DNA of 64,000 nucleotides from Arthrobacter agilis (lineage in GTDB: Bacteria > Actinomycetota > Actinomycetes > Actinomycetales > Micrococcaceae). Shown here one piece after another: positions 1 to 64,000 of this stretch. Within the stretch, counting starts at the first letter, position 1. Every line of letters begins with the position of its first letter. The notes beneath the pieces are model-generated. The model was not told the DNA's origin. It made no database searches and saw only the letters and a program-made list of their open reading frames with translations. The position numbers and the translations under genes are program-made. The stretch spans positions 62,001 through 126,000 of the forward strand of contig NZ_VHIM01000005.1 in NCBI RefSeq assembly GCF_006494655.1, in the 5' to 3' direction.

Positions 1-2
1 GA

Positions 3-788
3 TCAGCTCGCAGGACGGAGCGAGGTGATCATGGCCCGGATGTCCTGGTACTCCTCGGTCTCCATGTAGGCGTGCGGCGTGTCGACATGCATCGGCTGGC
101 CGGGGTACACGGCGAAGGGATCGTAGATCCCCGTGAAAGCCGCTCCCGAGGGCGGCCAGCTGAAGAAGTGCGCGATCGGGCAGGCGGTGCCGCCGGTCGG
201 TTCCGGAGCGGAGGTGATCCCGTACACGAGGGTGTTCTGCAGCATCGGGTCGGTCTCGGAGGGGTCCATCCTTCCCTCGAACACGAACCGCGGTGTCCTG
301 GTCTCCTGGGCGAGAGCCGGCAGGGGCTCGGAGTCCAGGAGCGAGTACGGCATCTCCGCCGGGCAGACCGCCCCGGTGACGAGGTTGGTCTGCAGGGTCG
401 CTAGGTCACGGCCGGTGCCGTCGCCGATCACGACGGAGACCCCGCCCTGCGGTGCGCCTGCTGCATCGGTCACGGTCCAGTCCTCCGGGTGGTCGAAGGC
501 GAGGCTGCCGTCCGCCGTCGAGTACGTCGTCCACGCGCCGTCGGCCGACGGATCAGCCGCGCCGGACGGACCGGAGGAAGGCTGCGGGGCGGGCGTCGCG
601 GACCCGGCGGGTGTCGGCGCGGCTGTCGGCTCGGGGGCAGCCGACGACGTCGTCGTCACGGGCTGCGCATCCGGTGTCTCCTGGTCCGAGCCGGGGGAAT
701 CGGAGCCTGCACCGCCGCAGGACGAGAGGGTGAGGGCGAGGGCCAGCGCCCCCGAGGACATCAGCGCGGATCCGGCTGAACGACCCAT
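3..788 (-). CDS. Secreted lipoprotein of unknown function
   Basis: Complete 261-residue protein. Residues 1-24 form a lipoprotein signal peptide ending in the lipobox LSSC, so Cys24 is the predicted lipidation site and the protein should sit on the outer face of the membrane. Residues 25-84 are a Pro/Ser/Thr/Ala-rich linker typical of actinobacterial lipoproteins. The rest is a globular domain with the phrase HPEDWTVT and two cysteines that could form a disulfide. I do not recognise the family. The start is supported by GAAGGAG just upstream on the minus strand. The gene is followed by the window edge, so its downstream neighbour is unknown. Confidence 0.8.
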   Translation of the reverse strand: MGRSAGSALMSSGALALALTLSSCGGAGSDSPGSDQETPDAQPVTTTSSAAPEPTAAPTPAGSATPAPQPSSGPSGAADPSADGAWTTYSTADGSLAFDHPEDWTVTDAAGAPQGGVSVVIGDGTGRDLATLQTNLVTGAVCPAEMPYSLLDSEPLPALAQETRTPRFVFEGRMDPSETDPMLQNTLVYGITSAPEPTGGTACPIAHFFSWPPSGAAFTGIYDPFAVYPGQPMHVDTPHAYMETEEYQDIRAMITSLRPAS

Positions 789-1014
789 GATTACTCCTTC
801 GTAGAATGGGTGGATCGCTCCATGGTCACGCTCCGCGCACGGACTGCACAGGAGCGCAACCGAACTGTGGCCTGATGCCCGGAATCGTTGCCGATCCGTG
901 CATGGCCCGTGACCTCACGGCAATGCGCGGACGGCATCAGGCGCTCGTCGGGGCCTGCTGTCCCGAGGTGCGCCCGGCTGGTCCGGACAGGAGCCGGGTG
1001 CGTAGGGTCGGGTG

Positions 1015-2268
1015 ATGCAGCCCGACGCGATCATCGCCCTCCGCCGCCAGCTCCACTCCCACGCCGAGCCCGGCTTCCTCGAGTACCGCACAGCGTGGGT
1101 CATCCTCGGGACGCTCCGTTCGCTGGGGGTGCCGGCCACCACCGGCGCGGACGCCATCGACGTCACACGCATCGCCCTCCCGCCGACGGACGCCGAACAG
1201 GAGGCGTGGGCGCGGCGCGCTGTCGAGTCGGGCGCACCGGCCGACGACGTCGCCTGGTTCCGGGAGCACGGCACGGCGATCATCGCGGAACTCGAGGGAA
1301 ACCGGCCAGGACCCACGTGGGGCCTGCGCGTGGACATCGACGCCCTGCCCGTCGACGAGGAGACGGCGGAGGACCACCGTCCTGTTGCCGGCGGTTTCCG
1401 CTCCACCACGCCCTACATGCACGCCTGCGGGCATGACGCGCACGCTGCGATCGGCCTCGCGCTCGCGGACCGGCTCCGCGACGGGGACTTCGCTGGGCGC
1501 GTGCGCATCATGTTCCAGCCTGCGGAGGAAGGCGTGCGCGGCGCGCAACCCATGATCGATGCCGGGGTGGCCCGCGGGGTCGACCGCATGCTCGCGGTGC
1601 ATCTCGGCGGCGACCTGCCGACCGGCACCGTGGTGGGCGGAGTCACGGATGCGATGGCCACCACCAAGTGGACTGCGCGCTTCGAGGGTGAGGCCGCGCA
1701 CGCGGCCGCGGCCCCGGAGAAGGGCCGGCACGCCCTGGCGGCCGCGGCGCAGGCCACGCTCGCGATCCTCGGCCTGACCCGCTTCGCGGCGGCGGACACC
1801 CGCGTCAACGTCGGTACCTTCCACGCGGACGGCAGCGCGAACATCATCCCCGCGCTCGCCACCATCACGTACGAGACGCGGTCGACGTCGAACGATGTCC
1901 TGGCGGATCTGAACGGCCGCGCCCGGGCCGCCGTCCAGGGTGCGGCGCAGATGTACGGGGTCACGGCCGAGACGACGGCGTACGGTCGGGCCGCGGTGTC
2001 CCAGCCCGACGACGTCCTGCTGGACGAGCTGGCGCGTGCCGTGGCCGCGGTTCCCGCGGTGACCGCCTTCACCCCGAAGGGCGCCTCGGGCGGAGGGAGC
2101 GACGACGCGCACCTGCTCATCCGGGCCGTGCAGGAGGCGGGCGGTCTCGGGACCTACGTGTTCGTCGGCGCCTCGAACCCTGCTCCCCACCACCACCGCC
2201 GGTTCGATCTCGACGAGGACGCCCTGGTGATCGCCGTCGACCTCCTCGAGCGGCTCTTCAGGGGCTGA
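1015..2268 (+). CDS. M20-family amidohydrolase, AbgA-like (p-aminobenzoyl-glutamate hydrolase type)
   Basis: A 417-residue zinc-dependent amidohydrolase of the M20/ArgE/DapE superfamily. The metal-binding motif MHACGHDAHAAIGLALA lies near residues 136-152, PAEEG carries the catalytic glutamate near 170, and a late HHHRRFD carries another probable ligand. The phrase LRVDIDALPVDEE and the insert before the CGHD motif resemble AbgA, which cleaves p-aminobenzoyl-glutamate, more than IAA-amino-acid hydrolases. The substrate is inference. A GTG lies one codon earlier at 1012, but ATG at 1015 sits 6 nt after TAGGGT (1003-1008) with no Shine-Dalgarno, the leaderless arrangement. It stands alone between divergent and convergent neighbours. 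Confidence 0.85.
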   Translation: MQPDAIIALRRQLHSHAEPGFLEYRTAWVILGTLRSLGVPATTGADAIDVTRIALPPTDAEQEAWARRAVESGAPADDVAWFREHGTAIIAELEGNRPGPTWGLRVDIDALPVDEETAEDHRPVAGGFRSTTPYMHACGHDAHAAIGLALADRLRDGDFAGRVRIMFQPAEEGVRGAQPMIDAGVARGVDRMLAVHLGGDLPTGTVVGGVTDAMATTKWTARFEGEAAHAAAAPEKGRHALAAAAQATLAILGLTRFAAADTRVNVGTFHADGSANIIPALATITYETRSTSNDVLADLNGRARAAVQGAAQMYGVTAETTAYGRAAVSQPDDVLLDELARAVAAVPAVTAFTPKGASGGGSDDAHLLIRAVQEAGGLGTYVFVGASNPAPHHHRRFDLDEDALVIAVDLLERLFRG

Positions 2269-2325
2269 GGGGTCTCAGCAGAGGGCTGCCACACGCCCTG
2301 GGCCGCGGCTCCTCGGGTGATGACC

Positions 2326-3330
2326 CTACCGGCTGTCGCCCGCCCCGGGGCGCAGGTGGGTCGGCAGGACGCTCCCCGGTGCCCTGCTGCGGATGAGCAG
2401 CAGATTCCGGGCGTGCTCGTGCAGCCGGCGGTCCTCCTCCGAGGCCGGCACCCACGAGGGGACGGGCACGGCCGTGCCGTCGTCGTCGCGCGCCACCATG
2501 ACCGTGAGGCACGTGGTGGTGAGCTCCATCTCGCGTGACCGCGGGCTCCCGGAGCGTACGTGGACCGCCACGTGCATGCCCTTCTGCCCCGTGTAGACGA
2601 GGCGGGCCTCCACCTCGACGACGTCGCCGATGCGCAGCGGCTTGAGGAACCGCACCCCGCCCGAGAAGACAGCGACGGTGTCGCGCCCGCAGTAGCGCGT
2701 GGAGCAGACGTACGCCGCTTCGTCGATCCAGTCCATGACCGTTCCGCCGTGCACCTTGCCGCCCCAGTTGACGTCGGTGGGGGCGGCCAGGAACCGGAGG
2801 ACGGTCCGCTCGGCGGTGCCGGCATCGCTGTACTCCTGGCGGCGCATCTCCTCGACGATCTCCCGGCGGACGCCGATCCGGGCCACCGCATGCTCGCTGT
2901 CGAGCCTTTCGGCGTCCGTCCGCGGCTCGAAGGCGGGCACGGGGACGGGCCGGCCGTCGGGACCCACCGCTACGAAGATGACGAGGCACTCGCTGCGTTT
3001 GCCGCCGTCGTCCTCGGAGACCGAGCGGGAGGACACCGTGGTGCGGATGTGCATGGAGGACGTGCCGGTGTGCACGATCGTCGCCTCGACCTCCACGAGG
3101 TCCCCGATCACCACGGGGTCCGCGAAATGGATGTTCCCGACATACGCCGTGACGCAATAGGCCCTGGCCCAGCCGACGGCGGCGGCATAGGCGGCCTTGT
3201 CCACCCATTCGAGGACCGTGCCGGCGTCCACCGACCCGCTGTGCCCGAGGTCGGTGGGCGAGGCGAGGAAGCGGAGGGTGACCGAGTTCTGTGCCGCGGT
3301 CGCGAGGTCGTGGGAGGGAGGTGCGCTCAT
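2326..3330 (-). CDS. Acyl-CoA thioesterase with two hotdog domains
   Basis: A 334-residue protein with two tandem hotdog domains of the 4HBT/cytosolic acyl-CoA hydrolase type. Repeat 1 (about residues 15-130) has GTVLEWVDKAAY. Repeat 2 (about 180-300) has GTVMDWIDEAAY, the conserved helix carrying the catalytic Asp, followed by strands such as IGDVVEVEARLVYTG. It is predicted to hydrolyse acyl-CoA thioesters in the cytoplasm. An in-frame start exists 6 codons upstream at 3348, but the shorter product beginning MSAPPSHDL matches family N-termini better, and ATG 3330 lies just downstream of GATACT. Acyl-chain preference cannot be read from the sequence. Confidence 0.88.
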   Translation of the reverse strand: MSAPPSHDLATAAQNSVTLRFLASPTDLGHSGSVDAGTVLEWVDKAAYAAAVGWARAYCVTAYVGNIHFADPVVIGDLVEVEATIVHTGTSSMHIRTTVSSRSVSEDDGGKRSECLVIFVAVGPDGRPVPVPAFEPRTDAERLDSEHAVARIGVRREIVEEMRRQEYSDAGTAERTVLRFLAAPTDVNWGGKVHGGTVMDWIDEAAYVCSTRYCGRDTVAVFSGGVRFLKPLRIGDVVEVEARLVYTGQKGMHVAVHVRSGSPRSREMELTTTCLTVMVARDDDGTAVPVPSWVPASEEDRRLHEHARNLLLIRSRAPGSVLPTHLRPGAGDSR

Positions 3331-3385
3331 TCCCCAGTATCCCCACACAGACGGTGGAACCGATAGGTACCCCCTGTCGTCGGTG

Positions 3386-4441
3386 TCACGCCGTACCGGG
3401 CCGCCCGACCTCGATCACGGTCACCCCACCGGCGGACCGGTCGCCCGCCATGGCGACCAGGGCGTCGGGGGCGTCGTCGAGGGGAATCCGGCGCTCGATC
3501 AGATCCTGCGGCCGCAACCGGCCCTCGGCCACCAGCGCCATCAGGCCCGGGTAGTCCCGCGCGGGCATCCCGTGGCTGCCGAGGACCGAGAGTTCCTTCC
3601 CGATCACGGCACCCATGGGAATCACCGGATCGGCGGGGAAGAGCCCGATCTGCACGTGCCGGCCGCGCGGACGGAGCGACAGGATGCCGGCTGCGGCGGT
3701 CTCCTCGCGGCCCAGCGCATCGACGGACACGTCCACGCCCCCGGGTGCTGCCGCGAGGACGGCGGCGGCCACCGCCTCCGGCGACCGCCCACCGGCGTCG
3801 ATGGTCACCTCGGCGCCGAAACGGGTGGCGCGGGCCAGGGCGGCGCCGTCGATGTCCACCGCGATGACCCGCGCACCGAGGGCGACGCCGATCATCACGG
3901 CACTCAGCCCCACGCCCCCGCAGCCGACCACCACGAGGGTCTCGCCCGCCTCGAGGCGCGCCTGATGCACGAGACCCCGGTACGACGTCGCGAAGCGGCA
4001 CCCGAGGAGGGCGGCGGCGCCGGCGTCGAGCGCAGCGGGAACCGCGATCAGGTTGATGTCGGCGTGGTGCAGCGCCACGAGCTCGGCGAAGGAACCTGCG
4101 TGCGTGAAGCCCGGCTGCGTCTGGTTGCGGCACACCTGACCGTTGCCGGAGGCGCACTCCGGGCAGGTGCCGCACGCACAGACGAAGGGCGTGGTGACGC
4201 GGTCGCCGACGGTGAACCGCCGGACGTCGTCGCCCACGGCCTCGATGGTTCCCACCAGCTCGTGGCCGGGGACATGGGGCAGCGTGACGCCGGCGTCGTG
4301 GCCCAGCCAGCCGTGCACGTCGCTGCGACAGAGTCCCGTCGCCTCGACACGGACGACGACGCCTGCAGGCGAAGGAACGGGCGGTGGCACGTCCCGGAGG
4401 ACGGGTCGGGCGGAGAACTCGTCGAAGCAGACAGCGCGCAT
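3386..4441 (-). CDS. Zinc-dependent alcohol dehydrogenase (MDR family)
   Basis: A 351-residue medium-chain dehydrogenase/reductase. The catalytic-zinc ligands appear in GLCRSDVHG and PGHE. The structural-zinc cysteines follow the pattern C-x2-C-x2-C-x7-C in VCACGTCPECASGNGQVC. The Rossmann fold has VVGCGGVGLSAVMIG, with Asp (AVDIDG) at the end of beta 2, which favours NAD over NADP. It should oxidise an alcohol or reduce an aldehyde in the cytoplasm; the substrate is not evident. The start at MRAVCFDEF is preferred over a longer form at 4477 because it matches the family N-terminus and has GGAG close upstream. Only 46 nt separate its start from the end of the MFS gene upstream on the same strand, so co-transcription is possible. 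Confidence 0.9.
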   Translation of the reverse strand: MRAVCFDEFSARPVLRDVPPPVPSPAGVVVRVEATGLCRSDVHGWLGHDAGVTLPHVPGHELVGTIEAVGDDVRRFTVGDRVTTPFVCACGTCPECASGNGQVCRNQTQPGFTHAGSFAELVALHHADINLIAVPAALDAGAAALLGCRFATSYRGLVHQARLEAGETLVVVGCGGVGLSAVMIGVALGARVIAVDIDGAALARATRFGAEVTIDAGGRSPEAVAAAVLAAAPGGVDVSVDALGREETAAAGILSLRPRGRHVQIGLFPADPVIPMGAVIGKELSVLGSHGMPARDYPGLMALVAEGRLRPQDLIERRIPLDDAPDALVAMAGDRSAGGVTVIEVGRPGTA

Positions 4442-4487
4442 CGCTCCATTCTGCCCGGTGCTCCCCGCCGGCAGCATCGCGGGAGGG

Positions 4488-5711
4488 TCAGGGCTCGCGG
4501 AGGCGGTGCCGCTCCCTGCGATCTCTGACCGTGTCGGTCGCGAGGCTCAGGGCGAGGCCCGCGGCCACCAGGACGATCATCACGAAGGGGAGGATCTCAA
4601 GCCCGATGCCGTCCAGCAGGAGCCCTCCGAGCAGGGCGCCGCCGCCGATCCCCACGTTGAACGCGGTGGTCTGCAGGGCGGCCGCGAGGTCACGCGTGCG
4701 GAAGGACGCCGTCCGCAGCATGCGGGTCTGCAGCATCGCGGGGATGCCGCCGAAGGCCGCGCCCCAGACGATCACCGCGATCAGGACCACCGCGGTGTTC
4801 GTCGTGGCCATGGCCAGGACGAGGACCGCCGCCATGACCCCGAAGACCACGCCCACGAACGCCTTGCGCGGAAAGCGGTCCGCCGCGTACCCGGCACCCA
4901 CGAGCCCGATGATGCCCGCTCCGCCGTAGAGGAACAGGACGAGGGCGATCGACGAAGGTTCGAAGGAGGAGACTCTCGTCAGCCACGGCGCGATGTACGT
5001 GTAGAAGGTGTTCTGGCCGGTCAGGATGATCAGGATCACGGTGCACAGCAGGATCACCGACCGGAAGCTCGGGTCCCGCGTGAGCGGTACGCGCACCTCG
5101 CCCGCCTTCTGCTCCACGTGATGGTTGACCGGCGGCAGGAACTTGACGATCACGAGCGCGAGGAGGGCGACCACCACGCCGATGACGGTGAACGCGGTGC
5201 GCCAGCCGAGGGCGTTGCCGATCGCCGTCCCCACCGGCACACCGAGGACGAAGGCCGCGGTGCCGCCGCCCGCCGTGATGGCGACCGCCTTGCCGAGCTG
5301 GTGCGCGGGCACGAGGTGCGCCGAGTAGGCGGCGACGACGGCCCAGAAGAGGCCGTGCGCCAGGCCGCCCAGGATGCGCGCGATCACCAGCACGGCGTAC
5401 GTCGGCGCGACGGCCGCGAGGACGTTCGCGACGGCGATCACCAGCAGCACGACGACGATCAGGGACTTGCGGGAGAAGCGCTGCGTCAGGGCGGCCAGCG
5501 GCGTGGTGGCGACGACCACGGTGCCGGCGAAGATGGTCACGAGGTAGCCCGCCGTCGAGATGCCGACCCCGAGGTCCCGCGCCATGGCGGGAAGGAGCCC
5601 GGTGGGGAGGAACTCGCTGGTCACGGAGACGAAGATGGCGCCTGCGAGGGAGAGGAGCCCGATGTAGGGGAAGGGTGCGGTCGCCTTCACGGGCGGGGAG
5701 GAGACAGACAA
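4488..5711 (-). CDS. MFS transporter (DHA1-type efflux permease)
   Basis: A 407-residue membrane protein with about 12 hydrophobic helices. The loop between helices 2 and 3 carries a basic motif (LTQRFSRKSL), the usual MFS motif A position, and helix 5 has the glycine/proline-rich LGVPVGTAIGNALGWR of DHA1 drug:proton antiporters (AraJ/Cmx-like). It is expected to export a small molecule using the proton gradient; the cargo is unknown. The start is uncertain: the longest form begins with TTG at 5711 and has no clear Shine-Dalgarno, and GTG at 5690 is an alternative that leaves helix 1 intact. Confidence 0.85.
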   Translation of the reverse strand: MSVSSPPVKATAPFPYIGLLSLAGAIFVSVTSEFLPTGLLPAMARDLGVGISTAGYLVTIFAGTVVVATTPLAALTQRFSRKSLIVVVLLVIAVANVLAAVAPTYAVLVIARILGGLAHGLFWAVVAAYSAHLVPAHQLGKAVAITAGGGTAAFVLGVPVGTAIGNALGWRTAFTVIGVVVALLALVIVKFLPPVNHHVEQKAGEVRVPLTRDPSFRSVILLCTVILIILTGQNTFYTYIAPWLTRVSSFEPSSIALVLFLYGGAGIIGLVGAGYAADRFPRKAFVGVVFGVMAAVLVLAMATTNTAVVLIAVIVWGAAFGGIPAMLQTRMLRTASFRTRDLAAALQTTAFNVGIGGGALLGGLLLDGIGLEILPFVMIVLVAAGLALSLATDTVRDRRERHRLREP

Positions 5712-5944
5712 GGGCTACCAATCATGGGGACGTGTTCCGGTGGGTGCTGCCCCGGCTGCACCGTTGGATACCGGAGGGAGTACTGCCGTCAAGGGTAGCG
5801 AGGGCCCCGACACTGGCCTAACACCGTGCGGGTCGATGACATTCCTGCTGCCTGTCCGACGCTGCTCGCGGCCCCGCCGGCGGTGACCGTCCGACCCCTG
5901 CTGCCTCGGCGCAGCTTCTTGCCCGGCCGCCGTGCCCCGACCGG

Positions 5945-6334
5945 CTAGCGGCGTTCCGTATCCGACCAGGATCGGCCGCGGGCACTGCCGGCGTGCCCGG
6001 AGGACGACTCGTCGTCGCTGCGGCTCCCCGCCGACGCCACCGTCGACGCCACCGTCGACGCCACCGTCGACGCCGACGACGGGGCCGACGCATCGTCGTC
6101 GGCCCCGTCGTCCTGCGCGGGCACGAGGCTCAGGCGGGGGCCGGCGTCGCGCTCGTCGAGTTCATCGGCCAGCTCGTCCTTGCGTGAGGCGGTCTCGGCA
6201 TCGACTTGCCCGTCGGTCGCGTACTCGTGGTCGATCTCCCGGTGGACCTTGCTGTTGAGGACTTCGACCTCCTCGTCGCGGAGCCGTTCGAGCTTCTCGG
6301 GGAATGGCTCGTCTGGGGTGATCCTGCTTTTCAT
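5945..6334 (-). CDS. Small acidic protein with STVA repeats, unknown function
   Basis: A 129-residue soluble, strongly charged protein without a signal peptide or membrane segment. The first 65 residues are rich in Glu, Asp, Lys and Arg and could form helices. The second half is Ser/Ala/Asp-rich, looks disordered and contains three consecutive STVA units encoded by a 12-bp tandem repeat at 6033-6074. The start ATG at 6334 has GGAG a short distance upstream. I do not recognise a named domain. Repeat-number variation between strains would be expected because the unit keeps the reading frame. Confidence 0.65.
   Translation of the reverse strand: MKSRITPDEPFPEKLERLRDEEVEVLNSKVHREIDHEYATDGQVDAETASRKDELADELDERDAGPRLSLVPAQDDGADDDASAPSSASTVASTVASTVASAGSRSDDESSSGHAGSARGRSWSDTERR
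6033..6074 (+). repeat. 12-bp tandem repeat, 3.5 copies, inside a coding region
   Basis: The unit GACGCCACCGTC occurs three times perfectly and continues with GACGCC. On the minus strand each unit encodes Ser-Thr-Val-Ala in the small acidic protein. The unit is a multiple of three, so slippage changes repeat number without a frameshift. Confidence 0.9.
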
Positions 6335-6521
6335 ATCCGCTCCATGTGCAGGCCGTGAACTGCACGGCGACCGTTCGAATGGTAGGGCTCCCGACGACCG
6401 TCAGCAAGCAGGACGCTGAGTACCCGTTGCACCACGCGCTGTCCAGGCCCACCCGCCACTCTGCTCACGTCGCCCTGCTCACCCGTTCACCCGCTCACCC
6501 GCCGCCCTGCCCACCCGCCAC

Positions 6522-7442
6522 TCAGGCGAGCAGGGCGGCGACGATGATCAGCGCGGGGATGGCGAGGACGGAGGAGAGGAGCACCGCGTCGCGGGCCAGC
6601 GGGATGCCGCGGCCGTACCGGCTGGCGAACATGAAGACATTCTGGGCGGTCGGCAGGGCGGAGACGACGACGGCGCCGAGGAGGCGCTCGCCGTCGAGCC
6701 CGAACAGATGGTGCGCTATGAGGTAGGTGGCCACCGGCATGAGGGCCGTCTTGAGCACCGTGGCCGTCAGGACCTGCAGGCGGTCCGGGCCGGCCTTGAG
6801 CGGGCGACTCCCGGGCAGCGACATCCCGAAGGAGAGCAGCACCATCGGGACGGCCGCGCCGCCGAGCAGGGTGAGCGAGTCCCACACCGGGGCCGGTGGG
6901 GCCACGCCCGTGGCGGCGACGGCGACGCCGAGGAGGGAGGCGATGATCATCGGATTGCGGAACGGCTGGGTCAGGACGGCCCGCACGGACGCCTTCCGGC
7001 TCGAGGTGAGATCGAGGATCGTGAGGTAGAGCGGAGCGAGGACGAGGAGCTGCACGAGCAGCACGGGAGCGATGAGCGTGGCGTCGCCGAGGGCGTAGAC
7101 GGTGATGGGGATGCCGATGTTGTTCGCGTTCACGTAGGAGCTGGCCATCGCTCCGATGGCGGTCTCCGCTGCCGGCCTGCGGAAGAGGAAGCGGCTGATC
7201 ACGAGGTAGAGGGCCGCGATGGCCAGCGACGAGATCAGGGCGATCGGCACGTACTCGGAGAAGACGGCACGGAGGTCGGCGCCGGCCAGCACGGTGAAGA
7301 GCAGGGCGGGGTTCGTCACGAAGAACGCCACCTGGTTGAGCGCGAAGCCCGCCTGCGGGCCGCCGATCACCAGCCGACCGGCGAGGTAACCGACGACGAT
7401 GACGGCTCCGACGACGGCGAACCCGCCCAGTAGTCCCAGCAT
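6522..7442 (-). CDS. AEC family transporter (auxin efflux carrier type)
   Basis: A 306-residue integral membrane protein with about 8-10 hydrophobic helices arranged as two similar halves. The half-repeats carry the family's Asn/Pro-containing stretches (FVTNPALLFTVLAG and NANNIGIPITVYAL in the first half, FRNPMIIASLLG and LPTAQNVFMFASRYG in the second). Bacterial members export or take up malate or related organic anions; the substrate here is unknown. The ATG is preceded by a strong GGAGG on the minus strand. It is divergent from the rhamnogalacturonan enzyme gene, with a REP-like element between them. Confidence 0.87.
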   Translation of the reverse strand: MLGLLGGFAVVGAVIVVGYLAGRLVIGGPQAGFALNQVAFFVTNPALLFTVLAGADLRAVFSEYVPIALISSLAIAALYLVISRFLFRRPAAETAIGAMASSYVNANNIGIPITVYALGDATLIAPVLLVQLLVLAPLYLTILDLTSSRKASVRAVLTQPFRNPMIIASLLGVAVAATGVAPPAPVWDSLTLLGGAAVPMVLLSFGMSLPGSRPLKAGPDRLQVLTATVLKTALMPVATYLIAHHLFGLDGERLLGAVVVSALPTAQNVFMFASRYGRGIPLARDAVLLSSVLAIPALIIVAALLA

Positions 7443-7501
7443 GCATCCTCCGTCCGTCGCTGCACCCTCGGCGAGCGCCCCCCACGAACCTATCGGGTGT
7501 G

Positions 7502-7567
7502 CGCGCCGCGCCGCGCTGCCAGATCCGCGGGGGCGTTACGCCGGGTCTGACACGGTGCCGCGGGTTT
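7502..7567 (+). repeat. REP-like GC-rich near-palindrome, copy A
   Basis: This is the most diverged member of a five-copy dispersed family. It shares the core pattern CCAGATCCGCGGGGGCG, then GGGTCTGAC, then CCGCGGGTTT. It lies in the divergent intergenic region between the AEC carrier and the rhamnogalacturonan enzyme gene, upstream of the latter's operator. Between 7443 and 7756 nothing else was found except the operator and promoter listed separately. Confidence 0.75.
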
Positions 7568-7594
7568 GGGCCGGCGTGGACGGACACCTCGAAC

Positions 7595-7609
7595 GGGAAG
7601 CGTTTTCCC
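7595..7609 (+). promoter_or_regulatory. LacI-type operator upstream of the rhamnogalacturonan enzyme gene
   Basis: The 15-mer GGGAAGCGTTTTCCC has inverted half-sites GGGAA/TTCCC and fits the LacI-family consensus AANCGNTT. It lies 7 nt upstream of the predicted -35 box. Induction by a pectin-derived sugar through a LacI-family regulator is inferred. No such regulator gene is adjacent. Confidence 0.6.
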
Positions 7610-7616
7610 AAATCTC

Positions 7617-7645
7617 TTGATCCCCCCTCGAGGCCCCGCTAGGCT
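7617..7645 (+). promoter_or_regulatory. Predicted promoter of the rhamnogalacturonan enzyme gene
   Basis: The -35 box is TTGATC (7617-7622) and the -10 box TAGGCT (7640-7645), with a 17-nt spacer. Transcription would begin near 7652, giving a leader of about 105 nt before the ATG at 7757. Confidence 0.55.
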
Positions 7646-7756
7646 GACGACACCGACCGCGTCTCAGCGCTCCTCGTGCCGCCGTACCCGGCCCGTGGGA
7701 AGGGTGGTCGGAGTCCAGTAGCCGTTTTCAATGACGAAACGAGAAGGTACCTCCCC

Positions 7757-10700
7757 ATGCCACATCCCGGTCTTCAGCGCGCCTGTTTGGCGTCTCCACT
7801 CCTCGCCGGCGTCACCATCCTCAGCCTGGCGCTCATGGGCGCTCCGGCCGTCGCCGCCGATCCGCCCCGTACCTACTCCTTCGATTTCGGCACCGCCTCG
7901 AGCCCTGTGGAGGAGGGGTGGGAACGGGTTGCAGACTCCACCACCTACGCGCCGGGTGCCAGTTTCGGCATCGTCCCGGTCGACGGCGCCGCCCCCGTCT
8001 CCCGGTACCGCCAGGCAGGAACGCCGGACGCCGTCGCCAACGACTTCGTCCTCGGCGCCGCCTGGGGATTCGTGGCGGATGTGCCTAATGGCACGTACGA
8101 CGTGACGGTGCTCTCCGGGGATCAGCTCGCCGGGACCAGCACCACCAAGACCTCGATCTCCCTCGAGGGCACGCCCGCCGGTGTGGTGCAGGCCCGGCAG
8201 GCCGTGGAGCAGCAGACCTGGCGCACCACGGTCAGTGACGGGCAGTTGACGGTGGACGTCTCCGGACCGGGGGCCGGCGGTTATGTCAACGGGATCGTCA
8301 TCACGGAAGCTCCGACCGCACCCGTCGAGCCCGACCCCGACGAACCCGAGTCCGCCCTCGCGGCCCCGCAGGATCTGCGCGTCGCTCACGTCGCAGCGGA
8401 CGGCGTCGTCCTCCGCTGGAACGAGGTGGCCGGTGCCGCGGGCTACATCGTCTCCCGCTCCTCCTCCGCAACCGGGCCGTTCGAGCAGGTGGCCGAGACG
8501 GCTGCAGGGCGCGACGTCTTCGTCACCGACCCGACGGCCGAGACCTCCACCCCCAACTTCTACCGCGTCCAGGCCCGGGCCGCGGACGGCCTCTCGGCGC
8601 CGTCGAGCCTGACGGTCTCGAACCCCCTCGACGACCCGCCCGCCCTGCCCGACGGCGGCGTCCTGACCTTCGATCTCGGCAGTGGCACGACGGCGCAGGG
8701 GTCGGTCCGGCTCGATGCCACCTCCGCCTATTCGGCGACGACGAGGGTCGGGTTCATCGACCCGACGAAGGTCACGGCAACCGACCGCGGCGGCCAGGAT
8801 GCCACCCGAGGCGACTTCGTGACCGTCGGCGACACCGAACTCGTCGTCGACCTCCCGAACGGCGACTACGCGGTGGACCTGATCGCCGGTGACGCGGGCG
8901 GCCCCACCGACGTCGCCATCACCGCCGAGCAGATGGCGAAGGTCCAGCCCACCACGAAGGCCACCGGCGAATTCCTCGAGATGTCCTTCGACATCGCCGT
9001 CGTGGACGGCCAGTTGAACCTGGACTTCGCGGGTACCGCGCCCAACCTGAACGCCCTCGTGCTCACGCGCCAGGGGGAGCGGACCGAGGGTGCCGAGCCG
9101 ACGATGTGGATCACGGGCGACTCCACCGTCCAGACCTACACCAGCGACTACGCTCCGCAGGCGGGCTGGGGTCAGATGGTCGACCGTTTCCTGGACGACG
9201 GCGTGACCGTCGAGAACAAGGCGATCGGCGGGCGCAGCTCGAAGAACTTCATCAGCCAGGGCCGTCTCGACGAGGTGCTCCGCACCATCCGTCCCGGCGA
9301 CTATCTGTTCGTGCAGTTCGGCCACAACGACAACAGCTACGGCGTGGACGACCGGTTCGCGGCCCCGGCCGACTACTACGAGTACCTGCGCACCTATGTG
9401 GACGGCGCGCGCCAGCGCGGAGCCACCCCGGTCCTCGTGACTCCGGTCTCGCGCCGTTCCTTCGACGCCGCGACGGGAGAGGCGAATGTCTCCTTCCCCG
9501 CCTACGTGGATGCCGTGAAGGCGCTCGCGGAAGAGACCGGCACGCCCGTCGTGGATCTCTCCGCCTCCAGCCGCGCCTACCTGACCGGGATCGGCGCCGA
9601 GGCCGCGAAGTCCGTCTTCCTCCACGTCCCGGCCGGGGTGTATGCGAACCGCCCCACCGGCACCGCCGATGACACGCACTTCCAGGACTACGGCGCCATC
9701 CAGATGGCCCGCCTCGTGGCTACCGACGTCGCCGCCCTGGACATCCCGCTCGCGGACAACGTGGCCGCCGTCGAGCCGCCCGCAGCGGTTCCCGCGGCAC
9801 CCGCGGGCGTCGTCGCGAGCAACATCTCCAACGCGGGAGCGCAGCTCACGTGGCAGGCCGTGGACGGTGCGGACATCTACAAGATCAGCGTCAAGAAGGC
9901 GTCCGACGCCGACGACGCCTACGCGCTGGTCACGACGTCGACGCTCCCGCAGGCCGCTGTCAGCGGTCTGACCGAGGGGGAGTCCTACGATCTTCGGGTC
10001 GTCGCGGTCAACGGACGCGGCGATTCCGCGCCGTCCGCAGCCGTCAGGGTCACCACCAAGGCGCCGCTCTACTCGTTCGACGTGCAGCTCGCCGGCAATC
10101 CCGTGATGCCGGGCTACACCGAGGTGAACCAGAACAGCACGTACGACGCCGACCGCGGGTGGGGCTTCCTCGACGTCTCCGGACTGGGCGGCCGCGACCG
10201 GGGCGTCGGCTTCGACCCGGCGCCGACCGACCTGGAGCGCGACTTCCTGCTCCCGACGACGACCCACGAGTTCGCGGTGGACGTCCCGAACGGTTCCTAC
10301 GCCGTGAAGACCTACAACGGCGACTGGATCGGTACCAGCCGCTCCACCATCCAGCTCGAGGGCAAGAACTTCGGCGACTCGAACGCGGGCCGCGCCTCGG
10401 TCTCGCAGAAGGTCAGCCAGCCGGTACAGGTCACGGACGGGCAGCTGAACCTCGTGCTCACCGGGTCGTCGTCCCGTCTCAACGGCATCGAGATCACGCC
10501 GCTGATCCTGGCGCCGTCCGGGCTGGTGCTCGACGATCTCACCATCGACGGGTCCGCCGTCACCGTCGACCTCGGCTGGGAACCCACCGAGGGTGCTGCG
10601 GGTTACCGCGTGTACCGCGCGTCGGCCGGGAACGCCCCGGTCGCCGTCGGTGACACCGACGCCCCCGATTTCAGGGACACCACGGCCGACGTCGGCCTGG

Positions 10701-13237
10701 CGTACACCTACACCGTGGTGGCGCTCGACGCGGCCGGCACGGAATCCGTCGCGTCGAACCCGCTCGAACTGACCACGGTTGATCCGGACGTCCCGGTGGC
10801 GCCCGTGCCGACCGGTCTGGCCCTCGGCGCCGTCAACAAGAACGACGTGACCATCACCTGGACGCCGTCGAACGGCGCCCTGTTCTACCAGGTGTACCGG
10901 GCCGAGCCGACGGCGGACGGGTCGCTCGGCGACCTCGAGCTCGTGGGCCGCGCGGACGGGGCGACGTTCACCGACACGGACGTGCTGACGACCATCGAGT
11001 ACACGTACGCGGTGACCGCGGTGAACGCGGGCGGCACGTCCGATCGGTCCTCCACCATCACCTCCCCGGCCGCGACCACCCTGCAGCGCCAGGCCGAGCG
11101 GCTCGACCGCGCACCCGTCGCCGTGCAGGGCGCGTACGGCGTGTACGTGGGCTGGCGCATGCTCGGGCTCGACGACGACGCCATCGCGTTCCACGTCTAC
11201 CGCGACGGCGAACGGATCACCAGTGAGCCCGTCACCGACAGCACGAACCTGCTCGACGCGGACGGCTCCGGCGATGTCACCTACCGGGTCAGCTCCATCG
11301 TGGACGGCGTCGAACGCTGGGCCACGGAGGACTTCACCGTGTGGGGCCAGCAGTACCTCGACGTACCCCTCGACAAGCCGGCCGACGCCGTCACCAAGGA
11401 CGGGCAGCCCTACTCCTACAAGGCGGGCGACGCCTCCGTGGGTGACGTCGACGGCGACGGCGAGTACGAGATCATCCTCAAGTGGGACCCGACCAACAGC
11501 CGCGACAACTCGCAGGCCGGCTACACGGGCACCGTCTACGTCGACGCCTACAAGCTCGACGGCACGCGGCTGTGGCGGATCGACCTCGGGAAGAACATCC
11601 GGGCCGGCGCGCACTACACGCAGTTCCAGGTGTTCGACCTCGACGGCAACGGCAAGGCCGAAGTGACCATGAAGACCGCCGACGGCACCGTCGACGGCGC
11701 GGGCACGGTGATCGGCAGTGCCACCGCCGACTACCGCAACTCCGCCGGCTACGTCCTCAGCGGTCCCGAATTCCTGACCGTGTTCGACGGTGAGACCGGT
11801 GCCGCGATCGACACGATCGACTACGTGCCCGCCCGGGGCGACGTCGGCTCCTGGGGCGACACCTACGGCAACCGGGTGGACCGCTTCCTGGCGGGCGTGG
11901 CGTACCTGGACGGCGAGAAGCCGAGCGTGGTGTTCAGCCGCGGCTACTACACCCGGGCGGTCATCGCCGCCTTCGACTTCGACGGCACGGACCTCACCTC
12001 ACGGTGGACGTTCGACTCCGATGTCTCCGGTGACGAGTACCGCAGCCAGGGCAACCACCAGTTCTCCGTCGCGGATGTCGACGGCGACCAGAAGGACGAG
12101 ATCGTCTTCGGGTCCATGACCATCGACGACGACGGCGACGCGCTGTACACCACGGGCCTCGGCCACGGTGACGCCCTGCACGTCTCGGACTTCGATCCGT
12201 CACGGCCGGGACTGGAGGTCTTCGCTGCGCACGAGGACATGGGCTCCTCGGGCAACCTGGGCGCTACCTTCCGGGACGCCGCGACGGGCGAGATCCTCTG
12301 GTCCATCCCGGCGACCCGCGACACCGGCCGGACCACGATGGCGGACATCGATCCCAACCATCCGGGGGCCGAGGGCTGGGCGATCGGCGGGGACGCGTCC
12401 TACAACTCGCCCGTGGGGCAGCTGAGGTCCGCGAAGGGTGAACTGCTCTCGGAGAAGATTCCGGCCGCCAACTTCGTCACCTGGTGGGACGCCGACCTCC
12501 TCCGCGAGATCACGGACAACGACTACGACACCGAGATCGCCGCGGGAGTGCCGACCATCTCGAAGTGGAACCCCGAGACCCAGGAGGCCGAGGAGATCTA
12601 TCGGGCGGAAGGGACGCTGAGCAACAACACCACGAAGGCGAATCCCGCCCTCCAGGCGGACCTGTTCGGTGACTGGCGCGAGGAGATCGTGACGCGGACC
12701 GAGGACTCCTCGGCGCTGCGGATCGCGACGACAGTCGACCTGACCGAGCACCGGCTGCGCACCCTGCAGTCGGATTCCACCTACCGGCTGGGTGTGGCCG
12801 GGCAGAACACCTCCTACAACCAGCCGCCGCACACCTCCTACTTCCTCGGCATGGACATGCAGGCACCTCCCGCGCCGAGCATCGCCTACACGGGCGAGGA
12901 TCGTGGGCAGGGCGACCTGGTGAATAAGGAGCCGTCCTTCGTCCCGGAACCCGCGGGGGCGAAGGAGCTCAAGCAGTCGACGCGCATCGATCTCGGCCTG
13001 GCCGGCGAGAAATACGGGCGCGGTGCCAACGAGGTCGTGCTGGAGAACCTCGAGCCGGGCAGCTGGTTCTACGTGTACCTCGACAGCACGGGCCTCGGCT
13101 GGCGCCAGGCATCCGCTGCCGGTGAGGTCACGGTGACCACACCGGAGGACACGCGCCCGGGGAACAACAAGATCGTCGTCTTCACGGGCGACGGCGAGCT
13201 CCTCGGATGGGAGGCCCTCCGGGTCACCGGCCCCTGA
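7757..13237 (+). CDS. Secreted fusion: rhamnogalacturonan acetylesterase + PL11 rhamnogalacturonan lyase
   Basis: An 1826-residue extracellular enzyme against the pectin backbone rhamnogalacturonan I. A Sec signal peptide (cut near residue 33) is followed by a galactose-binding-like domain (35-190), FN3 (200-290), a second galactose-binding-like domain (296-450) and an SGNH esterase (450-675). The esterase has GDS with Ser456, GHND at 522-525 and DTH with Asp639 and His641. Then come FN3, a third galactose-binding-like domain (772-915), two FN3 domains and a full PL11 lyase (about 1109-1701) rich in DVDGDGEYE-type calcium loops, with a short beta domain at the C-terminus. The esterase would remove acetyl groups so the lyase can cleave by beta-elimination. 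The start ATG has AAGG 7-10 nt upstream. No LPXTG or membrane anchor is seen, so the enzyme is released. It is monocistronic, with an operator before it and a terminator after it. Confidence 0.93.
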   Translation: MPHPGLQRACLASPLLAGVTILSLALMGAPAVAADPPRTYSFDFGTASSPVEEGWERVADSTTYAPGASFGIVPVDGAAPVSRYRQAGTPDAVANDFVLGAAWGFVADVPNGTYDVTVLSGDQLAGTSTTKTSISLEGTPAGVVQARQAVEQQTWRTTVSDGQLTVDVSGPGAGGYVNGIVITEAPTAPVEPDPDEPESALAAPQDLRVAHVAADGVVLRWNEVAGAAGYIVSRSSSATGPFEQVAETAAGRDVFVTDPTAETSTPNFYRVQARAADGLSAPSSLTVSNPLDDPPALPDGGVLTFDLGSGTTAQGSVRLDATSAYSATTRVGFIDPTKVTATDRGGQDATRGDFVTVGDTELVVDLPNGDYAVDLIAGDAGGPTDVAITAEQMAKVQPTTKATGEFLEMSFDIAVVDGQLNLDFAGTAPNLNALVLTRQGERTEGAEPTMWITGDSTVQTYTSDYAPQAGWGQMVDRFLDDGVTVENKAIGGRSSKNFISQGRLDEVLRTIRPGDYLFVQFGHNDNSYGVDDRFAAPADYYEYLRTYVDGARQRGATPVLVTPVSRRSFDAATGEANVSFPAYVDAVKALAEETGTPVVDLSASSRAYLTGIGAEAAKSVFLHVPAGVYANRPTGTADDTHFQDYGAIQMARLVATDVAALDIPLADNVAAVEPPAAVPAAPAGVVASNISNAGAQLTWQAVDGADIYKISVKKASDADDAYALVTTSTLPQAAVSGLTEGESYDLRVVAVNGRGDSAPSAAVRVTTKAPLYSFDVQLAGNPVMPGYTEVNQNSTYDADRGWGFLDVSGLGGRDRGVGFDPAPTDLERDFLLPTTTHEFAVDVPNGSYAVKTYNGDWIGTSRSTIQLEGKNFGDSNAGRASVSQKVSQPVQVTDGQLNLVLTGSSSRLNGIEITPLILAPSGLVLDDLTIDGSAVTVDLGWEPTEGAAGYRVYRASAGNAPVAVGDTDAPDFRDTTADVGLAYTYTVVALDAAGTESVASNPLELTTVDPDVPVAPVPTGLALGAVNKNDVTITWTPSNGALFYQVYRAEPTADGSLGDLELVGRADGATFTDTDVLTTIEYTYAVTAVNAGGTSDRSSTITSPAATTLQRQAERLDRAPVAVQGAYGVYVGWRMLGLDDDAIAFHVYRDGERITSEPVTDSTNLLDADGSGDVTYRVSSIVDGVERWATEDFTVWGQQYLDVPLDKPADAVTKDGQPYSYKAGDASVGDVDGDGEYEIILKWDPTNSRDNSQAGYTGTVYVDAYKLDGTRLWRIDLGKNIRAGAHYTQFQVFDLDGNGKAEVTMKTADGTVDGAGTVIGSATADYRNSAGYVLSGPEFLTVFDGETGAAIDTIDYVPARGDVGSWGDTYGNRVDRFLAGVAYLDGEKPSVVFSRGYYTRAVIAAFDFDGTDLTSRWTFDSDVSGDEYRSQGNHQFSVADVDGDQKDEIVFGSMTIDDDGDALYTTGLGHGDALHVSDFDPSRPGLEVFAAHEDMGSSGNLGATFRDAATGEILWSIPATRDTGRTTMADIDPNHPGAEGWAIGGDASYNSPVGQLRSAKGELLSEKIPAANFVTWWDADLLREITDNDYDTEIAAGVPTISKWNPETQEAEEIYRAEGTLSNNTTKANPALQADLFGDWREEIVTRTEDSSALRIATTVDLTEHRLRTLQSDSTYRLGVAGQNTSYNQPPHTSYFLGMDMQAPPAPSIAYTGEDRGQGDLVNKEPSFVPEPAGAKELKQSTRIDLGLAGEKYGRGANEVVLENLEPGSWFYVYLDSTGLGWRQASAAGEVTVTTPEDTRPGNNKIVVFTGDGELLGWEALRVTGP

Positions 13238-13247
13238 TGCACACCGA

Positions 13248-13283
13248 ACGGGAGGCCCGGGCGTCGACGTCCGGGCCTCCCGT
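13248..13283 (+). terminator. Hairpin terminator after the rhamnogalacturonan enzyme gene
   Basis: A 13-bp perfect stem (CGGGAGGCCCGG pairing with CCGGGCCTCCCG plus one A-T pair) with a 10-nt loop lies 11 nt after the stop codon. There is no T-run. A third matching arm, AGGAGGCCCG near 13316, could compete for the second arm. Confidence 0.65.
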
Positions 13284-13376
13284 GTGCACGGGGACGTCTC
13301 GCCGTCGTCGTGCACCAGGAGGCCCGCCGATCTGGGCCATCCGCCGCCGTGTACCGCCGAGCCGGGCCACCCCGCT

Positions 13377-13446
13377 GTGTACCGCCGAGCCGGGCGGTCA
13401 GACCCGCGGGGGCGGTACCGCGGGTCTGACCCGCTGCCGCGGGTTT
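13377..13446 (+). repeat. REP-like GC-rich near-palindrome, copy B
   Basis: The 13-nt arm GTCAGACCCGCGG pairs with CCGCGGGTCTGAC in an imperfect palindrome between two convergent genes. The left flank GTGTACCGCCGAGCCGGGC is duplicated 28 bp upstream (13349-13367 and 13377-13395), so part of the element has been tandemly copied. Confidence 0.85.
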
Positions 13447-13472
13447 ACCGCACGATCCGCTGCTAGTCGCTG

Positions 13473-14348
13473 CTAGTCGCTGTTGCCACGACGCCCGTGA
13501 TCCGCCGCGTAGGCCGCGAAGACCTCGCCGTCATCCGCCGATGTCAGGAAACCGTCCTGCAGCTTCGAGGCCAGCTCGTCGAGGGCAGCCTCGAGCCGGG
13601 CGGCACTCAGCCGCAGATCAGGCGTGGCGCCGGATGCCGCAGCTCGCTGAATCCGGACCGCCACGTGGATCTGCCGGGCCAGGGAGAGGCAGGGGTCCTC
13701 CTCCTGGAAGTAGTAGGTCTCGGCGTGCTGCGTGAAGTCGATCCGAGCCACCACGACCTGCGACGCGAGGGTGTCGAGCACACGTGTCACGTCCCGCGGG
13801 TCCAGGTCGGGCACTGCATCAGGGTAGTGCACATCGGCCAGGCCCTTGAGCTCGAGAGCCAGGGAACGACGCCGGGACAGTGGTGGGTACACCTGTGTGA
13901 ACCACGTGAGCGCAGCCGTCAGTAGGGCGAAGCCGGCCAGGCCCTCGAACGGACTGAGGAAGCGCAACCAGGCGTTCGTCGCCACTACGTCGCCGAAACC
14001 GAGGGTCGCGAGCGTGACGCTCGAGATGTACGCAGCCTCCAGGAAATCGGGGTACCGGGCTGGTTCGATCCCCGGAGAGTAGGAGAACCCGGCGGGAACG
14101 TGCGGAAGGTACACCAGCGCCCACCCGAGAACCTGCATCACCACCCAGAGGATGAGCACGGCGACCATGATGGCCGGCCCGATGGCCGATCCCAGGCGGT
14201 GCCCCATGCGCCGGGAGAATGCCCACAGGGACCGCATGACCCAGGTACTGATGAAACCGGTCCCGCTCGGATGCACCAGGGACTGGTAGGTGTCGAGGAG
14301 GCCAACGACAATGAGCGCGGCTCCCGCGATCGTGAGGACCGTATCCAT
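13473..14348 (-). CDS. Two-helix potassium channel family protein
   Basis: A 291-residue membrane protein with an N-terminal helix, two further helices around a pore loop and a cytoplasmic C-terminal half of about 140 residues. The pore signature is TLGFGD (in TLATLGFGDVVATN), a variant of the K+ filter TVGYGD that also occurs in real potassium channels. The C-terminal region is not an obvious RCK/TrkA domain. GGGAG precedes the ATG. It is divergent from a CPA1 antiporter gene, with less than 110 nt between the likely starts, which suggests a shared role in monovalent cation balance. Confidence 0.8.
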   Translation of the reverse strand: MDTVLTIAGAALIVVGLLDTYQSLVHPSGTGFISTWVMRSLWAFSRRMGHRLGSAIGPAIMVAVLILWVVMQVLGWALVYLPHVPAGFSYSPGIEPARYPDFLEAAYISSVTLATLGFGDVVATNAWLRFLSPFEGLAGFALLTAALTWFTQVYPPLSRRRSLALELKGLADVHYPDAVPDLDPRDVTRVLDTLASQVVVARIDFTQHAETYYFQEEDPCLSLARQIHVAVRIQRAAASGATPDLRLSAARLEAALDELASKLQDGFLTSADDGEVFAAYAADHGRRGNSD

Positions 14349-14455
14349 GCGTGACTCCCATCAAGCCTGCTGCGCGGGGGCATCGTGACCCACCCGTGAC
14401 CGATACCAAGGCTACTGTGGATTGCGCCCCGCTCCTCGGACGCTTACGGAAGGTG

Positions 14456-15694
14456 GTGCCGACCATCGATATCAACCTCATCCTCGCCCTCTTCGCCGGT
14501 GTCATCCTGCTCCTGTCACTGGCGTCGTCGGTCCTGCAAAGGATCAGCCTGCCCGGCCCCGTCCTGGCGCTCGCCTCGGGGGTGCTGCTCGGGCCTGCAG
14601 CCCTCGGCATCATTCGTATCGAGGATTTCGGCCTGCCCGCCGGCGACCTGCTCGAGCAGACCGCGCGGGTGACCCTCGCCGTCGGTCTCGCCGGTGTGGC
14701 CCTGCGCCTGCCGCACGGCTACTGGCGCCGCAGCCGCCGATGGGTCATCTCGGTCATCGCCCTCGGGATGGTCGCGATGTTCGCTGTCGCGACTGGCATC
14801 CTCTGGGCGCTGCTGGGCGTACCGTTCCTCGTCGCGCTGACACTCGGCGCGGTCATCACACCGACGGACCCGGTGGTGACGACGCCGATCGTCACGGGCT
14901 CGCTGGCGAAGGAGAAGGTGCCCGCCGGTGTGCGTTACGACATCTCCTCCGAGAGCGGACTGAACGACGGGCTCGGATACCTCTTCGTCCTGCTACCGGT
15001 CCTGCTCCTCACCTCACCTGCGACCGCGGCACGGGAGCTCCTGACGACAGTCCTCCTCCGGGAGGTTCTCGGGGCCGCCCTGTTCGGCGCGGTCCTCGGC
15101 TTCGTCCTCGGCAAGCTCTTCGTCCTGGCGAAGGACCGGGGCCTGATGGAGGAGAGCTCCTACCTCGGGTTCCTTGTCCCGTTCTCCCTCCTGGTCCTGG
15201 GCGCCGGCAAGCTCCTCGGCACCGACGCAGTACTCGCCGTGTTCGTCGCCGCTGCGGTATTCGGGCAAGTCATCCCGCAACAGGACGAGAACGAGGAGGA
15301 CTCCATCGAGGATGCCGTGAACAGGTTCTTCCTCCTGCCGATCTTCATCCTGCTCGGTCTGGCCCTGCCCTGGGAGGAGTGGTCCGCCCTCGGCTTGGGC
15401 GTGCCGGTCGTCCTCCTCGCCGCAGTGCTGCTGCGCCGTGCGGTCGCACTCGCCCTCCTGCGCCCCTTCCTGCGTCGTATCCACGACGTCCCGCAGACGG
15501 TCTTCCTCGGCTGGTTCGGGCCGGTCGGGGTCTCGGCCCTCTTCTACGCAACCCTTGCCGAGCGAATGACGGGCAATCAGGACATCTTCATCTACAGCAC
15601 GCTGGCCATCACGCTCTCTGTGATCGTCCACGGCATCTCCACCGCCCCCTTCAGCGCGTGGCTCCATCGACGGGAAGCTGCCCGCTCGTCCTGA
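14456..15694 (+). CDS. CPA1-type cation:proton antiporter
   Basis: About 412 residues with 11-12 membrane helices. The functional signature is ITPTDPVVTTPIV followed by SESGLNDGLGYLF, in which the Asn-Asp pair is the ion-binding site of the NhaP/CPA1 group. It should exchange Na+ or K+ for protons. The frame is open from GTG 14351, but that start would leave only 2 nt to the divergent channel gene. GTG 14456 puts GGA at a 5-nt spacing and begins the protein at the first helix (MPTIDINLILALF). GTG 14396 is another candidate, so the exact start is uncertain. Confidence 0.85.
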   Translation: MPTIDINLILALFAGVILLLSLASSVLQRISLPGPVLALASGVLLGPAALGIIRIEDFGLPAGDLLEQTARVTLAVGLAGVALRLPHGYWRRSRRWVISVIALGMVAMFAVATGILWALLGVPFLVALTLGAVITPTDPVVTTPIVTGSLAKEKVPAGVRYDISSESGLNDGLGYLFVLLPVLLLTSPATAARELLTTVLLREVLGAALFGAVLGFVLGKLFVLAKDRGLMEESSYLGFLVPFSLLVLGAGKLLGTDAVLAVFVAAAVFGQVIPQQDENEEDSIEDAVNRFFLLPIFILLGLALPWEEWSALGLGVPVVLLAAVLLRRAVALALLRPFLRRIHDVPQTVFLGWFGPVGVSALFYATLAERMTGNQDIFIYSTLAITLSVIVHGISTAPFSAWLHRREAARSS

Positions 15695-15749
15695 GCACTC
15701 CGCCGCGGGTTCGCGTCCGCGATGGGTGTTGCGCGCGGTGGGCGGCGGG

Positions 15750-15813
15750 CGCGCCGAGCCGGGCTGTCAGATGCGCGGGGGCGTCACGCCGGGTCTGGCA
15801 CTGCGCCGCGGGT
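15750..15813 (+). repeat. REP-like GC-rich near-palindrome, copy C
   Basis: CGCCGAGCCGGGCTGTCAG continues with ATGCGCGGGGGCG and is followed by GCCGGGTCTGGCA and CCGCGGGTAT. Several arm positions are mutated relative to the perfect copy E. It lies between the antiporter gene and the thiamine-binding gene, both on the plus strand. Confidence 0.8.
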
Positions 15814-15941
15814 ATGCGCCCAGCCGCGATGTGCGCCGAGCCCCGCGAGGACGACGTCGAGCGGCTCGACGACGTCGGCCAGAACCGTGGGACGTCGCAC
15901 GGGGGCTCCCCGACAGGACGCCGACGTGCCAGACTGGGGCC

Positions 15942-16283
15942 ATGCTCGTAGCCTTCAGCGTCGCCCCGTCCGGTTCCTCCGATCTCACGAGCGAGAACCC
16001 GGAGGGGTCGGTGCACGACGCCGTGGCCGCCGCGGTCGCCGTCGTCCGCGAGTCCGGGTTGCCGAACCACACCGATTCGATGTTCACCACGATCGAGGGT
16101 GAATGGGACGAGGTGATGGCCGTGATCAAGAATGCCACCGAGGCGGTGGGCCGGTACGGCAGCCGCGTCTCGCTGGTCCTCAAGGCCGATATCCGCCCCG
16201 GCCGCACGGGTGAGCTCACGGGGAAGCTCGACCGCCTCGAAGCCGCTCTCGCCGAGCAGGAGCAGTTCGAGGGCCACTCCTGA
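15942..16283 (+). CDS. MTH1187/YqgV-family thiamine-binding protein
   Basis: A 113-residue soluble protein of the PF01910 family (formerly DUF77), small ferredoxin-like folds that bind thiamine or its pyrimidine part. Family features include the N-terminal strand MLVAFSVAPSG, the SVHDAVAAAVAVVRESGL helix and the following acidic TTIEGEWDEVM. The frame is open further upstream, but ATG 15942 matches the family start. It lies 6 nt after CAGACT (15930-15935) with no Shine-Dalgarno, suggesting a leaderless mRNA. A 15-nt stretch around its start strongly resembles that of the next gene. Confidence 0.82.
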   Translation: MLVAFSVAPSGSSDLTSENPEGSVHDAVAAAVAVVRESGLPNHTDSMFTTIEGEWDEVMAVIKNATEAVGRYGSRVSLVLKADIRPGRTGELTGKLDRLEAALAEQEQFEGHS

Positions 16284-16367
16284 TTCGCGATACCCATCGG
16301 GACGGGTGACCCGGGGCCGATGAACACGGGTCCCCACTCGGTAGCCCGAGGCCACTAAACTGGGGCC

Positions 16368-16907
16368 GTGACACAGCCCCTGCTGACGCTCCCGTACGTG
16401 ATCCGCCCGGCCACGGTCGACGACGCCGAGGCCTACGCGCGCACCCACGTGGCCTGCCTGCACGAGACGTACGAGCACATCATGCCGCCCGAGTACCACG
16501 CCTACTACGACGCCGAGCTGCCCGCCATCATCGAGCGGCGTCGCACGGCCTTCGAGGAGGCGGCGGGGACGCCCGGCAGCGCGCGGAGCTGGCTGGCGTT
16601 CGACGACGACGGCGGGCCCGTGGCGATCGCGACCTCAGGGCCCGGCCGCGACGACGACCGCCCCGACTTCGAGCTGCATCACATCTACACCCTGCAGAGC
16701 ACCCACGGGACCGGCCTCGGGCAGCGCCTGCTCGACACCGCGATCGGCACGCGCGCCGCCTACCTCTGGATCCTCGATCACAACCCGCGCGCCGAGCAGT
16801 TCTACCGCCGGAACGGCTTCGAACCCGACGGCACGGCGATGCTCTGCGGTCCCACCTGGCACTACCGGCCCATGTTCCGGATGCACCGCGCCGACCGGCC
16901 CGCCTGA
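16368..16907 (+). CDS. GNAT family N-acetyltransferase
   Basis: A 179-residue single-domain GNAT. Acetyl-CoA-binding motif A reads LHHIYTLQSTHGTGLGQRLL, with the Q/R-x-x-G-x-G/A pyrophosphate loop supplied by STHGTGLG. A C-terminal motif YRRNGFEPDG matches the family's beta-6/alpha-4 region. It transfers acetyl from acetyl-CoA to an unknown amine or amino acid. The start is GTG, 6 nt after TAAACT (16356-16361), another probable leaderless start. Confidence 0.87.
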   Translation: MTQPLLTLPYVIRPATVDDAEAYARTHVACLHETYEHIMPPEYHAYYDAELPAIIERRRTAFEEAAGTPGSARSWLAFDDDGGPVAIATSGPGRDDDRPDFELHHIYTLQSTHGTGLGQRLLDTAIGTRAAYLWILDHNPRAEQFYRRNGFEPDGTAMLCGPTWHYRPMFRMHRADRPA

Positions 16908-16972
16908 CGCCGTCGACGGCAAGGCCCGAACGAGGCGCGGAACGCCGCCCGGCCCCGGCTAGCATGAGAGGC

Positions 16973-17080
16973 ATGCCCACCCCCCGCCTCACCTCGCCGC
17001 GCTGCGCCCTGTCCGGTGAAGAGGTACGGCCGCGAACTGCGCCCCTCGTGCCCGCCGGCACCGTCGCGGGCCGTCGCTGA
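16973..17080 (+). CDS. Possible 35-codon leader ORF overlapping the next gene
   Basis: A short ORF (MPTPRLTSPR..., ending AGRR) whose TGA shares its last base with the ATG of the spermidine-synthase-like gene (TGATG at 17078-17082). TAGCAT (16960-16965) lies 7 nt before its ATG, the leaderless spacing seen at several nearby genes. An in-frame ATG also exists at 16964. The overlap would let ribosomes finishing the short ORF restart on the downstream gene. No homology is recognised, and Pro/Arg-rich composition is common in noncoding GC-rich DNA, so this remains a suggestion. Confidence 0.4.
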   Translation: MPTPRLTSPRCALSGEEVRPRTAPLVPAGTVAGRR

Positions 17081-17892
17081 TGGCGAAGCCGTCGGGACCC
17101 CGCCCGGAGATCGGCGAGTTCCCGATCGACACCGGCACCTGTGAACTCGAGCCGGATCCGTACAACGCCAACGGCTGGGTGCTGCGCATCAACGGGGTAC
17201 CCAGCTCGCACATCGACCTGGCGGACCCCCTGCAGCTCGACTTCGAGTACATGCGCTGGATCGCATCGCTGGTCGACGCGCGGTGGGCCGGCACGGACAG
17301 GCTCCGGGTGCTGCACCTCGGTGGTGGGGCGTGCTCCCTCGCGCGCCGCTTCGCAGCATCGCATCCGCAGGCGCGCCAGGTCGTCGTCGAACTCGACGGG
17401 CGCCTGGCCGAGCTGGTGCGCCAGTGGTTCGACCTCCCGCGTGCGCCGCTGGTGCGCATCCGGGTCGGCGAGGCCCGGGCCGTGACGGAATCACTCAGCG
17501 AGGCCAGCCGCGATCTCGTGATCCGGGACGTCTTCGCCGGCGCGGTGACTCCGCAGCCGCTCACCACGCGGGAGTTCACCCGGGCGGCCAAGCGTGTTCT
17601 GGCGCCGGACGGCGTGTACGTGGTCAATTGCGGTGACGGCCCGAATCTCGCGATGGCCAAACGTGAGGCCGCGACCATCGGTGCGGAGTTCACCCACACG
17701 GTCATCCTCGCCGACCCGGCCATGCTCAAGGGACGGCGCTACGGGAACGTGATCGTCGCGGGCAGCGATGCGCCGCTCGGTGACGCCCCCGGCCTGGCGC
17801 GGGAACTGCTCGGCGGGGGAGTGCCCGCCCATCTCTGGCAGGACGCGCGGGTGCGCAGCTTCGCCGCGGGGGCACAGGCACTCACGGACTGA
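17080..17892 (+). CDS. Spermidine synthase-like SAM-dependent methyltransferase-fold protein
   Basis: A 270-residue Rossmann-fold protein of the polyamine synthase/fused-MFS spermidine synthase-like group. The nucleotide-binding loop is LHLGGGACSLARRFA (near residue 80), followed by the acidic VVVELDG at the end of beta 2 and RDVFAGAVTPQPL at the position of the catalytic Asp loop. It lacks the long N-terminal beta domain of true spermidine synthases. It could transfer an aminopropyl group or serve as a methyltransferase; the reaction cannot be fixed from sequence. Its start overlaps the stop of a putative 35-codon ORF, and it has no obvious Shine-Dalgarno of its own. Confidence 0.8.
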   Translation: MAKPSGPRPEIGEFPIDTGTCELEPDPYNANGWVLRINGVPSSHIDLADPLQLDFEYMRWIASLVDARWAGTDRLRVLHLGGGACSLARRFAASHPQARQVVVELDGRLAELVRQWFDLPRAPLVRIRVGEARAVTESLSEASRDLVIRDVFAGAVTPQPLTTREFTRAAKRVLAPDGVYVVNCGDGPNLAMAKREAATIGAEFTHTVILADPAMLKGRRYGNVIVAGSDAPLGDAPGLARELLGGGVPAHLWQDARVRSFAAGAQALTD

Positions 17893-17942
17893 TGGCACGG
17901 ACGACGACGGCGGCGCCACCCGCCAGGAACTAGGCTGGGCGC

Positions 17943-19673
17943 GTGGAACCGGGACTGTTGGGCATCATCGGGATCACCGTCCTCGTCGCGGTGGCAGTTC
18001 TCGCCAAACGCGTCGGTGTGGCCGCACCGCTCCTGCTGGTCGTCGTCGGGATCGGGCTCTCGTTCGTCCCGGGGGTGCCCAGTTTCAGCATCCCCGACGA
18101 GTGGATCCTCGGCGGGATCCTTCCGCCGCTCCTCTACGCCGCAGCGATCAAGACACCCGTGACGGACTTCCGCCGGAACCTCACGCCCATCGCGAGTCTC
18201 TCCGTGGCGCTCGTGGTGGTCTCAGCCTTCGTCACGGGACTCATCCTCCACCTGCTGCTCCCCGGGCTCGGCCTGGCGGCGGCCATCGCGCTGGGGGCCG
18301 TCGTGAGCCCGCCCGACGCCGTCGCGGCGACCTCGATCGGGCGACGGCTGGGACTTCCGCCCCGGCTGCTCACGGTGCTGGAGGGCGAAGGGCTCGTGAA
18401 CGACGCCACTGCCCTGGTCCTGCTGCGCAGCGCCGTCGCGGCGTCGGCGGGCGCCATGACCGGGTTCGGGTCCGTCATCGGCGACTTCGTGTTCGCCGTT
18501 GCCGCGGCGGCCCTGGTGGGGTTCGCGGTGGGCCTCGTGACGGTCTTCGTCCGGAGCAGGCTCGACGACCCGGTGCTCGACACCGCGATCTCCTTCGCCG
18601 TCCCGTTCATCGCGTTCGTCCCCGCGGAGGAGCTCGGCGCGTCCGGGGTGCTGGCCGTCGTCGTCGCGGGCCTGTACACGGGCCACCGGAGCGCCAGCCA
18701 CCTCGATGCGCGGGCCCGGATCAGTGACGGCGTGAACTGGCGGACAGTGCAGTTCCTCCTGGAGAACGGCGTCTTCCTGCTCATCGGCCTCGAGATCCGT
18801 GGCCTGCTCCAGAACATCGACGAGTCGCTGCTGAGTATCACGGACACGGTGCTGATCGGCTTGCTGACCACCCTCGTGCTCATCCTCCTGCGCTTCCTGT
18901 GGGTCTTCCCCCTGGTCCTGCTCATGCGGCGACTCCCGAGCAGGGCCGAGCGCCGGTCGGTCCAGCTGCGCCGCGGTCTCGGGCGGTTGCGGCGCAAACG
19001 GACCCTCGATGCGCGGCAGGAGCGGCGGCAGCGCGCCCTCACCCGCCTCTACGAGCGGCGGCAGGCGGATCTCGAGCTCGAGCGCCGCGAGGGGTTCGGC
19101 TGGAAGGGCGCCACCGTCCTCGGCTGGTCCGGCATGCGGGGCGTCGTGACGCTCGCGGCGGCGCAGTCCCTGCCGTCCTCCTTCGCCTACCGCGAGCAAC
19201 TCGTGCTGATCGCGTTCACGGTCGCCGTCGCCACCCTGCTGCTGCAGGGCAGCACCCTGCCGGCGCTCATCCGGCTGCTCAGGATCGAGGGGATCGACGC
19301 CGCGACGGACCGGGAGGAGTCCGCCACGCTCTTCGACGAACTGCGTGTCGAGGGCCTGCGGGTCCTCGACGACGCTCAATCGATCGTCGGCGAGGACGTC
19401 ATGGTGGACGACGACGTCCTGGACCGGGTGCGGGCGGACACGGGCATGCGCGGGGAGTTCGAGTGGGAGAAGGCGCGGTTGCCGGAGCAGAAGCTCGTGC
19501 GGTCACCGCACCGTCAGTACCGCGACCTCCGGCTCGCGGTCCTGGAGGCGGAACGGCAGGCGCTCCTCGCCGCCCGCGCCCGCGGGACCTATTCCTCGCG
19601 CGTCCTGGCGCGAGCGCAGCGCATCATGGACGTCGAGGAGGCCCGCCTGCGGCCGCGGGGCGGCTCCTCCTGA
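17943..19673 (+). CDS. Na+/H+ antiporter, CPA1 (NhaP-like) with long C-terminal tail
   Basis: A 576-residue protein with 12 membrane helices in about residues 1-420, interrupted by a basic cytoplasmic loop (about 330-380, RRLGRLRRKR-like). A soluble tail of about 150 residues follows. The ion-binding segments are VSPPDAVAATSIGRRLGL and GEGLVNDATALVL, the classic Na+/H+ exchanger Asp and Asn-Asp sites. It extrudes Na+ or K+ for pH and salt homeostasis. The start GTG lies 6 nt after TAGGCT (17931-17936), a leaderless layout. It is the second CPA1 gene within 4 kb and the more typical one. Confidence 0.9.
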   Translation: MEPGLLGIIGITVLVAVAVLAKRVGVAAPLLLVVVGIGLSFVPGVPSFSIPDEWILGGILPPLLYAAAIKTPVTDFRRNLTPIASLSVALVVVSAFVTGLILHLLLPGLGLAAAIALGAVVSPPDAVAATSIGRRLGLPPRLLTVLEGEGLVNDATALVLLRSAVAASAGAMTGFGSVIGDFVFAVAAAALVGFAVGLVTVFVRSRLDDPVLDTAISFAVPFIAFVPAEELGASGVLAVVVAGLYTGHRSASHLDARARISDGVNWRTVQFLLENGVFLLIGLEIRGLLQNIDESLLSITDTVLIGLLTTLVLILLRFLWVFPLVLLMRRLPSRAERRSVQLRRGLGRLRRKRTLDARQERRQRALTRLYERRQADLELERREGFGWKGATVLGWSGMRGVVTLAAAQSLPSSFAYREQLVLIAFTVAVATLLLQGSTLPALIRLLRIEGIDAATDREESATLFDELRVEGLRVLDDAQSIVGEDVMVDDDVLDRVRADTGMRGEFEWEKARLPEQKLVRSPHRQYRDLRLAVLEAERQALLAARARGTYSSRVLARAQRIMDVEEARLRPRGGSS

Positions 19674-19683
19674 GCTGCGGACG

Positions 19684-21135
19684 CTAGATGCCGAGCAGTT
19701 CCTCGATGGGCCCGATGCCGAAGAACACCACGAACGCGGCGGCCACGACCCACATGAGCGGGTGGACCTCGCGGCCCCGTCCCTGGATGGCGCGGATCAG
19801 CACGAAGGCGATGAATCCGGCGCCCAGGCCGTTCGCGATCGAGTAGGTGAAAGGCATCAGCGTGAAGGTGAGGAACGCCGGGATGGCGATGCCCCAGTCG
19901 TCGAAGTCGATGCGTCCCACCTGCGCCACCATCATGAAGCCGACCACCACGAGCGCCGGGGCCACGGCCTCGAACGGCACGAGGCTGATCAGCGGCGTGA
20001 GGAACATGGCCAGCAGGAACAGCAGGCCGGTGACCACGTTCGCGAGACCTGTTCGGGCGCCCTCCCCGATGCCGGCGCCCGACTCGACGTAGATCTGGTT
20101 CGAGGACACGGAGCCTGCCCCGCCGGCGACGGCGCCGAGTGCGTCGACGATCAGCACGCGGTCGACGCCCGGGATGTTGCCCTTCTCGTCGACGAGCTTC
20201 GCCTCGTTCGCGAGGCCCACCATGGTGCCCATCGCATCGAAGAAGATGCTCAGCAGGATGGTGAAGGTCAGCAGGAGCGCTGCCGTGCCGCCCAGGTGCC
20301 CGAAGGCGCCGAAGAGGCTCACGTTGCCGATCAGGGTGAGATCGGGGACCCCGACCCACGTGCCCGAGGGCAGTTCCGGTACCACCAGCGACCACCCCGC
20401 GGGGTTCGGGTCCTGGCCGGGCGTGACGCTCGGGCCCACGTCGAACACGGCCTCCAGGACGACGGCGAGCACGGTCGCTGCGAGGACGCCGATGAGGATC
20501 CCCCCGCGGACGCGGCGCACCACGAGGGCGATCGTGAGGATGAGACCGAAGACGAAGACCAGCGTGGGCCAGCCGATGAGCACCCCGCCGAAGCCGAGCC
20601 CCACGGGCACGGTGGTGTTGGCGACGTCCGGCACGCGGCGCACGAAGCCCGCGTTGACGAGGCCGATCAGGGCGATGAAGAGGCCGATGCCGACCACGAT
20701 CGCCGTCTTGAGGCTCTCGGGGACGGCGTTGAAGACCGCCGTCCTGAACCCCGTGAGTACGAGGACGAGCATCGTGAGGCCCGCCAGCATGACGAGGCCC
20801 ATGATGTCCGGCCAGGTCAGCCCCGGGTTGGTGGCCACCGTGATGGCGACGAACGCGTTGACGCCGAGACCCGTGGCCAGGGCGAACGGGTACTTGGCCC
20901 AGGCCCCCATCACGATGGTCAGGATGCCCGCGACGAGGGCCGTGACGGCGGCGACCCGTTCGAAGCCCAGCTCGGCGCCGGAGGAATCCGCGCCGGCAAG
21001 GATCAGGGGATTGAGCACCACGATGTAGCTCATGGCGAAGAAGGTGGCGAGGCCACCACGGATCTCCCGCGAGAACGTCGACCCCCGCTGCGTGATGTCG
21101 AAGTAGCGGTCCAGCACGGAACCAGTTTTGAGCAT
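19684..21135 (-). CDS. NCS2 family purine permease (AzgA/PbuG-like)
   Basis: A 483-residue permease with about 12-14 helices. Family signatures include the N-terminal DRYFDITQRGSTFSREIRGG, the GLGVNAFVAITVATNPGLTW helix and SNQIYVESGAGIGEGARTGL near the second half-helix pair. These match the AzgA/PbuG branch of NCS2, which imports hypoxanthine, guanine or adenine with protons. GAGGA lies upstream of the ATG. Its 3' end is only 10 nt from the end of the convergent antiporter gene. No purine riboswitch fold was recognised in the 140 nt upstream. Confidence 0.92.
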   Translation of the reverse strand: MLKTGSVLDRYFDITQRGSTFSREIRGGLATFFAMSYIVVLNPLILAGADSSGAELGFERVAAVTALVAGILTIVMGAWAKYPFALATGLGVNAFVAITVATNPGLTWPDIMGLVMLAGLTMLVLVLTGFRTAVFNAVPESLKTAIVVGIGLFIALIGLVNAGFVRRVPDVANTTVPVGLGFGGVLIGWPTLVFVFGLILTIALVVRRVRGGILIGVLAATVLAVVLEAVFDVGPSVTPGQDPNPAGWSLVVPELPSGTWVGVPDLTLIGNVSLFGAFGHLGGTAALLLTFTILLSIFFDAMGTMVGLANEAKLVDEKGNIPGVDRVLIVDALGAVAGGAGSVSSNQIYVESGAGIGEGARTGLANVVTGLLFLLAMFLTPLISLVPFEAVAPALVVVGFMMVAQVGRIDFDDWGIAIPAFLTFTLMPFTYSIANGLGAGFIAFVLIRAIQGRGREVHPLMWVVAAAFVVFFGIGPIEELLGI

Positions 21136-21275
21136 GGGGGATCCTCGGGCGGAAGGGGCAGGGGAGCAGTCGCGAAGATTCTATCCCGGTGACCGGCGGA
21201 GAGCCGTCCGCGTAACGCGGTCCGACCGCGCAGATGTCCCAGCACGCGGTCGGAGTGTCCGCGTAGGGTTGCACC

Positions 21276-21908
21276 ATGGCTGCCCTTCTCCCCGTGACCC
21301 CCCAGCATCCGGCGACAACCCCCGGCGGGCGTCGTCGCCGTGCCCGTAGCGTCTCCGCCCTGGTCTCCGCCGTCGTCCTCGCCTTCACCGTGCTCCTCGG
21401 GGCCGGTGGTGCAGCCCAGGCACACGATGAGCTGACCGGTACCACCCCGGCCGACGGCGCCACCCTCGAGGTGCTGCCCCCGAGTCTCGAACTGGACTTC
21501 TCCAATGTCCCCTCGGGGATCGGCGCTCAGGTGCAGGTTCTGGACGAGGCCGGGAAGGACTGGGCGGACGGGCCCGTCGAGATCGTGGACCGGTCCGCCA
21601 CGCAGGCACTGCAGCCCGGTGCGCCCGCCGGCGAGTACACGGTGAACTGGCGCGTCGTGAGTTCCGACTCCCACCCGATCGAGGGCACCTTCGCCTTCAC
21701 CGCCCAGCAAGGCTCGACGACGGCTCCCGATGTGGCCACGACCGCCGGCCCGATCGATGCGCAGGACGCACCGGACAACGAGGTCGAGCGGGCGGGCGTC
21801 AGTGACTTCCCGTGGAGCATCATCCTGATGATCGGGGCGCTCGTGGTCATCGCCGTCGTACTCGGCGTCACGGCCCGGAAGAAGCTCGGAGCCGGCAGGC
21901 AGGGGTAG
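21276..21908 (+). CDS. CopC-domain copper-binding protein with C-terminal anchor
   Basis: A 210-residue exported protein. The signal peptide (to about residue 48) is cleaved before HDELTGTTPADGATL, so the mature protein would begin at the His that forms the Cu(II)-binding amino-terminal site. The CopC/YobN fold covers about 49-145, ending in DSHPIEGTFAFT with further metal ligands. A Pro/Ala/Asp linker leads to one C-terminal helix (about 178-200) and a basic tail, so it is membrane-anchored. It should bind copper outside the cell. No CopD-like gene is adjacent. ATG lies 6 nt after TAGGGT (21264-21269), the leaderless spacing. Confidence 0.87.
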   Translation: MAALLPVTPQHPATTPGGRRRRARSVSALVSAVVLAFTVLLGAGGAAQAHDELTGTTPADGATLEVLPPSLELDFSNVPSGIGAQVQVLDEAGKDWADGPVEIVDRSATQALQPGAPAGEYTVNWRVVSSDSHPIEGTFAFTAQQGSTTAPDVATTAGPIDAQDAPDNEVERAGVSDFPWSIILMIGALVVIAVVLGVTARKKLGAGRQG

Positions 21909-21968
21909 GCGGCGCGGGTACCGAACGGCGGACGCGGACCAGCGTCCGGACGGGCAGGACCCCGGGGG

Positions 21969-22622
21969 TCAGGCTCCGAGTGGTGAGATGGCGGCGCGGG
22001 GCGGCGAGATGCGGTTCAGCACGGCCGGGCCCTGTGCCTGGATGGCGTCGCTGACGAGCTTCGCCTGACGCAGGATCTCCCGCGTGGTGGGTGTCAGCAG
22101 CTCGCCGACTCCTACCAGGTGCAGGCCGATGGCCCGCAGTGCCGCCCTGAAGTCCCGGCCGATCGCGATGCCCATGGAGCGCAGGAACCTGCGCAGTTCG
22201 TTCTGCGGATACTTGGTGAGCACCACGTGGTCGGCGAGCAGGACACCGTCGGCCGTCTGGACGGCCCATTTCTTGCTGCCCACGGGTGCGGTGATGAGCT
22301 TGGGGTGCCCGATGATGCTGAGGTGTTCCGCGACGGTGCTCTGCCGGACGTCGAGTTGGTGGGCGGCGGCGTAGCCGCGAAGGAGCCGCATGAGCTCGGT
22401 GCGCTCCGAGAGGGAGACCGTGTCCGTCATGACCGTTCGCATGGCGCCGGAGTCGAAGCACTCGAGGCTCTCGACGACGATCGAGTCGATACCGCGGCGG
22501 CTGAGTTCGCTCGCGACGGCGAGGCCGGACAGCCCGGAGCCGATCACCACGGTGCTCGTCTGCTCTGCCGGTGCGGACATCGCCGACGCAGAACGGACCG
22601 GATCAAGCGGCAGCGCATCCAC
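21969..22622 (-). CDS. Short FAD/NAD(P)-binding Rossmann protein
   Basis: A 217-residue protein whose N-terminal third is a clear dinucleotide-binding fold: STVVIGSGLSGLAVASELSR with GxGxxG, then the acidic end IVVES of the second strand. The rest resembles the middle of flavin-containing monooxygenase or NAD(P)-binding oxidoreductase proteins but is far shorter than the usual 350-450 residues. It lacks an evident second dinucleotide site. It may be a reduced, specialised form or a decayed gene. Two starts are possible, 22622 and 22580 (MSAPAEQT). A 13-bp inverted repeat lies about 30-60 nt upstream of the longer start. Confidence 0.6.
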   Translation of the reverse strand: MDALPLDPVRSASAMSAPAEQTSTVVIGSGLSGLAVASELSRRGIDSIVVESLECFDSGAMRTVMTDTVSLSERTELMRLLRGYAAAHQLDVRQSTVAEHLSIIGHPKLITAPVGSKKWAVQTADGVLLADHVVLTKYPQNELRRFLRSMGIAIGRDFRAALRAIGLHLVGVGELLTPTTREILRQAKLVSDAIQAQGPAVLNRISPPRAAISPLGA

Positions 22623-22650
22623 CGAGTTACCTCCACACGAAGCATTGGTC

Positions 22651-22684
22651 CCGTACGGCCCGGCGCCTCTTCCGGGCCGTACGG
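22651..22684. promoter_or_regulatory. 13-bp perfect inverted repeat between divergent genes
   Basis: CCGTACGGCCCGG pairs with CCGGGCCGTACGG around an 8-nt spacer. It lies in the 275-nt region between the divergent flavoprotein and UspA genes, so it cannot be an ordinary terminator for either. It could be an operator or a leader hairpin for the minus-strand gene. Downstream (22775-22785) the AT-rich TATATAACTT may be the -10 region of the UspA gene. Confidence 0.6.
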
Positions 22685-22897
22685 ACTCTTGGCTGCGAAC
22701 GGGTCAGCCAAGAGCACTACGCGCAGGGAACGTGCCCGAGGGCCAGCCCCGGCAACGGGTTCTCGAAGCCTATATAACTTTTTGGACCGTGGATAGGCCG
22801 CGCCCGGGGTGTGGATGGACCGATGAACGACAGTGCGCTACAAATGGTTGACCGGCCGCCACAGGTGGCAGGGACACGCGACCGAGGGAGGCCTGCC

Positions 22898-23923
22898 GTG
22901 GGCAGCGAGCATGCACAGGGACCGTCGCAGGGGCTGGCGCAGCACGGGATAGTCGTCGGTGTGGACGGCTCGGACCAGAGCACGTGCGCGCTGCTCTGGG
23001 CGGCGCAGGAGGCCGAGCGGCGAAAGGCCCCGCTCTATGTGGTGACCGCTTACACCATCCCCGTCTTCGCGGCGTCGAGCATGGACGCCGGGTATGCCAC
23101 GGTGGACGACGACGTGATCCGGGACAGCGCGCAGTCCGTGCTACAGGAGGCCCTGACGCATATCGAGGGCATCTCCGTGGAGGTGCACGCCCGCATCGAA
23201 ACCGGCGACGCGGCCGGCGTGCTCCTCGACCTGTCCGAGGAGGCCGAGCTGATGGTGGTCGGCTCGCGTGGCCGCGGAGGCTTCGTGGGACGCCTACTCG
23301 GCTCGGTCAGCAGCGCCCTCCCGGCGCATGCGAAGTGCCCGACGGCGGTCATCCCCGTGTGCACCGGGGCGCGCCTCGGCCGTCCCGACCTGGGGAAGAA
23401 GCAGGGCAGGGACCGGGACGGCGGTAGCTCGGAGGCCGTCGTCGAGCCCGTGGTCGTGGTCGGCGTCGACGGCTCGGAGCAGGCCCGCATGGCATCGCTC
23501 GCGGCCGCCGAGGAAGCGCGGTCGCGCGGGCTCGCCCTTCGGGTGATCTGCTCCGTCGCACCCTTCAACGGGTCGCTCGCCTGGGTACCCGCGCCCGTGG
23601 ACCGGGAGGCCCTGCACGCCGATCTCGCCGTCCAGCTGGCGGCAGGGCGCGACTGGCTGCAGAGCCACTACCCCGACGTGGACATCCGGGTCGAGCTCGT
23701 GGACGGGTCCCCGGCGGAGGTCCTCATCAGTGCGTCCGCGACGTCGGAACTGCTGGTCGTGGGGACGCGCGGCCGGGGCGGTTTCACCGGCATGCTCCTC
23801 GGCTCGACGAGCCAGGGTGTGCTGCACCATGCGCGGGGACCCGTGCTCGTGGTCCCCGACCGTGCCGATCCGCGCCTCGAGGACCGGAGCGCTTTCGGCC
23901 CGATGATCGCTCCCGCCCGCTGA
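22898..23923 (+). CDS. Universal stress protein with two UspA domains
   Basis: A 341-residue cytoplasmic protein with tandem UspA domains. Domain 1 starts IVVGVDGSDQST and has the ATP-binding loop GSRGRGGFVGRLLGSVS. Domain 2 starts VVVGVDGSEQAR and has GTRGRGGFTGMLLGSTS. Both keep the G-x2-G-x9-G-S/T pattern, so both are predicted to bind ATP. Tandem UspA proteins in actinobacteria support survival in dormancy, low oxygen or stationary phase. The frame is open from 22811, but GTG 22898 has an excellent GAGGGAGG 6 nt upstream, and the extra N-terminal 29 residues look noncoding. Confidence 0.9.
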   Translation: MGSEHAQGPSQGLAQHGIVVGVDGSDQSTCALLWAAQEAERRKAPLYVVTAYTIPVFAASSMDAGYATVDDDVIRDSAQSVLQEALTHIEGISVEVHARIETGDAAGVLLDLSEEAELMVVGSRGRGGFVGRLLGSVSSALPAHAKCPTAVIPVCTGARLGRPDLGKKQGRDRDGGSSEAVVEPVVVVGVDGSEQARMASLAAAEEARSRGLALRVICSVAPFNGSLAWVPAPVDREALHADLAVQLAAGRDWLQSHYPDVDIRVELVDGSPAEVLISASATSELLVVGTRGRGGFTGMLLGSTSQGVLHHARGPVLVVPDRADPRLEDRSAFGPMIAPAR

Positions 23924-23938
23924 TCGACACTCCTGCGG

Positions 23939-23956
23939 GCGGAGGCTCACCTCCGC
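23939..23956. terminator. Hairpin between convergent UspA and small secreted-protein genes
   Basis: GCGGAGG pairs with CCTCCGC around a 4-nt loop, 16 nt after the UspA stop codon. There is no T-run. It may act for both strands. Confidence 0.45.
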
Positions 23957-23998
23957 TCGACGCCCCTCCCTCGCGTCCCGGGCCCCCAACTGCGTGCC

Positions 23999-24220
23999 TC
24001 AGATGCGACCGGCGGACGTCCCTTCGATCTCCCTGACCAGACCTGCCGCGGTGGCTGTGTCGTCCTGAGTGCGCCGGATGTCCTGATCGGAGGGGATGTC
24101 CGAGACCCGGGGGAGCGGGGCGTTCGGAGCGGCGAGGGAGGGAACGGCGGCTGTGCAGCCGATCACGACGACGGCGACCAGTGTTGCAAGGCTTCGACGC
24201 AGGTTGTCATTCCATGGCAC
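23999..24220 (-). CDS. 73-residue exported protein, possibly a truncated gene
   Basis: A short ORF with a good signal peptide (basic NDNLRRS, hydrophobic LATLVAVVVIGCTAAV, cleavage near LAA). About 45 charged residues follow (VSDIPSDQDIRRTQDD) and resemble the start of the coiled-coil region of actinobacterial NlpC/P60 cell-wall hydrolases. It ends there without any catalytic domain. It may be a real small secreted peptide or an N-terminal remnant. The start is GTG. It lies 16 nt downstream of the zincin gene on the same strand, so they may share a transcript. Confidence 0.5.
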   Translation of the reverse strand: MPWNDNLRRSLATLVAVVVIGCTAAVPSLAAPNAPLPRVSDIPSDQDIRRTQDDTATAAGLVREIEGTSAGRI

Positions 24221-24236
24221 CTGCGTGCGTGTCGGC

Positions 24237-24608
24237 CTACCCCCACCCGAGCTCGTGCAGCCGATCGTCGTCGATTCCGAAGTGGTGGGCTATCTCGTGC
24301 ACCACCGTCACCAGGATCTCCTCCACCAGTTCCTCGCGGGACTCGCAGTGGCGCATGAGCGGTCCGCGGAAGATGCTGATCCGGTCGGGGAGCGATCCGC
24401 TCGCCCACCAGGAATCGCGTTCGGTCAGTGGCGTGCCCTCGTAGAGGCCGAGCAGCTCGGTGTCCGGCGGCTCGCCCGGACCCGGCTGGTACTCCTCGAC
24501 GACGAAGATGGCCACGTTGTCCATGGCGCGCGCAAGGTCCTCTGGGATGCGGTCGATGGCATCGTCGACGGCATCCTCGAATTCCGGGCGCGGGATCTCG
24601 AAGGGCAC
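24237..24608 (-). CDS. Minimal zincin-like metallopeptidase (PF06262 type)
   Basis: A 123-residue cytoplasmic protein with the active-site pattern HEIAHHFGIDDDRLHELG, an HExxH with a third ligand downstream, near its C-terminus. The phrase GLYEGTPLTERDSW, then PDRISIFRGPLMR before it, is typical of this small actinobacterial and alphaproteobacterial family. The biological substrate is unknown. The start is GTG; TACGAT (24615-24620) is exactly 6 nt upstream on the minus strand with no Shine-Dalgarno, so the mRNA is probably leaderless. Confidence 0.88.
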   Translation of the reverse strand: MPFEIPRPEFEDAVDDAIDRIPEDLARAMDNVAIFVVEEYQPGPGEPPDTELLGLYEGTPLTERDSWWASGSLPDRISIFRGPLMRHCESREELVEEILVTVVHEIAHHFGIDDDRLHELGWG

Positions 24609-24732
24609 GCCCTGATCGTACCGATTCCCTGCAGCCGCACCGGTCCGGGGTGAGCTCGGGGCGAGCCAGGGGACTCGGGTGCTTCCCAGCCCGCACGCGC
24701 GCCTGACCCGGGCGGGCGCCCCTGGTGCGATT

Positions 24733-24761
24733 TTGTGGAATCCCTTCCGTGCCCCTATAGT
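24733..24761 (+). promoter_or_regulatory. Promoter of the tRNA cluster
   Basis: TTGTGG (24733-24738) and TATAGT (24756-24761) are separated by 17 nt, about 80 nt upstream of tRNA-Glu. The surrounding AT-rich sequence stands out from the GC-rich background. Confidence 0.65.
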
Positions 24762-24841
24762 TTTATAGGTCCACGACAGGGAGTGATCCGCCGGGAAAGC
24801 AGGTCTTCCGGCAGGTAGCGGTACTTCGACGCGTGGCCCGG

Positions 24842-24914
24842 GCCCCCATCGTTTAGCGGCCTAGGACACCGCCCTTTCACGGCGGCAGCACGGGTTCGAA
24901 TCCCGTTGGGGGTA
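24842..24914 (+). tRNA. tRNA-Glu (TTC)
   Basis: A 73-nt cloverleaf. The acceptor stem pairs GCCCCCA with TGGGGGT, the anticodon loop reads CTTTCAC with anticodon TTC, and the T arm contains GGTTCGAAT. CCA is not encoded. It is the first of three tRNA genes. Confidence 0.96.
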
Positions 24915-25002
24915 CGCATGGGCAGCCCTCACGGGCGGTCAACCGGCACGAAAAGTGCTGGTAGGCTGGAGCTCTTGCAAAAACAGCAAGTGATGTTAGC
25001 AA

Positions 25003-25076
25003 GGCCCTGTAGCGCAGTTGGTTAGCGCGCCGCCCTGTCACGGCGGAGGTCGCGGGTTCAAGTCCCGTCAGGGTCG
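25003..25076 (+). tRNA. tRNA-Asp (GTC)
   Basis: A 74-nt cloverleaf. The acceptor stem pairs GGCCCTG with CAGGGTC, the anticodon loop CTGTCAC carries anticodon GTC, and the T arm contains GGTTCAAGT. CCA is not encoded. Confidence 0.96.
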
Positions 25077-25145
25077 CTCAGGCGGCTGGTACCCCTCGGG
25101 GGCCGGCCGGGCTGGATACGGTGATCATCGGAATGATGGTCGCAA

Positions 25146-25218
25146 GGCTCTGTAGCTCAGTTGGTAGAGCGTTCGACTGAAAATCGAAAGGTCACCGGAT
25201 CGACGCCGGTCGGAGCCA
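25146..25218 (+). tRNA. tRNA-Phe (GAA)
   Basis: A 73-nt cloverleaf. The acceptor stem pairs GGCTCTG with CGGAGCC including one G-T pair, and the anticodon is GAA within CTGAAAA. CCA is not encoded. The order Glu-Asp-Phe is common in actinobacteria. No integrase or duplicated 3' end marks it as an attachment site. Confidence 0.96.
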
Positions 25219-25224
25219 CCGCTG

Positions 25225-25259
25225 AAAACCCCGTAGTTCCTCGGAACGCGGGGTTTTTT
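25225..25259 (+). terminator. Rho-independent terminator of the tRNA cluster
   Basis: The arm AAAACCCCG pairs perfectly with CGGGGTTTT, an inner GTTC/GGAAC helix adds stability, and a run of six T follows. It lies 6 nt after tRNA-Phe. Confidence 0.92.
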
Positions 25260-25478
25260 CGTGCACCCTCTTCTCGATCTCCCGCGCGCCGGCCGGCCGG
25301 CGCGTGCGCCTCCCAGCCAATCCGCTGGTTGGCCCCGTACGATCAGCGCGGGTGCGACGCGTCCGTCGAGAAGTCCCGCGGCCGGAGTCCGGACGTTACC
25401 CAGGAGAACCACCTGGGAGAGGAGTGGGACCCTCGCCCGTTGTCACCTCCGGCACTGCACCGATCTGAAAGGACACTT

Positions 25479-25976
25479 GTGAGATTCCTACTCGGTTCTC
25501 TTGGTGCCCTCGCTGTCCTCGCGAGCCTGAGTGGCTGCAGTCAGGGAGCGCCGTCGCCGGTCGAGACCGTCCTGATCATGCCCGCAAGTCCTTCGGCAGA
25601 GGCCGCCCGATCGGCCGTTCCGTCGACAGAGCCCTCGCCGGCCGATCCGACAGGACGGACAGACGGCAGCGCCGAGGCCGAGGCGGCCTCCGATCCGTCC
25701 GACCACTGCGTGATGGTCGCCGGCGGCGTCACCACGGTCATGCTGGCTCCGCTGAGTCTCGGCCCCTCCTCCACTCATCAGCAGCTCGTGGTCCTCGAGC
25801 AGCAGATCCTGGATCTCCGCGAGAAGATGCCCGCCGAGTTGAGTGACGACTTCACCGCGCTCGCCCACACCATGGAAGCCCCACCGGAGGGGTCGGGTAC
25901 CTTCGACGAGGTCGCTTTCCGGCAGGCGATTCTGCCCGTCGAGGACTGGCTCGACCGCCACTGCGCCACGCGCTGA
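25479..25976 (+). CDS. Secreted lipoprotein of unknown function
   Basis: A 165-residue protein with a lipoprotein signal peptide whose lipobox is LSGC (Cys19), then an Ala/Ser/Pro/Thr-rich linker to about residue 68. The C-terminal domain (about 70-165) looks helical (HQQLVVLEQQILDLREKM) and has two cysteines. No family is recognised. The frame is open from inside tRNA-Phe, but GTG 25479 has AAAGGA 5 nt upstream and begins directly with the signal peptide. The 260 nt between the tRNA cluster and this start hold only the terminator. Confidence 0.75.
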   Translation: MRFLLGSLGALAVLASLSGCSQGAPSPVETVLIMPASPSAEAARSAVPSTEPSPADPTGRTDGSAEAEAASDPSDHCVMVAGGVTTVMLAPLSLGPSSTHQQLVVLEQQILDLREKMPAELSDDFTALAHTMEAPPEGSGTFDEVAFRQAILPVEDWLDRHCATR

Positions 25977-26055
25977 TCCGAGCCGTCGGCTGTCTCGCGG
26001 CAGCGTGGCCGGGCCTGTGGCTTAGGCTTGGGCTCAAGTGAAAGGGGACTCTCCG

Positions 26056-26514
26056 ATGATCGAGCAACCCATGGGGCGGCCCGCGCCCGCCCTGCAGGAT
26101 GCGCCGGCGGGCCGGACGGTGATCGGGGATCCGGCGGCCGTCAAGATCGCCGCCATCGCTGCGCGGTCCGTGCCCGGCGTGCACGCGCTGGGGCCGGGAG
26201 CCGGACGCGCGCTGGGCGCGATCCGGGACGCCGTCGGGGCCAACGATCTCGCCCACGGCGTCAAGGTGGAGGTTGGGCAGACCCAGCTCGCCGTGGATAT
26301 CAGCCTCGTCGCGGATTACGGGTTCCCACTCAATGCGTTGGCCGACGCCGTGCGGGCCGCCGTCTACGAGGCCCTGACCGATCTCGTGGGACTCGAGGTC
26401 ATCGAGGTGAACATCGAAGTCCTCGACGTCCACATCCAGCCAGCCGCCGAATCGAAGGCGGCGGACAAACCCCGTCCGACCGGCGCCTCCTCGCTCAAGC
26501 AGCCGGTGGAGTGA
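26056..26514 (+). CDS. Asp23/Gls24 family envelope stress protein
   Basis: A 152-residue Asp23 (DUF322) protein. The core runs from TVIGDPAAVKIAAIAARSVPGVHAL to GLEVIEVNIEVLDVHI, the alternating strand-helix pattern of the family. In Staphylococcus, Asp23 is held at the membrane by AmaP and responds to cell-envelope stress. ATG 26056 is preferred because AAAGGGGA lies 7 nt upstream; a GTG at 26038 is less likely. TAGGCT (26023-26028) is a plausible -10 box. It heads a five-gene operon ending at 28392. Confidence 0.9.
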   Translation: MIEQPMGRPAPALQDAPAGRTVIGDPAAVKIAAIAARSVPGVHALGPGAGRALGAIRDAVGANDLAHGVKVEVGQTQLAVDISLVADYGFPLNALADAVRAAVYEALTDLVGLEVIEVNIEVLDVHIQPAAESKAADKPRPTGASSLKQPVE

Positions 26515-26521
26515 TGCGGCG

Positions 26522-26713
26522 ATGACACCCACCACCATCGGCATGACGGCAGGCGCCGTCCTCGCTTTCGCGGCCCTGGTCTTCGGCTTCTGGGGCTTCC
26601 TGCTCACGCTCGTGCTGATGCTCTGTGGAGCCCTCGCAGGGCGCATCGCCGAGGGCAAGCTCGATCTGCGCGGCGTCCTCGACGCCCTGTCCGGTCGACG
26701 CTCGTCCTCGTGA
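26522..26713 (+). CDS. Small membrane protein of the Asp23 operon (DUF2273-like)
   Basis: A 63-residue protein with two hydrophobic helices (MTAGAVLAFAALVFGFWGF and LLTLVLMLCGALAGR) and a short charged tail. Its size, topology and place directly after an Asp23 gene match the DUF2273 proteins of Asp23 operons. It is expected to sit in the cytoplasmic membrane. The gap to the upstream stop is 7 nt. Confidence 0.82.
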   Translation: MTPTTIGMTAGAVLAFAALVFGFWGFLLTLVLMLCGALAGRIAEGKLDLRGVLDALSGRRSSS

Positions 26714-26756
26714 CCACCGCAGACCGCCCCGCAGGACTGCCCGGCCCCTGTGCTCC

Positions 26757-27134
26757 ATGACGCCCGACCACGCCCCCTCCGCGCCGTCGTATGCCGGCCA
26801 CAACCGCATCACCACGGACGCGTTGACGAGCACTGCCCGGGCAGTGGCCGCCGAGGTGCTCGGCGTCCAGGCCGCGCAGGTCAGGGCGTCCTTCTCCGAT
26901 GACCGGGGTCTCCTGGCACTCCTGCTCTCCCTGCCCCTGCCGGTTCCCGCTCTGACCCGTGTGGTCCAGGACCCGCGGGTCCTCGAGGCCTTCGGTGGGC
27001 CGCTGTGGGTCCGGGCCGACGCCGCACGCACCCCCATCCTGCAGCGGGTGCAGCACCTGACCGGCGCACGCCTCAGCCGGGTGGACATCCGCATCATCGG
27101 GAGCACCGTGACGAAGGGGGCGAGGGTCCTGTGA
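26757..27134 (+). CDS. Asp23-operon soluble protein, second Asp23-like
   Basis: A 125-residue protein without membrane segments. The stretch TDALTSTARAVAAEVLGV and the ending GARLSRVDIRIIGSTV recall the Asp23 fold, but similarity is weak, so it is best called Asp23-like or operon-specific. ATG 26757 overlaps the TGA of a 16-codon frame starting at 26710 (ATGA), which may couple translation to upstream ribosomes. Its own TGA overlaps the GTG of the next gene. Confidence 0.72.
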   Translation: MTPDHAPSAPSYAGHNRITTDALTSTARAVAAEVLGVQAAQVRASFSDDRGLLALLLSLPLPVPALTRVVQDPRVLEAFGGPLWVRADAARTPILQRVQHLTGARLSRVDIRIIGSTVTKGARVL

Positions 27135-27733
27135 GCGCCGATCCGTCCGACCGCTCCTCCCCGGCGGTCACCGCCCGGATCGTGCGACGCGAACTGCATT
27201 CCTCGCGTGCCGTCCCCTCGGTCATGACGGCGATCGTGCTCGTGGTCGCACACCTGGTGCTGCTCTTCGAGGCCGTGCTGCGCGCCGTCGGCGATCGTCC
27301 GTTCCTCGTGGACCTCGAGGCCACGGCCGCCTGGATCGGGGCGCTTCCGGCCGGCGTGCCGCCGACCCTGCTCGGTACAGGAGCGCTGCTGCTCGTGGTG
27401 CTCGGCGTCCTGCTCCTGCTCCTGGCTGTCCTCCCCGGCCGGCGCGCCCGGTACACGATTCCGAACCCGCGGGCGGCCGTCGTGGTCGACGCGGAGGTGG
27501 TGGCGTCCTCGCTCGCGCGGCGAGCACGGGTCGCAGCCGGGGTAGCACCCGAGCAGGTCCTCGTGACGGTGGGCCGCTCCTCGGTCACCGTCCAGATCAG
27601 GCCCACATCGGGCGTGCCGGTCGATGCCGATGCCGTGCGGGCCGCAGTCGCGGACGACCTCCGACGCTCGAGCGTCGAACCCGCTCCGAGGATCTCCGTC
27701 GTCGTGGCCGAATCGGGCGTGATCGGGCAGTGA
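27131..27733 (+). CDS. Asp23-operon membrane protein (DUF6286-like)
   Basis: A 200-residue protein with two membrane helices, about residues 33-55 and 78-103, and a cytoplasmic C-terminal domain of about 95 residues. That domain (YTIPNPRAAVVVDAEVVASSL... RISVVVAES) has an Asp23-like strand/helix pattern. Actinobacterial Asp23 operons regularly include such a protein. The start is GTG, overlapping the previous stop by GTGA, a sign of tight co-translation. Confidence 0.75.
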   Translation: MSADPSDRSSPAVTARIVRRELHSSRAVPSVMTAIVLVVAHLVLLFEAVLRAVGDRPFLVDLEATAAWIGALPAGVPPTLLGTGALLLVVLGVLLLLLAVLPGRRARYTIPNPRAAVVVDAEVVASSLARRARVAAGVAPEQVLVTVGRSSVTVQIRPTSGVPVDADAVRAAVADDLRRSSVEPAPRISVVVAESGVIGQ

Positions 27734-28392
27734 ACACGACACCACGGGCGCTCAATCGCCTCCTGCTCGCCGTCGTCGGCCTGCTCGCCCTGTCGGTGGG
27801 CGCCGCCGGTCTCGCGCTCGTGGCGCTGCCCCGTGCCGCTGCATGGTGGGCGGCCTCGGCGCCGCGTGTGGGGGAGGCGATCGACGACGTGCGATCCGGC
27901 ACCACGCTCGAGGGCCAGTCCGATTCGTGGCTGTGGATCGTCCTGGCGGCGGTCCTGTTGCTCATCATCGTGCTGCTGATCCTCTGGATCGCAACGCAGG
28001 GGCGTGGCCGCACGGGCCTTTTCGCCGGAGCCGACGGTCGGGGCCATGGGACGTTCCGTCGGGCCGCCCCTCGCGATGCGGCGCGGGGCGACGGCGATAC
28101 CGCCGGGACGGTGACGATCACGGCGGCCGCGGCGGAGCAGGTGCTCAAGGCCGCGCTGCTCGAGCGGTCCGACCTCGCGAGCGCGTCCGTGAGCACCTGG
28201 CTGGTGGGCGGCGTCCCCGGACTGCGGGTCCGCGTGCTCCCCCGGAAAGGTGTTCCGCCCTACGTGATCGCGGAGGAGGTCTCACGCCTCATCGAGGCGC
28301 TCGACCTCGTGACGGGGTACCGGAGCCCCGTCCTCATCAGCATCACCACGGGGGCACGTGTCCGTTTCACCCGCGGTGAGCGCGTCGACTGA
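27730..28392 (+). CDS. AmaP-like membrane anchor of the Asp23 operon
   Basis: A 220-residue protein with two membrane helices (about 10-35 and 72-95) enclosing a short outside loop. A cytoplasmic domain with alternating strands and helices follows (TVTITAAAAEQVLKAALLER, then a further Asp23-like beta segment). This is the layout of AmaP, which anchors Asp23 at the membrane. The start is GTG overlapping the previous TGA. It is the last gene of the operon; the following 190 nt belong to the agl promoter region. Confidence 0.78.
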   Translation: MNTTPRALNRLLLAVVGLLALSVGAAGLALVALPRAAAWWAASAPRVGEAIDDVRSGTTLEGQSDSWLWIVLAAVLLLIIVLLILWIATQGRGRTGLFAGADGRGHGTFRRAAPRDAARGDGDTAGTVTITAAAAEQVLKAALLERSDLASASVSTWLVGGVPGLRVRVLPRKGVPPYVIAEEVSRLIEALDLVTGYRSPVLISITTGARVRFTRGERVD

Positions 28393-28407
28393 CGAACCCT
28401 CGGCGCA

Positions 28408-28419
28408 TGACGTACGTCA
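28408..28419. promoter_or_regulatory. 12-bp perfect palindrome upstream of the agl promoter
   Basis: TGACGTACGTCA lies 16 nt after the Asp23 operon stop and about 40 nt upstream of the agl -35 box. It differs from the AGCGCT-centred LacI sites nearby, so it could bind a second regulator. Function is unknown. Confidence 0.45.
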
Positions 28420-28456
28420 CGATCCGGTATCGAACGCAGTCCTGAGGGCTCTGGTC

Positions 28457-28485
28457 TTGTCGGACCGTACGTAAGCGCTTACTCT
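28457..28485 (+). promoter_or_regulatory. Predicted promoter of aglEFG
   Basis: TTGTCG (28457-28462) and TACTCT (28480-28485) are separated by 17 nt. A LacI-type palindrome occupies the spacer and touches the -10 box. Confidence 0.55.
28471..28482. promoter_or_regulatory. LacI-type operator within the agl promoter
   Basis: GTAAGCGCTTAC is a perfect 12-bp palindrome with the AGCGCT centre typical of LacI-family operators. It lies between the -35 and -10 boxes, so binding would block RNA polymerase. The LacI gene at 32001 is the likely regulator. Confidence 0.65.
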
Positions 28486-28536
28486 TTCCCTATCTATTCA
28501 GTGAGGCGGACCGGTTTCGGCGGGGCGGCAGTGGTG

Positions 28537-28548
28537 CCGAGCGCTCGG
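28537..28548. promoter_or_regulatory. Second AGCGCT-centred palindrome in the agl leader
   Basis: CCGAGCGCTCGG is a perfect palindrome with the same centre, 66 bp downstream of the first site and 35 nt before the aglE start. It may be an auxiliary operator allowing looping by one tetramer or cooperative dimers. Confidence 0.45.
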
Positions 28549-28583
28549 GGCACGCGTGCCGCAGGACAAAGGAGTCTTTTGCA

Positions 28584-29930
28584 ATGGCGAATTCTCGCGC
28601 ACGGAAATTGGTGCTGCCCGTCGCAGCCCTCAGTGTTTCCCTCCTCGGCCTGACCGCGTGCGGTTCCGGCGGCTCCGACAGTGCAGGAACATCGGGCGAC
28701 GCGGACTGCTCCGCCTACGAGTCCTACGGAACCTTCGACGGCGCGGAGGTCAGCGTCTACTCGACCATCGTCGACCTCGAGGCCGAACTGCTCGAGAACT
28801 CCTGGGCGGACTTCTCGGAGTGCACCGGGATCGACGTCGCCTACGAGGGCTCGAAGGAGTTCGAGACCCAGATCGGCGTCCGCGCCCAGGGTGGCACTGC
28901 TCCCGACCTCGCGATCTTCCCGCAGCCCGGGCTGCTCGCGGACCAGGCCTCCAACCTCGTGCCCGCCCCGCAGGCCGTCTCCGACCTCGTGGACGAGAAC
29001 TGGTCCGAGGACTGGAAGAACTACGGCACCGTCGACGGGACGTTCTACGCCGCACCGATGCTGGCCAACGTGAAGGGCTACGTCTGGTACGTCCCCGCCA
29101 CGTTCGAGGAGAAGGGCTGGGAAGTCCCCACCACCTGGGACGAGATGATGGAGCTCAGTGGGACCATCGCCTCGGAGGGTGAGATGAAGCCCTGGTGTGC
29201 CGGCTTCGAGTCCGGCGAGGCCACGGGGTGGCCGGGAACGGACTGGGTGGAGGACGCGGTCCTGCGCGAGCACGGCCCCGAGGTGTACGACCAGTGGGTC
29301 GCCCACGAGATCCCCTTCGACGACCCGATGATCGTCGACTCCTTCGACCGGGTCGGCGAGATCCTGAAGGACGACACCATGGTCAACGGTGGATTCGGCG
29401 ACGTCCGGTCGATCCTCTCCACCCCGTTCTCGGAGGCCGGGCAGCCTGTGCTCGACGGCAGCTGCGCGATGCACCACCAGGCGTCCTTCCAGGCGGCGAA
29501 CTGGCCCGAGGGCACCGAGGTGGCCGAGGACGGCGACGTCTGGGCCTTCATGACCCCGCCGATCGACGAGTCCCAGGGCACCGCCATCACCGGCGGTGGC
29601 GAGCTGATCGGCGCCTACGCCGACCGGCCCGAGGTCGAGGCACTGCAGACCTACCTGGCCAGCGCCGAGTTCGCGAACGCCCGTGTGTCGCAGGGTGGGG
29701 CCATCAGCGCCAACAAGGGGCTCGACCCGGCCAACGCGCAGTCCGACCTCGATCGCCAGTCGATCGAGCTGCTGCAGGATCCCGAGACGGTGTTCCGCTT
29801 CGACGGGTCCGACCTCATGCCGGGCGCCGTCGGTGCCAACTCCTTCTGGAGCGGCATCGTGAACTGGATCAACGGCTCCTCCACCGAAGAGGTCACGAAG
29901 TCCGTCGAGGACAGCTGGCCCAGCTCCTGA
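28584..29930 (+). CDS. aglE: Alpha-glucoside ABC transporter, substrate-binding lipoprotein
   Basis: A 448-residue family-1 extracellular solute-binding protein. The signal peptide ends in the lipobox LTAC near residue 25. The mature part has the AglE-like phrases GIDVAYEGSKEFETQIGVRAQGG (quoted in part) and PDLAIFPQPGLLAD, and ends with a helix around SFWSGIVNWINGSS. The group binds alpha-glucosides such as maltose, trehalose or sucrose; the exact ligand is inferred. AAAGGAG stands 9 nt before the ATG. It is followed by two strong hairpins and then by its two permease genes, and there is no ATPase gene in the operon. Confidence 0.85.
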   Translation: MANSRARKLVLPVAALSVSLLGLTACGSGGSDSAGTSGDADCSAYESYGTFDGAEVSVYSTIVDLEAELLENSWADFSECTGIDVAYEGSKEFETQIGVRAQGGTAPDLAIFPQPGLLADQASNLVPAPQAVSDLVDENWSEDWKNYGTVDGTFYAAPMLANVKGYVWYVPATFEEKGWEVPTTWDEMMELSGTIASEGEMKPWCAGFESGEATGWPGTDWVEDAVLREHGPEVYDQWVAHEIPFDDPMIVDSFDRVGEILKDDTMVNGGFGDVRSILSTPFSEAGQPVLDGSCAMHHQASFQAANWPEGTEVAEDGDVWAFMTPPIDESQGTAITGGGELIGAYADRPEVEALQTYLASAEFANARVSQGGAISANKGLDPANAQSDLDRQSIELLQDPETVFRFDGSDLMPGAVGANSFWSGIVNWINGSSTEEVTKSVEDSWPSS

Positions 29931-29937
29931 CGCACGG

Positions 29938-29975
29938 GGAGCCGCCGACCCGCCTCCGGGCGTGACGGCGGCTCC
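29938..29975 (+). terminator. First hairpin after the aglE coding region
   Basis: GGAGCCGCCG pairs perfectly with CGGCGGCTCC, 7 nt after the aglE stop. The loop contains a further CCCG/CGGG pair. There is no T-run. It is followed after 4 nt by a second, longer hairpin. Confidence 0.75.
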
Positions 29976-29979
29976 TTGA

Positions 29980-30024
29980 GGAACGGGACAGGGCACCCCC
30001 TGCGGGTGTGCCCTGTCCTGTTCC
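29980..30024 (+). terminator. Second, 21-bp intercistronic hairpin between aglE and aglF
   Basis: A stem of 20 pairs and one mismatch runs from GGAACGGGACAGGGCAC to the opposite arm GTGCCCTGTCCTGTTCC around a TGC loop. It ends 45 nt before the aglF start. It probably protects the aglE mRNA 3' end or partly terminates transcription, so that the binding protein is made in excess. Confidence 0.85.
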
Positions 30025-30069
30025 GCCCTCCCGACTTCACGTCATCAAGCGCACCAAGGAGGCTGTGCT

Positions 30070-31035
30070 GTGGAAGATATTGCAGAAAAAGGGCTACAGG
30101 TCGTCATAGGTCTCGCGGTCTTCGCGGCCATCATCGGGATCATCATGCTGATCGTCGACCGCGCTCCCAAGAGTGGTCGGGAGAAGATCCAGATCGCAGG
30201 ATTCCTCGCCCCGGCCCTCGTGCTCCTCGCCGTCGGCCTGGTGTTCCCCGCCCTCCAGACGTCCTACCTGTCGCTGACGAACCGCAACGGTGAGTTCGTG
30301 GGACTCGAGAACTTCGTCTGGATGTTCACGCAGCCGGAAGCGCTCGTGACGCTCCGCAACACCCTCATCTGGGTGATCCTCGTGCCGCTGCTCGCCTCGT
30401 CGGTCGGCCTCGCGTACGCCGTGTTCATCGACCGGGCGCGTGGTGAGAAGGCGCTCAAGGCCCTGGTCTTCATGCCGATGGCCATCTCCTTCGTCGGGGC
30501 CGGCGTCATCTGGCGCTTTGTGTACGCCTACAAGGGCCCCGAGCAGGACCAGATCGGGCTCCTCAACCAGATCCTCGTTTGGGCCGGGCAGGAGCCCAAG
30601 CAGTTCCTGCTCGACGCCCCCGAGAACACGCTCTTCCTGATCGCGGTCATGATCTGGATCCAGACCGGCTTCGCCATGGTGGTGCTCTCCGCGGCGATCA
30701 AGGGCATCCCGACGGAGATCGTCGAGGCGGCCAGGCTCGACGGCGCGAGCGCCTGGCAGCAGTTCCGCAACGTCACCATCCCCACCATCCGGGGGTCCCT
30801 CGTCGTGGTGGTCACCACCATCACCATCGGCACGCTGAAGGTGTTCGACATCGTCCGGACGATGACGGCCGGTCAGTACGAGACATCGGTGGTGGCCAAC
30901 GAGATGTACACCCAGGCGTTCAGGGCCGGTGAACCCGGCAGGGGTGCCGCGCTGGCGCTGGTCCTGTTCCTGATGGTGCTGCCCGTCGTCGTCTTCAACG
31001 CCCGGTTGCTCCGCAAGCAGAAGGAGATCCGATGA
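30070..31035 (+). CDS. aglF: Alpha-glucoside ABC transporter permease, MalF-like
   Basis: A 321-residue permease with about 7-8 helices, including an extra N-terminal helix (VVIGLAVFAAIIGIIMLIV) found in the AglF group. The ATPase-contacting EAA loop reads EIVEAARLDGASAWQQFRNV around residues 218-237. It forms the channel with AglG. The start is GTG with AAGGAGG 7 nt upstream. Its last codon overlaps the start of aglG (ATGA). Confidence 0.88.
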   Translation: MEDIAEKGLQVVIGLAVFAAIIGIIMLIVDRAPKSGREKIQIAGFLAPALVLLAVGLVFPALQTSYLSLTNRNGEFVGLENFVWMFTQPEALVTLRNTLIWVILVPLLASSVGLAYAVFIDRARGEKALKALVFMPMAISFVGAGVIWRFVYAYKGPEQDQIGLLNQILVWAGQEPKQFLLDAPENTLFLIAVMIWIQTGFAMVVLSAAIKGIPTEIVEAARLDGASAWQQFRNVTIPTIRGSLVVVVTTITIGTLKVFDIVRTMTAGQYETSVVANEMYTQAFRAGEPGRGAALALVLFLMVLPVVVFNARLLRKQKEIR

Positions 31036-31997
31036 GTACCGTGCCCCTCGAGAACAAGAAGAACCTCCAGCCGGACGTCAAGGGCGATCCCACACAGGAC
31101 CGGCCGCCCATGCAGCGGCGCGTCAAGCAGCGCCTCACGTCACGGAAGGCGACGGCGGCCGCCGTCATCATCGCGGTCATCTGGACCATCCCCACCTTCG
31201 GACTGCTCATCTCGTCCTTCCGGCCCGAGGACAACATCAAGGGCAACGGCTGGTGGAACGTCCTCACGGACCGGCAGTTCACGCTCGAGAACTACGCCGA
31301 CGTCCTCAGCCCCGGCGGCAGCCAGTCGCCCAACCTGCTCTCCTACTTCGTCAACTCCCTCGCGATCGTCATCCCGGGGACCGTCTTCACGCTGGTGCTC
31401 GGCTCCATGGCGGCCTACATGTTCGCGTGGGGGCGTTTCAGGGGCAAGGACAATCTCTTCATCTTCGTCTTCGCCCTGCAGATCGTGCCCCTCCAGATGG
31501 CGCTGATCCCCCTGCTGCAGCTGTTCACCCAGGTCCTGACCATCGGCGACTTCCAGCTGCTGCCGAGCGGTACCTACGCGCAGCTCTGGGTGGCCCACAC
31601 GATCTTCGGGCTCCCACTGGCGATCTTCCTGCTGCACAACTTCATCGCGGAGATCCCCGGCGAGGTCATCGAGGCCGCCCGGGTGGACGGCGCGGGCCAC
31701 AGCACCATCTTCTGGCGCATCATCGTGCCGCTCGCCACGCCGGCCCTGGCGTCCTTCGGCATCTTCCAGTTCCTCTGGCTCTGGAACGATCTGCTGGTGG
31801 CGCTCGTCTTCTCGGGTGGAGGGGCCGACGTCGCGCCCATCACCCAGCGTCTCGCAGAGCTCCAGGGCTCCCGCGGCGGAGAATGGCAGCGGCTCACGGC
31901 AGGTGCGTTCGTCTCGATCATCGTGCCCCTGGCGGTGTTCTTCGGACTGCAGCGGTACTTCGTCCGGGGCCTGCTGGCGGGTGGCCTGAAGGGCTGA
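31032..31997 (+). CDS. aglG: Alpha-glucoside ABC transporter permease, MalG-like
   Basis: A 321-residue permease with six membrane helices after a cytoplasmic N-terminal segment of about 40 residues. The EAA loop is EVIEAARVDGAGHSTIFWRI, around residues 213-232. It partners AglF. The start ATG overlaps the aglF stop by ATGA, and the stop is 3 nt from the LacI gene, so all four genes appear to share one transcript. No ATPase is encoded nearby, as in actinobacteria that use a shared MsiK ATPase. Confidence 0.88.
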   Translation: MSTVPLENKKNLQPDVKGDPTQDRPPMQRRVKQRLTSRKATAAAVIIAVIWTIPTFGLLISSFRPEDNIKGNGWWNVLTDRQFTLENYADVLSPGGSQSPNLLSYFVNSLAIVIPGTVFTLVLGSMAAYMFAWGRFRGKDNLFIFVFALQIVPLQMALIPLLQLFTQVLTIGDFQLLPSGTYAQLWVAHTIFGLPLAIFLLHNFIAEIPGEVIEAARVDGAGHSTIFWRIIVPLATPALASFGIFQFLWLWNDLLVALVFSGGGADVAPITQRLAELQGSRGGEWQRLTAGAFVSIIVPLAVFFGLQRYFVRGLLAGGLKG

Positions 31998-32000
31998 TCC

Positions 32001-33011
32001 GTGACCAGCATCGACGACGTCGCGGCGTCCCTCGGGGTCTCGACGGCCACGGTGTCGCGCGCCCTCCGGGGGCTGCCCGGCGTCGCCGAGGAGACGCGGG
32101 CCCGGGTCGTCTCGACGGCCAGGACGCTCGGCTACGTGCCGTCGTCGGCGGCGTCCGGGCTGGCGTCGGGCCGCACCATGGCCATGGGGGTCCTGGTCCC
32201 GGTCATCAACCGGTGGTACTTCTCCGCGGTGCTCGAGGGGGTGGACCGCCAACTGCGTGCCGCCGGGTACGACCTCATCGTCTTCAGCCTCGGCGGCGAC
32301 GGCATCAATCGTGACCGCGTGTTCCACCGCTCCATCCTCCGCAAGCGCATCGACGCCCTGCTGGTGATGTGCATGCACCTGACAGAGGAGGAGCGGAAGG
32401 CCGTCCAGCAGCTGGACTACCCCAACATCGTGGTCGGCGGCGCGGTGGAGGGTGTGCGGCACGTGGGGATCGACGACGCCGCGGCAGCACGCGATGCCGT
32501 CGAGCACCTGATCTCGCTCGGCCACACGAGGATCGCCCATATGCGCGGGGGCGGGTCGTTCGACATCGACTTCGAGGTGCCGCGGATCCGGGAACAGGCG
32601 TACCGCGACGCGATGGCGGATCACGGACTGCACGTCAGGGAGGACTGGTCGGCCTTCGGCGACTTCCGGTTCTCCACCTCCCATGCCTCCGCCCTGCAGC
32701 TCCTCCGGGATCCGTCGGACCGCCCCACGGCAGTGTTCTGCTCGTCGGACGAGATGGCGTTCGGCGTGCTGAGGGCGGCCGTGGAGCTGGGGATCGACGT
32801 GCCCGGCGAGCTCTCCGTGATCGGGATCGACGACCACGAGTTCGCCGAGCCGATGGGTCTCACGACCGTCCGGCAGGACCCCGAGGACCAGGGCGCGTTC
32901 GCCGCGGACATCCTGCTCGGCGAACTGCTGCGGGACCAGCCGGCCGACTACCCGCCGTCCCGTCCGCATCTGCTCGTCGAGCGCGGGACCACGGGCCCCG
33001 TCAGGGCCTGA
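32001..33011 (+). CDS. LacI family transcriptional regulator of the agl operon
   Basis: A 336-residue regulator. The N-terminal helix-turn-helix and hinge read IDDVAASLGVSTATVSRALRG, then YVPSSAASGLASGRT (the hinge here lacks the usual NxxAR). The sugar-binding domain starts at MGVLVPVINRWYFSAVLEG and continues to a periplasmic-binding-protein-like end (IGIDDHEFAEPMGLTTVRQ). It should repress aglEFG by binding the AGCGCT-centred palindromes and release upon binding the sugar. The start is GTG. Its 3' end is 14 nt from the convergent gene. Confidence 0.88.
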   Translation: MTSIDDVAASLGVSTATVSRALRGLPGVAEETRARVVSTARTLGYVPSSAASGLASGRTMAMGVLVPVINRWYFSAVLEGVDRQLRAAGYDLIVFSLGGDGINRDRVFHRSILRKRIDALLVMCMHLTEEERKAVQQLDYPNIVVGGAVEGVRHVGIDDAAAARDAVEHLISLGHTRIAHMRGGGSFDIDFEVPRIREQAYRDAMADHGLHVREDWSAFGDFRFSTSHASALQLLRDPSDRPTAVFCSSDEMAFGVLRAAVELGIDVPGELSVIGIDDHEFAEPMGLTTVRQDPEDQGAFAADILLGELLRDQPADYPPSRPHLLVERGTTGPVRA

Positions 33012-33025
33012 GCGGAAGCACCGGC

Positions 33026-33874
33026 TCAGGAGGCGCGGGCGAGTTGCCGGATCGGAATCCAGCGGGAGGCGAGGCGCCGGTAGGACGCCGCCGCCCCGAG
33101 CATGTCCGAGTCGGCGAGGCTCTCGATGCCGAGGCGCACGTCCATCGGGGAATCGTCCGGGAAGACGCGATCGGCCACGGGCCCGTAGTCCACCTCCACG
33201 ACGGCGTCGCGCCGGAAGATCTCGAGCCACTCGACGATCTCGGTGAGTTCATCGAGCAGATCCATCTCCGGTGCGCCGATCGCGAGCTGCGCGACGGACC
33301 GCCTGCCGCGGTCGATGCAGTCACCGATCCTGGCGGTGACGCGTACCGTCGTGACCCGGCCGTCGTCCTCCACCACCTCCGTCAGATCGTCCTCGTGGAT
33401 GAGCGCGAACCATGCGAAGGGCACGCCCCAGGTGGCGGAGCGCGTGTGCAGCCTGGCCACCGAATCGGCGAACGTGTCGGGGTCGAGCCTCGCCTGGTGG
33501 GCTTCGCGTGCAGCCTCCGGGACGAGGACGTCGATCAGTGGTCCTCGCAGGCTCTGGTCCAGCGACTCCGCGGCCAGGGTGGTCCGGACGGCGAGCTGGT
33601 TGGGACAGTAGTACGGCGCCGTCGTGCCGTTGAGGCTGGGGAAGTGGGTCACCCGGACCAGGTCGGGTTCGTGATGGGGGAACGGATCGGAGACCGTGCG
33701 CAGCACCCGGCGCAGCGACTGGTCCTGGTCGATCGATTCCGTGAGCTGCCGGTCGCGGGCGCGCTGCTCGAGGATGACGAGCTGCTGGGCGTCCGGGAAG
33801 GCGTCGAGCGGTTCGTACACGCGCAGGAAGGACACGTACGGGAAGGGCCGGGCCGCTCGGCCCATGCGACTCAC
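33026..33874 (-). CDS. Conserved actinobacterial protein of unknown function
   Basis: A 282-residue soluble protein, Asp/Glu/Arg-rich, with no signal peptide or membrane helices. It begins PFPYVSFLRVYEPLDAFP and has a central THFPSLNGTTAPYYCPNQLAVRTTLAAES (quoted up to 20 residues: FPSLNGTTAPYYCPNQLAVR). I recall similar proteins across Micrococcales but no assigned function. GTG 33874 overlaps the xthA stop by GTGA, so translation is coupled to the DNA-repair enzyme; an internal ATG at 33865 is also possible. The coupling hints at a nucleic-acid role but does not prove it. Confidence 0.7.
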   Translation of the reverse strand: MSRMGRAARPFPYVSFLRVYEPLDAFPDAQQLVILEQRARDRQLTESIDQDQSLRRVLRTVSDPFPHHEPDLVRVTHFPSLNGTTAPYYCPNQLAVRTTLAAESLDQSLRGPLIDVLVPEAAREAHQARLDPDTFADSVARLHTRSATWGVPFAWFALIHEDDLTEVVEDDGRVTTVRVTARIGDCIDRGRRSVAQLAIGAPEMDLLDELTEIVEWLEIFRRDAVVEVDYGPVADRVFPDDSPMDVRLGIESLADSDMLGAAASYRRLASRWIPIRQLARAS

Positions 33875-34680
33875 GGCCCGCTGAGTTCCACGATCACGGG
33901 GGCGTGGTCCGAGGCGCCCTTGCCCTTGCGTTCCTCACGGTCCACGAAGGCGTCGGTGGCACGCCTGGCCAGGGCGGGGGAGCCGAGGACGAAGTCGATG
34001 CGCATGCCTTCCTTCTTCGGGAAGCGGAGCTGCTTGTAGTCCCAATAGGTGTAGAGGCCGGGACCGGGGGTGAAGGGGCGGGCCAGGTCGGCGAACCCTG
34101 CGTCGAGGAAGGACTGGAAGGCGGCGCGCTCGGCCGGGCTCACGTGCGTGTAACCGCCGTCGACGAAGAGGTCGATGTCCCACACGTCCTCGTCCTGCGG
34201 GGCGATGTTCCAGTCACCCATGAGGGCGATCTGCGCCTCGGGGTCCTCGGTGATCCACTGCTCGGAGTGACCGCGGAGGGTGTCCAGCCAGTCGATCTTG
34301 TAGGGCATGTGCGGGTCGTCGAGGGCTCGTCCGTTCGGCACGTAGAGGCTCCAGACACGGACGCCACCGCACGTGGCCGCGATCGCACGGGCCTCCTGCA
34401 CGGATTCGGTGCCCGGCTTGCCGAAGGCGGGCTGATCGGGGAACGTGCGCTCGACGTCGTCGAGCCCCACACGCGACGCGATGGCGACGCCGTTCCACTG
34501 GCTCAGGCCGAAGTGCGCCACCTCGAAACCGCTGTTCTCGAACAGCTCCCAGGGGAAGTTGTCGTCCTTGCACTTGGTTTCCTGGAGGGCCACGACGTCG
34601 ACGTCGGAGCGGTTCAGCCAGGCTTCGACGCGGTCGGCGCGGGCACGGAGGGAGTTGACGTTCCAGGTGGCGATCTTCAC
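33871..34680 (-). CDS. xthA: Exodeoxyribonuclease III
   Basis: A 269-residue Mg2+-dependent exonuclease/AP endonuclease of the EEP fold, used in base-excision repair. Family motifs are KIATWNVNSLRAR, LQETKCKDDNFP (catalytic Glu), GDWNIAPQDEDVWD (catalytic Asp/Asn) and GASDHAPVIVEL (Asp-His). The start GTG at 34680 gives the normal N-terminus VKIATWNVNS; a longer frame reaches 34719 but overlaps the nadE 3' end. TAACGT lies 7 nt upstream on the minus strand, a possible leaderless start. It is followed by the coupled gene at 33026. Confidence 0.95.
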   Translation of the reverse strand: MKIATWNVNSLRARADRVEAWLNRSDVDVVALQETKCKDDNFPWELFENSGFEVAHFGLSQWNGVAIASRVGLDDVERTFPDQPAFGKPGTESVQEARAIAATCGGVRVWSLYVPNGRALDDPHMPYKIDWLDTLRGHSEQWITEDPEAQIALMGDWNIAPQDEDVWDIDLFVDGGYTHVSPAERAAFQSFLDAGFADLARPFTPGPGLYTYWDYKQLRFPKKEGMRIDFVLGSPALARRATDAFVDREERKGKGASDHAPVIVELSGP

Positions 34681-34706
34681 GGTCCCTACGTTACCAACGG
34701 CGCTGT

Positions 34707-35531
34707 TTACTCCCGCCACCAGGAATCGAAGATGGTCACCGGCACCGTGCGCTTGTGCCGCGTGATGTAGTAGCGGTGCTCGATCGCCTTCGCGGCGTCC
34801 GCCTCGACCTCGCGTCCCTCGAGGTAGTCGTCGATCTGCTCGTAGGTGAGACCGAGCTCCTGCTCGTCGGCCCGGCCCGGCAGCTCGTCCAGCAGGTCCG
34901 CCGTCGGGATCTTGTTGTACAGCGCTGCGGGCGCGCCGAGTTCCTGGAGGAGGGCTCGGTTCTGGCGTTTGTTCAGGCCGAACAGCGGCAGGATGTCCGC
35001 TCCGCCGTCGCCGAACTTGGTGAAGAAGCCCGTCACGGACTCGGCGCCGTGGTCCGTACCGACCACGAGCAGGTTGTGCTGGCCGGCGATCGCGTACTGC
35101 GCCACCATGCGGGCGCGCGCCTTGGTGTTGCCCTTGGTGAAGTCGGAGATCGGCTCGCCCGTCGTGTCCGCGTACTCCTGCTGGATGCCGTCCACGGCCG
35201 GTGCCACGTTGAAGACCCTGGACGTGCGGGGCTGGATGAAGGCGAGCGCGGCCTGGGCGTCCTCCTCGTCGTGCTGCACGTTGTAGGGGAGGCGGACGGC
35301 GATGAAGTCGGCGTCCACGCCCTCGGACCGGAGTTCGTCGACGGCGAGCTGGGCGAGCCTGCCGGCGAGGGTCGAATCGAGCCCGCCGCTGATCCCGAGG
35401 ATGAAGCCACGGGTGCCCGTGGATCGTACGTAGTCCTTGAGGAATCCGACACGGCTGCGTACCTCGGCAGCGGGGTCGATGGTGGGCTTGACGCCCATGT
35501 CCTCGATGATCTGAGCCTGGATTTCACGCAT
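34707..35531 (-). CDS. nadE: NH3-dependent NAD+ synthetase
   Basis: A 274-residue cytoplasmic enzyme that amidates nicotinic acid adenine dinucleotide with ammonia and ATP. The N-type ATP pyrophosphatase P-loop is [12 protein letters not shown] near residue 45. Further signatures are [20 protein letters not shown] and [19 protein letters not shown]. It has the normal length of the ammonia-dependent form, with no glutaminase domain. ATG lies exactly 6 nt after TAGCCT (35538-35543), with no Shine-Dalgarno, so the transcript is probably leaderless. Confidence 0.95.
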
Positions 35532-35616
35532 GGCCCAAGGCTACTCCCGTTGCATTTCTACGAGGTTACGAAATCGGGGAATCGTCGCGGCGACGATGCT
35601 CCTTGGGGTGGCGGTC

Positions 35617-35680
35617 CGCCGCGCCGGGCTGTCAGACCCGCGGGAGCGCACCCGCGGGTTTGACGCGCCGAGCCGGGTGT
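35617..35680 (+). repeat. REP-like GC-rich near-palindrome, copy D
   Basis: GCCGCGCCGGGCTGTCAGAC leads into CCGCGGG, and the opposite arm CCCGCGGGTTTGAC is followed by GCGCCGAGCCGGGTG. One T replaces C in the right arm. It lies between nadE and the oxidoreductase gene at 35721. Confidence 0.85.
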
Positions 35681-35720
35681 CCGGCGGCGGCGGTGGAGGA
35701 CGACGTCGGCCGGGCGTCGC

Positions 35721-36782
35721 TCATGCCTCGACCGCGACGGCGTCGCTCGGATAGCGCAGGCCCATCTGGCGGCGCGCCTCGTCGAGCAGTGCCATGGTGC
35801 CGACCGATTCCGCGGGTGTCATGAAGGGGCTCTCGGTCAGGCCCGCCTGCACGCACCTCGTCACCTCGCGCAGCTCGTACGCGAAGCCGTTGCCGAACAC
35901 CTCGAAACGCTCCGTCCGCAGCAGGCCCTTCCGAGGCTGGACGATCAACTCGGTGGGGTTGAACAGCTGGGCCGAGGACCGCAGCCACCCTTCCGTGCCG
36001 CCGACGGTGACCACGCTCGGGCACTGGGCGCCGAGCGAGGTGATGAGCTGCGCGTGCGCGCCGTCGTCGTACCGGAGGGTGAGGGTGTTCTGGAGGTCGA
36101 TCCCCTCGGGCGTCAGGACCCCGTCGGCTCGGACGCTCGAAGGCTCCCCGAGAGCCCCGAGCGCCCAGGTCAGCGGGTACACGGCGAGGTCCAGCAGGGC
36201 TCCGCCGCCCGCGGCCGGGTCCCACGTGCGCGACGACGCGTCGTAGGCCGGCGCGAACCCGAGGTCCGCCTGGAGCCAGCGGGGCCGGCCGATCTCACCC
36301 GAGCGCAGGATCGTGAGCGCGCGGCGGAAGCTTGGCAGGAAGCGGGTCCACACGGCTTCCATGAGGAAGAGGCCGTGCTCACGCGCGACGTCCGCGAGGT
36401 GCCGGGCCTGGCCGGCGTCCATGGTGATCGGCTTCTCGCAGAGGACGTGCTTGCCCGCCGTGAGCGCCGCCAGGGCGATGGCGTGGTGCTGCGCGTGCGG
36501 CGTGGCGATGTAGACGACGTCGACGGCCGCGTCGGCGAGGAGCCTGGAGTACCCGGGGACGTCCCCGGCATCCGAGTACGCAGCTGCGAACCCGAATCGC
36601 CGTGCGAAGGCCCGGGCGGAGGCCTCTGTCCGGGAGCTGACCGCCTGAAGGGCGGCGTCCTCGAGGCGGGCGAGATCCTCCACGACGCGGGCGGCGATGG
36701 AGCCGGTGGCGACGACGCCCCAGCGGAGGGGGCGGCCGGTGGCCACCGAGGGGAGGACGGCACTGACGGGTGCGGGGAGCAT
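35721..36782 (-). CDS. Gfo/Idh/MocA family oxidoreductase
   Basis: A 353-residue NAD(P)-dependent oxidoreductase of the glucose-fructose/inositol dehydrogenase superfamily. The N-terminal Rossmann fold reads LRWGVVATGSIAARVVEDL, and the catalytic Lys is in CEKPITMD near residue 110. The C-terminal alpha/beta domain has DLGFAPAYDASSRTWDP and GGGALLDLAVYPL, typical of the dimeric dihydrodiol dehydrogenase-like branch. The substrate is probably a sugar or glycoside. It lies 68 nt downstream of the LacI gene of the beta-glucoside operon on the same strand and may be its last gene. Confidence 0.85.
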   Translation of the reverse strand: MLPAPVSAVLPSVATGRPLRWGVVATGSIAARVVEDLARLEDAALQAVSSRTEASARAFARRFGFAAAYSDAGDVPGYSRLLADAAVDVVYIATPHAQHHAIALAALTAGKHVLCEKPITMDAGQARHLADVAREHGLFLMEAVWTRFLPSFRRALTILRSGEIGRPRWLQADLGFAPAYDASSRTWDPAAGGGALLDLAVYPLTWALGALGEPSSVRADGVLTPEGIDLQNTLTLRYDDGAHAQLITSLGAQCPSVVTVGGTEGWLRSSAQLFNPTELIVQPRKGLLRTERFEVFGNGFAYELREVTRCVQAGLTESPFMTPAESVGTMALLDEARRQMGLRYPSDAVAVEA

Positions 36783-36850
36783 GGCATGGGCCTTTCGCGG
36801 GCGCGTCGGAGGAAGGGGGGGGTACGGCGGGTGGGACGGAAGAGTCCCGG

Positions 36851-37870
36851 TCAGGCGGAGTCGCGGACCACGAGCGAGGTGGGCATCCTCGTGACGCGCT
36901 CCGCGGGCTTGCCCTCGATGAGGTTCACGAGGATCTCTGCCATCTTCCTGCCGAGTTCGATGATCGGGTGGTGCACGGTGGTCAGGGCAGGGGTGACCGA
37001 GGTGGCGAACGAGTCGTCGTCGAAGCCCACGACGGCGATGTCCTCCGGGATGCTCAGGCCGCGGCCCTGGATGGCGGTGTAGGCGCCGGCGGCCATCTGG
37101 TCGTTCCCGGCGAAGACGGCGTCGATGGGCTTGCCGCGATCCAGCAGGCGGTGCATGGCGCGGGCGCCCGAGGCGAGTGTGAAGTCGCCGATTTCCGTGA
37201 GGCCCTCACCGAGCCCGGCTTCCCGCACCGCCGTCCGCCAGCCCGCGAGTCGGTCGAGCCCGGGCGGCATGTCCTGCGGCCCGGCGATCGTCGCCACGTG
37301 CTTCCGCCCGGCATCGGTGAGGAGCCGCGTGGCGCTGTAGGCCGCCTGCTCGTTGTCCGCCTCCACGTAGTAGCTCTCCCCGCCGCCGACGAGCGGGCGC
37401 CCGGCGAAGACCATGGGGAGCGACCCGGACAGGTGCGTCCAGGAGTGGTCCCCACTGTGGTGGGAGACCACCAGGACGCCGTCGACGTTGCCGCCGAGAA
37501 GGAACCCGCGGGTCTTCTCCGGCTTCGACTCCGATGAGATCACCATGTTCAGGGTGTAGTCGGTGTCCGTGAGGTACAGGGCTATGCCCTGGACCACCGA
37601 GGCGAAGAACGGGTCCGCGAAGACCTTCGACGTCGATTCGGGGACGATCAGTGTCACCGTGTTCGCCCGTCGCGTGGCGAGGGATCGTGCCGCGCGGTTG
37701 GGGGTGTAGTCGAGGGCGAGGATGGCCCTCTTCACGGACTGCGCGAGCTCGGGGTCCACGCTGGGGCTGTCGTTGACCACCCGGGACACCGTGGCCCGCG
37801 AGACCCCGGCCAGGGCAGCCACCATTTCGAGGGTGGGTACCGGCCGGGGCCCGCTGGTGTCCTGCGTCAT
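36851..37870 (-). CDS. LacI family regulator of the beta-glucoside (ceb-like) operon
   Basis: A 339-residue LacI/GalR regulator. The helix-turn-helix is TLEMVAALAGVSRATVSRVV and the hinge YTPNRAARSLATRRA contains the NxxAR that enters the minor groove. The ligand domain runs from TVTLIVPES to VGFDDDSFATSVTPALTTV. ATG 37870 is chosen because GGAG sits 6 nt upstream; the ATG at 37876 overlaps that GGAG. It follows the GH1 gene by 41 nt and probably controls the two GAGAGCGCTCTC operators at 42822-42889, like CebR in Streptomyces. Confidence 0.88.
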   Translation of the reverse strand: MTQDTSGPRPVPTLEMVAALAGVSRATVSRVVNDSPSVDPELAQSVKRAILALDYTPNRAARSLATRRANTVTLIVPESTSKVFADPFFASVVQGIALYLTDTDYTLNMVISSESKPEKTRGFLLGGNVDGVLVVSHHSGDHSWTHLSGSLPMVFAGRPLVGGGESYYVEADNEQAAYSATRLLTDAGRKHVATIAGPQDMPPGLDRLAGWRTAVREAGLGEGLTEIGDFTLASGARAMHRLLDRGKPIDAVFAGNDQMAAGAYTAIQGRGLSIPEDIAVVGFDDDSFATSVTPALTTVHHPIIELGRKMAEILVNLIEGKPAERVTRMPTSLVVRDSA

Positions 37871-37911
37871 CGTCATCTCCGGAACCTCGAACAGTGTGCC
37901 TGGAGGTTACT

Positions 37912-39369
37912 CTAGGCGTTCGCGGAGGTGAGGGCGGGCGCGTTCGCGGCAGCGATGAGCCGTGCGTAGGCCAGCCCGCTGTCCTTGATCGTCCGCTCGA
38001 AGGTGTCGTAGTCCACGCGCACCACGCCGAAGCGCTTGCCGTACCCCCACGACCACTCGAAGTTGTCGAGCAGCGACCAGACGAAGTAGCCACGAACGTC
38101 GGCACCGGCGTCGATCGCCCGCCCGACGGCGTCGACGTGGTCGAGGACGAACTGGGTGCGCTCGCGGTCGTGGACCGCGCCGTCACCGCTGACGACGTCG
38201 TCGTACGCGGCGCCGTTCTCCGTCACGTAGAGCGGCGGGAGGGCGGGGTACTCCTCGCCTAGGCGCACGAGCAGCGTGCGCAACCCGTCCGGGTTGACCT
38301 CCCAGTTCATGGCCGTGCGCGGGAGGCCACGGCTCGGGAAGGAGATGTCCTCCGAGCCGATCCAGCACGACGACGTCGGGCGGGTGGCGCCGCCCGAGTG
38401 GCCGTCCCCGTGCTCGGTGGTCGGGTGACCGCTGATGAGGTCGTCGTGGTAGTGGTTGACGCCGAGGAAGTCGATCGGGGCCCCGATGATCTCGAGGTCG
38501 CCCGGCCGGATGACGTCCCGGAGTCCGAACTGCTCGAGGTCGGCGAGGGTGTCCTCGGGGTAGGCGCCCCTGAGGATCGGATCGAGGAAGATCCGGTTCT
38601 GCAGCGAGTCGAAGCGGCGCGCGGCGTCGAGGTCGATCGGGTCGGCCGGGTCACGGGGGATCGAGTTGCTGAGGTTCAGGGTGATCCCGAGATGCGACGC
38701 CCCCCGGGCGCGGAGTTCGTTCACCACGAGTCCGTGGGCGAGGTGCTGGTGGTGGATGGCGGCCACCGCGGCGTCGGGCTCCTGGCGGCCGGGCGCGTGG
38801 ACCCCGGCGGCGTACCCCAGGAGTGAGGAGCAGAACGGCTCGTTGAACGTGGTCCAGTGATCCACCCGGTCCCCGAGCGCCGAATACACGTCGTTGGCGT
38901 AGTCCACGAACCGGTAGGCGGTGTCGCGGTTGGCCCAGCCACCCTTCTCCTCCAGCGCCTGGGGGAGGTCCCAGTGGTAGAGGGTCAGCCACGGGAGGAT
39001 TCCGGCACCGAGGAGTTCGTCCACGAGGCGCGAGTAGAAGTCGAGTCCCTCGGTGTTGGGGCCGCGGTCGCCGGGGCGGACCCTGGACCAACTCGTCGAG
39101 AACCGGTAGGAGCCGAGCCCCAGGTCCTTCATGATCGCGACGTCCTCCGGCATCCGGTGGTAGTGCTGCACGGCGTCCTGCAGGGTCTCGCCGTTGGCGA
39201 TCGCGCCCGGGACGCGCGCGAAGGCGTCCCAGACGGAATCCTCCTTGCCACCCTCGTGGCTGGCGCCTTCGACCTGCGCGGCCGCGGTGGCCGAGCCCCA
39301 GAGGAAGCCCTCGGGCCAGGTCCTCGGGGCGGGCGGGGTCGGCTGATGGGATGTTGCGTCGAGTGGCAT
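37912..39369 (-). CDS. GH1 family beta-glucosidase
   Basis: A 485-residue cytoplasmic glycoside hydrolase family 1 enzyme without a signal peptide. The acid/base Glu is in WTTFNEPF (TFNEP motif) and the nucleophile Glu in PLYVTENGAAY (TENG motif). The N-terminal motif FLWGSATAAAQVEGA and the C-terminal YFVWSLLDNFEWSWGYGKRF are also present. It should split cellobiose and related beta-glucosides imported by the preceding ABC system. Its ATG overlaps the stop of the upstream permease (TAATG), so translation is coupled. The frame extends further upstream without coding features. Confidence 0.95.
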   Translation of the reverse strand: MPLDATSHQPTPPAPRTWPEGFLWGSATAAAQVEGASHEGGKEDSVWDAFARVPGAIANGETLQDAVQHYHRMPEDVAIMKDLGLGSYRFSTSWSRVRPGDRGPNTEGLDFYSRLVDELLGAGILPWLTLYHWDLPQALEEKGGWANRDTAYRFVDYANDVYSALGDRVDHWTTFNEPFCSSLLGYAAGVHAPGRQEPDAAVAAIHHQHLAHGLVVNELRARGASHLGITLNLSNSIPRDPADPIDLDAARRFDSLQNRIFLDPILRGAYPEDTLADLEQFGLRDVIRPGDLEIIGAPIDFLGVNHYHDDLISGHPTTEHGDGHSGGATRPTSSCWIGSEDISFPSRGLPRTAMNWEVNPDGLRTLLVRLGEEYPALPPLYVTENGAAYDDVVSGDGAVHDRERTQFVLDHVDAVGRAIDAGADVRGYFVWSLLDNFEWSWGYGKRFGVVRVDYDTFERTIKDSGLAYARLIAAANAPALTSANA

Positions 39370-40271
39370 TAGCCCTTCACTGCTCCTTGCATGATTCCGG
39401 AAATGAGTTGACGGCCCGCGATGACGAAGAGCACCAGCAGCGGGAGGGTGGCCAGGACGGCGCCGGCCAGGACGATCGAGTAGTCCACGTACCGCGCCGA
39501 CTGCAGCTGGCTGAGAGCTGTCTGCAGGGTGGGGTTGCCGGGACCTAGCACCAGCAGCGGCCAGAGGAAGTCCGTCCACGCGGTCATGAACGTGAACAGG
39601 CCCAGGATCGCCATGGCGGGACGGGCGGCGGGAAGAGCGACGTGCCAGAAGGTGGAGATCATGGAAGCTCCGTCCATCCGGGCCGACTCGATGAGCTCGT
39701 CGGGGATGACGTCCACGAGGTACTGGCGCATGAAGAAGACACCGAACGCCGTCACGAGCGTGGGGATGATGACGGCACCGATCTCACCCGTCCAGCCGAG
39801 CGTGCGCATGAGCATGAACAGCGGGATGATGCCGAGCTGCGTGGGGATGGCCATGGTGGCGATCACCGCGACCATGAGTCCGTTGCGGCCACGGAAGCGG
39901 AGCTTCGCGAACGAGTACCCGGCGAGGGTGGAGAACCCGACCACCGAGACCGTGATGATCCCGGAGATGGCCACGCTGTTGCCGAGGGCCAGCCAGAACG
40001 GGACGGTGTCGAACACCTCGCCGACGTTCGTCCAGAAGTTGCCGCCGGGGAACAGCGGCGGCCAGGTCTCCCCGAGAGCCTCGTTGGACCGGCTGCCGAT
40101 GATCACCGACCACCAGAGAGGGTAGGCGGAGGCCAGGAAGAACGCGATCAGCAGGCCGTAGGTCAGGAACCCGGGCCGGCGCCCGTTGCCGAACAGCCCA
40201 CGACGCAGGGAGCGCTTCCGGGCGGGCCGAGCTTCCGCCGTCGTCCGCGGCCTGGTGTCGATGGCGGTCAT
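39369..40271 (-). CDS. Carbohydrate ABC transporter permease, MalG-like (cellobiose type)
   Basis: A 300-residue permease with six membrane helices. The EAA loop reads ELIESARMDGASMISTFWHV, around residues 199-218. It follows the MalF-like permease gene with an ATGA overlap and precedes the GH1 gene with a TAATG overlap. The organisation binding protein, permease, permease, beta-glucosidase, LacI matches the cebEFG-bglC-cebR systems of Streptomyces, hence the inferred role in cellobiose or cello-oligosaccharide uptake. Confidence 0.88.
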   Translation of the reverse strand: MTAIDTRPRTTAEARPARKRSLRRGLFGNGRRPGFLTYGLLIAFFLASAYPLWWSVIIGSRSNEALGETWPPLFPGGNFWTNVGEVFDTVPFWLALGNSVAISGIITVSVVGFSTLAGYSFAKLRFRGRNGLMVAVIATMAIPTQLGIIPLFMLMRTLGWTGEIGAVIIPTLVTAFGVFFMRQYLVDVIPDELIESARMDGASMISTFWHVALPAARPAMAILGLFTFMTAWTDFLWPLLVLGPGNPTLQTALSQLQSARYVDYSIVLAGAVLATLPLLVLFVIAGRQLISGIMQGAVKG

Positions 40272-41395
40272 CGCACGTTCCTTCCGTTGGTGTCTGATGG
40301 TCCCGCGGCGCCGGCGCCGTGGTCCGGGTCGGCTGTAGGCGCCGGTGGCTGCGGACCGACGGCCGGGAGTACGACGGCGGGCGCTGCGGAGCGTTTGCGC
40401 CGGCGGCTGCCGGCACTCCTGCGCGGTCGGCGCCCGTCGCCGGTGGTGGCGATCCTCTGCGAGATCAGGTAGTTCATGAGGCCGAACAGCACGATGATGA
40501 GGAACAGGAGCCAGGCGATGGTGGAGGCCTTGCCGAAGTTCGATCGCTGGAACGCCATCTCGTACAGGTAGAGCACCGTTGTCTGGAACTGCGCTGCGGT
40601 TCCGCCGTACGTCCGCGGGTCGAACAGGCGGGGCTCGGTGAAGATCTGCAGCCCGCCGATGGTCGCGGTGATGACCACGAAGATCATGGTGGGCCGGATG
40701 CTCGGCAGCGTGATGCTGAAGAAACGGCGGAAGGTTCCGGCGCCGTCGATCGACGCGGACTCGTAGATGTCGCGGGGTACGGACTGCATGGCTGCCAGCA
40801 GGATCAGGGCGTTGTAGCCGGTCCAGCGCCAGTTCACCATGGTGGCGATCGCGATATGGCTCGGCAGGGTCTCGTTCGTCCACAGGATCCGGTCCATCCC
40901 GAAGCTCTCCAGGATGTTGTTGATCAGCCCGTACTGCTCACCGAACAGGTTCGAGAAGATCAGGGCGACGGCAACGGGGGTCACGATGTAGGGGAGCAGG
41001 ATGCTCATGCGCCAGAACGTCCTGGCGCGGAGATTCTGGTCCAGCACGGCCGCGATGGCCGTGGCGACGATCAGCTGCGGGATGGTCGAGAGCAGGAAGA
41101 TGCTCATCGTGTTGAACAGTGAGTTCCAGAAGAAGCGGTCCTGGAGGACCTCCTGGAAGTTCCGCAGGCCCACGAACTCACCCTGCCCCTTGAGCAGGTG
41201 CCAGTCGAAGAGCGAGACGAAGAAGGTGTAGCCGAGAGGGAACAGGCCCACCAGGGCGAAGAGGATGAAGAACGGTGAGATGTACAGGTAGGGCGAGGCC
41301 TTCATGTCGAAGACGCTCAGCCGCTGACGGAAGGTGAGGACGGGTTTCGCAGGGGCAGGGCTGCTGGCTGCCGGGCGGTTCAGTGTCGTGGTCAT
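40268..41395 (-). CDS. Carbohydrate ABC transporter permease, MalF-like (cellobiose type)
   Basis: A 375-residue permease with six helices (about residues 35-300). The EAA-type loop reads IYESASIDGAGTFRRFFSI, around residues 205-223. After the last helix comes a tail of about 60 residues rich in Arg, Ala and Pro (RRPRRSAGSRRRKRS), longer than in MalF and probably disordered in the cytoplasm. It pairs with the MalG-like permease that follows. GGAG precedes the start. No ATPase gene is present in the operon. Confidence 0.88.
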   Translation of the reverse strand: MTTTLNRPAASSPAPAKPVLTFRQRLSVFDMKASPYLYISPFFILFALVGLFPLGYTFFVSLFDWHLLKGQGEFVGLRNFQEVLQDRFFWNSLFNTMSIFLLSTIPQLIVATAIAAVLDQNLRARTFWRMSILLPYIVTPVAVALIFSNLFGEQYGLINNILESFGMDRILWTNETLPSHIAIATMVNWRWTGYNALILLAAMQSVPRDIYESASIDGAGTFRRFFSITLPSIRPTMIFVVITATIGGLQIFTEPRLFDPRTYGGTAAQFQTTVLYLYEMAFQRSNFGKASTIAWLLFLIIVLFGLMNYLISQRIATTGDGRRPRRSAGSRRRKRSAAPAVVLPAVGPQPPAPTADPDHGAGAAGPSDTNGRNVR

Positions 41396-41413
41396 GAGGT
41401 TCCAGACTCCAGG

Positions 41414-41440
41414 GGGGCCTCCGGTGCTGCCGGAGGCCCC
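41414..41440 (-). terminator. Intercistronic hairpin after the cellobiose-type binding protein gene
   Basis: GGGGCCTCCGG pairs perfectly with CCGGAGGCCCC around the loop TGCTG, 14 nt after the binding-protein stop and about 18 nt before the permease start. There is no T-run, so partial termination or mRNA protection is more likely than full termination. Confidence 0.8.
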
Positions 41441-41453
41441 GCGGCCGGTGCTG

Positions 41454-42776
41454 CTAGTTGTTCACGACACGGTCGTTGAGGAGCTGGAGGGCTTCGTTCC
41501 AGGCCTCGTCGGCCGTGCCTGCATCGGAGTCGAGGATCTTCAGGGCCGGCGCGAAGACGTTCTCCTGGATCTCCGAGTCCTGCGGGCCCTTGAACTGGGC
41601 CACGACCCCTTCGGCGCGTGATGCGAAGATCTCACCGTAGGGAGCGTCGTTGAAGAGCTCGTTGGGCACGGCGTCGGCGACGATCTTTTGCTGCGCCTCG
41701 AGCGTGCTCGGGAAGTTGTTCGCGGCGGCGGACTGCTTGACCATCTGCTCGGGGTCGGTGAGCCAGGTGGCGAGCTTGGCGGCCTCGGCGGGGTGCTCGG
41801 AGCTCTCGGGGACGGAGAGGAAGGCGCCGCCCCAGTTGGACGCACCGCCCGGGAAGACATCGGCGACGTCCCACCCGGTCTCGGGGCCGCCACCGGCGGC
41901 TTCGAGCTGCTCCTTGATGGTGCCGAGCATCCACGCGGGGCAGACGTGGACCGCGAAGGAGCCGTCGACGAAGGCTTTGCCCTTGCCCCAGTCGAACTGC
42001 TTCTGGTTGGCGGAGAGGCCGTCGGCCGTCCCCGCGGCGAGGAGGTCGAACTGGGCGCGCATGGCCTCGTTGCCCTCGATGTTCAGCTCGCCGTCGGCCG
42101 TGTAGTAGCCCTCGTCCATCTGGTTGACCATGGAGTTCCAGACGAAGGACGACTGGTCGTACCACGCCTTGCCGGTGGCCTCGTTGTACTGGCGGCCCAG
42201 ATCGAAGTACGTCTCCCACGTGGCGTCGTCGCCGCCGAAGAGTTCGGCGACTTCCTCGCGATCCGTGGGCAGGCCCGCGGCGTCGAACAGTTCGCGGTTG
42301 AAGCACAGGGCCTGGGGTCCGATATCCGTGCCGAGGCCGATCACGCGTCCCTCCGGGTCGGTGCCCTGCTCGAACTTCCAGTCCACCCAGTTGTCCTTGA
42401 TGTCGGCGGCGCCGTACTCGTTCAGATCGACGAACTGGTCGGAGACCTCCATGATCGAGCCGAGCCAGCCCTCCTCGACGGCGACGACATCGCTCAGCCC
42501 CGAGCCCGCGGCGAGCTTCGTGAAGGCGTCGACGCGGGCATTGGCGCTGCCGTCGATGTTGTTGGCCTCGATGGTGACGCCCGGGTTCTGCTCCTCGTAC
42601 TCGGCGTAGAGGTCGTCGTAGCCGAACTGCCCGAAGGTGGTGACGGTCAAGGTCACGGGGTTGTCGGCACTGGCCGCTTCGTCGCTCCCTCCGCCTCCGC
42701 CGCAGCCCGAGGCCACGATGGCGAGGGATGCGACGCCGGCGAGGGCGGTGATTTTCCTGAGTCGCGAGTATTCCAC
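41454..42776 (-). CDS. Extracellular solute-binding lipoprotein of the cellobiose-type ABC transporter
   Basis: A 440-residue family-1 binding protein. The signal peptide ends at the lipobox VASGC (Cys25 from the chosen start), followed by a glycine-rich linker. The ligand-binding part has NPVTLTVTTFGQFGYDDLY at its start and NWGGAFLSVPESSEHPAEAA later, typical of this class. GTG 42776 is selected because AAAGGAG lies 5 nt upstream; GTG 42782 overlaps that Shine-Dalgarno. It is the first gene of the operon, transcribed from the promoter at 42848-42876. Confidence 0.88.
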   Translation of the reverse strand: MEYSRLRKITALAGVASLAIVASGCGGGGGSDEAASADNPVTLTVTTFGQFGYDDLYAEYEEQNPGVTIEANNIDGSANARVDAFTKLAAGSGLSDVVAVEEGWLGSIMEVSDQFVDLNEYGAADIKDNWVDWKFEQGTDPEGRVIGLGTDIGPQALCFNRELFDAAGLPTDREEVAELFGGDDATWETYFDLGRQYNEATGKAWYDQSSFVWNSMVNQMDEGYYTADGELNIEGNEAMRAQFDLLAAGTADGLSANQKQFDWGKGKAFVDGSFAVHVCPAWMLGTIKEQLEAAGGGPETGWDVADVFPGGASNWGGAFLSVPESSEHPAEAAKLATWLTDPEQMVKQSAAANNFPSTLEAQQKIVADAVPNELFNDAPYGEIFASRAEGVVAQFKGPQDSEIQENVFAPALKILDSDAGTADEAWNEALQLLNDRVVNN

Positions 42777-42821
42777 GATCACTCCTTTGTGTGAATGCGA
42801 GCGACATACGCCGACGGGCGG

Positions 42822-42833
42822 GAGAGCGCTCTC
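42822..42833. promoter_or_regulatory. LacI-type operator O1 (downstream of the start site)
   Basis: GAGAGCGCTCTC is a perfect 12-bp palindrome centred 55 bp from an identical site. It lies just downstream of the predicted transcription start, so bound repressor would block elongation. Confidence 0.8.
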
Positions 42834-42847
42834 TGGGATGTGGGACC

Positions 42848-42876
42848 AGCGTATGTGCGGAATGTCACAACGTCAA
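42848..42876 (-). promoter_or_regulatory. Predicted promoter of the cellobiose-type operon
   Basis: On the minus strand TTGACG (42876-42871) and TACGCT (42853-42848) are separated by 17 nt. Operator O2 abuts the -35 box, and O1 lies about 7-20 nt past the expected start. Confidence 0.7.
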
Positions 42877-42889
42877 GAGAGCGCTCTCT
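42876..42889. promoter_or_regulatory. LacI-type operator O2 (at the -35 box)
   Basis: AGAGAGCGCTCTCT is a perfect 14-bp palindrome sharing its central 12 bp with O1. It shares one base with the -35 box. The core matches CebR-type sites (GGGAGCGCTCCC in Streptomyces) except for outer bases. Confidence 0.8.
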
Positions 42890-42983
42890 CGCTTCTCTCG
42901 GAGTTGCCCTGTTTCGCTCGGAAATGGGGCAAACAGGACAGCAGCACCGGCGAACCGCTGATGCCGGTGCTGTAGTGGATTGT

Positions 42984-43019
42984 CCGGGTGAACCGGGTGA
43001 ACCGGGTGAACCGGGTGAC
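42984..43019 (+). repeat. 9-bp tandem repeat, four copies
   Basis: CCGGGTGAA occurs three times and CCGGGTGAC once, directly before REP-like copy E. The 315-nt gap 42783-43097 is filled by the operators, promoter, this repeat and copy E. The units are too short for a CRISPR. Confidence 0.9.
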
Positions 43020-43020
43020 C

Positions 43021-43083
43021 CGCCGCGCCGGGCGGTCAGACCCGCGGGGGCGCCTCCGCGGGTCTGACGTGCCGAGCCGCGTG
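43021..43083 (+). repeat. REP-like GC-rich palindrome, copy E (best preserved)
   Basis: The arms GTCAGACCCGCGG (43035-43047) and CCGCGGGTCTGAC (43056-43068) are perfectly complementary over 13 bp with an 8-nt loop. They are flanked by GCCGCGCCGGGCG on the left and GTGCCGAGCCGCG on the right. It ends 14 nt after the stop of the minus-strand gene at 43098, where it could also terminate transcription. Confidence 0.88.
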
Positions 43084-43097
43084 GACGGAGGAAGGAC

Positions 43098-44096
43098 CTA
43101 CTGGCTGAACGCCGCGTCGAAGGAGGTGTCCGACGGCGCGAAGTCGAAGCCCCGGAGGAACGCGAGGGCCTCGGGCGCGCCCTGCAGGCGGTCCATCCCG
43201 GCGTCCTCCCACTCCACCGAGATGGGCCCGGTGTAGCCGATGGCGGTCAGGGCCCGGAAGCTGTCCTCCCAGGGGACGTCGCCGCGGCCCGTCGAGACGA
43301 AGTCCCAGCCGCGGCGCGGGTCGCCCCAGGGCAGGTGCGAGGACATGATGCCGTTGCGGCCGCCGCCCATGCGCATCTTCGTGTCCTTGCAGTCCACGTG
43401 GTAGATCCGGTCCTTGAAGTCCGAGATGAAGGAGACGGGGTCGATCTGCTGCCACAGGAAGTGGCTCGGGTCCCAGTTCAGGCCGAAGGCCGGCCGGTGG
43501 CCGATGGCCTCGAGGGCACGCTGCGTGGACCAGTAGTCGTAGGCGATCTCGGAGGGATGGACCTCGTGGGCGAACCGGACGCCGCACTCGTCGAAGACGT
43601 CCAGGATCGGGTTCCAGCGGTCGGCGAAGTCCTGGTACCCGGCGTCGATGGTGGACGCCGGTACTGGCGGGAACATGGCCACGTACTGCCAGATGGAAGA
43701 GCCGGTGAAGCCCACCACGGTGTCCACGCCGAGCTTTTTCGCGAGCCTCGCCGTCAGCTTCATCTCCTCGGCCGCGCGCTGCCGCACCCCCTCGGGGTCG
43801 CCGTCGCCCCACACCTTCGGGCCCACGATGGCCTGGTGCCGGAAATCGATGGGGTTGTCGCAGACGGCCTGCCCCTTGAGGTGGTTGGAGATGGCCCAGA
43901 CCTTCAGACCGTTGCGATCGAGGATGTCGAGGCGGTCCTGGATGTAGGCGTCGTCGTCCCAGCGCCAGGCGTCGAGGTGATCGCCGGAGACTGCGATCTC
44001 CAGGCCGTCGTAGCCCCACTGCCCGGCCAGTTCGGCGACCTTCTCGAAGGGGAGATCGGCCCACTGGCCGGTGAACAGGGTGAAGTTGCGGGTCAT
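43098..44096 (-). CDS. TIM-barrel sugar isomerase/epimerase or glycoside-processing enzyme (AP_endonuc_2 superfamily)
   Basis: A 332-residue metal-dependent TIM barrel. Likely metal ligands are Glu in AHEVHPSEIAYDY, Asp in LNWDPSHFLW, His in YHVDCKDTKM and Glu in ISVEWEDAG. Annotated relatives are called sugar phosphate isomerase/epimerase, but close genomic partners of Gfo/Idh/MocA dehydrogenases in this superfamily include enzymes that split 3-keto-glycosides by beta-elimination. The specific reaction is therefore open. AAGGAG precedes the ATG. It is the last gene of the operon, 23 nt after the dehydrogenase gene. Confidence 0.8.
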   Translation of the reverse strand: MTRNFTLFTGQWADLPFEKVAELAGQWGYDGLEIAVSGDHLDAWRWDDDAYIQDRLDILDRNGLKVWAISNHLKGQAVCDNPIDFRHQAIVGPKVWGDGDPEGVRQRAAEEMKLTARLAKKLGVDTVVGFTGSSIWQYVAMFPPVPASTIDAGYQDFADRWNPILDVFDECGVRFAHEVHPSEIAYDYWSTQRALEAIGHRPAFGLNWDPSHFLWQQIDPVSFISDFKDRIYHVDCKDTKMRMGGGRNGIMSSHLPWGDPRRGWDFVSTGRGDVPWEDSFRALTAIGYTGPISVEWEDAGMDRLQGAPEALAFLRGFDFAPSDTSFDAAFSQ

Positions 44097-44119
44097 ACGG
44101 GCTCCTTGGGTGGGGTGGA

Positions 44120-45310
44120 TCAGGGCTGGGCGTGGTCGGCGGAGCCGATCTGGACGACGGCGCTCTTGGCCGCCGCACTCTCCTCGACCGCGGCCAGGAC
44201 ACGCTGGATCTGCAGGCCGTCCTCGAACGAGGGGCGTGGGGCATCGCCCGTCCGGATGGAGGTGAGGAAGTCACGCAGCTGATGCGTGAAGGTGTGCTCC
44301 CAGCCGATGATGTGGCCCTGCGGCCACCAGGCCGCCAGGTAGGGGTGCTCCGGTTCGCTGACCAGGATGCGGCGGAAGCCCTGCTCCGTAGCGGGCCCCG
44401 TCGCCTCCATGAACCAGAGTTCGTTGAGGTTCTCCAGATCGAAGCGGAGCGCACCGTGGTCGCCGAACACCTCGATGCGCAGTCCGTTCTTGACGCCCGT
44501 CGCAACCCTCGAGACCTCGACCGTCGCGATGGCACCGCCCGACAGCTCGGCGGTGATCCAGGCGGCGTCGTCGACCGTGACCGGTTCCCGTCCATCGGGG
44601 CCCGGGCGCTCCTCGACGAACGTGCGGAGCCTCCCGGAGACCTCGGTGACGGCCTCGCCCGTCAGGAACTGGACCTGGTCGAGTGCGTGGGACGCGATGT
44701 CCCCGAGCGCACCGGACCCTGCCGTCTCCTTCCGGAGCCGCCACGTCATGGGCGCGTCCGCGTCCGTGAGCCAGTCCTGCAGGTACGCGACACGCAGCTG
44801 CCGGATCGCTCCCAACCTGCCGGCGGCGATCAGGTCGCGGGCGTGGGCGAGGGCGGGCACCCGGCGGTAGTTGAAGCCCACCATGGACTGGATGCCGTGG
44901 CGGCGGGCATCGACTGCCGCGGCGACCATCTCGGTGCCCTCCGCGATGGTGTTGGAGAGCGGCTTCTCCACGAGGACGTGCTTGCCGGCCTTCAGGGCCT
45001 CGATCGCGATGTCCGCGTGCAGGTAGCCGGGCGTGCAGATGTCCACGATGTCGACGTCGTCCCGGTGGATCGCCTCGCGCCAATCGGTGGCGGATCCCTC
45101 CCAGCCGTAACGCTCGGCGGCCTCGGCGGTCCGCGCGGCATCACGGCCCACGACGACGCGGCGTGCGATCCGGGGCACGTCGAAGTGGCTGCCGACGGTG
45201 CGCCAGGCGGCGGAGTGGGCTTTGCCCATGAAGGCGTAGCCGATCATGGCGACGCCGAGCGGCCTCGCCGCCTGGCCGTCCGGCGCCTGACCGGGGAGGG
45301 GGGAAGTCAT
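44120..45310 (-). CDS. Gfo/Idh/MocA dehydrogenase resembling levoglucosan/glycoside 3-dehydrogenases
   Basis: A 396-residue NAD(P)-dependent oxidoreductase. The Rossmann motif is GVAMIGYAFMGKAHSAAW and the catalytic Lys is in VEKPLSNT, near residue 110. The C-terminal domain has FNYRRVPALAHARDLI, YLQDWLTDADAPMTWR and AGSGALGDIASHALDQ. From memory, this series of phrases closely parallels levoglucosan dehydrogenase of Pseudarthrobacter, which oxidises C3 of a sugar. Substrate assignment is inference. The ATG overlaps the stop of the epimerase gene (ATGA), and AAGGAG lies upstream. Confidence 0.85.
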   Translation of the reverse strand: MTSPLPGQAPDGQAARPLGVAMIGYAFMGKAHSAAWRTVGSHFDVPRIARRVVVGRDAARTAEAAERYGWEGSATDWREAIHRDDVDIVDICTPGYLHADIAIEALKAGKHVLVEKPLSNTIAEGTEMVAAAVDARRHGIQSMVGFNYRRVPALAHARDLIAAGRLGAIRQLRVAYLQDWLTDADAPMTWRLRKETAGSGALGDIASHALDQVQFLTGEAVTEVSGRLRTFVEERPGPDGREPVTVDDAAWITAELSGGAIATVEVSRVATGVKNGLRIEVFGDHGALRFDLENLNELWFMEATGPATEQGFRRILVSEPEHPYLAAWWPQGHIIGWEHTFTHQLRDFLTSIRTGDAPRPSFEDGLQIQRVLAAVEESAAAKSAVVQIGSADHAQP

Positions 45311-46215
45311 GGTGTTTCTCCTTGGTGGGGTGGTGCGTCCCGGGAGCGGGAGGGGTCCGCATGGCGGAGGAAGACCAGCCCATTCTCCGCCAACTCGTCC
45401 TGCGAGGCGGCCAGGGGTCGCCAGATGGCAGCGGCCGTGGCAATGCTCGCGTTGTGCGCCGTGAAACTCTCGATGGCGAGCGCACCGTCATAGCCGACGT
45501 CGTCGAGCGCGCCGAAGATGCCTCCCCAGTCGGTCTGGTCGCCACCCGGTGCACCGCGGTCGTTGCCGCACACCTGAAGGTGGACGAGGTGCTCGCCCGC
45601 TGCGCGGATGGCGTCGGCGGAGGAGCGCTCCTCGATGTTCAGGTGATAGGTGTCGAGGGCCAGCCCGACGCCCTGGCCCAGCAGCGGACCGAGGGCCTCG
45701 AGCGCCTGCGCGACGGTGTTGATGAGCGAGGTCTCGTAGCGGTTGAGGGGCTCGATCCCGAGCGTGACCCCGGCAGCCAGGGCCTGCTCGGCGAGGGGTT
45801 CGAGGTTGCGCCGCAGCTCGGCGTAGGAGCGTTCGCGTTCACCGGCGTCCATCCGCCAGAGCCGTCCGGTGTGCGCGTAGAAGGGGCCGCACACCCTGGT
45901 GGCCCCGATCGAACCGGCCAGGGCGATGCAGCCGGCCAGATACTGCTGCGTGAGGCGGACGACGTCGTCCGGTGCGTTCACGAGCTCCCGGCCCGGCGCC
46001 ATCGCCCCGACGACGGAGGGTGACAGACCGGTCTCCGCCAGGACCTCCCGGACGGCGTCGGCCGTCAGGTCGGCCACGTTCTCGAGGGGGAGCTCGACGG
46101 CGTCGAAGCCCATCGCGGCGATCCGCCGGAGCAGGGGAGGCAGGTCCGTGTCCGTGAGCGGGGACGTCCAGACCCAGGTGTTGACGCCGATGGGGCGCAC
46201 TGCTCGGCTGTGCAC
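45307..46215 (-). CDS. D-tagatose/D-psicose 3-epimerase family protein
   Basis: A 302-residue Mn2+-type TIM barrel. Family-defining segments are GIEPLNRYETSLINT (metal Glu), LALDTYHLNIEE (metal Asp), HLQVCGNDRGAPG (metal His) and ALAIESF (metal Glu). These match the ketose 3-epimerases. It would interconvert free ketohexoses or a 3-keto intermediate. GTG 46215 is chosen because a perfect AAGGAGG lies 7 nt upstream; a longer form at 46248 overlaps that signal. A hairpin separates it from the upstream binding-protein gene, and its stop overlaps the next start. Confidence 0.88.
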   Translation of the reverse strand: MHSRAVRPIGVNTWVWTSPLTDTDLPPLLRRIAAMGFDAVELPLENVADLTADAVREVLAETGLSPSVVGAMAPGRELVNAPDDVVRLTQQYLAGCIALAGSIGATRVCGPFYAHTGRLWRMDAGERERSYAELRRNLEPLAEQALAAGVTLGIEPLNRYETSLINTVAQALEALGPLLGQGVGLALDTYHLNIEERSSADAIRAAGEHLVHLQVCGNDRGAPGGDQTDWGGIFGALDDVGYDGALAIESFTAHNASIATAAAIWRPLAASQDELAENGLVFLRHADPSRSRDAPPHQGETP

Positions 46216-46242
46216 GGCCCTGCCTCCTTGCTGCTGCTGGTT

Positions 46243-46265
46243 CCTCACCCGGTGGCCGGGTGAGG
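46243..46265 (-). terminator. Intercistronic hairpin after the RbsB-like binding protein gene
   Basis: CCTCACCCGG pairs perfectly with CCGGGTGAGG around a TGG loop, 9 nt after the binding-protein stop. It is the third such hairpin in the window at the 3' end of a sugar-binding-protein gene. Confidence 0.78.
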
Positions 46266-46273
46266 TGCTTCCG

Positions 46274-47518
46274 TCAGGGGATCTGGCGTTCCTGCCACAC
46301 GGTCGGGTAGCCCGGCAGGTCCTCGCCGCCGAACTTGGCGTAGTGCCCGTCCGGCATGCCCTCGTTCGCGGTCAGGAACTCGCCGCGTTCCTCCTCGGTG
46401 ATCGGTGACTGCGGCAGTACCCATTCCGCGGGAATCTCCTCTCCGGCGAAGATCTTCTCGAGTGCCAGCAAGGGCGTGCGCCACTGGAAGTTCGAGTAGA
46501 CCGGCGCCAGGCCGTCGAGGCCTGTCTCCTCCCACTTGCGCAGGAAGCTCATCTCGTCCTCGCCCGTCATCACGGGCAGGTCCGCACCGGCGTCCTCGAA
46601 GGCTTCGATCGCCGCCACGGCGCCGTCGCCCGCGTCCATCCAGATGCCCTGGACATCGCCGGTGGCGAGTTCGTCCGAGATGATGGACTTGATCTCCACG
46701 GGGTCCGCGCCCGTGAAGTAGTCCACGGCGTCGATACCGTTCTCCTCGAAGATGCGCTCGGCCGCGGCCCAGCGCTGTTCCAGCACGTCGACTCCGGGCA
46801 GGATGCGCAGTGCAACCACCTTGTCGCCCTCCTCCAGCCGCTCGCTGAGGAATTCGGCGGTGTCGATGCCCCAGGCGAACCCGCCGATCGGGTGGATGAA
46901 CGTCACGGCGCAGTCGGTCTGCACACCGCGGTCGAAGACGATGACGGGTTTGCCCGTCTCGCAGGCCCGTTCCACGGCAGGCGTCAGGGCCGCCGTCGAG
47001 TTGGGCGAGATGATGAACGCATCGCAGTTCCCCTCTGCGATGAAGTAGTCGATGTCGGAGATCTGCGTGTTGTCGTCGTCCTGGGCGTCACGCGTCTCCA
47101 TCTCGGAGATGACGCCGGAGTCCTGCAGGACCTGGAGTTGCTGGTTCATGGTGATCCAGCCGGTCTGGCGCCAGGGGTTCGAGATGGAGGCATTGGAGAA
47201 GCACGCTTTCTGCGCGCCGTCGGCGGCGAAGGCCGAGGTGTCCGTCATCTCGCCGTCGATGTACTGCAGGTAGGGCTGCGCCGGATCGCCCTCGAACGTG
47301 GCGGATCGCTGCTCGTCCTGTTCGTCGAAGACGGCCTGGTCGAACCATTCCGCACTCGACTCCGACGGCTCCCCGGCCGCCGGGGTCGCCTCGCCGGCCG
47401 CTCCCGTCTCGGCGGCCGGCGGGTTCTCGATGGATGAATCGGTGGTACAGGCGGTCAGGGCGAGCAGCGACGACGCTGCGATCACCGTGGCCTTGCTCAA
47501 AATGCTTCCTCGCATCAT
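46274..47518 (-). CDS. Sugar ABC transporter substrate-binding lipoprotein (RbsB/Peripla_BP_4 type)
   Basis: A 414-residue lipoprotein. The signal peptide ends in LTAC near residue 24, and a linker rich in Ala, Glu, Pro and Ser follows. The periplasmic-binding-protein fold begins around QKACFSNASISNPWRQTGW and includes CDAFIISPNSTAALTPAVE and GKPVIVFDRGVQTD, typical of the ribose/xylose-type group. The ligand is unknown. ATG 47518 overlaps the permease stop (ATGA); a second ATG at 47515 has better spacing to the GAGGGAGGA Shine-Dalgarno. Confidence 0.87.
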   Translation of the reverse strand: MMRGSILSKATVIAASSLLALTACTTDSSIENPPAAETGAAGEATPAAGEPSESSAEWFDQAVFDEQDEQRSATFEGDPAQPYLQYIDGEMTDTSAFAADGAQKACFSNASISNPWRQTGWITMNQQLQVLQDSGVISEMETRDAQDDDNTQISDIDYFIAEGNCDAFIISPNSTAALTPAVERACETGKPVIVFDRGVQTDCAVTFIHPIGGFAWGIDTAEFLSERLEEGDKVVALRILPGVDVLEQRWAAAERIFEENGIDAVDYFTGADPVEIKSIISDELATGDVQGIWMDAGDGAVAAIEAFEDAGADLPVMTGEDEMSFLRKWEETGLDGLAPVYSNFQWRTPLLALEKIFAGEEIPAEWVLPQSPITEEERGEFLTANEGMPDGHYAKFGGEDLPGYPTVWQERQIP

Positions 47519-48612
47519 GTTCCTCCCTCAGTGGTGCCCGGTGTGGGCCGTGGTGCTTCGATCGGACGGTTCGGGTCATGGGTCGGGCTGGCGGCAGTGC
47601 GGCGCCTGCGCTGCCAGTTCTGTGCCGCGGCGCCGACGGCGAGGATGATGATGGCGCCCTGCACGCTGTCACGCCAGGTGGACTGGACGCCGACGAAGTT
47701 GAGGAGCGTGAACAGCAGCTCCAGGGCGAAGGCGCCCGCCGCCGCGGACAGCACCCAGCCGCGTCCGCCGCCGAGGACGACCCCGCCGAGCACGACGGCA
47801 GTGATGGCCGTGAACTCGTAGCCACGGCCGACCGACGGGTGCACTCCGGCGTAGCCGACGAGGATGATCCCGGCGACGGTGGCCGCGAGTGAGGACAGCA
47901 TGAACGCCCGTGTGCGGATCCACCAGACCGGGGCTCCCGTGAGCGCAGCGGCCTGGGCGTTGTCACCCACGGCGACGAGCGTGCGGCCGTACGGCCGTCG
48001 CATGAGCCAGAAAGCACCGGCGGCGACGGCCGCGAGGATCAGGACGGGATAGGGGATGATCTCCAGGACCGGGACGTCCCGGATGCCACCACGGCCGATC
48101 TGGCGGAAGCTGTCGGCCGGGTTGCCGGTCGCCGCGCCGCCCGTCCAGTACAGGACGAGGCCGAGCAGGGCCAGCATGGTGCCGAGGGTGACGATGAAGC
48201 TCGGCACCCTGAGGAGCGTGGTGACCAGCCCGTTGACCAGTCCGACGAAGGCTCCGAAGACGAGCATCAGGGCCAGGACCGGCAGCGCGCGTGCCTCGTC
48301 CTGGCCGATCAGGTTGCCCGCGATGATCACCTGGGCCGTGACGACGGAGCCCATCGAGAGGTCGAACTCGCCGGACACGATCACGAAGTACTGGCCGATC
48401 GCCGCGATGGCGATAGGGGCCGTACGGCCGATGAACCGGATGAGCGACCCCGGCTCGCCGAACGACGGGTTCGCCGCGAGGACGGCGACGAAGAGGACCG
48501 CGACGAGGACGAAGATCGCGCCGCTCGGAGTCCTCAGGGCCCGCAGGACCCGTTCGCCGCGCGGAGAGCGATTCTGCTCCAGGACGGCGGACCGCCCGGT
48601 CGCGACACTCAT
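47515..48612 (-). CDS. Sugar ABC transporter permease (RbsC-like), second
   Basis: A 365-residue permease of the branched-chain/ribose type with 8-10 helices. The signature VSGEFDLSMGSVVTAQVIIAG contains the FDLS-x-GS motif that follows the second helix in RbsC proteins. Residues 330-365 are a charged cytoplasmic tail. It forms the channel with the permease encoded just upstream, giving a heterodimer rather than the usual RbsC homodimer. Both ends overlap neighbours by ATGA. Confidence 0.88.
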   Translation of the reverse strand: MSVATGRSAVLEQNRSPRGERVLRALRTPSGAIFVLVAVLFVAVLAANPSFGEPGSLIRFIGRTAPIAIAAIGQYFVIVSGEFDLSMGSVVTAQVIIAGNLIGQDEARALPVLALMLVFGAFVGLVNGLVTTLLRVPSFIVTLGTMLALLGLVLYWTGGAATGNPADSFRQIGRGGIRDVPVLEIIPYPVLILAAVAAGAFWLMRRPYGRTLVAVGDNAQAAALTGAPVWWIRTRAFMLSSLAATVAGIILVGYAGVHPSVGRGYEFTAITAVVLGGVVLGGGRGWVLSAAAGAFALELLFTLLNFVGVQSTWRDSVQGAIIILAVGAAAQNWQRRRRTAASPTHDPNRPIEAPRPTPGTTEGGT

Positions 48613-49670
48613 GCCGTCACCCCGTCACGCGTGCCGGCATCCCGGCCCGACCGTCCGTCGTCGTCGCCCGACCGCGCATCGCCCGGGCCGGGCGGCGGCG
48701 TCGAGGTGCGGCCGAACCGGGCCTGCCGGTGGACAGTGCGGCGGCGCGCATAGACGGCGACGGCGACGACGATCACGATGCCCCGCACCACGTCCTTGAG
48801 GAACGGGTTGATCTGCAGCACGCTCATGATGTTGTCCAGCATCGCGAAGATGAGGACACCGCCGAGCGTCCCCACGAGCGAACCCTTGCCCCCTGCGAGG
48901 AGGGTCCCGCCGAGGACCACCGCGGCGATGGACAGCAGGGCGTACCCGCCCTGCGAGCCGATGGTGGGACTCCCGACGCCGAGCCGTGCGGCCAGCAGGA
49001 GGCCGGCGAGTCCCGCCAGGACGGAGCAGAGCACGTGGGCGGCGATCACGGGGGTCGTGGTCCTGATGCCGGACATCCTCGCCACGGACGCGTCACCGCC
49101 CACGGCGTACATCGCGTGGCCGAGCCGCGTGGTGTTGAGCATGACGAGGACGACGGCGGCGCACGCGAGCATGATGAGTGTGGAGACCGGAACAGGGCCC
49201 AGCCCGGTGGCGCCGATCAGGCGGAACGCCAGGGGTGCCTGGCCTGAACTGCCTTGATAGGTGGACCCGAGGTAACCGCTCACGATCAGCCCCATGCCGA
49301 GCGTTGCGATGAACCCGTGGACCTTCAGGCCGGCCACCACCGCACCGTTGGCCAGCCCGATCAGCGCACTGACGAGCAGTGCCGCTAGGACCGCCGGCAG
49401 GATGTTCCCGGCCTGGTCCGCCATGATCCCGGCGCCGATGAGGCTGGAGAGGCTGATCACGTACGGCACCGAGAGATCCAGGCTGCCGACGAGGATGACG
49501 AGGGTCTGCCCGATCGCGATGAAGCCGAGGATGCTCGTCCCGGTCAGGATGTCCGAGATGTTGCCGGCGCTGAAGAAGTTCCGGCCCGTGCTCCCCACCA
49601 GCACGGTACCGGCGACGACCGTCAGCAGGGCCACGAGATACACGATGTGCGTGGAGGTCAGGCGATTCAC
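48609..49670 (-). CDS. Sugar ABC transporter permease (RbsC-like), first
   Basis: A 353-residue permease with 8-10 helices. It carries ILVGSLDLSVPYVISLSSLIG (the DLS motif, quoted in part as VGSLDLSVPYVISLS) and IAAVVLGGTLLAGGKGSL, typical of the RbsC/XylH family. The last 45 residues are hydrophilic. The start is GTG, overlapping the ATPase stop by GTGA. The frame is open far upstream inside the ATPase gene, but that part is a shadow frame. Confidence 0.88.
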   Translation of the reverse strand: MNRLTSTHIVYLVALLTVVAGTVLVGSTGRNFFSAGNISDILTGTSILGFIAIGQTLVILVGSLDLSVPYVISLSSLIGAGIMADQAGNILPAVLAALLVSALIGLANGAVVAGLKVHGFIATLGMGLIVSGYLGSTYQGSSGQAPLAFRLIGATGLGPVPVSTLIMLACAAVVLVMLNTTRLGHAMYAVGGDASVARMSGIRTTTPVIAAHVLCSVLAGLAGLLLAARLGVGSPTIGSQGGYALLSIAAVVLGGTLLAGGKGSLVGTLGGVLIFAMLDNIMSVLQINPFLKDVVRGIVIVVAVAVYARRRTVHRQARFGRTSTPPPGPGDARSGDDDGRSGRDAGTRDGVTA

Positions 49671-51184
49671 GAGTGGACCCCCCGGGCACCGGTGGCCAAC
49701 TGCAGCACCTGCTCCTCCGTGGCTCCGGCCGGCAGCTCGCCGGCGAGCCGGCCGTCGCGCATGACGAGCACGCGATCCGACATGCCGAGCACCTCGGGCA
49801 GTTCGCTGGAGACCATGAGGATGGCCTTGCCTTCCTGCGCCAGGCGGCGCATCAGGGTGTACACGGCGACCTTCGCGCCGACGTCGATGCCGCGGGTCGG
49901 CTCGTCCAGGAGCACGACCTGCGGGTCGATGGCGAGCCACTTGGCCAGGACCACCTTCTGCTGGTTGCCGCCCGAGAGGTACTGCACCTCCTGGTCGAGG
50001 TCCCGCGCCACCACCTCCAGGGAGGAGAACACGTTCGGTGCGTCGCGGCGGGCAGCGCCGGTGCGGCCGGGATGGACCGAGCGGACCACACTGAGGGCGT
50101 TGTCGATAATTGACTGGTTGAGGCTCAGGCCCTGGGCCTTGCGATCCTCCGTGATGAGGGCCACCCGGTGGCGGATGGCGTCCCGGGGGGAACCCGGGTT
50201 GTAGGCGCGTCCCCCCAGCGTCATGCTCCCGCGGGTGAAGGGCGCTGCGCCGAAGACCGCCTCGACCAGTTCGGTGCGGCCCGAGCCCTGCAGGCCCGCC
50301 ACACCCACGATCTCGCCGGCCCGCAGGGTCAGACCGACGCCGTCGAGCTGGTGATTGCCGCACCCGCTCAGCTCGAGCAGGGGGATCCCGGCGGCGGTAC
50401 CCGGCGACGGGTCGGGGAAGTACGCCGAGATGGGCCTGCCGACCATCGCCCGGACGAGCGAGGCGTCGTCGAATTCCCGCGCAGGTGCGGATGCGACGAC
50501 TCTCCCGTCCTTCAGCACCGTCACGGTGTCGCAGAGATCGAAGATCTCCCTGAGGCGGTGGGAGACGTAGAGGATGCTCGTGCCGCGCTCCTTCAGTCGG
50601 TCGATGATGCCGTAGAGGAGCTCGACCTCGGCGCCGGCGAGGGCGGCCGTGGGTTCGTCCATGGAGATGATCCGCGCGTCGTAGCTCACTGCCTTGGCGA
50701 TCTCGACGATCTGCTGCTGGGCGACGGACAGCGACGCCAGGGTGGCTGTGGGCCTGATGTCCGTGATCCCCAGTTCGGCGAGGAGCTCGGCGGTGGCGTC
50801 GTTCATCTCCCTCCGGTTCACCAGGAGGCCCCGTCGCGGCTCCCGCCCGAGGAAGATGTTCTGTGCGACGCTCCGCTCGGGTAGGAGGTTGAACTCCTGG
50901 AAGACGGTGGAGAGGCCCGCGCGCCGGGCTTGGACGGGGTGGGTGAAGGACACCGGACGTCCGTCGATCTCGATGGTCCCCGCGTCCCGCTCATACACTC
51001 CGGCGAGGATCTTCATCAGCGTGGACTTCCCGGCGCCGTTCTCGCCGACGAGCCCGTGGACCTCGCCGGGGAACAGCTCCAGGGCGGCATCCTGCAGGAC
51101 CGGCACCCCGAAGAAGCTCTTCGAGAGTCCGGCGACCCGAAGGATCGGGGCGGAGGGCCTTCCGGTGCTGACATCGATGTCCAC
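49667..51184 (-). CDS. Sugar ABC transporter ATPase with two nucleotide-binding domains (RbsA-like)
   Basis: A 505-residue protein with two ATPase domains. Domain 1 has the Walker A GENGAGKSTLMK, signature LSVAQQQIVEIAKA and Walker B IISMDEPTAAL. Domain 2 has the degenerate P-loop GLQGSGRTELVE, the strong signature LSGGNQQKVVLAKWL and VVLLDEPTRGID. This asymmetry is normal for RbsA/XylG proteins. It powers the two RbsC-like permeases. The start GTG 51184 lies 6 nt after CACAGT on the minus strand with no Shine-Dalgarno, so it is probably leaderless. The frame continues upstream without coding features. Confidence 0.9.
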   Translation of the reverse strand: MDIDVSTGRPSAPILRVAGLSKSFFGVPVLQDAALELFPGEVHGLVGENGAGKSTLMKILAGVYERDAGTIEIDGRPVSFTHPVQARRAGLSTVFQEFNLLPERSVAQNIFLGREPRRGLLVNRREMNDATAELLAELGITDIRPTATLASLSVAQQQIVEIAKAVSYDARIISMDEPTAALAGAEVELLYGIIDRLKERGTSILYVSHRLREIFDLCDTVTVLKDGRVVASAPAREFDDASLVRAMVGRPISAYFPDPSPGTAAGIPLLELSGCGNHQLDGVGLTLRAGEIVGVAGLQGSGRTELVEAVFGAAPFTRGSMTLGGRAYNPGSPRDAIRHRVALITEDRKAQGLSLNQSIIDNALSVVRSVHPGRTGAARRDAPNVFSSLEVVARDLDQEVQYLSGGNQQKVVLAKWLAIDPQVVLLDEPTRGIDVGAKVAVYTLMRRLAQEGKAILMVSSELPEVLGMSDRVLVMRDGRLAGELPAGATEEQVLQLATGARGVHS

Positions 51185-51278
51185 GCGCCCACTGTGACAC
51201 GCACGGGGCACTTCTGTCGAGAGACATGCAAAAGATGTTCGCAGTAGCTGGGAAAGCCGCTCGTGGTTTACTGGAAGT
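51185..51278. promoter_or_regulatory. 94-nt divergent promoter region between the RbsA-like gene and the ROK regulator
   Basis: Both flanking start codons (GTG on each strand) sit 6 nt after a -10-like hexamer, CACAGT on the minus strand (51191-51196) and TTTACT on the plus strand (51267-51272), with no Shine-Dalgarno for either. The centre is AT-richer (ATGCAAAAGATGTT), a fit for a ROK operator. No clear palindrome was found. Confidence 0.5.
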
Positions 51279-52520
51279 GTGTCCTCCCTGCACCCGATGC
51301 CGATCGTGACGAGCCACGGCGGCTCGCGACCGCGGCCGGCACCGCCGTCGATCCCGGGCGCCAGCGAGATCTTCCAGGTGCTGCGTGACGGCCGTCCGCG
51401 CACCCGGGCCGAGCTGGCCCAGATCACCGGCCTGGCCCGGTCCACGGTCGCCGCGCGCGTCGACGCCCTCATGACCCTCGGGTTCGTGTCCCCCACGGGC
51501 GGAGCGGTCTCCACGGGTGGCCGGCCTCCGTCGCTCTTCGCCCTGAACCCCGCTGCGCGGGTGGTGATCGGTGCCGATCTCGGGGCCACCCATGCCATCG
51601 TGATCCTTGCCGACCTCGCGGGCGAGGAGCTGGCGCGGGAGCGCTCGGGAATCAGCATCGCCGATGGTCCGGACGCCGTTCTCGGATGGTTCGTGTCCGC
51701 GATCGGACGGCTCCTGGCGTCGGCTGGCCGTGCGACGGCCGATCTGGCGGCGATCGGCATCGGGTTGCCGGGGCCGGTGGAGCACGACACGGGCCGGCCG
51801 ATCAACCCGCCGATCATGCCCGGATGGGACCGCTTCGATGTGCCGGGGTTCGTACAGGAGACCTTCGCGGTACCCGTCCTCGTGGACAACGACGTCAACA
51901 TCATGGCGCTGGGGGAGCAGAGCGCGAACTGGCCCGAGATCGATGACCTCGTCTTCATCAAGGTGGCCACCGGTATCGGCGCCGGCATCATCTCGGGGGG
52001 CATTTTGCAGCGCGGCGCACAGGGGACTGCCGGCGACCTCGGGCACGTCCGGGTGGCGAGCGGAGGGGACGCCCCCTGCCGCTGCGGCAACCTCGGCTGC
52101 CTCGAGGCCGTCGCCAGCGGTCCGGCGCTCGCAGCCTCGCTCGGCGGGGCCGTGCAGCAGGACCTCATGGGCAGCCAGGACGTGATCGACCTCGTGCGGT
52201 CCGGCGACGCCAGGGCGCTCCAGGCCATCCGCCAGGCGGGCCGTGACATCGGCGACGTCGTGGCGATGTGCATCAATCTGATCAACCCGTCCGTCGTCGT
52301 GATCGGCGGTTCCCTCGCCCAGGCCGGGGAGCACCTGCTCGCCGGGATCCGCGAGGTCGTCTACACGCGGTCGCTTCCGCTCGCGACGGAGCACCTGCGC
52401 ATAGCGCCGTCGGTGTCGGGGCAGAACGCGGGCGTGACCGGCGCGGCCGTCCTGGCGATCTCCCACGTGCTGTCGCCGGCCGCGATCGACGCCGTCGGTG
52501 CGGTGATGGCGGGGGAGTGA
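51279..52520 (+). CDS. ROK family transcriptional regulator (NagC/XylR type)
   Basis: A 413-residue protein. The N-terminal winged helix reads IFQVLRDGRPRTRAELAQIT then GLARSTVAARVDALMTLG. The ROK sugar-kinase-like domain has GADLGATHAIVILADLAG, IGLPGPVEHDTGRP and the zinc motif CRCGNLGCLEA. It probably represses the divergent sugar operon and releases on binding a sugar or sugar phosphate. The start GTG 51279 follows a -10-like hexamer by 6 nt; ATG 51297 is an alternative. Confidence 0.88.
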   Translation: MSSLHPMPIVTSHGGSRPRPAPPSIPGASEIFQVLRDGRPRTRAELAQITGLARSTVAARVDALMTLGFVSPTGGAVSTGGRPPSLFALNPAARVVIGADLGATHAIVILADLAGEELARERSGISIADGPDAVLGWFVSAIGRLLASAGRATADLAAIGIGLPGPVEHDTGRPINPPIMPGWDRFDVPGFVQETFAVPVLVDNDVNIMALGEQSANWPEIDDLVFIKVATGIGAGIISGGILQRGAQGTAGDLGHVRVASGGDAPCRCGNLGCLEAVASGPALAASLGGAVQQDLMGSQDVIDLVRSGDARALQAIRQAGRDIGDVVAMCINLINPSVVVIGGSLAQAGEHLLAGIREVVYTRSLPLATEHLRIAPSVSGQNAGVTGAAVLAISHVLSPAAIDAVGAVMAGE

Positions 52521-52572
52521 CGCCCCCCTTCCGGCCCGGATCCGGGGGCTTCGCCGTCGTCGGGAGCGTGGC

Positions 52573-52700
52573 CTCCTGCGACACGCCGCCGAATAGCGCT
52601 GCCCGGCCGGAAAAGCCCTGGAATCGGTACAGGGTCGGTGCCCCGAGAGGTCCGGCCGGGAATCGATACAGGGTCGGTGCTGCGAGAGGTCCGGCCGGGG
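52573..52700 (+). repeat. Direct repeat flanking the AbiEi/DUF559 gene, left copy
   Basis: A stretch with CGACACGCCGCCGAATAGCG then CTGCCCGGCCGGAAAAG, followed by two tandem 40-bp units (52621-52660 and 52661-52700) of the form ATCGGTACAGGGTCGGTG plus GAGAGGTCCGGCCGGG. It matches the right copy in the same orientation. The whole 52521-52747 gap is this repeat and its edges. Confidence 0.8.
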
Positions 52701-52747
52701 GTGGGGCGGGCTCGGACGAACTGCAGGGCGGCCTGTGATTCCGCTGG

Positions 52748-53575
52748 TCAGCGGACGGCGCGGCCCGACAGGACGGCCAGAACCTGGGCCAGGACGTCCT
52801 CGCGGTGGAACATGATGTCCTCGTAGCCGTACCTGAGGACGAGGTAACCACTGGTGATCGTCACGTTGTTGCGCCGACGGTCCTTCCGGCGCGTTGCCCG
52901 ATCGGAGTGGAACGCATCGCCATCGACCTCCACCACGAGGAAGCCCTCCAGCAGGAAATCGACCCGGCCCACGCCGTCGAGCTGCACCTGTGCCTCCACG
53001 TGGAGCCCGGCCTGCAGGAACAGGATGCGCGCGACGACCTCGAGGGCGGAATCTGCTGTGCAGGTGACGAGGTCCAGGACCGCGCGAGCCCGCCCGTTGC
53101 GGTTGCCCTGCAGGCGTTCCAGCAGGAACGGCCTGATCGTGTCGCCGCGTCGCAACGAACTCTCGACCATGACGGCCGCGTCGACCGCCGGCAGACAGTG
53201 CAGCGCGTGGATGAGCGCGTCGACCAGGCCGACCAACGGCAGCGAGGGATGGACGGCGACCGAGAGCGGCCGGTGGTGTCCGATTCGATGGTCCGCGGCG
53301 CGAGCGTGGGACGCCAGGTGCTGGGACGTCGGCGGGTGCAGGAGCCAGAAGTCGTAGTGCCGGGCCGCTGAGGCGCAGGTCAGGCGCGCGTTCTCCATGG
53401 TCGCGACGACGAGGTCCTGCGGTGCTTCCGGCAGCGCAAGCACGCCCACCCGCAACCGGATGATGGCGCCCGATCGGAGTGCGGCGGCTATCTCGCGACG
53501 TGGAACGCCGCGTTCGATGAGCCTCCCGGTCCTCGCTACGGAGCCGGCGCGCCGGAGGGTGGTGACAGCGTCCAT
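52748..53575 (-). CDS. AbiEi-like N-terminal domain + DUF559 endonuclease-like protein
   Basis: A 275-residue protein. The first 50 residues (TLRRAGSVARTGRLIERGVP then RREIAAALRSGAIIRL) resemble the winged-helix domain of AbiEi-type antitoxins. The last 110 form a DUF559/Vsr-like PD-(D/E)XK fold with GRVDFLLEGFLVVEVDGDAF and RRNNVTITSGYLVLRYGYED, where Asp, Glu and the following basic residues would be the nuclease site. Such proteins are frequent and strain-variable in actinobacteria, and their function is unproven. No AbiEii partner is adjacent. ATG 53575 is chosen because the upstream extension runs into repeat DNA. Confidence 0.75.
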   Translation of the reverse strand: MDAVTTLRRAGSVARTGRLIERGVPRREIAAALRSGAIIRLRVGVLALPEAPQDLVVATMENARLTCASAARHYDFWLLHPPTSQHLASHARAADHRIGHHRPLSVAVHPSLPLVGLVDALIHALHCLPAVDAAVMVESSLRRGDTIRPFLLERLQGNRNGRARAVLDLVTCTADSALEVVARILFLQAGLHVEAQVQLDGVGRVDFLLEGFLVVEVDGDAFHSDRATRRKDRRRNNVTITSGYLVLRYGYEDIMFHREDVLAQVLAVLSGRAVR

Positions 53576-53727
53576 GGCACGACCCAACAGGACCGCGCCG
53601 TTCGATGCGCGGGCAGGCGGAGCTATGTGGATGGGCGAGGAGCGGCCGTCTCGGTGCTGCATGGGCCGAGCGTCCACGAGCCGGGATCTGGTGCCGGTCC
53701 GGGGGACTCTGCCGTCCTGCCTGCGTG

Positions 53728-53812
53728 TCCTCCCGTGACACGCCGTCGGATGGCGCTGCCCGGCCGCAAAGGCCCCGGGATCGGTGCAGGGCCGGCGGGC
53801 TGAGAGGTCCTG
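53728..53812 (+). repeat. Direct repeat flanking the AbiEi/DUF559 gene, right copy
   Basis: TGACACGCCGTCGGATGGCG continues with CTGCCCGGCCGCAAAGGCC, then ATCGGTGCAGGGCCGG and GAGAGGTCCTGG. It matches the left copy with scattered differences and carries one unit instead of two. The 343-nt gap 53576-53918 otherwise holds only the pyrE promoter. Confidence 0.78.
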
Positions 53813-53906
53813 GTGGCCCTGAGGAGGCGCACTCACGGCCGAGACGGAGGCAGGGTACGACGACGACGGGCGCGGCGGTCGGCATCGGAGCCTCCCCGCC
53901 CCTCGA

Positions 53907-53912
53907 TAGACT
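53907..53912 (+). promoter_or_regulatory. -10 box of pyrE, leaderless arrangement
   Basis: TAGACT ends 6 nt before the pyrE ATG. No Shine-Dalgarno is present. The expected transcription start coincides with the A of the ATG. Confidence 0.6.
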
Positions 53913-53918
53913 GGGCGC

Positions 53919-54494
53919 ATGACCGCCGAGACTCCCGTGCAGACCACCGACCGCTCCCGGCTCCTGGAGCTCATCAAGGAGCTCGCCGTGGTCCATGAGC
54001 GCGTGACGCTCTCCAGCGGTGTGGAAGCCGACTACTACATCGACCTCCGCCGGATCACGCTGCATCATGAGGCGTCCGTGCTCGTGGGACGCGTGATGCT
54101 GCAGATGCTCGACGACGCCGGCATCGCCTTCGAGGCCGCCGGCGGCCTGACCATGGGAGCCGACCCCGTCGGGACCGCCGTCATGTATGCCGCGGCGCAG
54201 GCGGGCCGGCCGATCGATGCCTTCGTGGTGCGGAAGACGCAGAAGACGCACGGGATGGGCCGCCAGGTCGAGGGGCCTGACGTCGCCGGCCGCGGAGTCG
54301 TCGTGCTCGAGGACACCTCGACCACGGGCGGTTCCGCCCTGACGGCTGTGGAGGGTGTCCGCCGCGCCGGCGGCGACGTTCGTGCGGTCGCCGTGATCGT
54401 GGACCGCAGCACCGGCTCCAAGGAGCGCATCGAGTCCGAGGCGGGGGTGCCGTATCTCTTCGCCTTCGGCAAGGACGAGCTGGGCCTCGCCTGA
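53919..54494 (+). CDS. pyrE: Orotate phosphoribosyltransferase
   Basis: A 191-residue enzyme of pyrimidine synthesis, forming orotidine 5'-phosphate from orotate and PRPP. The PRPP-binding motif is VVVLEDTSTTGGSAL around residues 127-141. The catalytic-loop Lys residues lie in VVRKTQKTHGMGRQVEG, and the N-terminal VTLSSGVEADYYIDLR is also conserved. The length is normal. It stands apart from other pyr genes and is followed 38 nt later by an alpha/beta hydrolase gene. Confidence 0.95.
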   Translation: MTAETPVQTTDRSRLLELIKELAVVHERVTLSSGVEADYYIDLRRITLHHEASVLVGRVMLQMLDDAGIAFEAAGGLTMGADPVGTAVMYAAAQAGRPIDAFVVRKTQKTHGMGRQVEGPDVAGRGVVVLEDTSTTGGSALTAVEGVRRAGGDVRAVAVIVDRSTGSKERIESEAGVPYLFAFGKDELGLA

Positions 54495-54532
54495 CGGATC
54501 TTCCTGACGGAGGATCGGGGACCGGACAGCGC

Positions 54533-55534
54533 ATGGAGAACGACGACGCCTCGGCCCTGCAGCGGGCACGCGACTTCCGCCGTTCCTCCCGCCGCTCCTT
54601 CCTGATCGGGTCGGGGGCGGCGGCGATCGTCACAGCCGACCTCGCGTTCACCCGCTACATCCAGTCACAGCGGGACCAGACCCGGATCCTGCCGCTCGAC
54701 GACGAGGACGCCCGGGCTCGGTTCCCCAACGACCGCTGGGTGCTGTTCCCCGGCTACAAAACCAGTTGGGAAGAGGGCCTCTGGATCCTCAACTCGCTGC
54801 GGCCTGTCCTGTCCCAGCGGGGGCAGATGGCCGTGATGGGGTACTCGAACACGGGTCTGGACATCAACAACGTGGTGGCCACGATGAACCGCTACGTGGA
54901 CAACTTCCGCCTCGAGAAGCTGTATTTCTACGGTCACAGTTTCGGGGGGATGGTCGCGGTCGAGGTGGCCGCCCGCCTGCAGGACCGCGGCATTCCCGTG
55001 GAGCTCGTCTTCCTCGACTCCTCGCCGTCCAGCCGGTTCGACGTGCGGGACCAGCGGATGTTCGACGGCGTCGTCCTGCTCTACGAGGCCGGCGTGCGGG
55101 TGCCGATCAGCCTGCGCGGCACGTACGAACTCGGTGAGCGGATCGTCCACAAGAACGAGCGCACCTGGAGCCAAATCGTCGACCAGACCCTCCAGCAGCT
55201 CTCACCGCTCGCCCCGAGCAGCGAGCTCATCCAGTCGGAGTCCTCGTACATCTACCACTTCGACGTCAGCCGGTTCCGCCTCTCCCTGGGAGACACGAAG
55301 GTGGTCTTCGCCGGCAACCCGAACGACGGCGTCGTCAACTACACGACGGCACCGGTCGGGTGGGCGAGGGGGTTGCCCGACAACGTCGTGGCGACGGACT
55401 TCGTGACGTCCGGCGCCCTGCCCGCCCACGCTAGCCCGCAGTGGAACGCGGGGATCTACCAAAACGTCGTGCGCGCGGTCCAGCAGGAGTACGTACCCCT
55501 GCCGGGCGGCGGAGGCAGGCGGAGCTACTTCTAG
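54533..55534 (+). CDS. Membrane-anchored or Tat-exported alpha/beta hydrolase
   Basis: A 333-residue protein. The N-terminus FRRSSRRSFLIGSGAAAIVT has a twin-arginine motif (SRRSFL) before a hydrophobic stretch, so it is probably Tat-translocated or anchored outside the membrane. The alpha/beta-hydrolase domain has the nucleophile elbow GHSFGG (Ser near residue 142), LVFLDSSPSS as the acid region, and a late NDGVVNYTTAP before a C-terminal His. The substrate is unknown; an ester or lipid is plausible. No strong Shine-Dalgarno is seen. Confidence 0.78.
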   Translation: MENDDASALQRARDFRRSSRRSFLIGSGAAAIVTADLAFTRYIQSQRDQTRILPLDDEDARARFPNDRWVLFPGYKTSWEEGLWILNSLRPVLSQRGQMAVMGYSNTGLDINNVVATMNRYVDNFRLEKLYFYGHSFGGMVAVEVAARLQDRGIPVELVFLDSSPSSRFDVRDQRMFDGVVLLYEAGVRVPISLRGTYELGERIVHKNERTWSQIVDQTLQQLSPLAPSSELIQSESSYIYHFDVSRFRLSLGDTKVVFAGNPNDGVVNYTTAPVGWARGLPDNVVATDFVTSGALPAHASPQWNAGIYQNVVRAVQQEYVPLPGGGGRRSYF

Positions 55535-55544
55535 CGCCCTACCG

Positions 55545-56324
55545 TCAGACCTGGTCGATCAGGTCCGCCACGGAGTCGCAGATCTGCGCGGGCCTGAAAG
55601 GGTAGGCGTCGATGTCCGCCGGCTGCGTGATCCCGCTGAGGACGAGGACGGTGTGAAGGCCGGCCTCCATGCCCGCGATGATGTCGGTGTCCATGCGGTC
55701 GCCGATCATGGCCGTCGTCTCCGAGTGCGCGTCGATCTGGTTCATCGCCGAGCGGAACATCATGGGGTTCGGCTTGCCCACGATGTAGGGGTCGCGGCTC
55801 GTTGCCGCCGTGATCATCGCGGCGATCGCGCCGGTGGCGGGCAGCGGGCCCTCCTTGGACGGACCGGTGACGTCCGGATTGGTCGCGATGAAGCGCGCGC
55901 CGTCGAGGATCAGGCGCACGGCCTTGGTGATCGCCTCGAACGAGTACGTGCGGGTCTCGCCGAGCACCACGTAGTCCGGGTTGGTGTCGGTGAGCACGAA
56001 GCCGGCGTTGTGCAACGCCGTGGTGAGCCCGGCCTCACCGATCACGTAGGCTCGTCCGCCCGGCAGTTGGTCCTGCAGGAACTGCGCCGTGGCGAGCGCC
56101 GACGTCCACAGGTTCTCCTCGGGGATCTCGAGACCCGAAGCCTTCAAGCGCGCGGCGAGGTCCCGCGGGGTGTAGATGGAGTTGTTCGTGAGGACGAGGA
56201 AGCGCCTCGACGTCGCCACCCACCGCTCGATCAGTTCGGCGGCGCCGGGGATGGCCTGGTTCTCGTGCACCAGCACGCCGTCCATGTCGGTGAGCCAGCA
56301 CTCGATGTGTTCGTTCTCGCGCAT
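55545..56324 (-). CDS. HAD-IIA family phosphatase (NagD-like)
   Basis: A 259-residue haloacid dehalogenase phosphatase. Motif I is LTDMDGVLVHENQ with the nucleophile Asp, motif II is VLTNNSIY, motif III Lys is in VGKPNPMMF and motif IV is MIGDRMDTDIIAGMEAG. The C2-type cap between motifs II and III defines subclass IIA. It should remove phosphate from a nucleotide or sugar phosphate. AAAGGA precedes the ATG. The gene is divergent from the RNA methyltransferase and its 3' end is 10 nt from the convergent hydrolase gene. Confidence 0.9.
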   Translation of the reverse strand: MRENEHIECWLTDMDGVLVHENQAIPGAAELIERWVATSRRFLVLTNNSIYTPRDLAARLKASGLEIPEENLWTSALATAQFLQDQLPGGRAYVIGEAGLTTALHNAGFVLTDTNPDYVVLGETRTYSFEAITKAVRLILDGARFIATNPDVTGPSKEGPLPATGAIAAMITAATSRDPYIVGKPNPMMFRSAMNQIDAHSETTAMIGDRMDTDIIAGMEAGLHTVLVLSGITQPADIDAYPFRPAQICDSVADLIDQV

Positions 56325-56399
56325 GGGAGTCCTTTCGGGAGGGTGCACCTGACGTGACCGTGCCAGTCTTCCACCTTTGGCGCCGTCTACGCTGGGACG

Positions 56400-57092
56400 G
56401 TGGAAGAAACACTGCCGGACCCCGTACGCCCCGACGACGACGCCCCGGCGGATCCGAACGGTGCACCCGGCGCGCCCGCCCACCCCGCCGTCGGTGTCGG
56501 ACCGTGGGACGGCGCGTGGCCCGACGGCGACCACTGGGACCGTGACCTCCTCGCGGCCGGTGACACCCGCAACGTCGTCGACGGGTACCGGTACTGGACG
56601 CACGAAGCGATCGTGGCGGACCTCGACGAGCGGCGCCACGGCTTCCACGTAGCCATCGAGAACTGGCAGCACGACCTCAACATCGGCTCCGTGGTGCGGA
56701 CGGCCAACGCCTTCCTCGCGCAGGAGGTGCACATCATCGGGCGACGTCGGTGGAACCGGCGCGGAGCCATGGTCACCGACCGCTACCAGCACGTCCGGCA
56801 CCACCCGACGGTCGAGGACTTCACCGCCTGGGCCGCGAGCGAGGGCCTCGCCGTCATCGGGATCGACAACTTCCCCGACTCGGTGCCGCTCGAGACCTAT
56901 GACCTGCCCGAGAAGTGTGTCCTCGTCTTCGGGCAGGAGGGCCCGGGCCTTACAGCCGAGGTGCACGAGGCCGCCGAGGCGACGCTCTCGATCGCCCAGT
57001 TCGGCTCCACCCGGTCCATCAACGCCTCGGCCGCGGCGGCGATCGCCATGCACGGCTGGGTACGGCGGCACGTCTTCGGCCAGCGCGTCTGA
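56400..57092 (+). CDS. SpoU/TrmH family RNA 2'-O-methyltransferase
   Basis: A 230-residue SPOUT methyltransferase. An acidic, Pro-rich N-terminal 45 residues precede the fold. Motif 1 is DLNIGSVVRTANAF, with the catalytic Arg and Asn. Motif 2 is VLVFGQEGPGLT and motif 3 is IAQFGSTRSINASAAAAI. It should methylate a tRNA or rRNA ribose with SAM; the target is unknown. GTG 56400 lies exactly 6 nt after TACGCT (56388-56393), without a Shine-Dalgarno, so the mRNA is probably leaderless. Confidence 0.9.
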   Translation: MEETLPDPVRPDDDAPADPNGAPGAPAHPAVGVGPWDGAWPDGDHWDRDLLAAGDTRNVVDGYRYWTHEAIVADLDERRHGFHVAIENWQHDLNIGSVVRTANAFLAQEVHIIGRRRWNRRGAMVTDRYQHVRHHPTVEDFTAWAASEGLAVIGIDNFPDSVPLETYDLPEKCVLVFGQEGPGLTAEVHEAAEATLSIAQFGSTRSINASAAAAIAMHGWVRRHVFGQRV

Positions 57093-57191
57093 CGGTCACG
57101 CGGCAGGCGGAGCCGCCGACTTCTCCTGCGGCGGGCAGGACCGCTCGCTAGGATGAGGAAAAGCACTCACCACCACGAAGGAGTCCTCAGC

Positions 57192-58211
57192 ATGCCTATT
57201 GCAACCCCTGATGTTTACGCCGAGATGATCGACCGCGCGAAGGCGGGCGGATTCGCATTCCCGGCAGTGAACGTGACCTCCTCGCAGACCCTGAACGCGG
57301 CGATGCGCGGGTTCGCCGAGGCCGGCTCCGACGGCATCGTCCAGGTGTCCACGGGCGGCGCCGCCTACTGGTCCGGGGCCAGCGTCAAGGACATGGTGGC
57401 CGGTTCGCTGGGCTTCGCCGCGTTCGCCAAGGAGGTGGCCAAGAAGTACGACGTCAACATCGCCCTGCACACGGACCACTGCCCCAAGGACAAGCTGGAC
57501 GACTTCGTGCTGCCGCTGCTCGCCGCGTCGGAGGAGGCCGTGAAGAACGGCTACGACCCCATCTTCAACTCGCACATGTGGGACGGCTCGGCTGAGACCC
57601 TCGAGGAGAACCTGCGGATCGCCCGCGAGATCCTGCCCCGCGCGGCCGCCGCGAAGATCATCCTCGAGGTCGAGATCGGCACCGTGGGCGGCGAGGAGGA
57701 CGGCGTCGAGAACGCCATCAACGACAAGCTCTACACCACGGTGGACGATGCCCTCGCGACCATCGATGCGCTCGGCGCCGGTGAGCACGGCCGCTACATC
57801 ACCGCTCTCACGTTCGGCAACGTGCATGGCGTGTACAAGCCCGGCGGCGTGAAGCTGCGCCCGGAGATCCTCAAGGAGATCCAGGAGAAGGTGGGCCAGA
57901 AGATCGGCAAGGACAAGCCCTTCGACCTCGTGTTCCACGGCGGCTCCGGCTCCTCGGACCAGGAGATCGCAGATGCCGTGTCCTACGGCGTCATCAAGAT
58001 GAACATCGACACGGACACGCAGTACGCGTTCACCCGACCCGTCGCGGACCACATGCTGCGCAACTACGACGGCGTCCTGAAGGTCGACGGCGAGGTCGGC
58101 AACAAGAAGACCTACGACCCCCGCGTGTGGGGCGCCTCGGCAGAGGCCGGCCTCGCTGCCCGCGTGGTCGCAGCCGCCACCTCCCTCGGTTCAGCCGGAA
58201 AGAAGCTCTAG
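57192..58211 (+). CDS. fbaA: Class II fructose-bisphosphate aldolase
   Basis: A 339-residue zinc aldolase of glycolysis and gluconeogenesis. Zinc and catalytic motifs are LHTDHCPKDKLDDF (Asp base and zinc His), LEVEIGTVGGEEDG, ALTFGNVHGVYKPG (zinc His) and VFHGGSGSSDQEI (zinc His and phosphate loop). GVIKMNIDTDTQYAF completes the active site. ATG 57192 is chosen for its GAAGGAG 8 nt upstream and the family N-terminus MPIATPDVYAEM. TAGGAT (57149-57154) may be the -10 box. It is followed 3 nt later by the DUF3151 gene. Confidence 0.96.
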   Translation: MPIATPDVYAEMIDRAKAGGFAFPAVNVTSSQTLNAAMRGFAEAGSDGIVQVSTGGAAYWSGASVKDMVAGSLGFAAFAKEVAKKYDVNIALHTDHCPKDKLDDFVLPLLAASEEAVKNGYDPIFNSHMWDGSAETLEENLRIAREILPRAAAAKIILEVEIGTVGGEEDGVENAINDKLYTTVDDALATIDALGAGEHGRYITALTFGNVHGVYKPGGVKLRPEILKEIQEKVGQKIGKDKPFDLVFHGGSGSSDQEIADAVSYGVIKMNIDTDTQYAFTRPVADHMLRNYDGVLKVDGEVGNKKTYDPRVWGASAEAGLAARVVAAATSLGSAGKKL

Positions 58212-58214
58212 CCG

Positions 58215-58634
58215 ATGTCCGACGAGTTCCGCAGAAACCTGATGGGGCCCGAGCCCACACTCCTGCCGGAGGAGGGTGACGTCGTCGAGCGACTCGCGGC
58301 GGGTGACGAGGCCGTGGACCTGGCGGCCAAGCATCCGACGTCGTCGCTGGTCTGGGCGATCCTCGCGGATGAGGCGTATGCGGAGGGCCGGACGATCGAG
58401 TCCTACGCCTATGCCCGCACCGGCTACCACCGCGGCCTGGATGCGCTGCGGCGCAGCGGCTGGCGCGGAGCCGGGCCCGTCCCGTACTCACATGAGCCGA
58501 ACCGCGGTTTCCTCCGCGCGCTGTATGCGCTCGGACGCGCTGCGGCATCCATCGGCGAGATCGAGGAAGCCGAGCGGATCGCGGTGTTCCTCAAGGAATC
58601 GGATCCGGAGGCGAGCGCTCAGCTCGCGACCTGA
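58215..58634 (+). CDS. DUF3151 family protein
   Basis: A 139-residue soluble protein starting MSDEFRRNLMGPEPTLLPEE, the standard opening of the actinobacterial DUF3151 family. Helical tetratricopeptide-like segments follow (SLVWAILADEAYAEGRTIES and SYAYARTGYHRGLDALRRSG). Function is unknown. It is frequently next to the class II aldolase gene in actinobacteria, as here with a 3-nt gap, which suggests a link to aldolase or central carbon metabolism. Confidence 0.9.
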   Translation: MSDEFRRNLMGPEPTLLPEEGDVVERLAAGDEAVDLAAKHPTSSLVWAILADEAYAEGRTIESYAYARTGYHRGLDALRRSGWRGAGPVPYSHEPNRGFLRALYALGRAAASIGEIEEAERIAVFLKESDPEASAQLAT

Positions 58635-58647
58635 TTCCGGGTGCACG

Positions 58648-58682
58648 GGAAGGGCGGGGCCGCGACGGCGCCCCGCCCTTCC
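58648..58682 (+). terminator. Terminator hairpin after fbaA-DUF3151
   Basis: GGAAGGGCGGGGC pairs perfectly over 13 bp with GCCCCGCCCTTCC around a 9-nt loop, 13 nt after the DUF3151 stop. There is no T-run. Confidence 0.8.
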
Positions 58683-58830
58683 GGCGTGTCCGGCCGGGTC
58701 TCGTTCGCGTGCGGGTGATAACACAAGCCGGACTGTGACGCCGGTAACGATAAACGAGTAGTCGAATTGCTTGTGCAGCTGCGACCAGCGCGACCAGAGT
58801 TGAAAGTTCCACAGAGCGTGGTGAGGCGAT

Positions 58831-59052
58831 ATGGGAGCGGTGCTGGATATGTCCACAAGTCTGAGTACAGGTCAGCTGTACACGGTTGCCGAGGTGGCGG
58901 CGATGATGCGGGTCTCGAAGATGACGGTCTACCGGCTGGTGCAGTCGGGGACCATCCAGAGCATCAGGTTCGGAAGGTCCTATCGGGTTCCGCAGAGCGC
59001 GGTACGCGATTATCTCGACTCGGCGAACAAGGGGGCCGACTACTCGATCTGA
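58831..59052 (+). CDS. Small excisionase-family helix-turn-helix protein
   Basis: A 73-residue DNA-binding protein of the MerR-like excisionase/HTH_17 type. The core is LYTVAEVAAMMRVSKMTVYR then LVQSGTIQSIRFGRSYRVPQ and SAVRDYL. Such stand-alone proteins are conserved in actinobacteria and need not be phage-derived; no integrase is nearby. ATG 58831 has GGTGAGG 4 nt upstream; ATG 58849 (MSTSLSTG) is an equally likely start. The 196 nt before it contain only the aldolase terminator. Confidence 0.82.
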   Translation: MGAVLDMSTSLSTGQLYTVAEVAAMMRVSKMTVYRLVQSGTIQSIRFGRSYRVPQSAVRDYLDSANKGADYSI

Positions 59053-59113
59053 TCCGACGTCGACCAGATCCGGTCCGTCCCTGGGCTCTCGACTATCGGT
59101 AAGCTTGCTCAAT

Positions 59114-59130
59114 ATATCGAATAACGATAT
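59114..59130. promoter_or_regulatory. Palindromic operator candidate before the DUF2975/XRE operon
   Basis: ATATCG and CGATAT form an inverted repeat around AATAA in unusually AT-rich DNA. TTGCTC (59105-59110) and TATCTT (59128-59133), 17 nt apart, could be the -35 and -10 boxes with the palindrome in the spacer. Autoregulation by the XRE protein encoded downstream is inferred. Confidence 0.5.
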
Positions 59131-59155
59131 CTTCGTGCTGACAATCAGTACGAAG
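59131..59155 (+). promoter_or_regulatory. Stem-loop overlapping the ribosome-binding site of the DUF2975 gene
   Basis: CTTCGTGCTGA can pair with TCAGTACGAAG (one G-T pair) around CAA. The 3' arm contains the first half of the AAGGAG Shine-Dalgarno (59153-59158) before ATG 59164. It matters only if transcription starts upstream of 59131. Confidence 0.45.
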
Positions 59156-59163
59156 GAGTTGTC

Positions 59164-59658
59164 ATGAGAAAACTCACCGTCCTTGCGCTGCGCGCCGTGA
59201 TCTGTCTGATCTTCGCCGGCTCGGTCTTCATCCAGGTGGTGATGCTCTCGCTGATGACCCTCGACGTCACGGCGGAGCCGGATGTGGCCCTCATCAGGAC
59301 GCCCCTCGTGGTGTTGACGGTGCTGGGCATCTTCGCGCTCCAGGTCGCGGTGGTCTGCGTCTGGGGGCTCCTGACCATGGTGCGCAGGGGTACCGTCTTC
59401 TCGACCGACGCCTTCGGCCTCGTGAACATCGTCACCGGGGCCTTCGCCGCCGCGAGCCTGCTCACCTTCGGCCTCGGCGTGGCGCTGGCTCCCGGGGAGG
59501 CCGTGCCGCCCGGCGTCGTCCTGCTCATCGGCGGGGTGGCCATGATGATCGCCGCCGTCGCGCTGATCGTCCTGGTGCTCCGCGCGCTGCTGGCCCAGGC
59601 CGTGCAGACGGACGCGGCCGCCCGACAGATGCGTACCGAACTCGACGAGGTCATCTGA
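59164..59658 (+). CDS. DUF2975 family membrane protein
   Basis: A 164-residue protein with four membrane helices (about residues 9-35, 52-80, 95-120 and 127-150), the DUF2975 layout. Its function is unknown. In Firmicutes and actinobacteria, DUF2975 genes are normally paired with a small YozG-like Cro/C1 regulator, as here. AAGGAG stands before the ATG. The stop overlaps the regulator start by TGATG. Confidence 0.88.
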   Translation: MRKLTVLALRAVICLIFAGSVFIQVVMLSLMTLDVTAEPDVALIRTPLVVLTVLGIFALQVAVVCVWGLLTMVRRGTVFSTDAFGLVNIVTGAFAAASLLTFGLGVALAPGEAVPPGVVLLIGGVAMMIAAVALIVLVLRALLAQAVQTDAAARQMRTELDEVI

Positions 59659-59972
59659 TGCCGATCATCGTACGGATCGACGTCGAACTCGCGCGCAGGA
59701 AGATGAGCGTGGGGGATTTCGCGGAGCGGGTGGGCCTGACCCCGGCGAACGTCGCCGTTCTCAAGAACGGGCGCGCGAAGGCGGTGCGGTTCAGCACCCT
59801 CGAAGCGATGTGCAGGGTGCTGGACTGCCAGCCGGGTGACCTGCTGGAGTGGGTGGACGACGACCCCGCGGACCGGGACCGACCGGGCCTCGTTCCCGAG
59901 GAGCGGGCGCCGGCGGCGGGCGCCGACTCGCCTCGGGGCGAACGGGCCGCCCAGATCGACGGGGGTGCGTGA
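59658..59972 (+). CDS. Cro/C1-type (YozG-like) transcriptional regulator
   Basis: A 104-residue protein. The helix-turn-helix covers residues 1-70: MPIIVRIDVELARRKMSVGD, then FAERVGLTPANVAVLKNGRAKAVRFS (quoted in part as VGLTPANVAVLKNG) and LEAMCRVLDCQPGDLLEW. The last 30 residues are a variable acidic and Arg-rich tail. It is likely the regulator of its own operon. It is linked by overlaps to the DUF2975 gene before it and the oxygenase-like gene after it (GTGA), so three gene products share one message. Confidence 0.88.
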   Translation: MPIIVRIDVELARRKMSVGDFAERVGLTPANVAVLKNGRAKAVRFSTLEAMCRVLDCQPGDLLEWVDDDPADRDRPGLVPEERAPAAGADSPRGERAAQIDGGA

Positions 59973-60832
59973 GCATCCTGGCGCGATTCTTCCCGCCGGC
60001 GCCGGAGCCGGGACGGCCGGGCGATCCCGGGCTCTTCGGTCCGCACACGGTGGCCTGGCGGCTGGCCCGGGAACGTTCGATCGTCGCCGGCGGCCCTGCT
60101 GCGCTGCTGCTGCAGGTGGCCCACCCCCTCGTGGGTGAGGGCGTCCGCGCCCACAGCGACTTCACCTCGGATCCGCTTCAGCGGCTGCGCGGCACGCTCG
60201 ACGCCGTCCTCAGGGTCACGTTCGGCGATCACGCCCAGGTCCAGGCGGCAGCCGGGCACGTGGCGGGCAAGCACCGGCCGGTCCGGGGAGTCCTGCCCCA
60301 CGACGCCGCCTCCATGGCTGCCGGGACCAGCTACAGCGCCTTCGATCCGGAGCTGGCCCTGTGGGTGTTCTCGACGCTCGTGTGGACGGCGATCGAGGTC
60401 ACGGACTCCTTCCTCCGACCGGTCGGGCCCGAGGAGCGGACGGCGTACTACCGGGACATGCGCCGGTTGGGGAACGTCTTCGGGGTGCCCGATGCCCTGC
60501 TTCCCGACGACTACGACGGGCTTGCGCGCTACGTCGAGGGGCAGGTGCGAGCCGTGCTCGACGTCGGACCGACCGCCCGGCTGATCGCGCGACAGATCCT
60601 CGCGCCCGCACCACCCATCGTCCCGTGGCCGCTCCGTCCCGTCCCGTCCGTGCTGGCCGCGGGCGTTCTCCCGGTCGCTCTCCGGCAGGCCTACGGACTG
60701 CCCTGGCGGCGTCGGGAGCGTGTGGTGTTCGCGGTCGCCCGCCGGACCGCGCGCGTCGTCGTGCCGATCCTGCCCGCCCGGGTGCGGTTCTGGCCGCACT
60801 ATCGGGTGGCGCGGAGCCGGCTGGGTCTCTAG
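59969..60832 (+). CDS. MpaB/Lcp-like oxygenase (DUF2236)
   Basis: A 287-residue protein of the DUF2236 family, which includes fungal MpaB and the rubber oxygenase Lcp. The conserved start is GPHTVAWRLARERSIVAGGP and LLLQVAHPLVGEGVRAHSDF, where His residues around HPLV could serve as haem or metal ligands. Later come FDPELALWVFSTLVWTAI and a basic C-terminus. The substrate is unknown. GTG 59969 overlaps the regulator's TGA by GTGA. It is the last gene of the DUF2975 operon, so it may be under XRE control. Confidence 0.82.
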   Translation: MSILARFFPPAPEPGRPGDPGLFGPHTVAWRLARERSIVAGGPAALLLQVAHPLVGEGVRAHSDFTSDPLQRLRGTLDAVLRVTFGDHAQVQAAAGHVAGKHRPVRGVLPHDAASMAAGTSYSAFDPELALWVFSTLVWTAIEVTDSFLRPVGPEERTAYYRDMRRLGNVFGVPDALLPDDYDGLARYVEGQVRAVLDVGPTARLIARQILAPAPPIVPWPLRPVPSVLAAGVLPVALRQAYGLPWRRRERVVFAVARRTARVVVPILPARVRFWPHYRVARSRLGL

Positions 60833-60860
60833 AAGGTTGGAGGCGGCTGGAGCGGCCGGG

Positions 60861-61463
60861 TCAGGCCTCGGGTCGCCGGATCGTCGTCGTGACGGTGACG
60901 AGCTGCGGCCGTGGCGGCGCCGAGCTGAACCCGAACCGGACGGGAGGAGTGAGGGGTGCCAGCGTGCCGAGGTCGGAGCCGCCCCAGGTCGCCGTGGCGC
61001 CCGTGATGGCCCGGGCCGAGGTCACCCCGTAGTACTCGGTGCGCCCCTGCCCCGCAGAGCCCGCCGTCGCGACGCCCTTCACCAGCAGCGACGCGACGGG
61101 GTTGATGAGTGCGAGCCAGCGCGGGTGCGCGGCGATGCGGGCGGGCACGAGGCCGAGCAGGCGTCCGAGGAGCGTGACCTGCCCGATCTCCGCGAAGACC
61201 TGCAGGTCGCCCGCGTCGACGATGAACCGTTCGGGCGTCAGCGTCGAGGAGACGTCCTGGAGCACGACGTCGTCGAACGCGTAGGTGGCTCCGACGTAGT
61301 CGGCGATCTCCCGGGTGGGCGCGAGCAGGGTGCGGATGCCGGCGGCGTCCTCCATCATGACGTCCGTGAAGGACCCGAAGGGCGATGTGTCCCAGCGGCC
61401 GATCACCAGTCGCGTGCCCGAGGCGGTACCGATGCCGGCGATGTGACCTTCGAAGACGTCCAT
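60861..61463 (-). CDS. Conserved protein of unknown function
   Basis: A 200-residue soluble protein beginning MDVFEGHIAGIGTASGTRLV and containing VIGRWDTSPFGSFTDVMMED and VLQDVSSTLTPERFIVDAG. No catalytic motif is recognised. Similar proteins exist in Micrococcales, to my recollection, without assigned function. ATG 61463 is preceded by CACAAT at 6 nt on the minus strand, possibly leaderless. The 245 nt between it and purA contain both promoters and a purA leader hairpin. Confidence 0.68.
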   Translation of the reverse strand: MDVFEGHIAGIGTASGTRLVIGRWDTSPFGSFTDVMMEDAAGIRTLLAPTREIADYVGATYAFDDVVLQDVSSTLTPERFIVDAGDLQVFAEIGQVTLLGRLLGLVPARIAAHPRWLALINPVASLLVKGVATAGSAGQGRTEYYGVTSARAITGATATWGGSDLGTLAPLTPPVRFGFSSAPPRPQLVTVTTTIRRPEA

Positions 61464-61603
61464 GCCCCCATTGTGCACGTGCGCTCGGCGGCCGGCGTGG
61501 CAGAAAGCCGGGCAGCCGACGCGGATCGCAACGGAACCGCAACCGTCATGCCCGGCCTTTTTCGACGGCTCCTGACGGCCTCGGCTAAACTCGGACGGTA
61601 AGA

Positions 61604-61641
61604 GCCCCAGTGGCCGCGCACTCCGCGCGACCGGTTGGGGC
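61604..61641 (+). promoter_or_regulatory. Leader hairpin upstream of purA
   Basis: GCCCCA pairs with TGGGGC, enclosing an inner GC-rich helix (CGCGC/GCGCG). It lies about 70 nt before the purA start and 13 nt after TAAACT (61586-61591), a probable -10 box. No known riboswitch motif is seen. Confidence 0.4.
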
Positions 61642-61708
61642 ATTCTGATGCACGGCGAACTTTCCGCGGTCGCGCGGGGAGGACCCGTACCGAATGGGGG
61701 AGGATCCC

Positions 61709-62998
61709 ATGCCAGCAATCGTCATCGTCGGCGCCCAGTGGGGCGACGAGGGTAAGGGCAAGGCCACCGATCTGCTGGGCGGTCGCGTGGACTACGTCGT
61801 CAAGCCGAACGGCGGCAACAACGCCGGGCACACCGTGGTGGTCAACGGCGAGAAGTACGAGCTGAAGCTCCTCCCCGCAGGCATCCTCAGCCCCAATGCG
61901 ATCCCGATCATCGGCAACGGCTGCGTCATCAATCTCGAGGCCCTGTTCCAGGAGATCGACGGCCTCGAGGCGCGCGGCGCCGACACCTCGAAGTTGCGCA
62001 TCTCCGCGAACGCGCACCTCGTGGCCCCCTACCACCAGGTGCTGGACAAGGTCACGGAGCGGTTCCTCGGCAAGCGCGCCATCGGCACCACCGGACGCGG
62101 CATCGGCCCTGCCTACATGGACAAGGTGGCCCGCCTCGGGGTGCGCGTGCAGGACGTCTTCGACGAGTCGATCCTCCGCCAGAAGGTCGAGGGCTCGCTC
62201 AAGCAGAAGAACGAACTGCTGGTGAAGGTCTACAACAGGCGCGACGTCGAGGTCGAGGAGGTCGTGGAGTATTTCCTCTCCTTCGCCGAGCGACTCAAGC
62301 CGCTCGTGATCGACTCCACCTTCGTGCTCAACGAGGCGCTCGACGCCGGCAAGGTGGTCCTGATGGAGGGCGGTCAGGCCACGTTCCTCGACGTGGATCA
62401 CGGCACCTACCCGTTCGTGACGTCGTCGAACCCCACGGCGGGCGGCGCGTCCGTCGGGTCGGGCATCGGCCCCACCCGCATCAGCCGCGCCGTGGGCATC
62501 ATCAAGGCCTACACCACGCGCGTGGGGGCGGGTCCCTTCCCCACCGAGCTGTTCGACGACATGGGCATGTACCTGCAGACCAAGGGTGGTGAGTTCGGCG
62601 TCAACACCGGGCGGCCCCGCCGTTGCGGCTGGTACGACGCCGTGCTGGCTCGCCATGCCTCACGGGTCAACGGCTTCACCGACTACTTCGTGACGAAGCT
62701 CGACGTCCTCACGGGCATCGAGACCATCCCGGTCTGCGTGGCCTACGACGTCGACGGTGTCCGTCATGACGAGATGCCGATGACGCAGACCGACTTCCAC
62801 CACGCGAAGCCGATCTTCGAGTACTTCGACGGGTGGACCGAGGACATCACGGGCGCCCGCACCATCGAGGATCTGCCGGACAACGCCCAGACCTACGTCC
62901 GGGCCCTCGAGAAGCTCTCCGGCACCCGGTTCTCCGCGATCGGTGTCGGCCCCGACCGCGATCAGACCATCGTGGTCAACGACCTGATCGGCGGCTGA
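61709..62998 (+). CDS. purA: Adenylosuccinate synthetase
   Basis: A 429-residue enzyme that joins IMP and aspartate with GTP on the way to AMP. Motifs are [16 protein letters not shown] (P-loop with catalytic Asp13), [10 protein letters not shown] with the catalytic His, [30 protein letters not shown] and [13 protein letters not shown]. The length is normal. ATG 61709 has GGGGGAGGA 5 nt upstream; upstream in-frame codons have no family match. It is monocistronic, with a strong bidirectional hairpin after it. Confidence 0.97.
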
Positions 62999-63020
62999 GT
63001 CCCCGGTCCGCACAGGCACC

Positions 63021-63038
63021 CGGAGTCCAGGGACTCCG
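63021..63038. terminator. Small hairpin after purA
   Basis: CGGAGTCC is followed by AG and GGACTCCG, an 8-bp palindrome 22 nt after the purA stop and 2 nt before a much longer hairpin. It may be part of a compound terminator. Confidence 0.5.
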
Positions 63039-63040
63039 CA

Positions 63041-63081
63041 GACACGAACGGCACCCCGCCAGGCGGGGTGCCGTTCGTGTC
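63041..63081. terminator. 20-bp perfect bidirectional hairpin between purA and the SurA-like gene
   Basis: GACACGAACGGCACCCCGCC and its exact complement GGCGGGGTGCCGTTCGTGTC are separated by one base. The hairpin lies between convergent genes, 42 nt after purA and 12 nt after the stop of the minus-strand gene. No T-run is present on either side. Confidence 0.88.
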
Positions 63082-63093
63082 GAACCGGTCGGG

Positions 63094-63876
63094 TCAGAGG
63101 TTCACGGTGATGTCCGCGTCCTCGCGCAGCTGCGCGATCAGTGCCTGCGTCGCGGCGGACAGCTTGTCCCCGGAGAGCTGCTCCACGATCTGGGCCCGCA
63201 CGTCCTCCAGCGGAGGAATGGGCGTGCTCGTCTCGCCGCTGGCTTCCTGCTCGGCCACGGCGGCGTCGTAGGTGTCCTGGATCTCCTCGTCGGTGGGAGT
63301 GGTGTCCCCGGCCTCGTCGGCGAGCAGCGCGTCCAGCTTCACCTGATCGGAGAGCTGCTGGTCGAATTCGGCGTCGTCGAGCCCCTGCTCCTCGAAGGCT
63401 GCCCGCAGGGCCTCCTCGGACTCCAGCTGGCTGGTTTCGAGGAGGTCCGCGATGGCGGCCGCACGGGCCTCGTCGGTGGCCTCGATGCCCCTGCTGTCCG
63501 CTTCCTGCCGCAGCAGTTCGGCGCTGACCAGGTTGTCGGCGACGGAGGTCTTCAGCAGATCCTGGTCGAGCTCCTGTCCACTGGCCTGTGCCGAGGCCGC
63601 CGCCTGCTTGAACTGGCTCTCGTACGTGGTGGTGAAGAGCTCGCGCCCGATCTCCGTCCCGTTGACCACGGCGACGACCTCGGGAAGATCTGCCAGGTCG
63701 GGCTCGGGCAGGGCTGCAGCCGATTCCTGGGAGCCCTCGGCGGGTGCGCTCGACGCGGTGGTCTCCGAGGCGCTGTCGGTCGACTCGCCGTTTCCGCTGC
63801 AGGCGCTGAGGACGGCGGCTGTCCCGATGAACGCGGCGGCAAGGAGCCGCCTCTTCCGTGCTGTGGCGGTTGCCAT
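63094..63876 (-). CDS. SurA N-terminal-domain lipoprotein
   Basis: A 260-residue lipoprotein. The signal peptide ends in the lipobox LSAC near residue 26, and a Ser/Glu-rich linker follows. The SurA_N_3-like chaperone domain is VVAVVNGTEIGRELFTTTYE and ESQFKQAAASAQASGQ, then long helices with a negatively charged surface. No parvulin prolyl-isomerase domain is present, so it may help fold exported proteins without catalysing isomerisation. ATG 63876 is chosen for GAGGA 8 nt upstream. The last 124 nt of the window hold no recognisable feature. Confidence 0.85.
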   Translation of the reverse strand: MATATARKRRLLAAAFIGTAAVLSACSGNGESTDSASETTASSAPAEGSQESAAALPEPDLADLPEVVAVVNGTEIGRELFTTTYESQFKQAAASAQASGQELDQDLLKTSVADNLVSAELLRQEADSRGIEATDEARAAAIADLLETSQLESEEALRAAFEEQGLDDAEFDQQLSDQVKLDALLADEAGDTTPTDEEIQDTYDAAVAEQEASGETSTPIPPLEDVRAQIVEQLSGDKLSAATQALIAQLREDADITVNL

Positions 63877-64000
63877 GTGTGCTGTCCTCACGTTGCGGGC
63901 ATGATCAGCGGTTCACTGTAGCAATCCCGGCCGACAGCCCGCCGGGAGGGGGCTGAATGCGCGCTGGACGGCTCACCAGCCCCAGGTGCCGGTGCCGCCC

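Follow-up and report, generated by a model that had tools for sequence, protein, structure and literature searches.

Five copies of a palindromic element lie in the window, as we call the whole 64,000-nucleotide stretch of Arthrobacter agilis DNA that was analysed:

7502..7571, + strand: copy A, in the divergent gap between the Mem_trans gene (6522-7442, - strand) and the RGL11 lyase gene (7787-13237, + strand); stem degenerate
13381..13450, + strand: copy B, in the convergent gap 3' of the RGL11 lyase gene; perfect 13-bp stem with an 8-nt spacer
15750..15819, + strand: copy C, 3' of the Na/H exchanger gene; stem degenerate
35615..35684, + strand: copy D, between the start of nadE (34707-35531, - strand) and the end of the Gfo/Idh gene (35721-36782, - strand)
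43019..43088, + strand: copy E, 9 bp beyond the end of an AP_endonuc_2-type gene (43098-44096, - strand); perfect 13-bp stem

All five palindromes claimed in a sequence-only reading were found where it had placed them, with stem, loop and stem in the order described, and the copies form a gap-free alignment of 70 columns, with 39 invariant. Every copy is intergenic with respect to genes from our own codon-bias caller; these gene calls also bear out the divergent setting of copy A and the flanking of the rhamnogalacturonan enzyme gene, the RGL11 lyase gene, by copies A and B. The stem of copy E is perfect as claimed, and those of D (one change), A and C (several changes each) are altered, but copy B (13397-13430), which had been counted among the mutated copies, has the same perfect 13-bp stem, GTCAGACCCGCGG/CCGCGGGTCTGAC. 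In the genome this 26-bp palindrome has three exact occurrences, copies B and E among them; the reversed control pattern has none. When each copy was folded alone, B, D and E folded better than shuffled sequences (z -3.4, -3.0 and -4.3, respectively), and A and C no better (z 0.0 and +0.8). The single direction of reading reported for the five copies holds in the window, where all are on the + strand, but orientation is mixed genome-wide. Five sites within 35.6 kb form an unusual cluster: when 19 sites were placed at random 20000 times, such clustering arose 16 times. The 13-8-13 geometry resembles that of loxP/FRT, and the spacer varies among copies. A 96-bp query around copy E had no match in plasmids or phages, the exact palindrome had none in GTDB contigs (from which the host was possibly left out), and Rfam recognized in the window only three tRNAs at gathering scores, with no match to the element.

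In the host genome the family has 22 matches at 19 sites, each element being about 70 bp long. With a covariance model built from the five copies, copy A, a member of the training set, scored E 1.1e-11, and copies on which the model had not been trained were found with E values down to 5e-11, so that the family is more than chance. Three further species from an Arthrobacter group have related element families. With 19 host sites and these further families, the outcome named beforehand as speaking against a dispersed family, few copies and no relatives, did not occur. The copies are intergenic, none of 65 in five genomes overlapping a called gene; 60 of the 65 are in gaps holding at least one gene 3' end, and five are in divergent gaps, compared with nine of the 25 gaps in the window that measure at least 90 bp. 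At one place the elements are in tandem with a 49-bp period, and two further host genes, an APH-type kinase gene and an ORF without a Pfam match, lie between inverted copies. At 10 sites common to species each copy follows the consensus of its own species, a species-specific homogenization indicative of concerted change (one copy was compared per junction and species, and nine of the ten clade copies came from genome G030 and one from G028). Ordinary recombination could likewise homogenize copies. Element-rich and element-poor species are interspersed on a three-gene tree. In a wider survey with stricter filters, two of 197 sampled family genomes, both of this genus, had matches at E <= 1e-4, G030 and G028 not being among the rows listed.

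The elements are REP-like, as had been proposed, in being dispersed, intergenic, palindromic, mosaic, clade-limited and multi-copy; the likeness does not extend to a RAYT or to a GT[AG]G tag. Contrary to the expected dependence on a RAYT transposase, Y1_Tnp (PF01797) was found in none of 35 genomes of the genus, host included, although the same search was positive in five of 14 control genomes; overall it occurred in two of 57 genomes, both from other families. No GT[AG]G was present at the stem foot, from 6 nt outside to 4 nt inside on both strands, in any of 25 host rows or 44 rows of other species. Nor is a Y1/RAYT gene flanked by the element, the flanked position being held by a different, nuclease-like gene. 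It is therefore extremely improbable, despite the form and placement of the repeats, that this is a classical RAYT REP family whose RAYT has been lost or missed. Palindromic intergenic repeats seemingly without a dedicated transposase are also known as the CGTC-tagged REPs, reported from five phyla in the available text of PMC3733652, where Actinobacteria are not among them and the word does not appear. Membership of that group was considered and rejected, since 13 of 25 host rows, but just two of the 44 rows of other species, have CGTC at the foot of the stem. An intrinsic terminator or conserved ncRNA was likewise rejected, given 19 different sites, no Rfam family and five hairpins none of which is followed by a T-run on either strand. 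The earlier statement that these are not ordinary terminators thus gains from the divergent position of copy A and the missing T-runs, and is qualified by the frequency of copies near gene 3' ends; because 60 of 65 copies share a gap with such an end, the elements may affect transcript ends.

The gene in the flanked position encodes a protein of 314 amino acids and lies between two inverted copies 60 kb outside the window (host contig C44:186249-187566), its immediate neighbours being a TetR gene and a TGT gene. The protein has N-terminal AbiEi winged-helix matches in both PADLOC and Pfam, together with a weak REase-like (MTES_1575) match, which was below the Pfam cut-off in every protein showing one. 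A PDB profile search matched no solved structure, NCBIfam had no match for six proteins, and PHROGs gave a weak match to one function-unknown family for two of three proteins. Residues E203, E207, D238, E249, D251 and K255 are invariant across 18 aligned homologues, interrupted and more distant homologues having been left out of the alignment, and these acidic and lysine residues are putatively catalytic. The gene is under purifying selection (dN 0.021, dS 0.218; dN 0.043, dS 0.287). The AbiEi winged-helix matches could also mean that the palindromes are operators of the protein, which would then be a regulator in defence or in a toxin-antitoxin system, with these sites as its regulon. We consider this very improbable, since elements of such length, in one place tandemly arranged, are so seldom found in divergent gaps, and since the REase-like domain would be unneeded.

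A close homologue (at least 69% identity) is present in exactly the four element-rich genomes among 38 and in none of the 34 others. All 12 close element-poor relatives lacked a match at E <= 1e-20, and G020 has one recognizable element without the gene. With G006 and G028 being sister genomes, about three lineages underlie the co-occurrence. In all three relatives read, the TetR-TGT junction is empty (75, 92 and 115 bp), and the gene thus has occupied and empty alleles. One possible explanation is that the protein is a true transposition enzyme and the palindromes MITE-like ends, which would move by excision and insertion instead of undergoing conversion where they stand. The repeat-gene-repeat layout and the empty sites favour this, as does one convergent junction at which the spacer is 9-48 bp in six element-poor genomes and 151-322 bp in four element-rich ones (102-123 bp in three other element-poor genomes; the spacer could not be measured in G019, and G026 and G033, at contig ends, were left out). 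Transposition nevertheless appears unlikely to us, as no target-site duplication was found by eye, no strand-transfer domain was recognized in the protein by domain search, and element positions are common to species at the 10 junctions, which suggests old residence. The idea of gene cassettes, with direct copies (D/E and B/C) bounding segments absent in relatives, lost ground when genes of that block were seen to come and go beside nadE in genomes lacking elements there.

Distant homologues of the protein are also flanked by palindromes, which are unrelated in sequence to the host element. Palindrome flanks in either orientation at E <= 1e-6 were found at 17 of 27 homologue loci and none of 72 control loci, and an inverted flank match at E <= 1e-3 at 18 of 27 and none of 72; the 27 homologue loci are not independent, several coming from one genome or clade. 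Of 28 loci submitted to the tests, L296 dropped out because of its short length; L300, L301 and three locus-less matches were not among the 28. Among the 18 passing loci 11 score higher inverted and seven higher direct, and the distinction between homologues and controls is at least as good when flanks of both orientations are counted as when inverted ones alone are. Both orientations fail at E <= 1e-3 in eight of the 27 homologue loci, including that of G010 (L278), where flanking palindromes are visible by eye and were scored as a miss; three of 72 control loci pass in the direct orientation at this threshold. In the host clade the flanking pair is inverted at all four loci. The homologue in Rothia aerolata has a copy of an unrelated palindrome on each side, with a 64-bp core identical in direct orientation and an inverted match of 76% over 97 bp. 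The repeat type, assigned by eye, tracks the protein clade. Dispersed intergenic copies of the flanking repeats were found in three of four sampled genomes (G002, three in 400 kb; G034, three in 800 kb; G018, one in 360 kb), and none in 400 kb of G010, in which the gene is present; alignments shorter than 35 bases were dropped. These unrelated palindromes argue, with the co-occurrence of gene and elements (four of four against none of 34) and the lack of T-runs on either strand, against passive GC-rich intergenic repeats, partly terminators and homogenized by RecA, that match the nuclease-like gene by chance. That reading, which draws on the preponderance of gaps with a gene 3' end and on the simple hairpins with similar arms seen by eye at the nadE junction of a few element-poor species, is in our opinion improbable.

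Our working hypothesis, which we hold to be somewhat probable, is that the elements are non-autonomous REP-like palindromes with a trans-acting partner, the AbiEi-like winged-helix/REase-like (MTES_1575, DUF559/Vsr-type) protein. The winged helix would recognize the palindrome, possibly in cruciform or hairpin form, and the nuclease domain would nick or cut there or close by. With another copy as the repair template, the current sequence would then pass between copies in a homing-like manner. Copies would stay alike and palindromic where the enzyme is present, and would decay once the repeat-gene-repeat unit is lost. More broadly, the arguments seem to us evenly balanced as to whether Actinobacteria have a second, RAYT-independent class of REP system, present in two or more genera, in which AbiEi-REase nucleases, each with a clade-specific palindrome on both sides of its gene, use cut-and-copy conversion to maintain the likeness of intergenic palindromes.

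Free-standing, Vsr-like homing endonucleases are small DNA-binding nucleases with conserved acidic residues that spread by break repair. By analogy, the present protein, a small putative DNA-binding nuclease, would spread sequence in the same way, but its predicted target is a dispersed palindrome that also flanks the gene, and not a single homing site. Its N-terminal winged helix is similar to that of the AbiEi antitoxin of the AbiE type IV toxin-antitoxin system; unlike in that antitoxin, a REase-like domain then follows, and the immediate neighbours are the TetR and TGT genes. The closest likeness is to REP/REPIN-RAYT (TnpAREP) systems and the REPtron, with their dispersed intergenic palindromes and a gene flanked by copies. 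As far as the available text of the sources goes, RAYT systems have a flanked gene, a lineage-specific repeat, a patchy distribution and repeat numbers that track the gene (PMC2817692, PMC6006769, PMC3116915), all of which have counterparts here. The system thus seems to work like REP-RAYT with another enzyme, although cleavage and conversion are inferred. It differs in that the host gene encodes an AbiEi winged-helix/REase-like protein and not a Y1 HUH transposase, in the missing GT[AG]G tag, in flanking copies whose inverted arrangement, seen in the host clade, is not shared by every clade, and in its 19 host sites, whereas REP copy number is given as usually >100 (PMC2817692, in the text available).

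No description of a palindrome paired with an AbiEi-REase-like gene was found in the literature searched, which was mostly outside subscription journals and included the available text of PMC12306157. Many REP families are thought to be RAYT-dependent, and the accessible parts of PMC3116915 and PMC6006769 describe their spread, and the reason why the enzyme is retained, as open. If an unrelated nuclease occupies this position, systems of a repeat plus a flanked gene have more than one origin, and the essential features (flanked gene, palindrome, homogenization) would be separable from one particular chemistry. The hypothesis would also give an uncharacterized type of AbiEi/REase protein a testable function, and it predicts that loss of the gene is followed by decay of the repeats.

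Five GC-rich palindromic elements of about 70 bp occupy the places in the window that the sequence-only reading had assigned to them, and align without gaps over 70 columns, 39 of which are invariant:

7502..7571 (+), copy A, in a divergent gap
13381..13450 (+), copy B, in a convergent gap
15750..15819 (+), copy C, between same-direction genes
35615..35684 (+), copy D, between same-direction genes
43019..43088 (+), copy E, between same-direction genes

The gap types follow our own codon-bias gene calls, which agree with that reading that all five copies are intergenic and that A lies between divergent genes. The perfect 13-bp stem that it had ascribed to E alone is indeed present there, but copy B has one too, each with an 8-nt spacer; B, D and E, but not A and C, fold better than shuffled sequences. 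Direct copies D and E enclose a sugar-transport block of about 7.4 kb (window 35684-43019), which is absent there in G030 and G020, two genus genomes in which nadE adjoins an AP_endonuc_2 gene with element(s) in between; genes of this block also vary beside nadE in genomes with no elements at that place. Ion channel and Na/H exchanger genes lie between direct copies B and C (window 13450-15750); this stretch is absent at the junction in G030, G028 and G006, where a single element is found. A TTTCTACRAGGTTACGAAATC-like motif, perhaps a promoter or operator, lies upstream of nadE in several species (window 35531-35620), and three tRNA genes are clustered at window 24842-25218.

The window corresponds to C44:62001-126000 of the host genome (3.24 Mb, 48 contigs). 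Across this genome a covariance model of the five window copies (R1) gave 44 hits over the two strands at E <= 10, and a model of 31 copies from five genomes (R2) gave 22 at E <= 0.001, counted as 19 sites. The element is a mosaic: a CGCCGCGCCGGG-like arm and a hairpin are followed by a GCCGCGGGTTT-like module or by a second arm. At one site 49-bp units are arrayed in tandem (3.7 copies, 99% matches). Host sites are clustered: four adjacent pairs are no more than 2.5 kb apart where 0.26 would be expected, a count that 0 of 20000 random sets reached. Beside one host element (L030:1400-1560) are 19-bp short tandem repeats of a stem half (GTCAGACCCGGGGCGC type). When the 31 copies were aligned, the counts of paired cells and of cells changed on two sides, and the covariation score, were higher than in any of the 500 shuffles and than in the slid versions, and one outer pair has switched from G-C to C-G; neither the number of pairs showing a change on both sides nor the number of pair types rose above the shuffles. 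No called gene is overlapped by any of 65 copies, taken from the five genomes at E values up to 0.05. Five of the 65 lie in divergent gaps, as compared with 9 of the window's 25 gaps that are 90 bp or longer. This is a real REP-like family.

Its distribution is patchy. R2 was positive in 5 of 38 genus genomes (host 22 matches, G030 23, G028 nine, G006 seven and G020 one, a few being one place scored on both strands). Outside the genus the family was not found: R1 was positive in 1 of 22 genera, and R2, on 197 drawn family genomes, in 1 of 32, with no second genus. In a tree of three genes, based on 2565 positions and weak at some deep nodes, the host groups with G020 and G032 (94), G030 with G024, G059 and G021 (99), and the pair G028 and G006 with G012 and G009 (72); element-rich and element-poor species are thus interspersed. 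At one anchored site, judged by eye, G020 and G032 have apparent decayed copies, and in G021 the anchors are separated by a mere 13 bp or so. At one convergent junction the spacer measures 9-48 bp in six element-poor genomes and 102-123 bp in a further three (G020, G032, G015), compared with 151-322 bp in the element-rich four (host, G030, G028 and G006).

The expected RAYT partner was not found: a search of 35 genus genomes turned up no Y1 transposase. Asking which genes stand between inverted copies, we picked by position the gene at C44:186475-187419 (-) on the host contig, which is flanked by copies at 186249 (+) and 187493 (-). Its 314-aa product matches REase_MTES_1575 weakly, at E 3.4e-5 and below the cut-off; homologues match AbiEi_4 (four of eight scanned above its cut-off) and, in all five scanned, the PADLOC AbiEi models. 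The gene is under purifying selection, and ESxGE, RxDF and EFDGxxK residues are invariant among 18 aligned homologues. Among the 38 genomes, only G030, G006 and G028 have homologues of 69-71% identity; at E <= 1e-20 none was found in 12 close relatives (G003, G009, G012, G015, G019, G020, G021, G024, G026, G032, G033, G059) or in eight further genomes, and 14 more distant genomes match at 30-58% identity over various lengths. Two other host genes also stand between inverted copies, an APH-type phosphotransferase and an ORF without Pfam match (L052:1497-2556, L050:1494-2791).

In distant genomes the homologues stand between palindromes of quite different sequence. Inverted matches between the 500-bp flanks occurred at 18 of 27 homologue loci, which are not independent, at E <= 1e-3 and at 14 at E <= 1e-6, against 0 of 72 control loci (from three genes: nadE, Lit and the one to the left of a shared element). 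Because the repeats are near-palindromic, both orientations were tested; with either accepted, the counts were 19/27 against 3/72 at E <= 1e-3 and 17/27 against 0/72 at E <= 1e-6, and the higher-scoring orientation at the 18 loci with an inverted match was inverted in 11 (including all four of the host clade) and direct in seven. Repeat types, assigned by eye, track clades of the protein tree. Dispersed intergenic copies beyond the gene flanks were seen in sampled DNA of G002 (3 in 400 kb), G034 (3 in 800 kb) and G018 (1 in 360 kb), and none in 400 kb of G010. Two copies of an unrelated, AT-richer palindrome enclose the Rothia aerolata homologue (L170:4360-5660), whose identity is about 29% over 292 aa; 64 bp of the two are identical in direct orientation, and inverted they match at 76% over 97 bp. 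No such pair was seen around the other named hit, from Tessaracoccus (L178), which is situated close to the end of its stretch. Homologues of 33-35% identity in G025 and G018 (L298, L299) have direct flanking repeats (E 1e-12, 2e-16), so flanking may extend to further paralogues.

The host repeat-gene-repeat unit is located between TetR and TGT genes. These are direct neighbours in G024, G059 and G020 (spacers 75, 92 and 115 bp), with no nuclease-like gene at the junction. TGT also adjoins the partner gene in G002, G034 and G010, which suggests that tgt is probably the ancestral location of the unit and that loss is the likelier origin of the empty sites.

Ten host gene junctions also hold an element in G030 or G028, as judged by flank matches, two of them (B/C and D/E) interrupted in the host by additional DNA. 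At these ten, orthologue identity between species (0.702) is lower than that among different sites within the host (0.751), close to that among different sites within the clade (0.704) and higher than that of non-orthologous copies between species (0.651); exchanging the species labels within sites never outperformed the true labelling (2/1024, the minimum possible). At seven diagnostic columns, picked on copies other than those tested, host cells were host-type in 53 cases, clade-type in 12 and other in five, and clade cells clade-type in 50, host-type in 13 and other in seven. The sequences show that the repeat family and the nuclease-like gene are associated; they also show flanking, co-occurrence, homogenisation and empty alleles, besides the purifying selection and the invariant residues. 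Our working hypothesis is that a winged helix of the protein recognises the palindrome, that the protein may cut DNA, and that templated repair would then pass sequence from copy to copy. The main alternative is that the AbiEi/REase-like protein transposes the element.

In the cited accounts of REP-RAYT systems, RAYT genes are flanked by inverted REPs, with one REP type per enzyme, and distribution is patchy with repeat counts tracking the gene (PMC2817692, PMC6006769, PMC3116915). The Arthrobacter family resembles these arrangements, but on two defining features it differs: neither a RAYT, in the 35 genus genomes, nor the GT[AG]G tag, in the aligned element rows, was found. For CGTC REPs the enzyme is given as not known in the account cited (PMC3733652); their tag is present in 13 of 25 host rows but in 2 of 44 other rows. 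The Arthrobacter system appears to work like REP-RAYT without being one. The AbiEi/REase-like protein is likely to represent a new type of partner for a REP-like family; the association is strong, and the mechanism is a proposed one.
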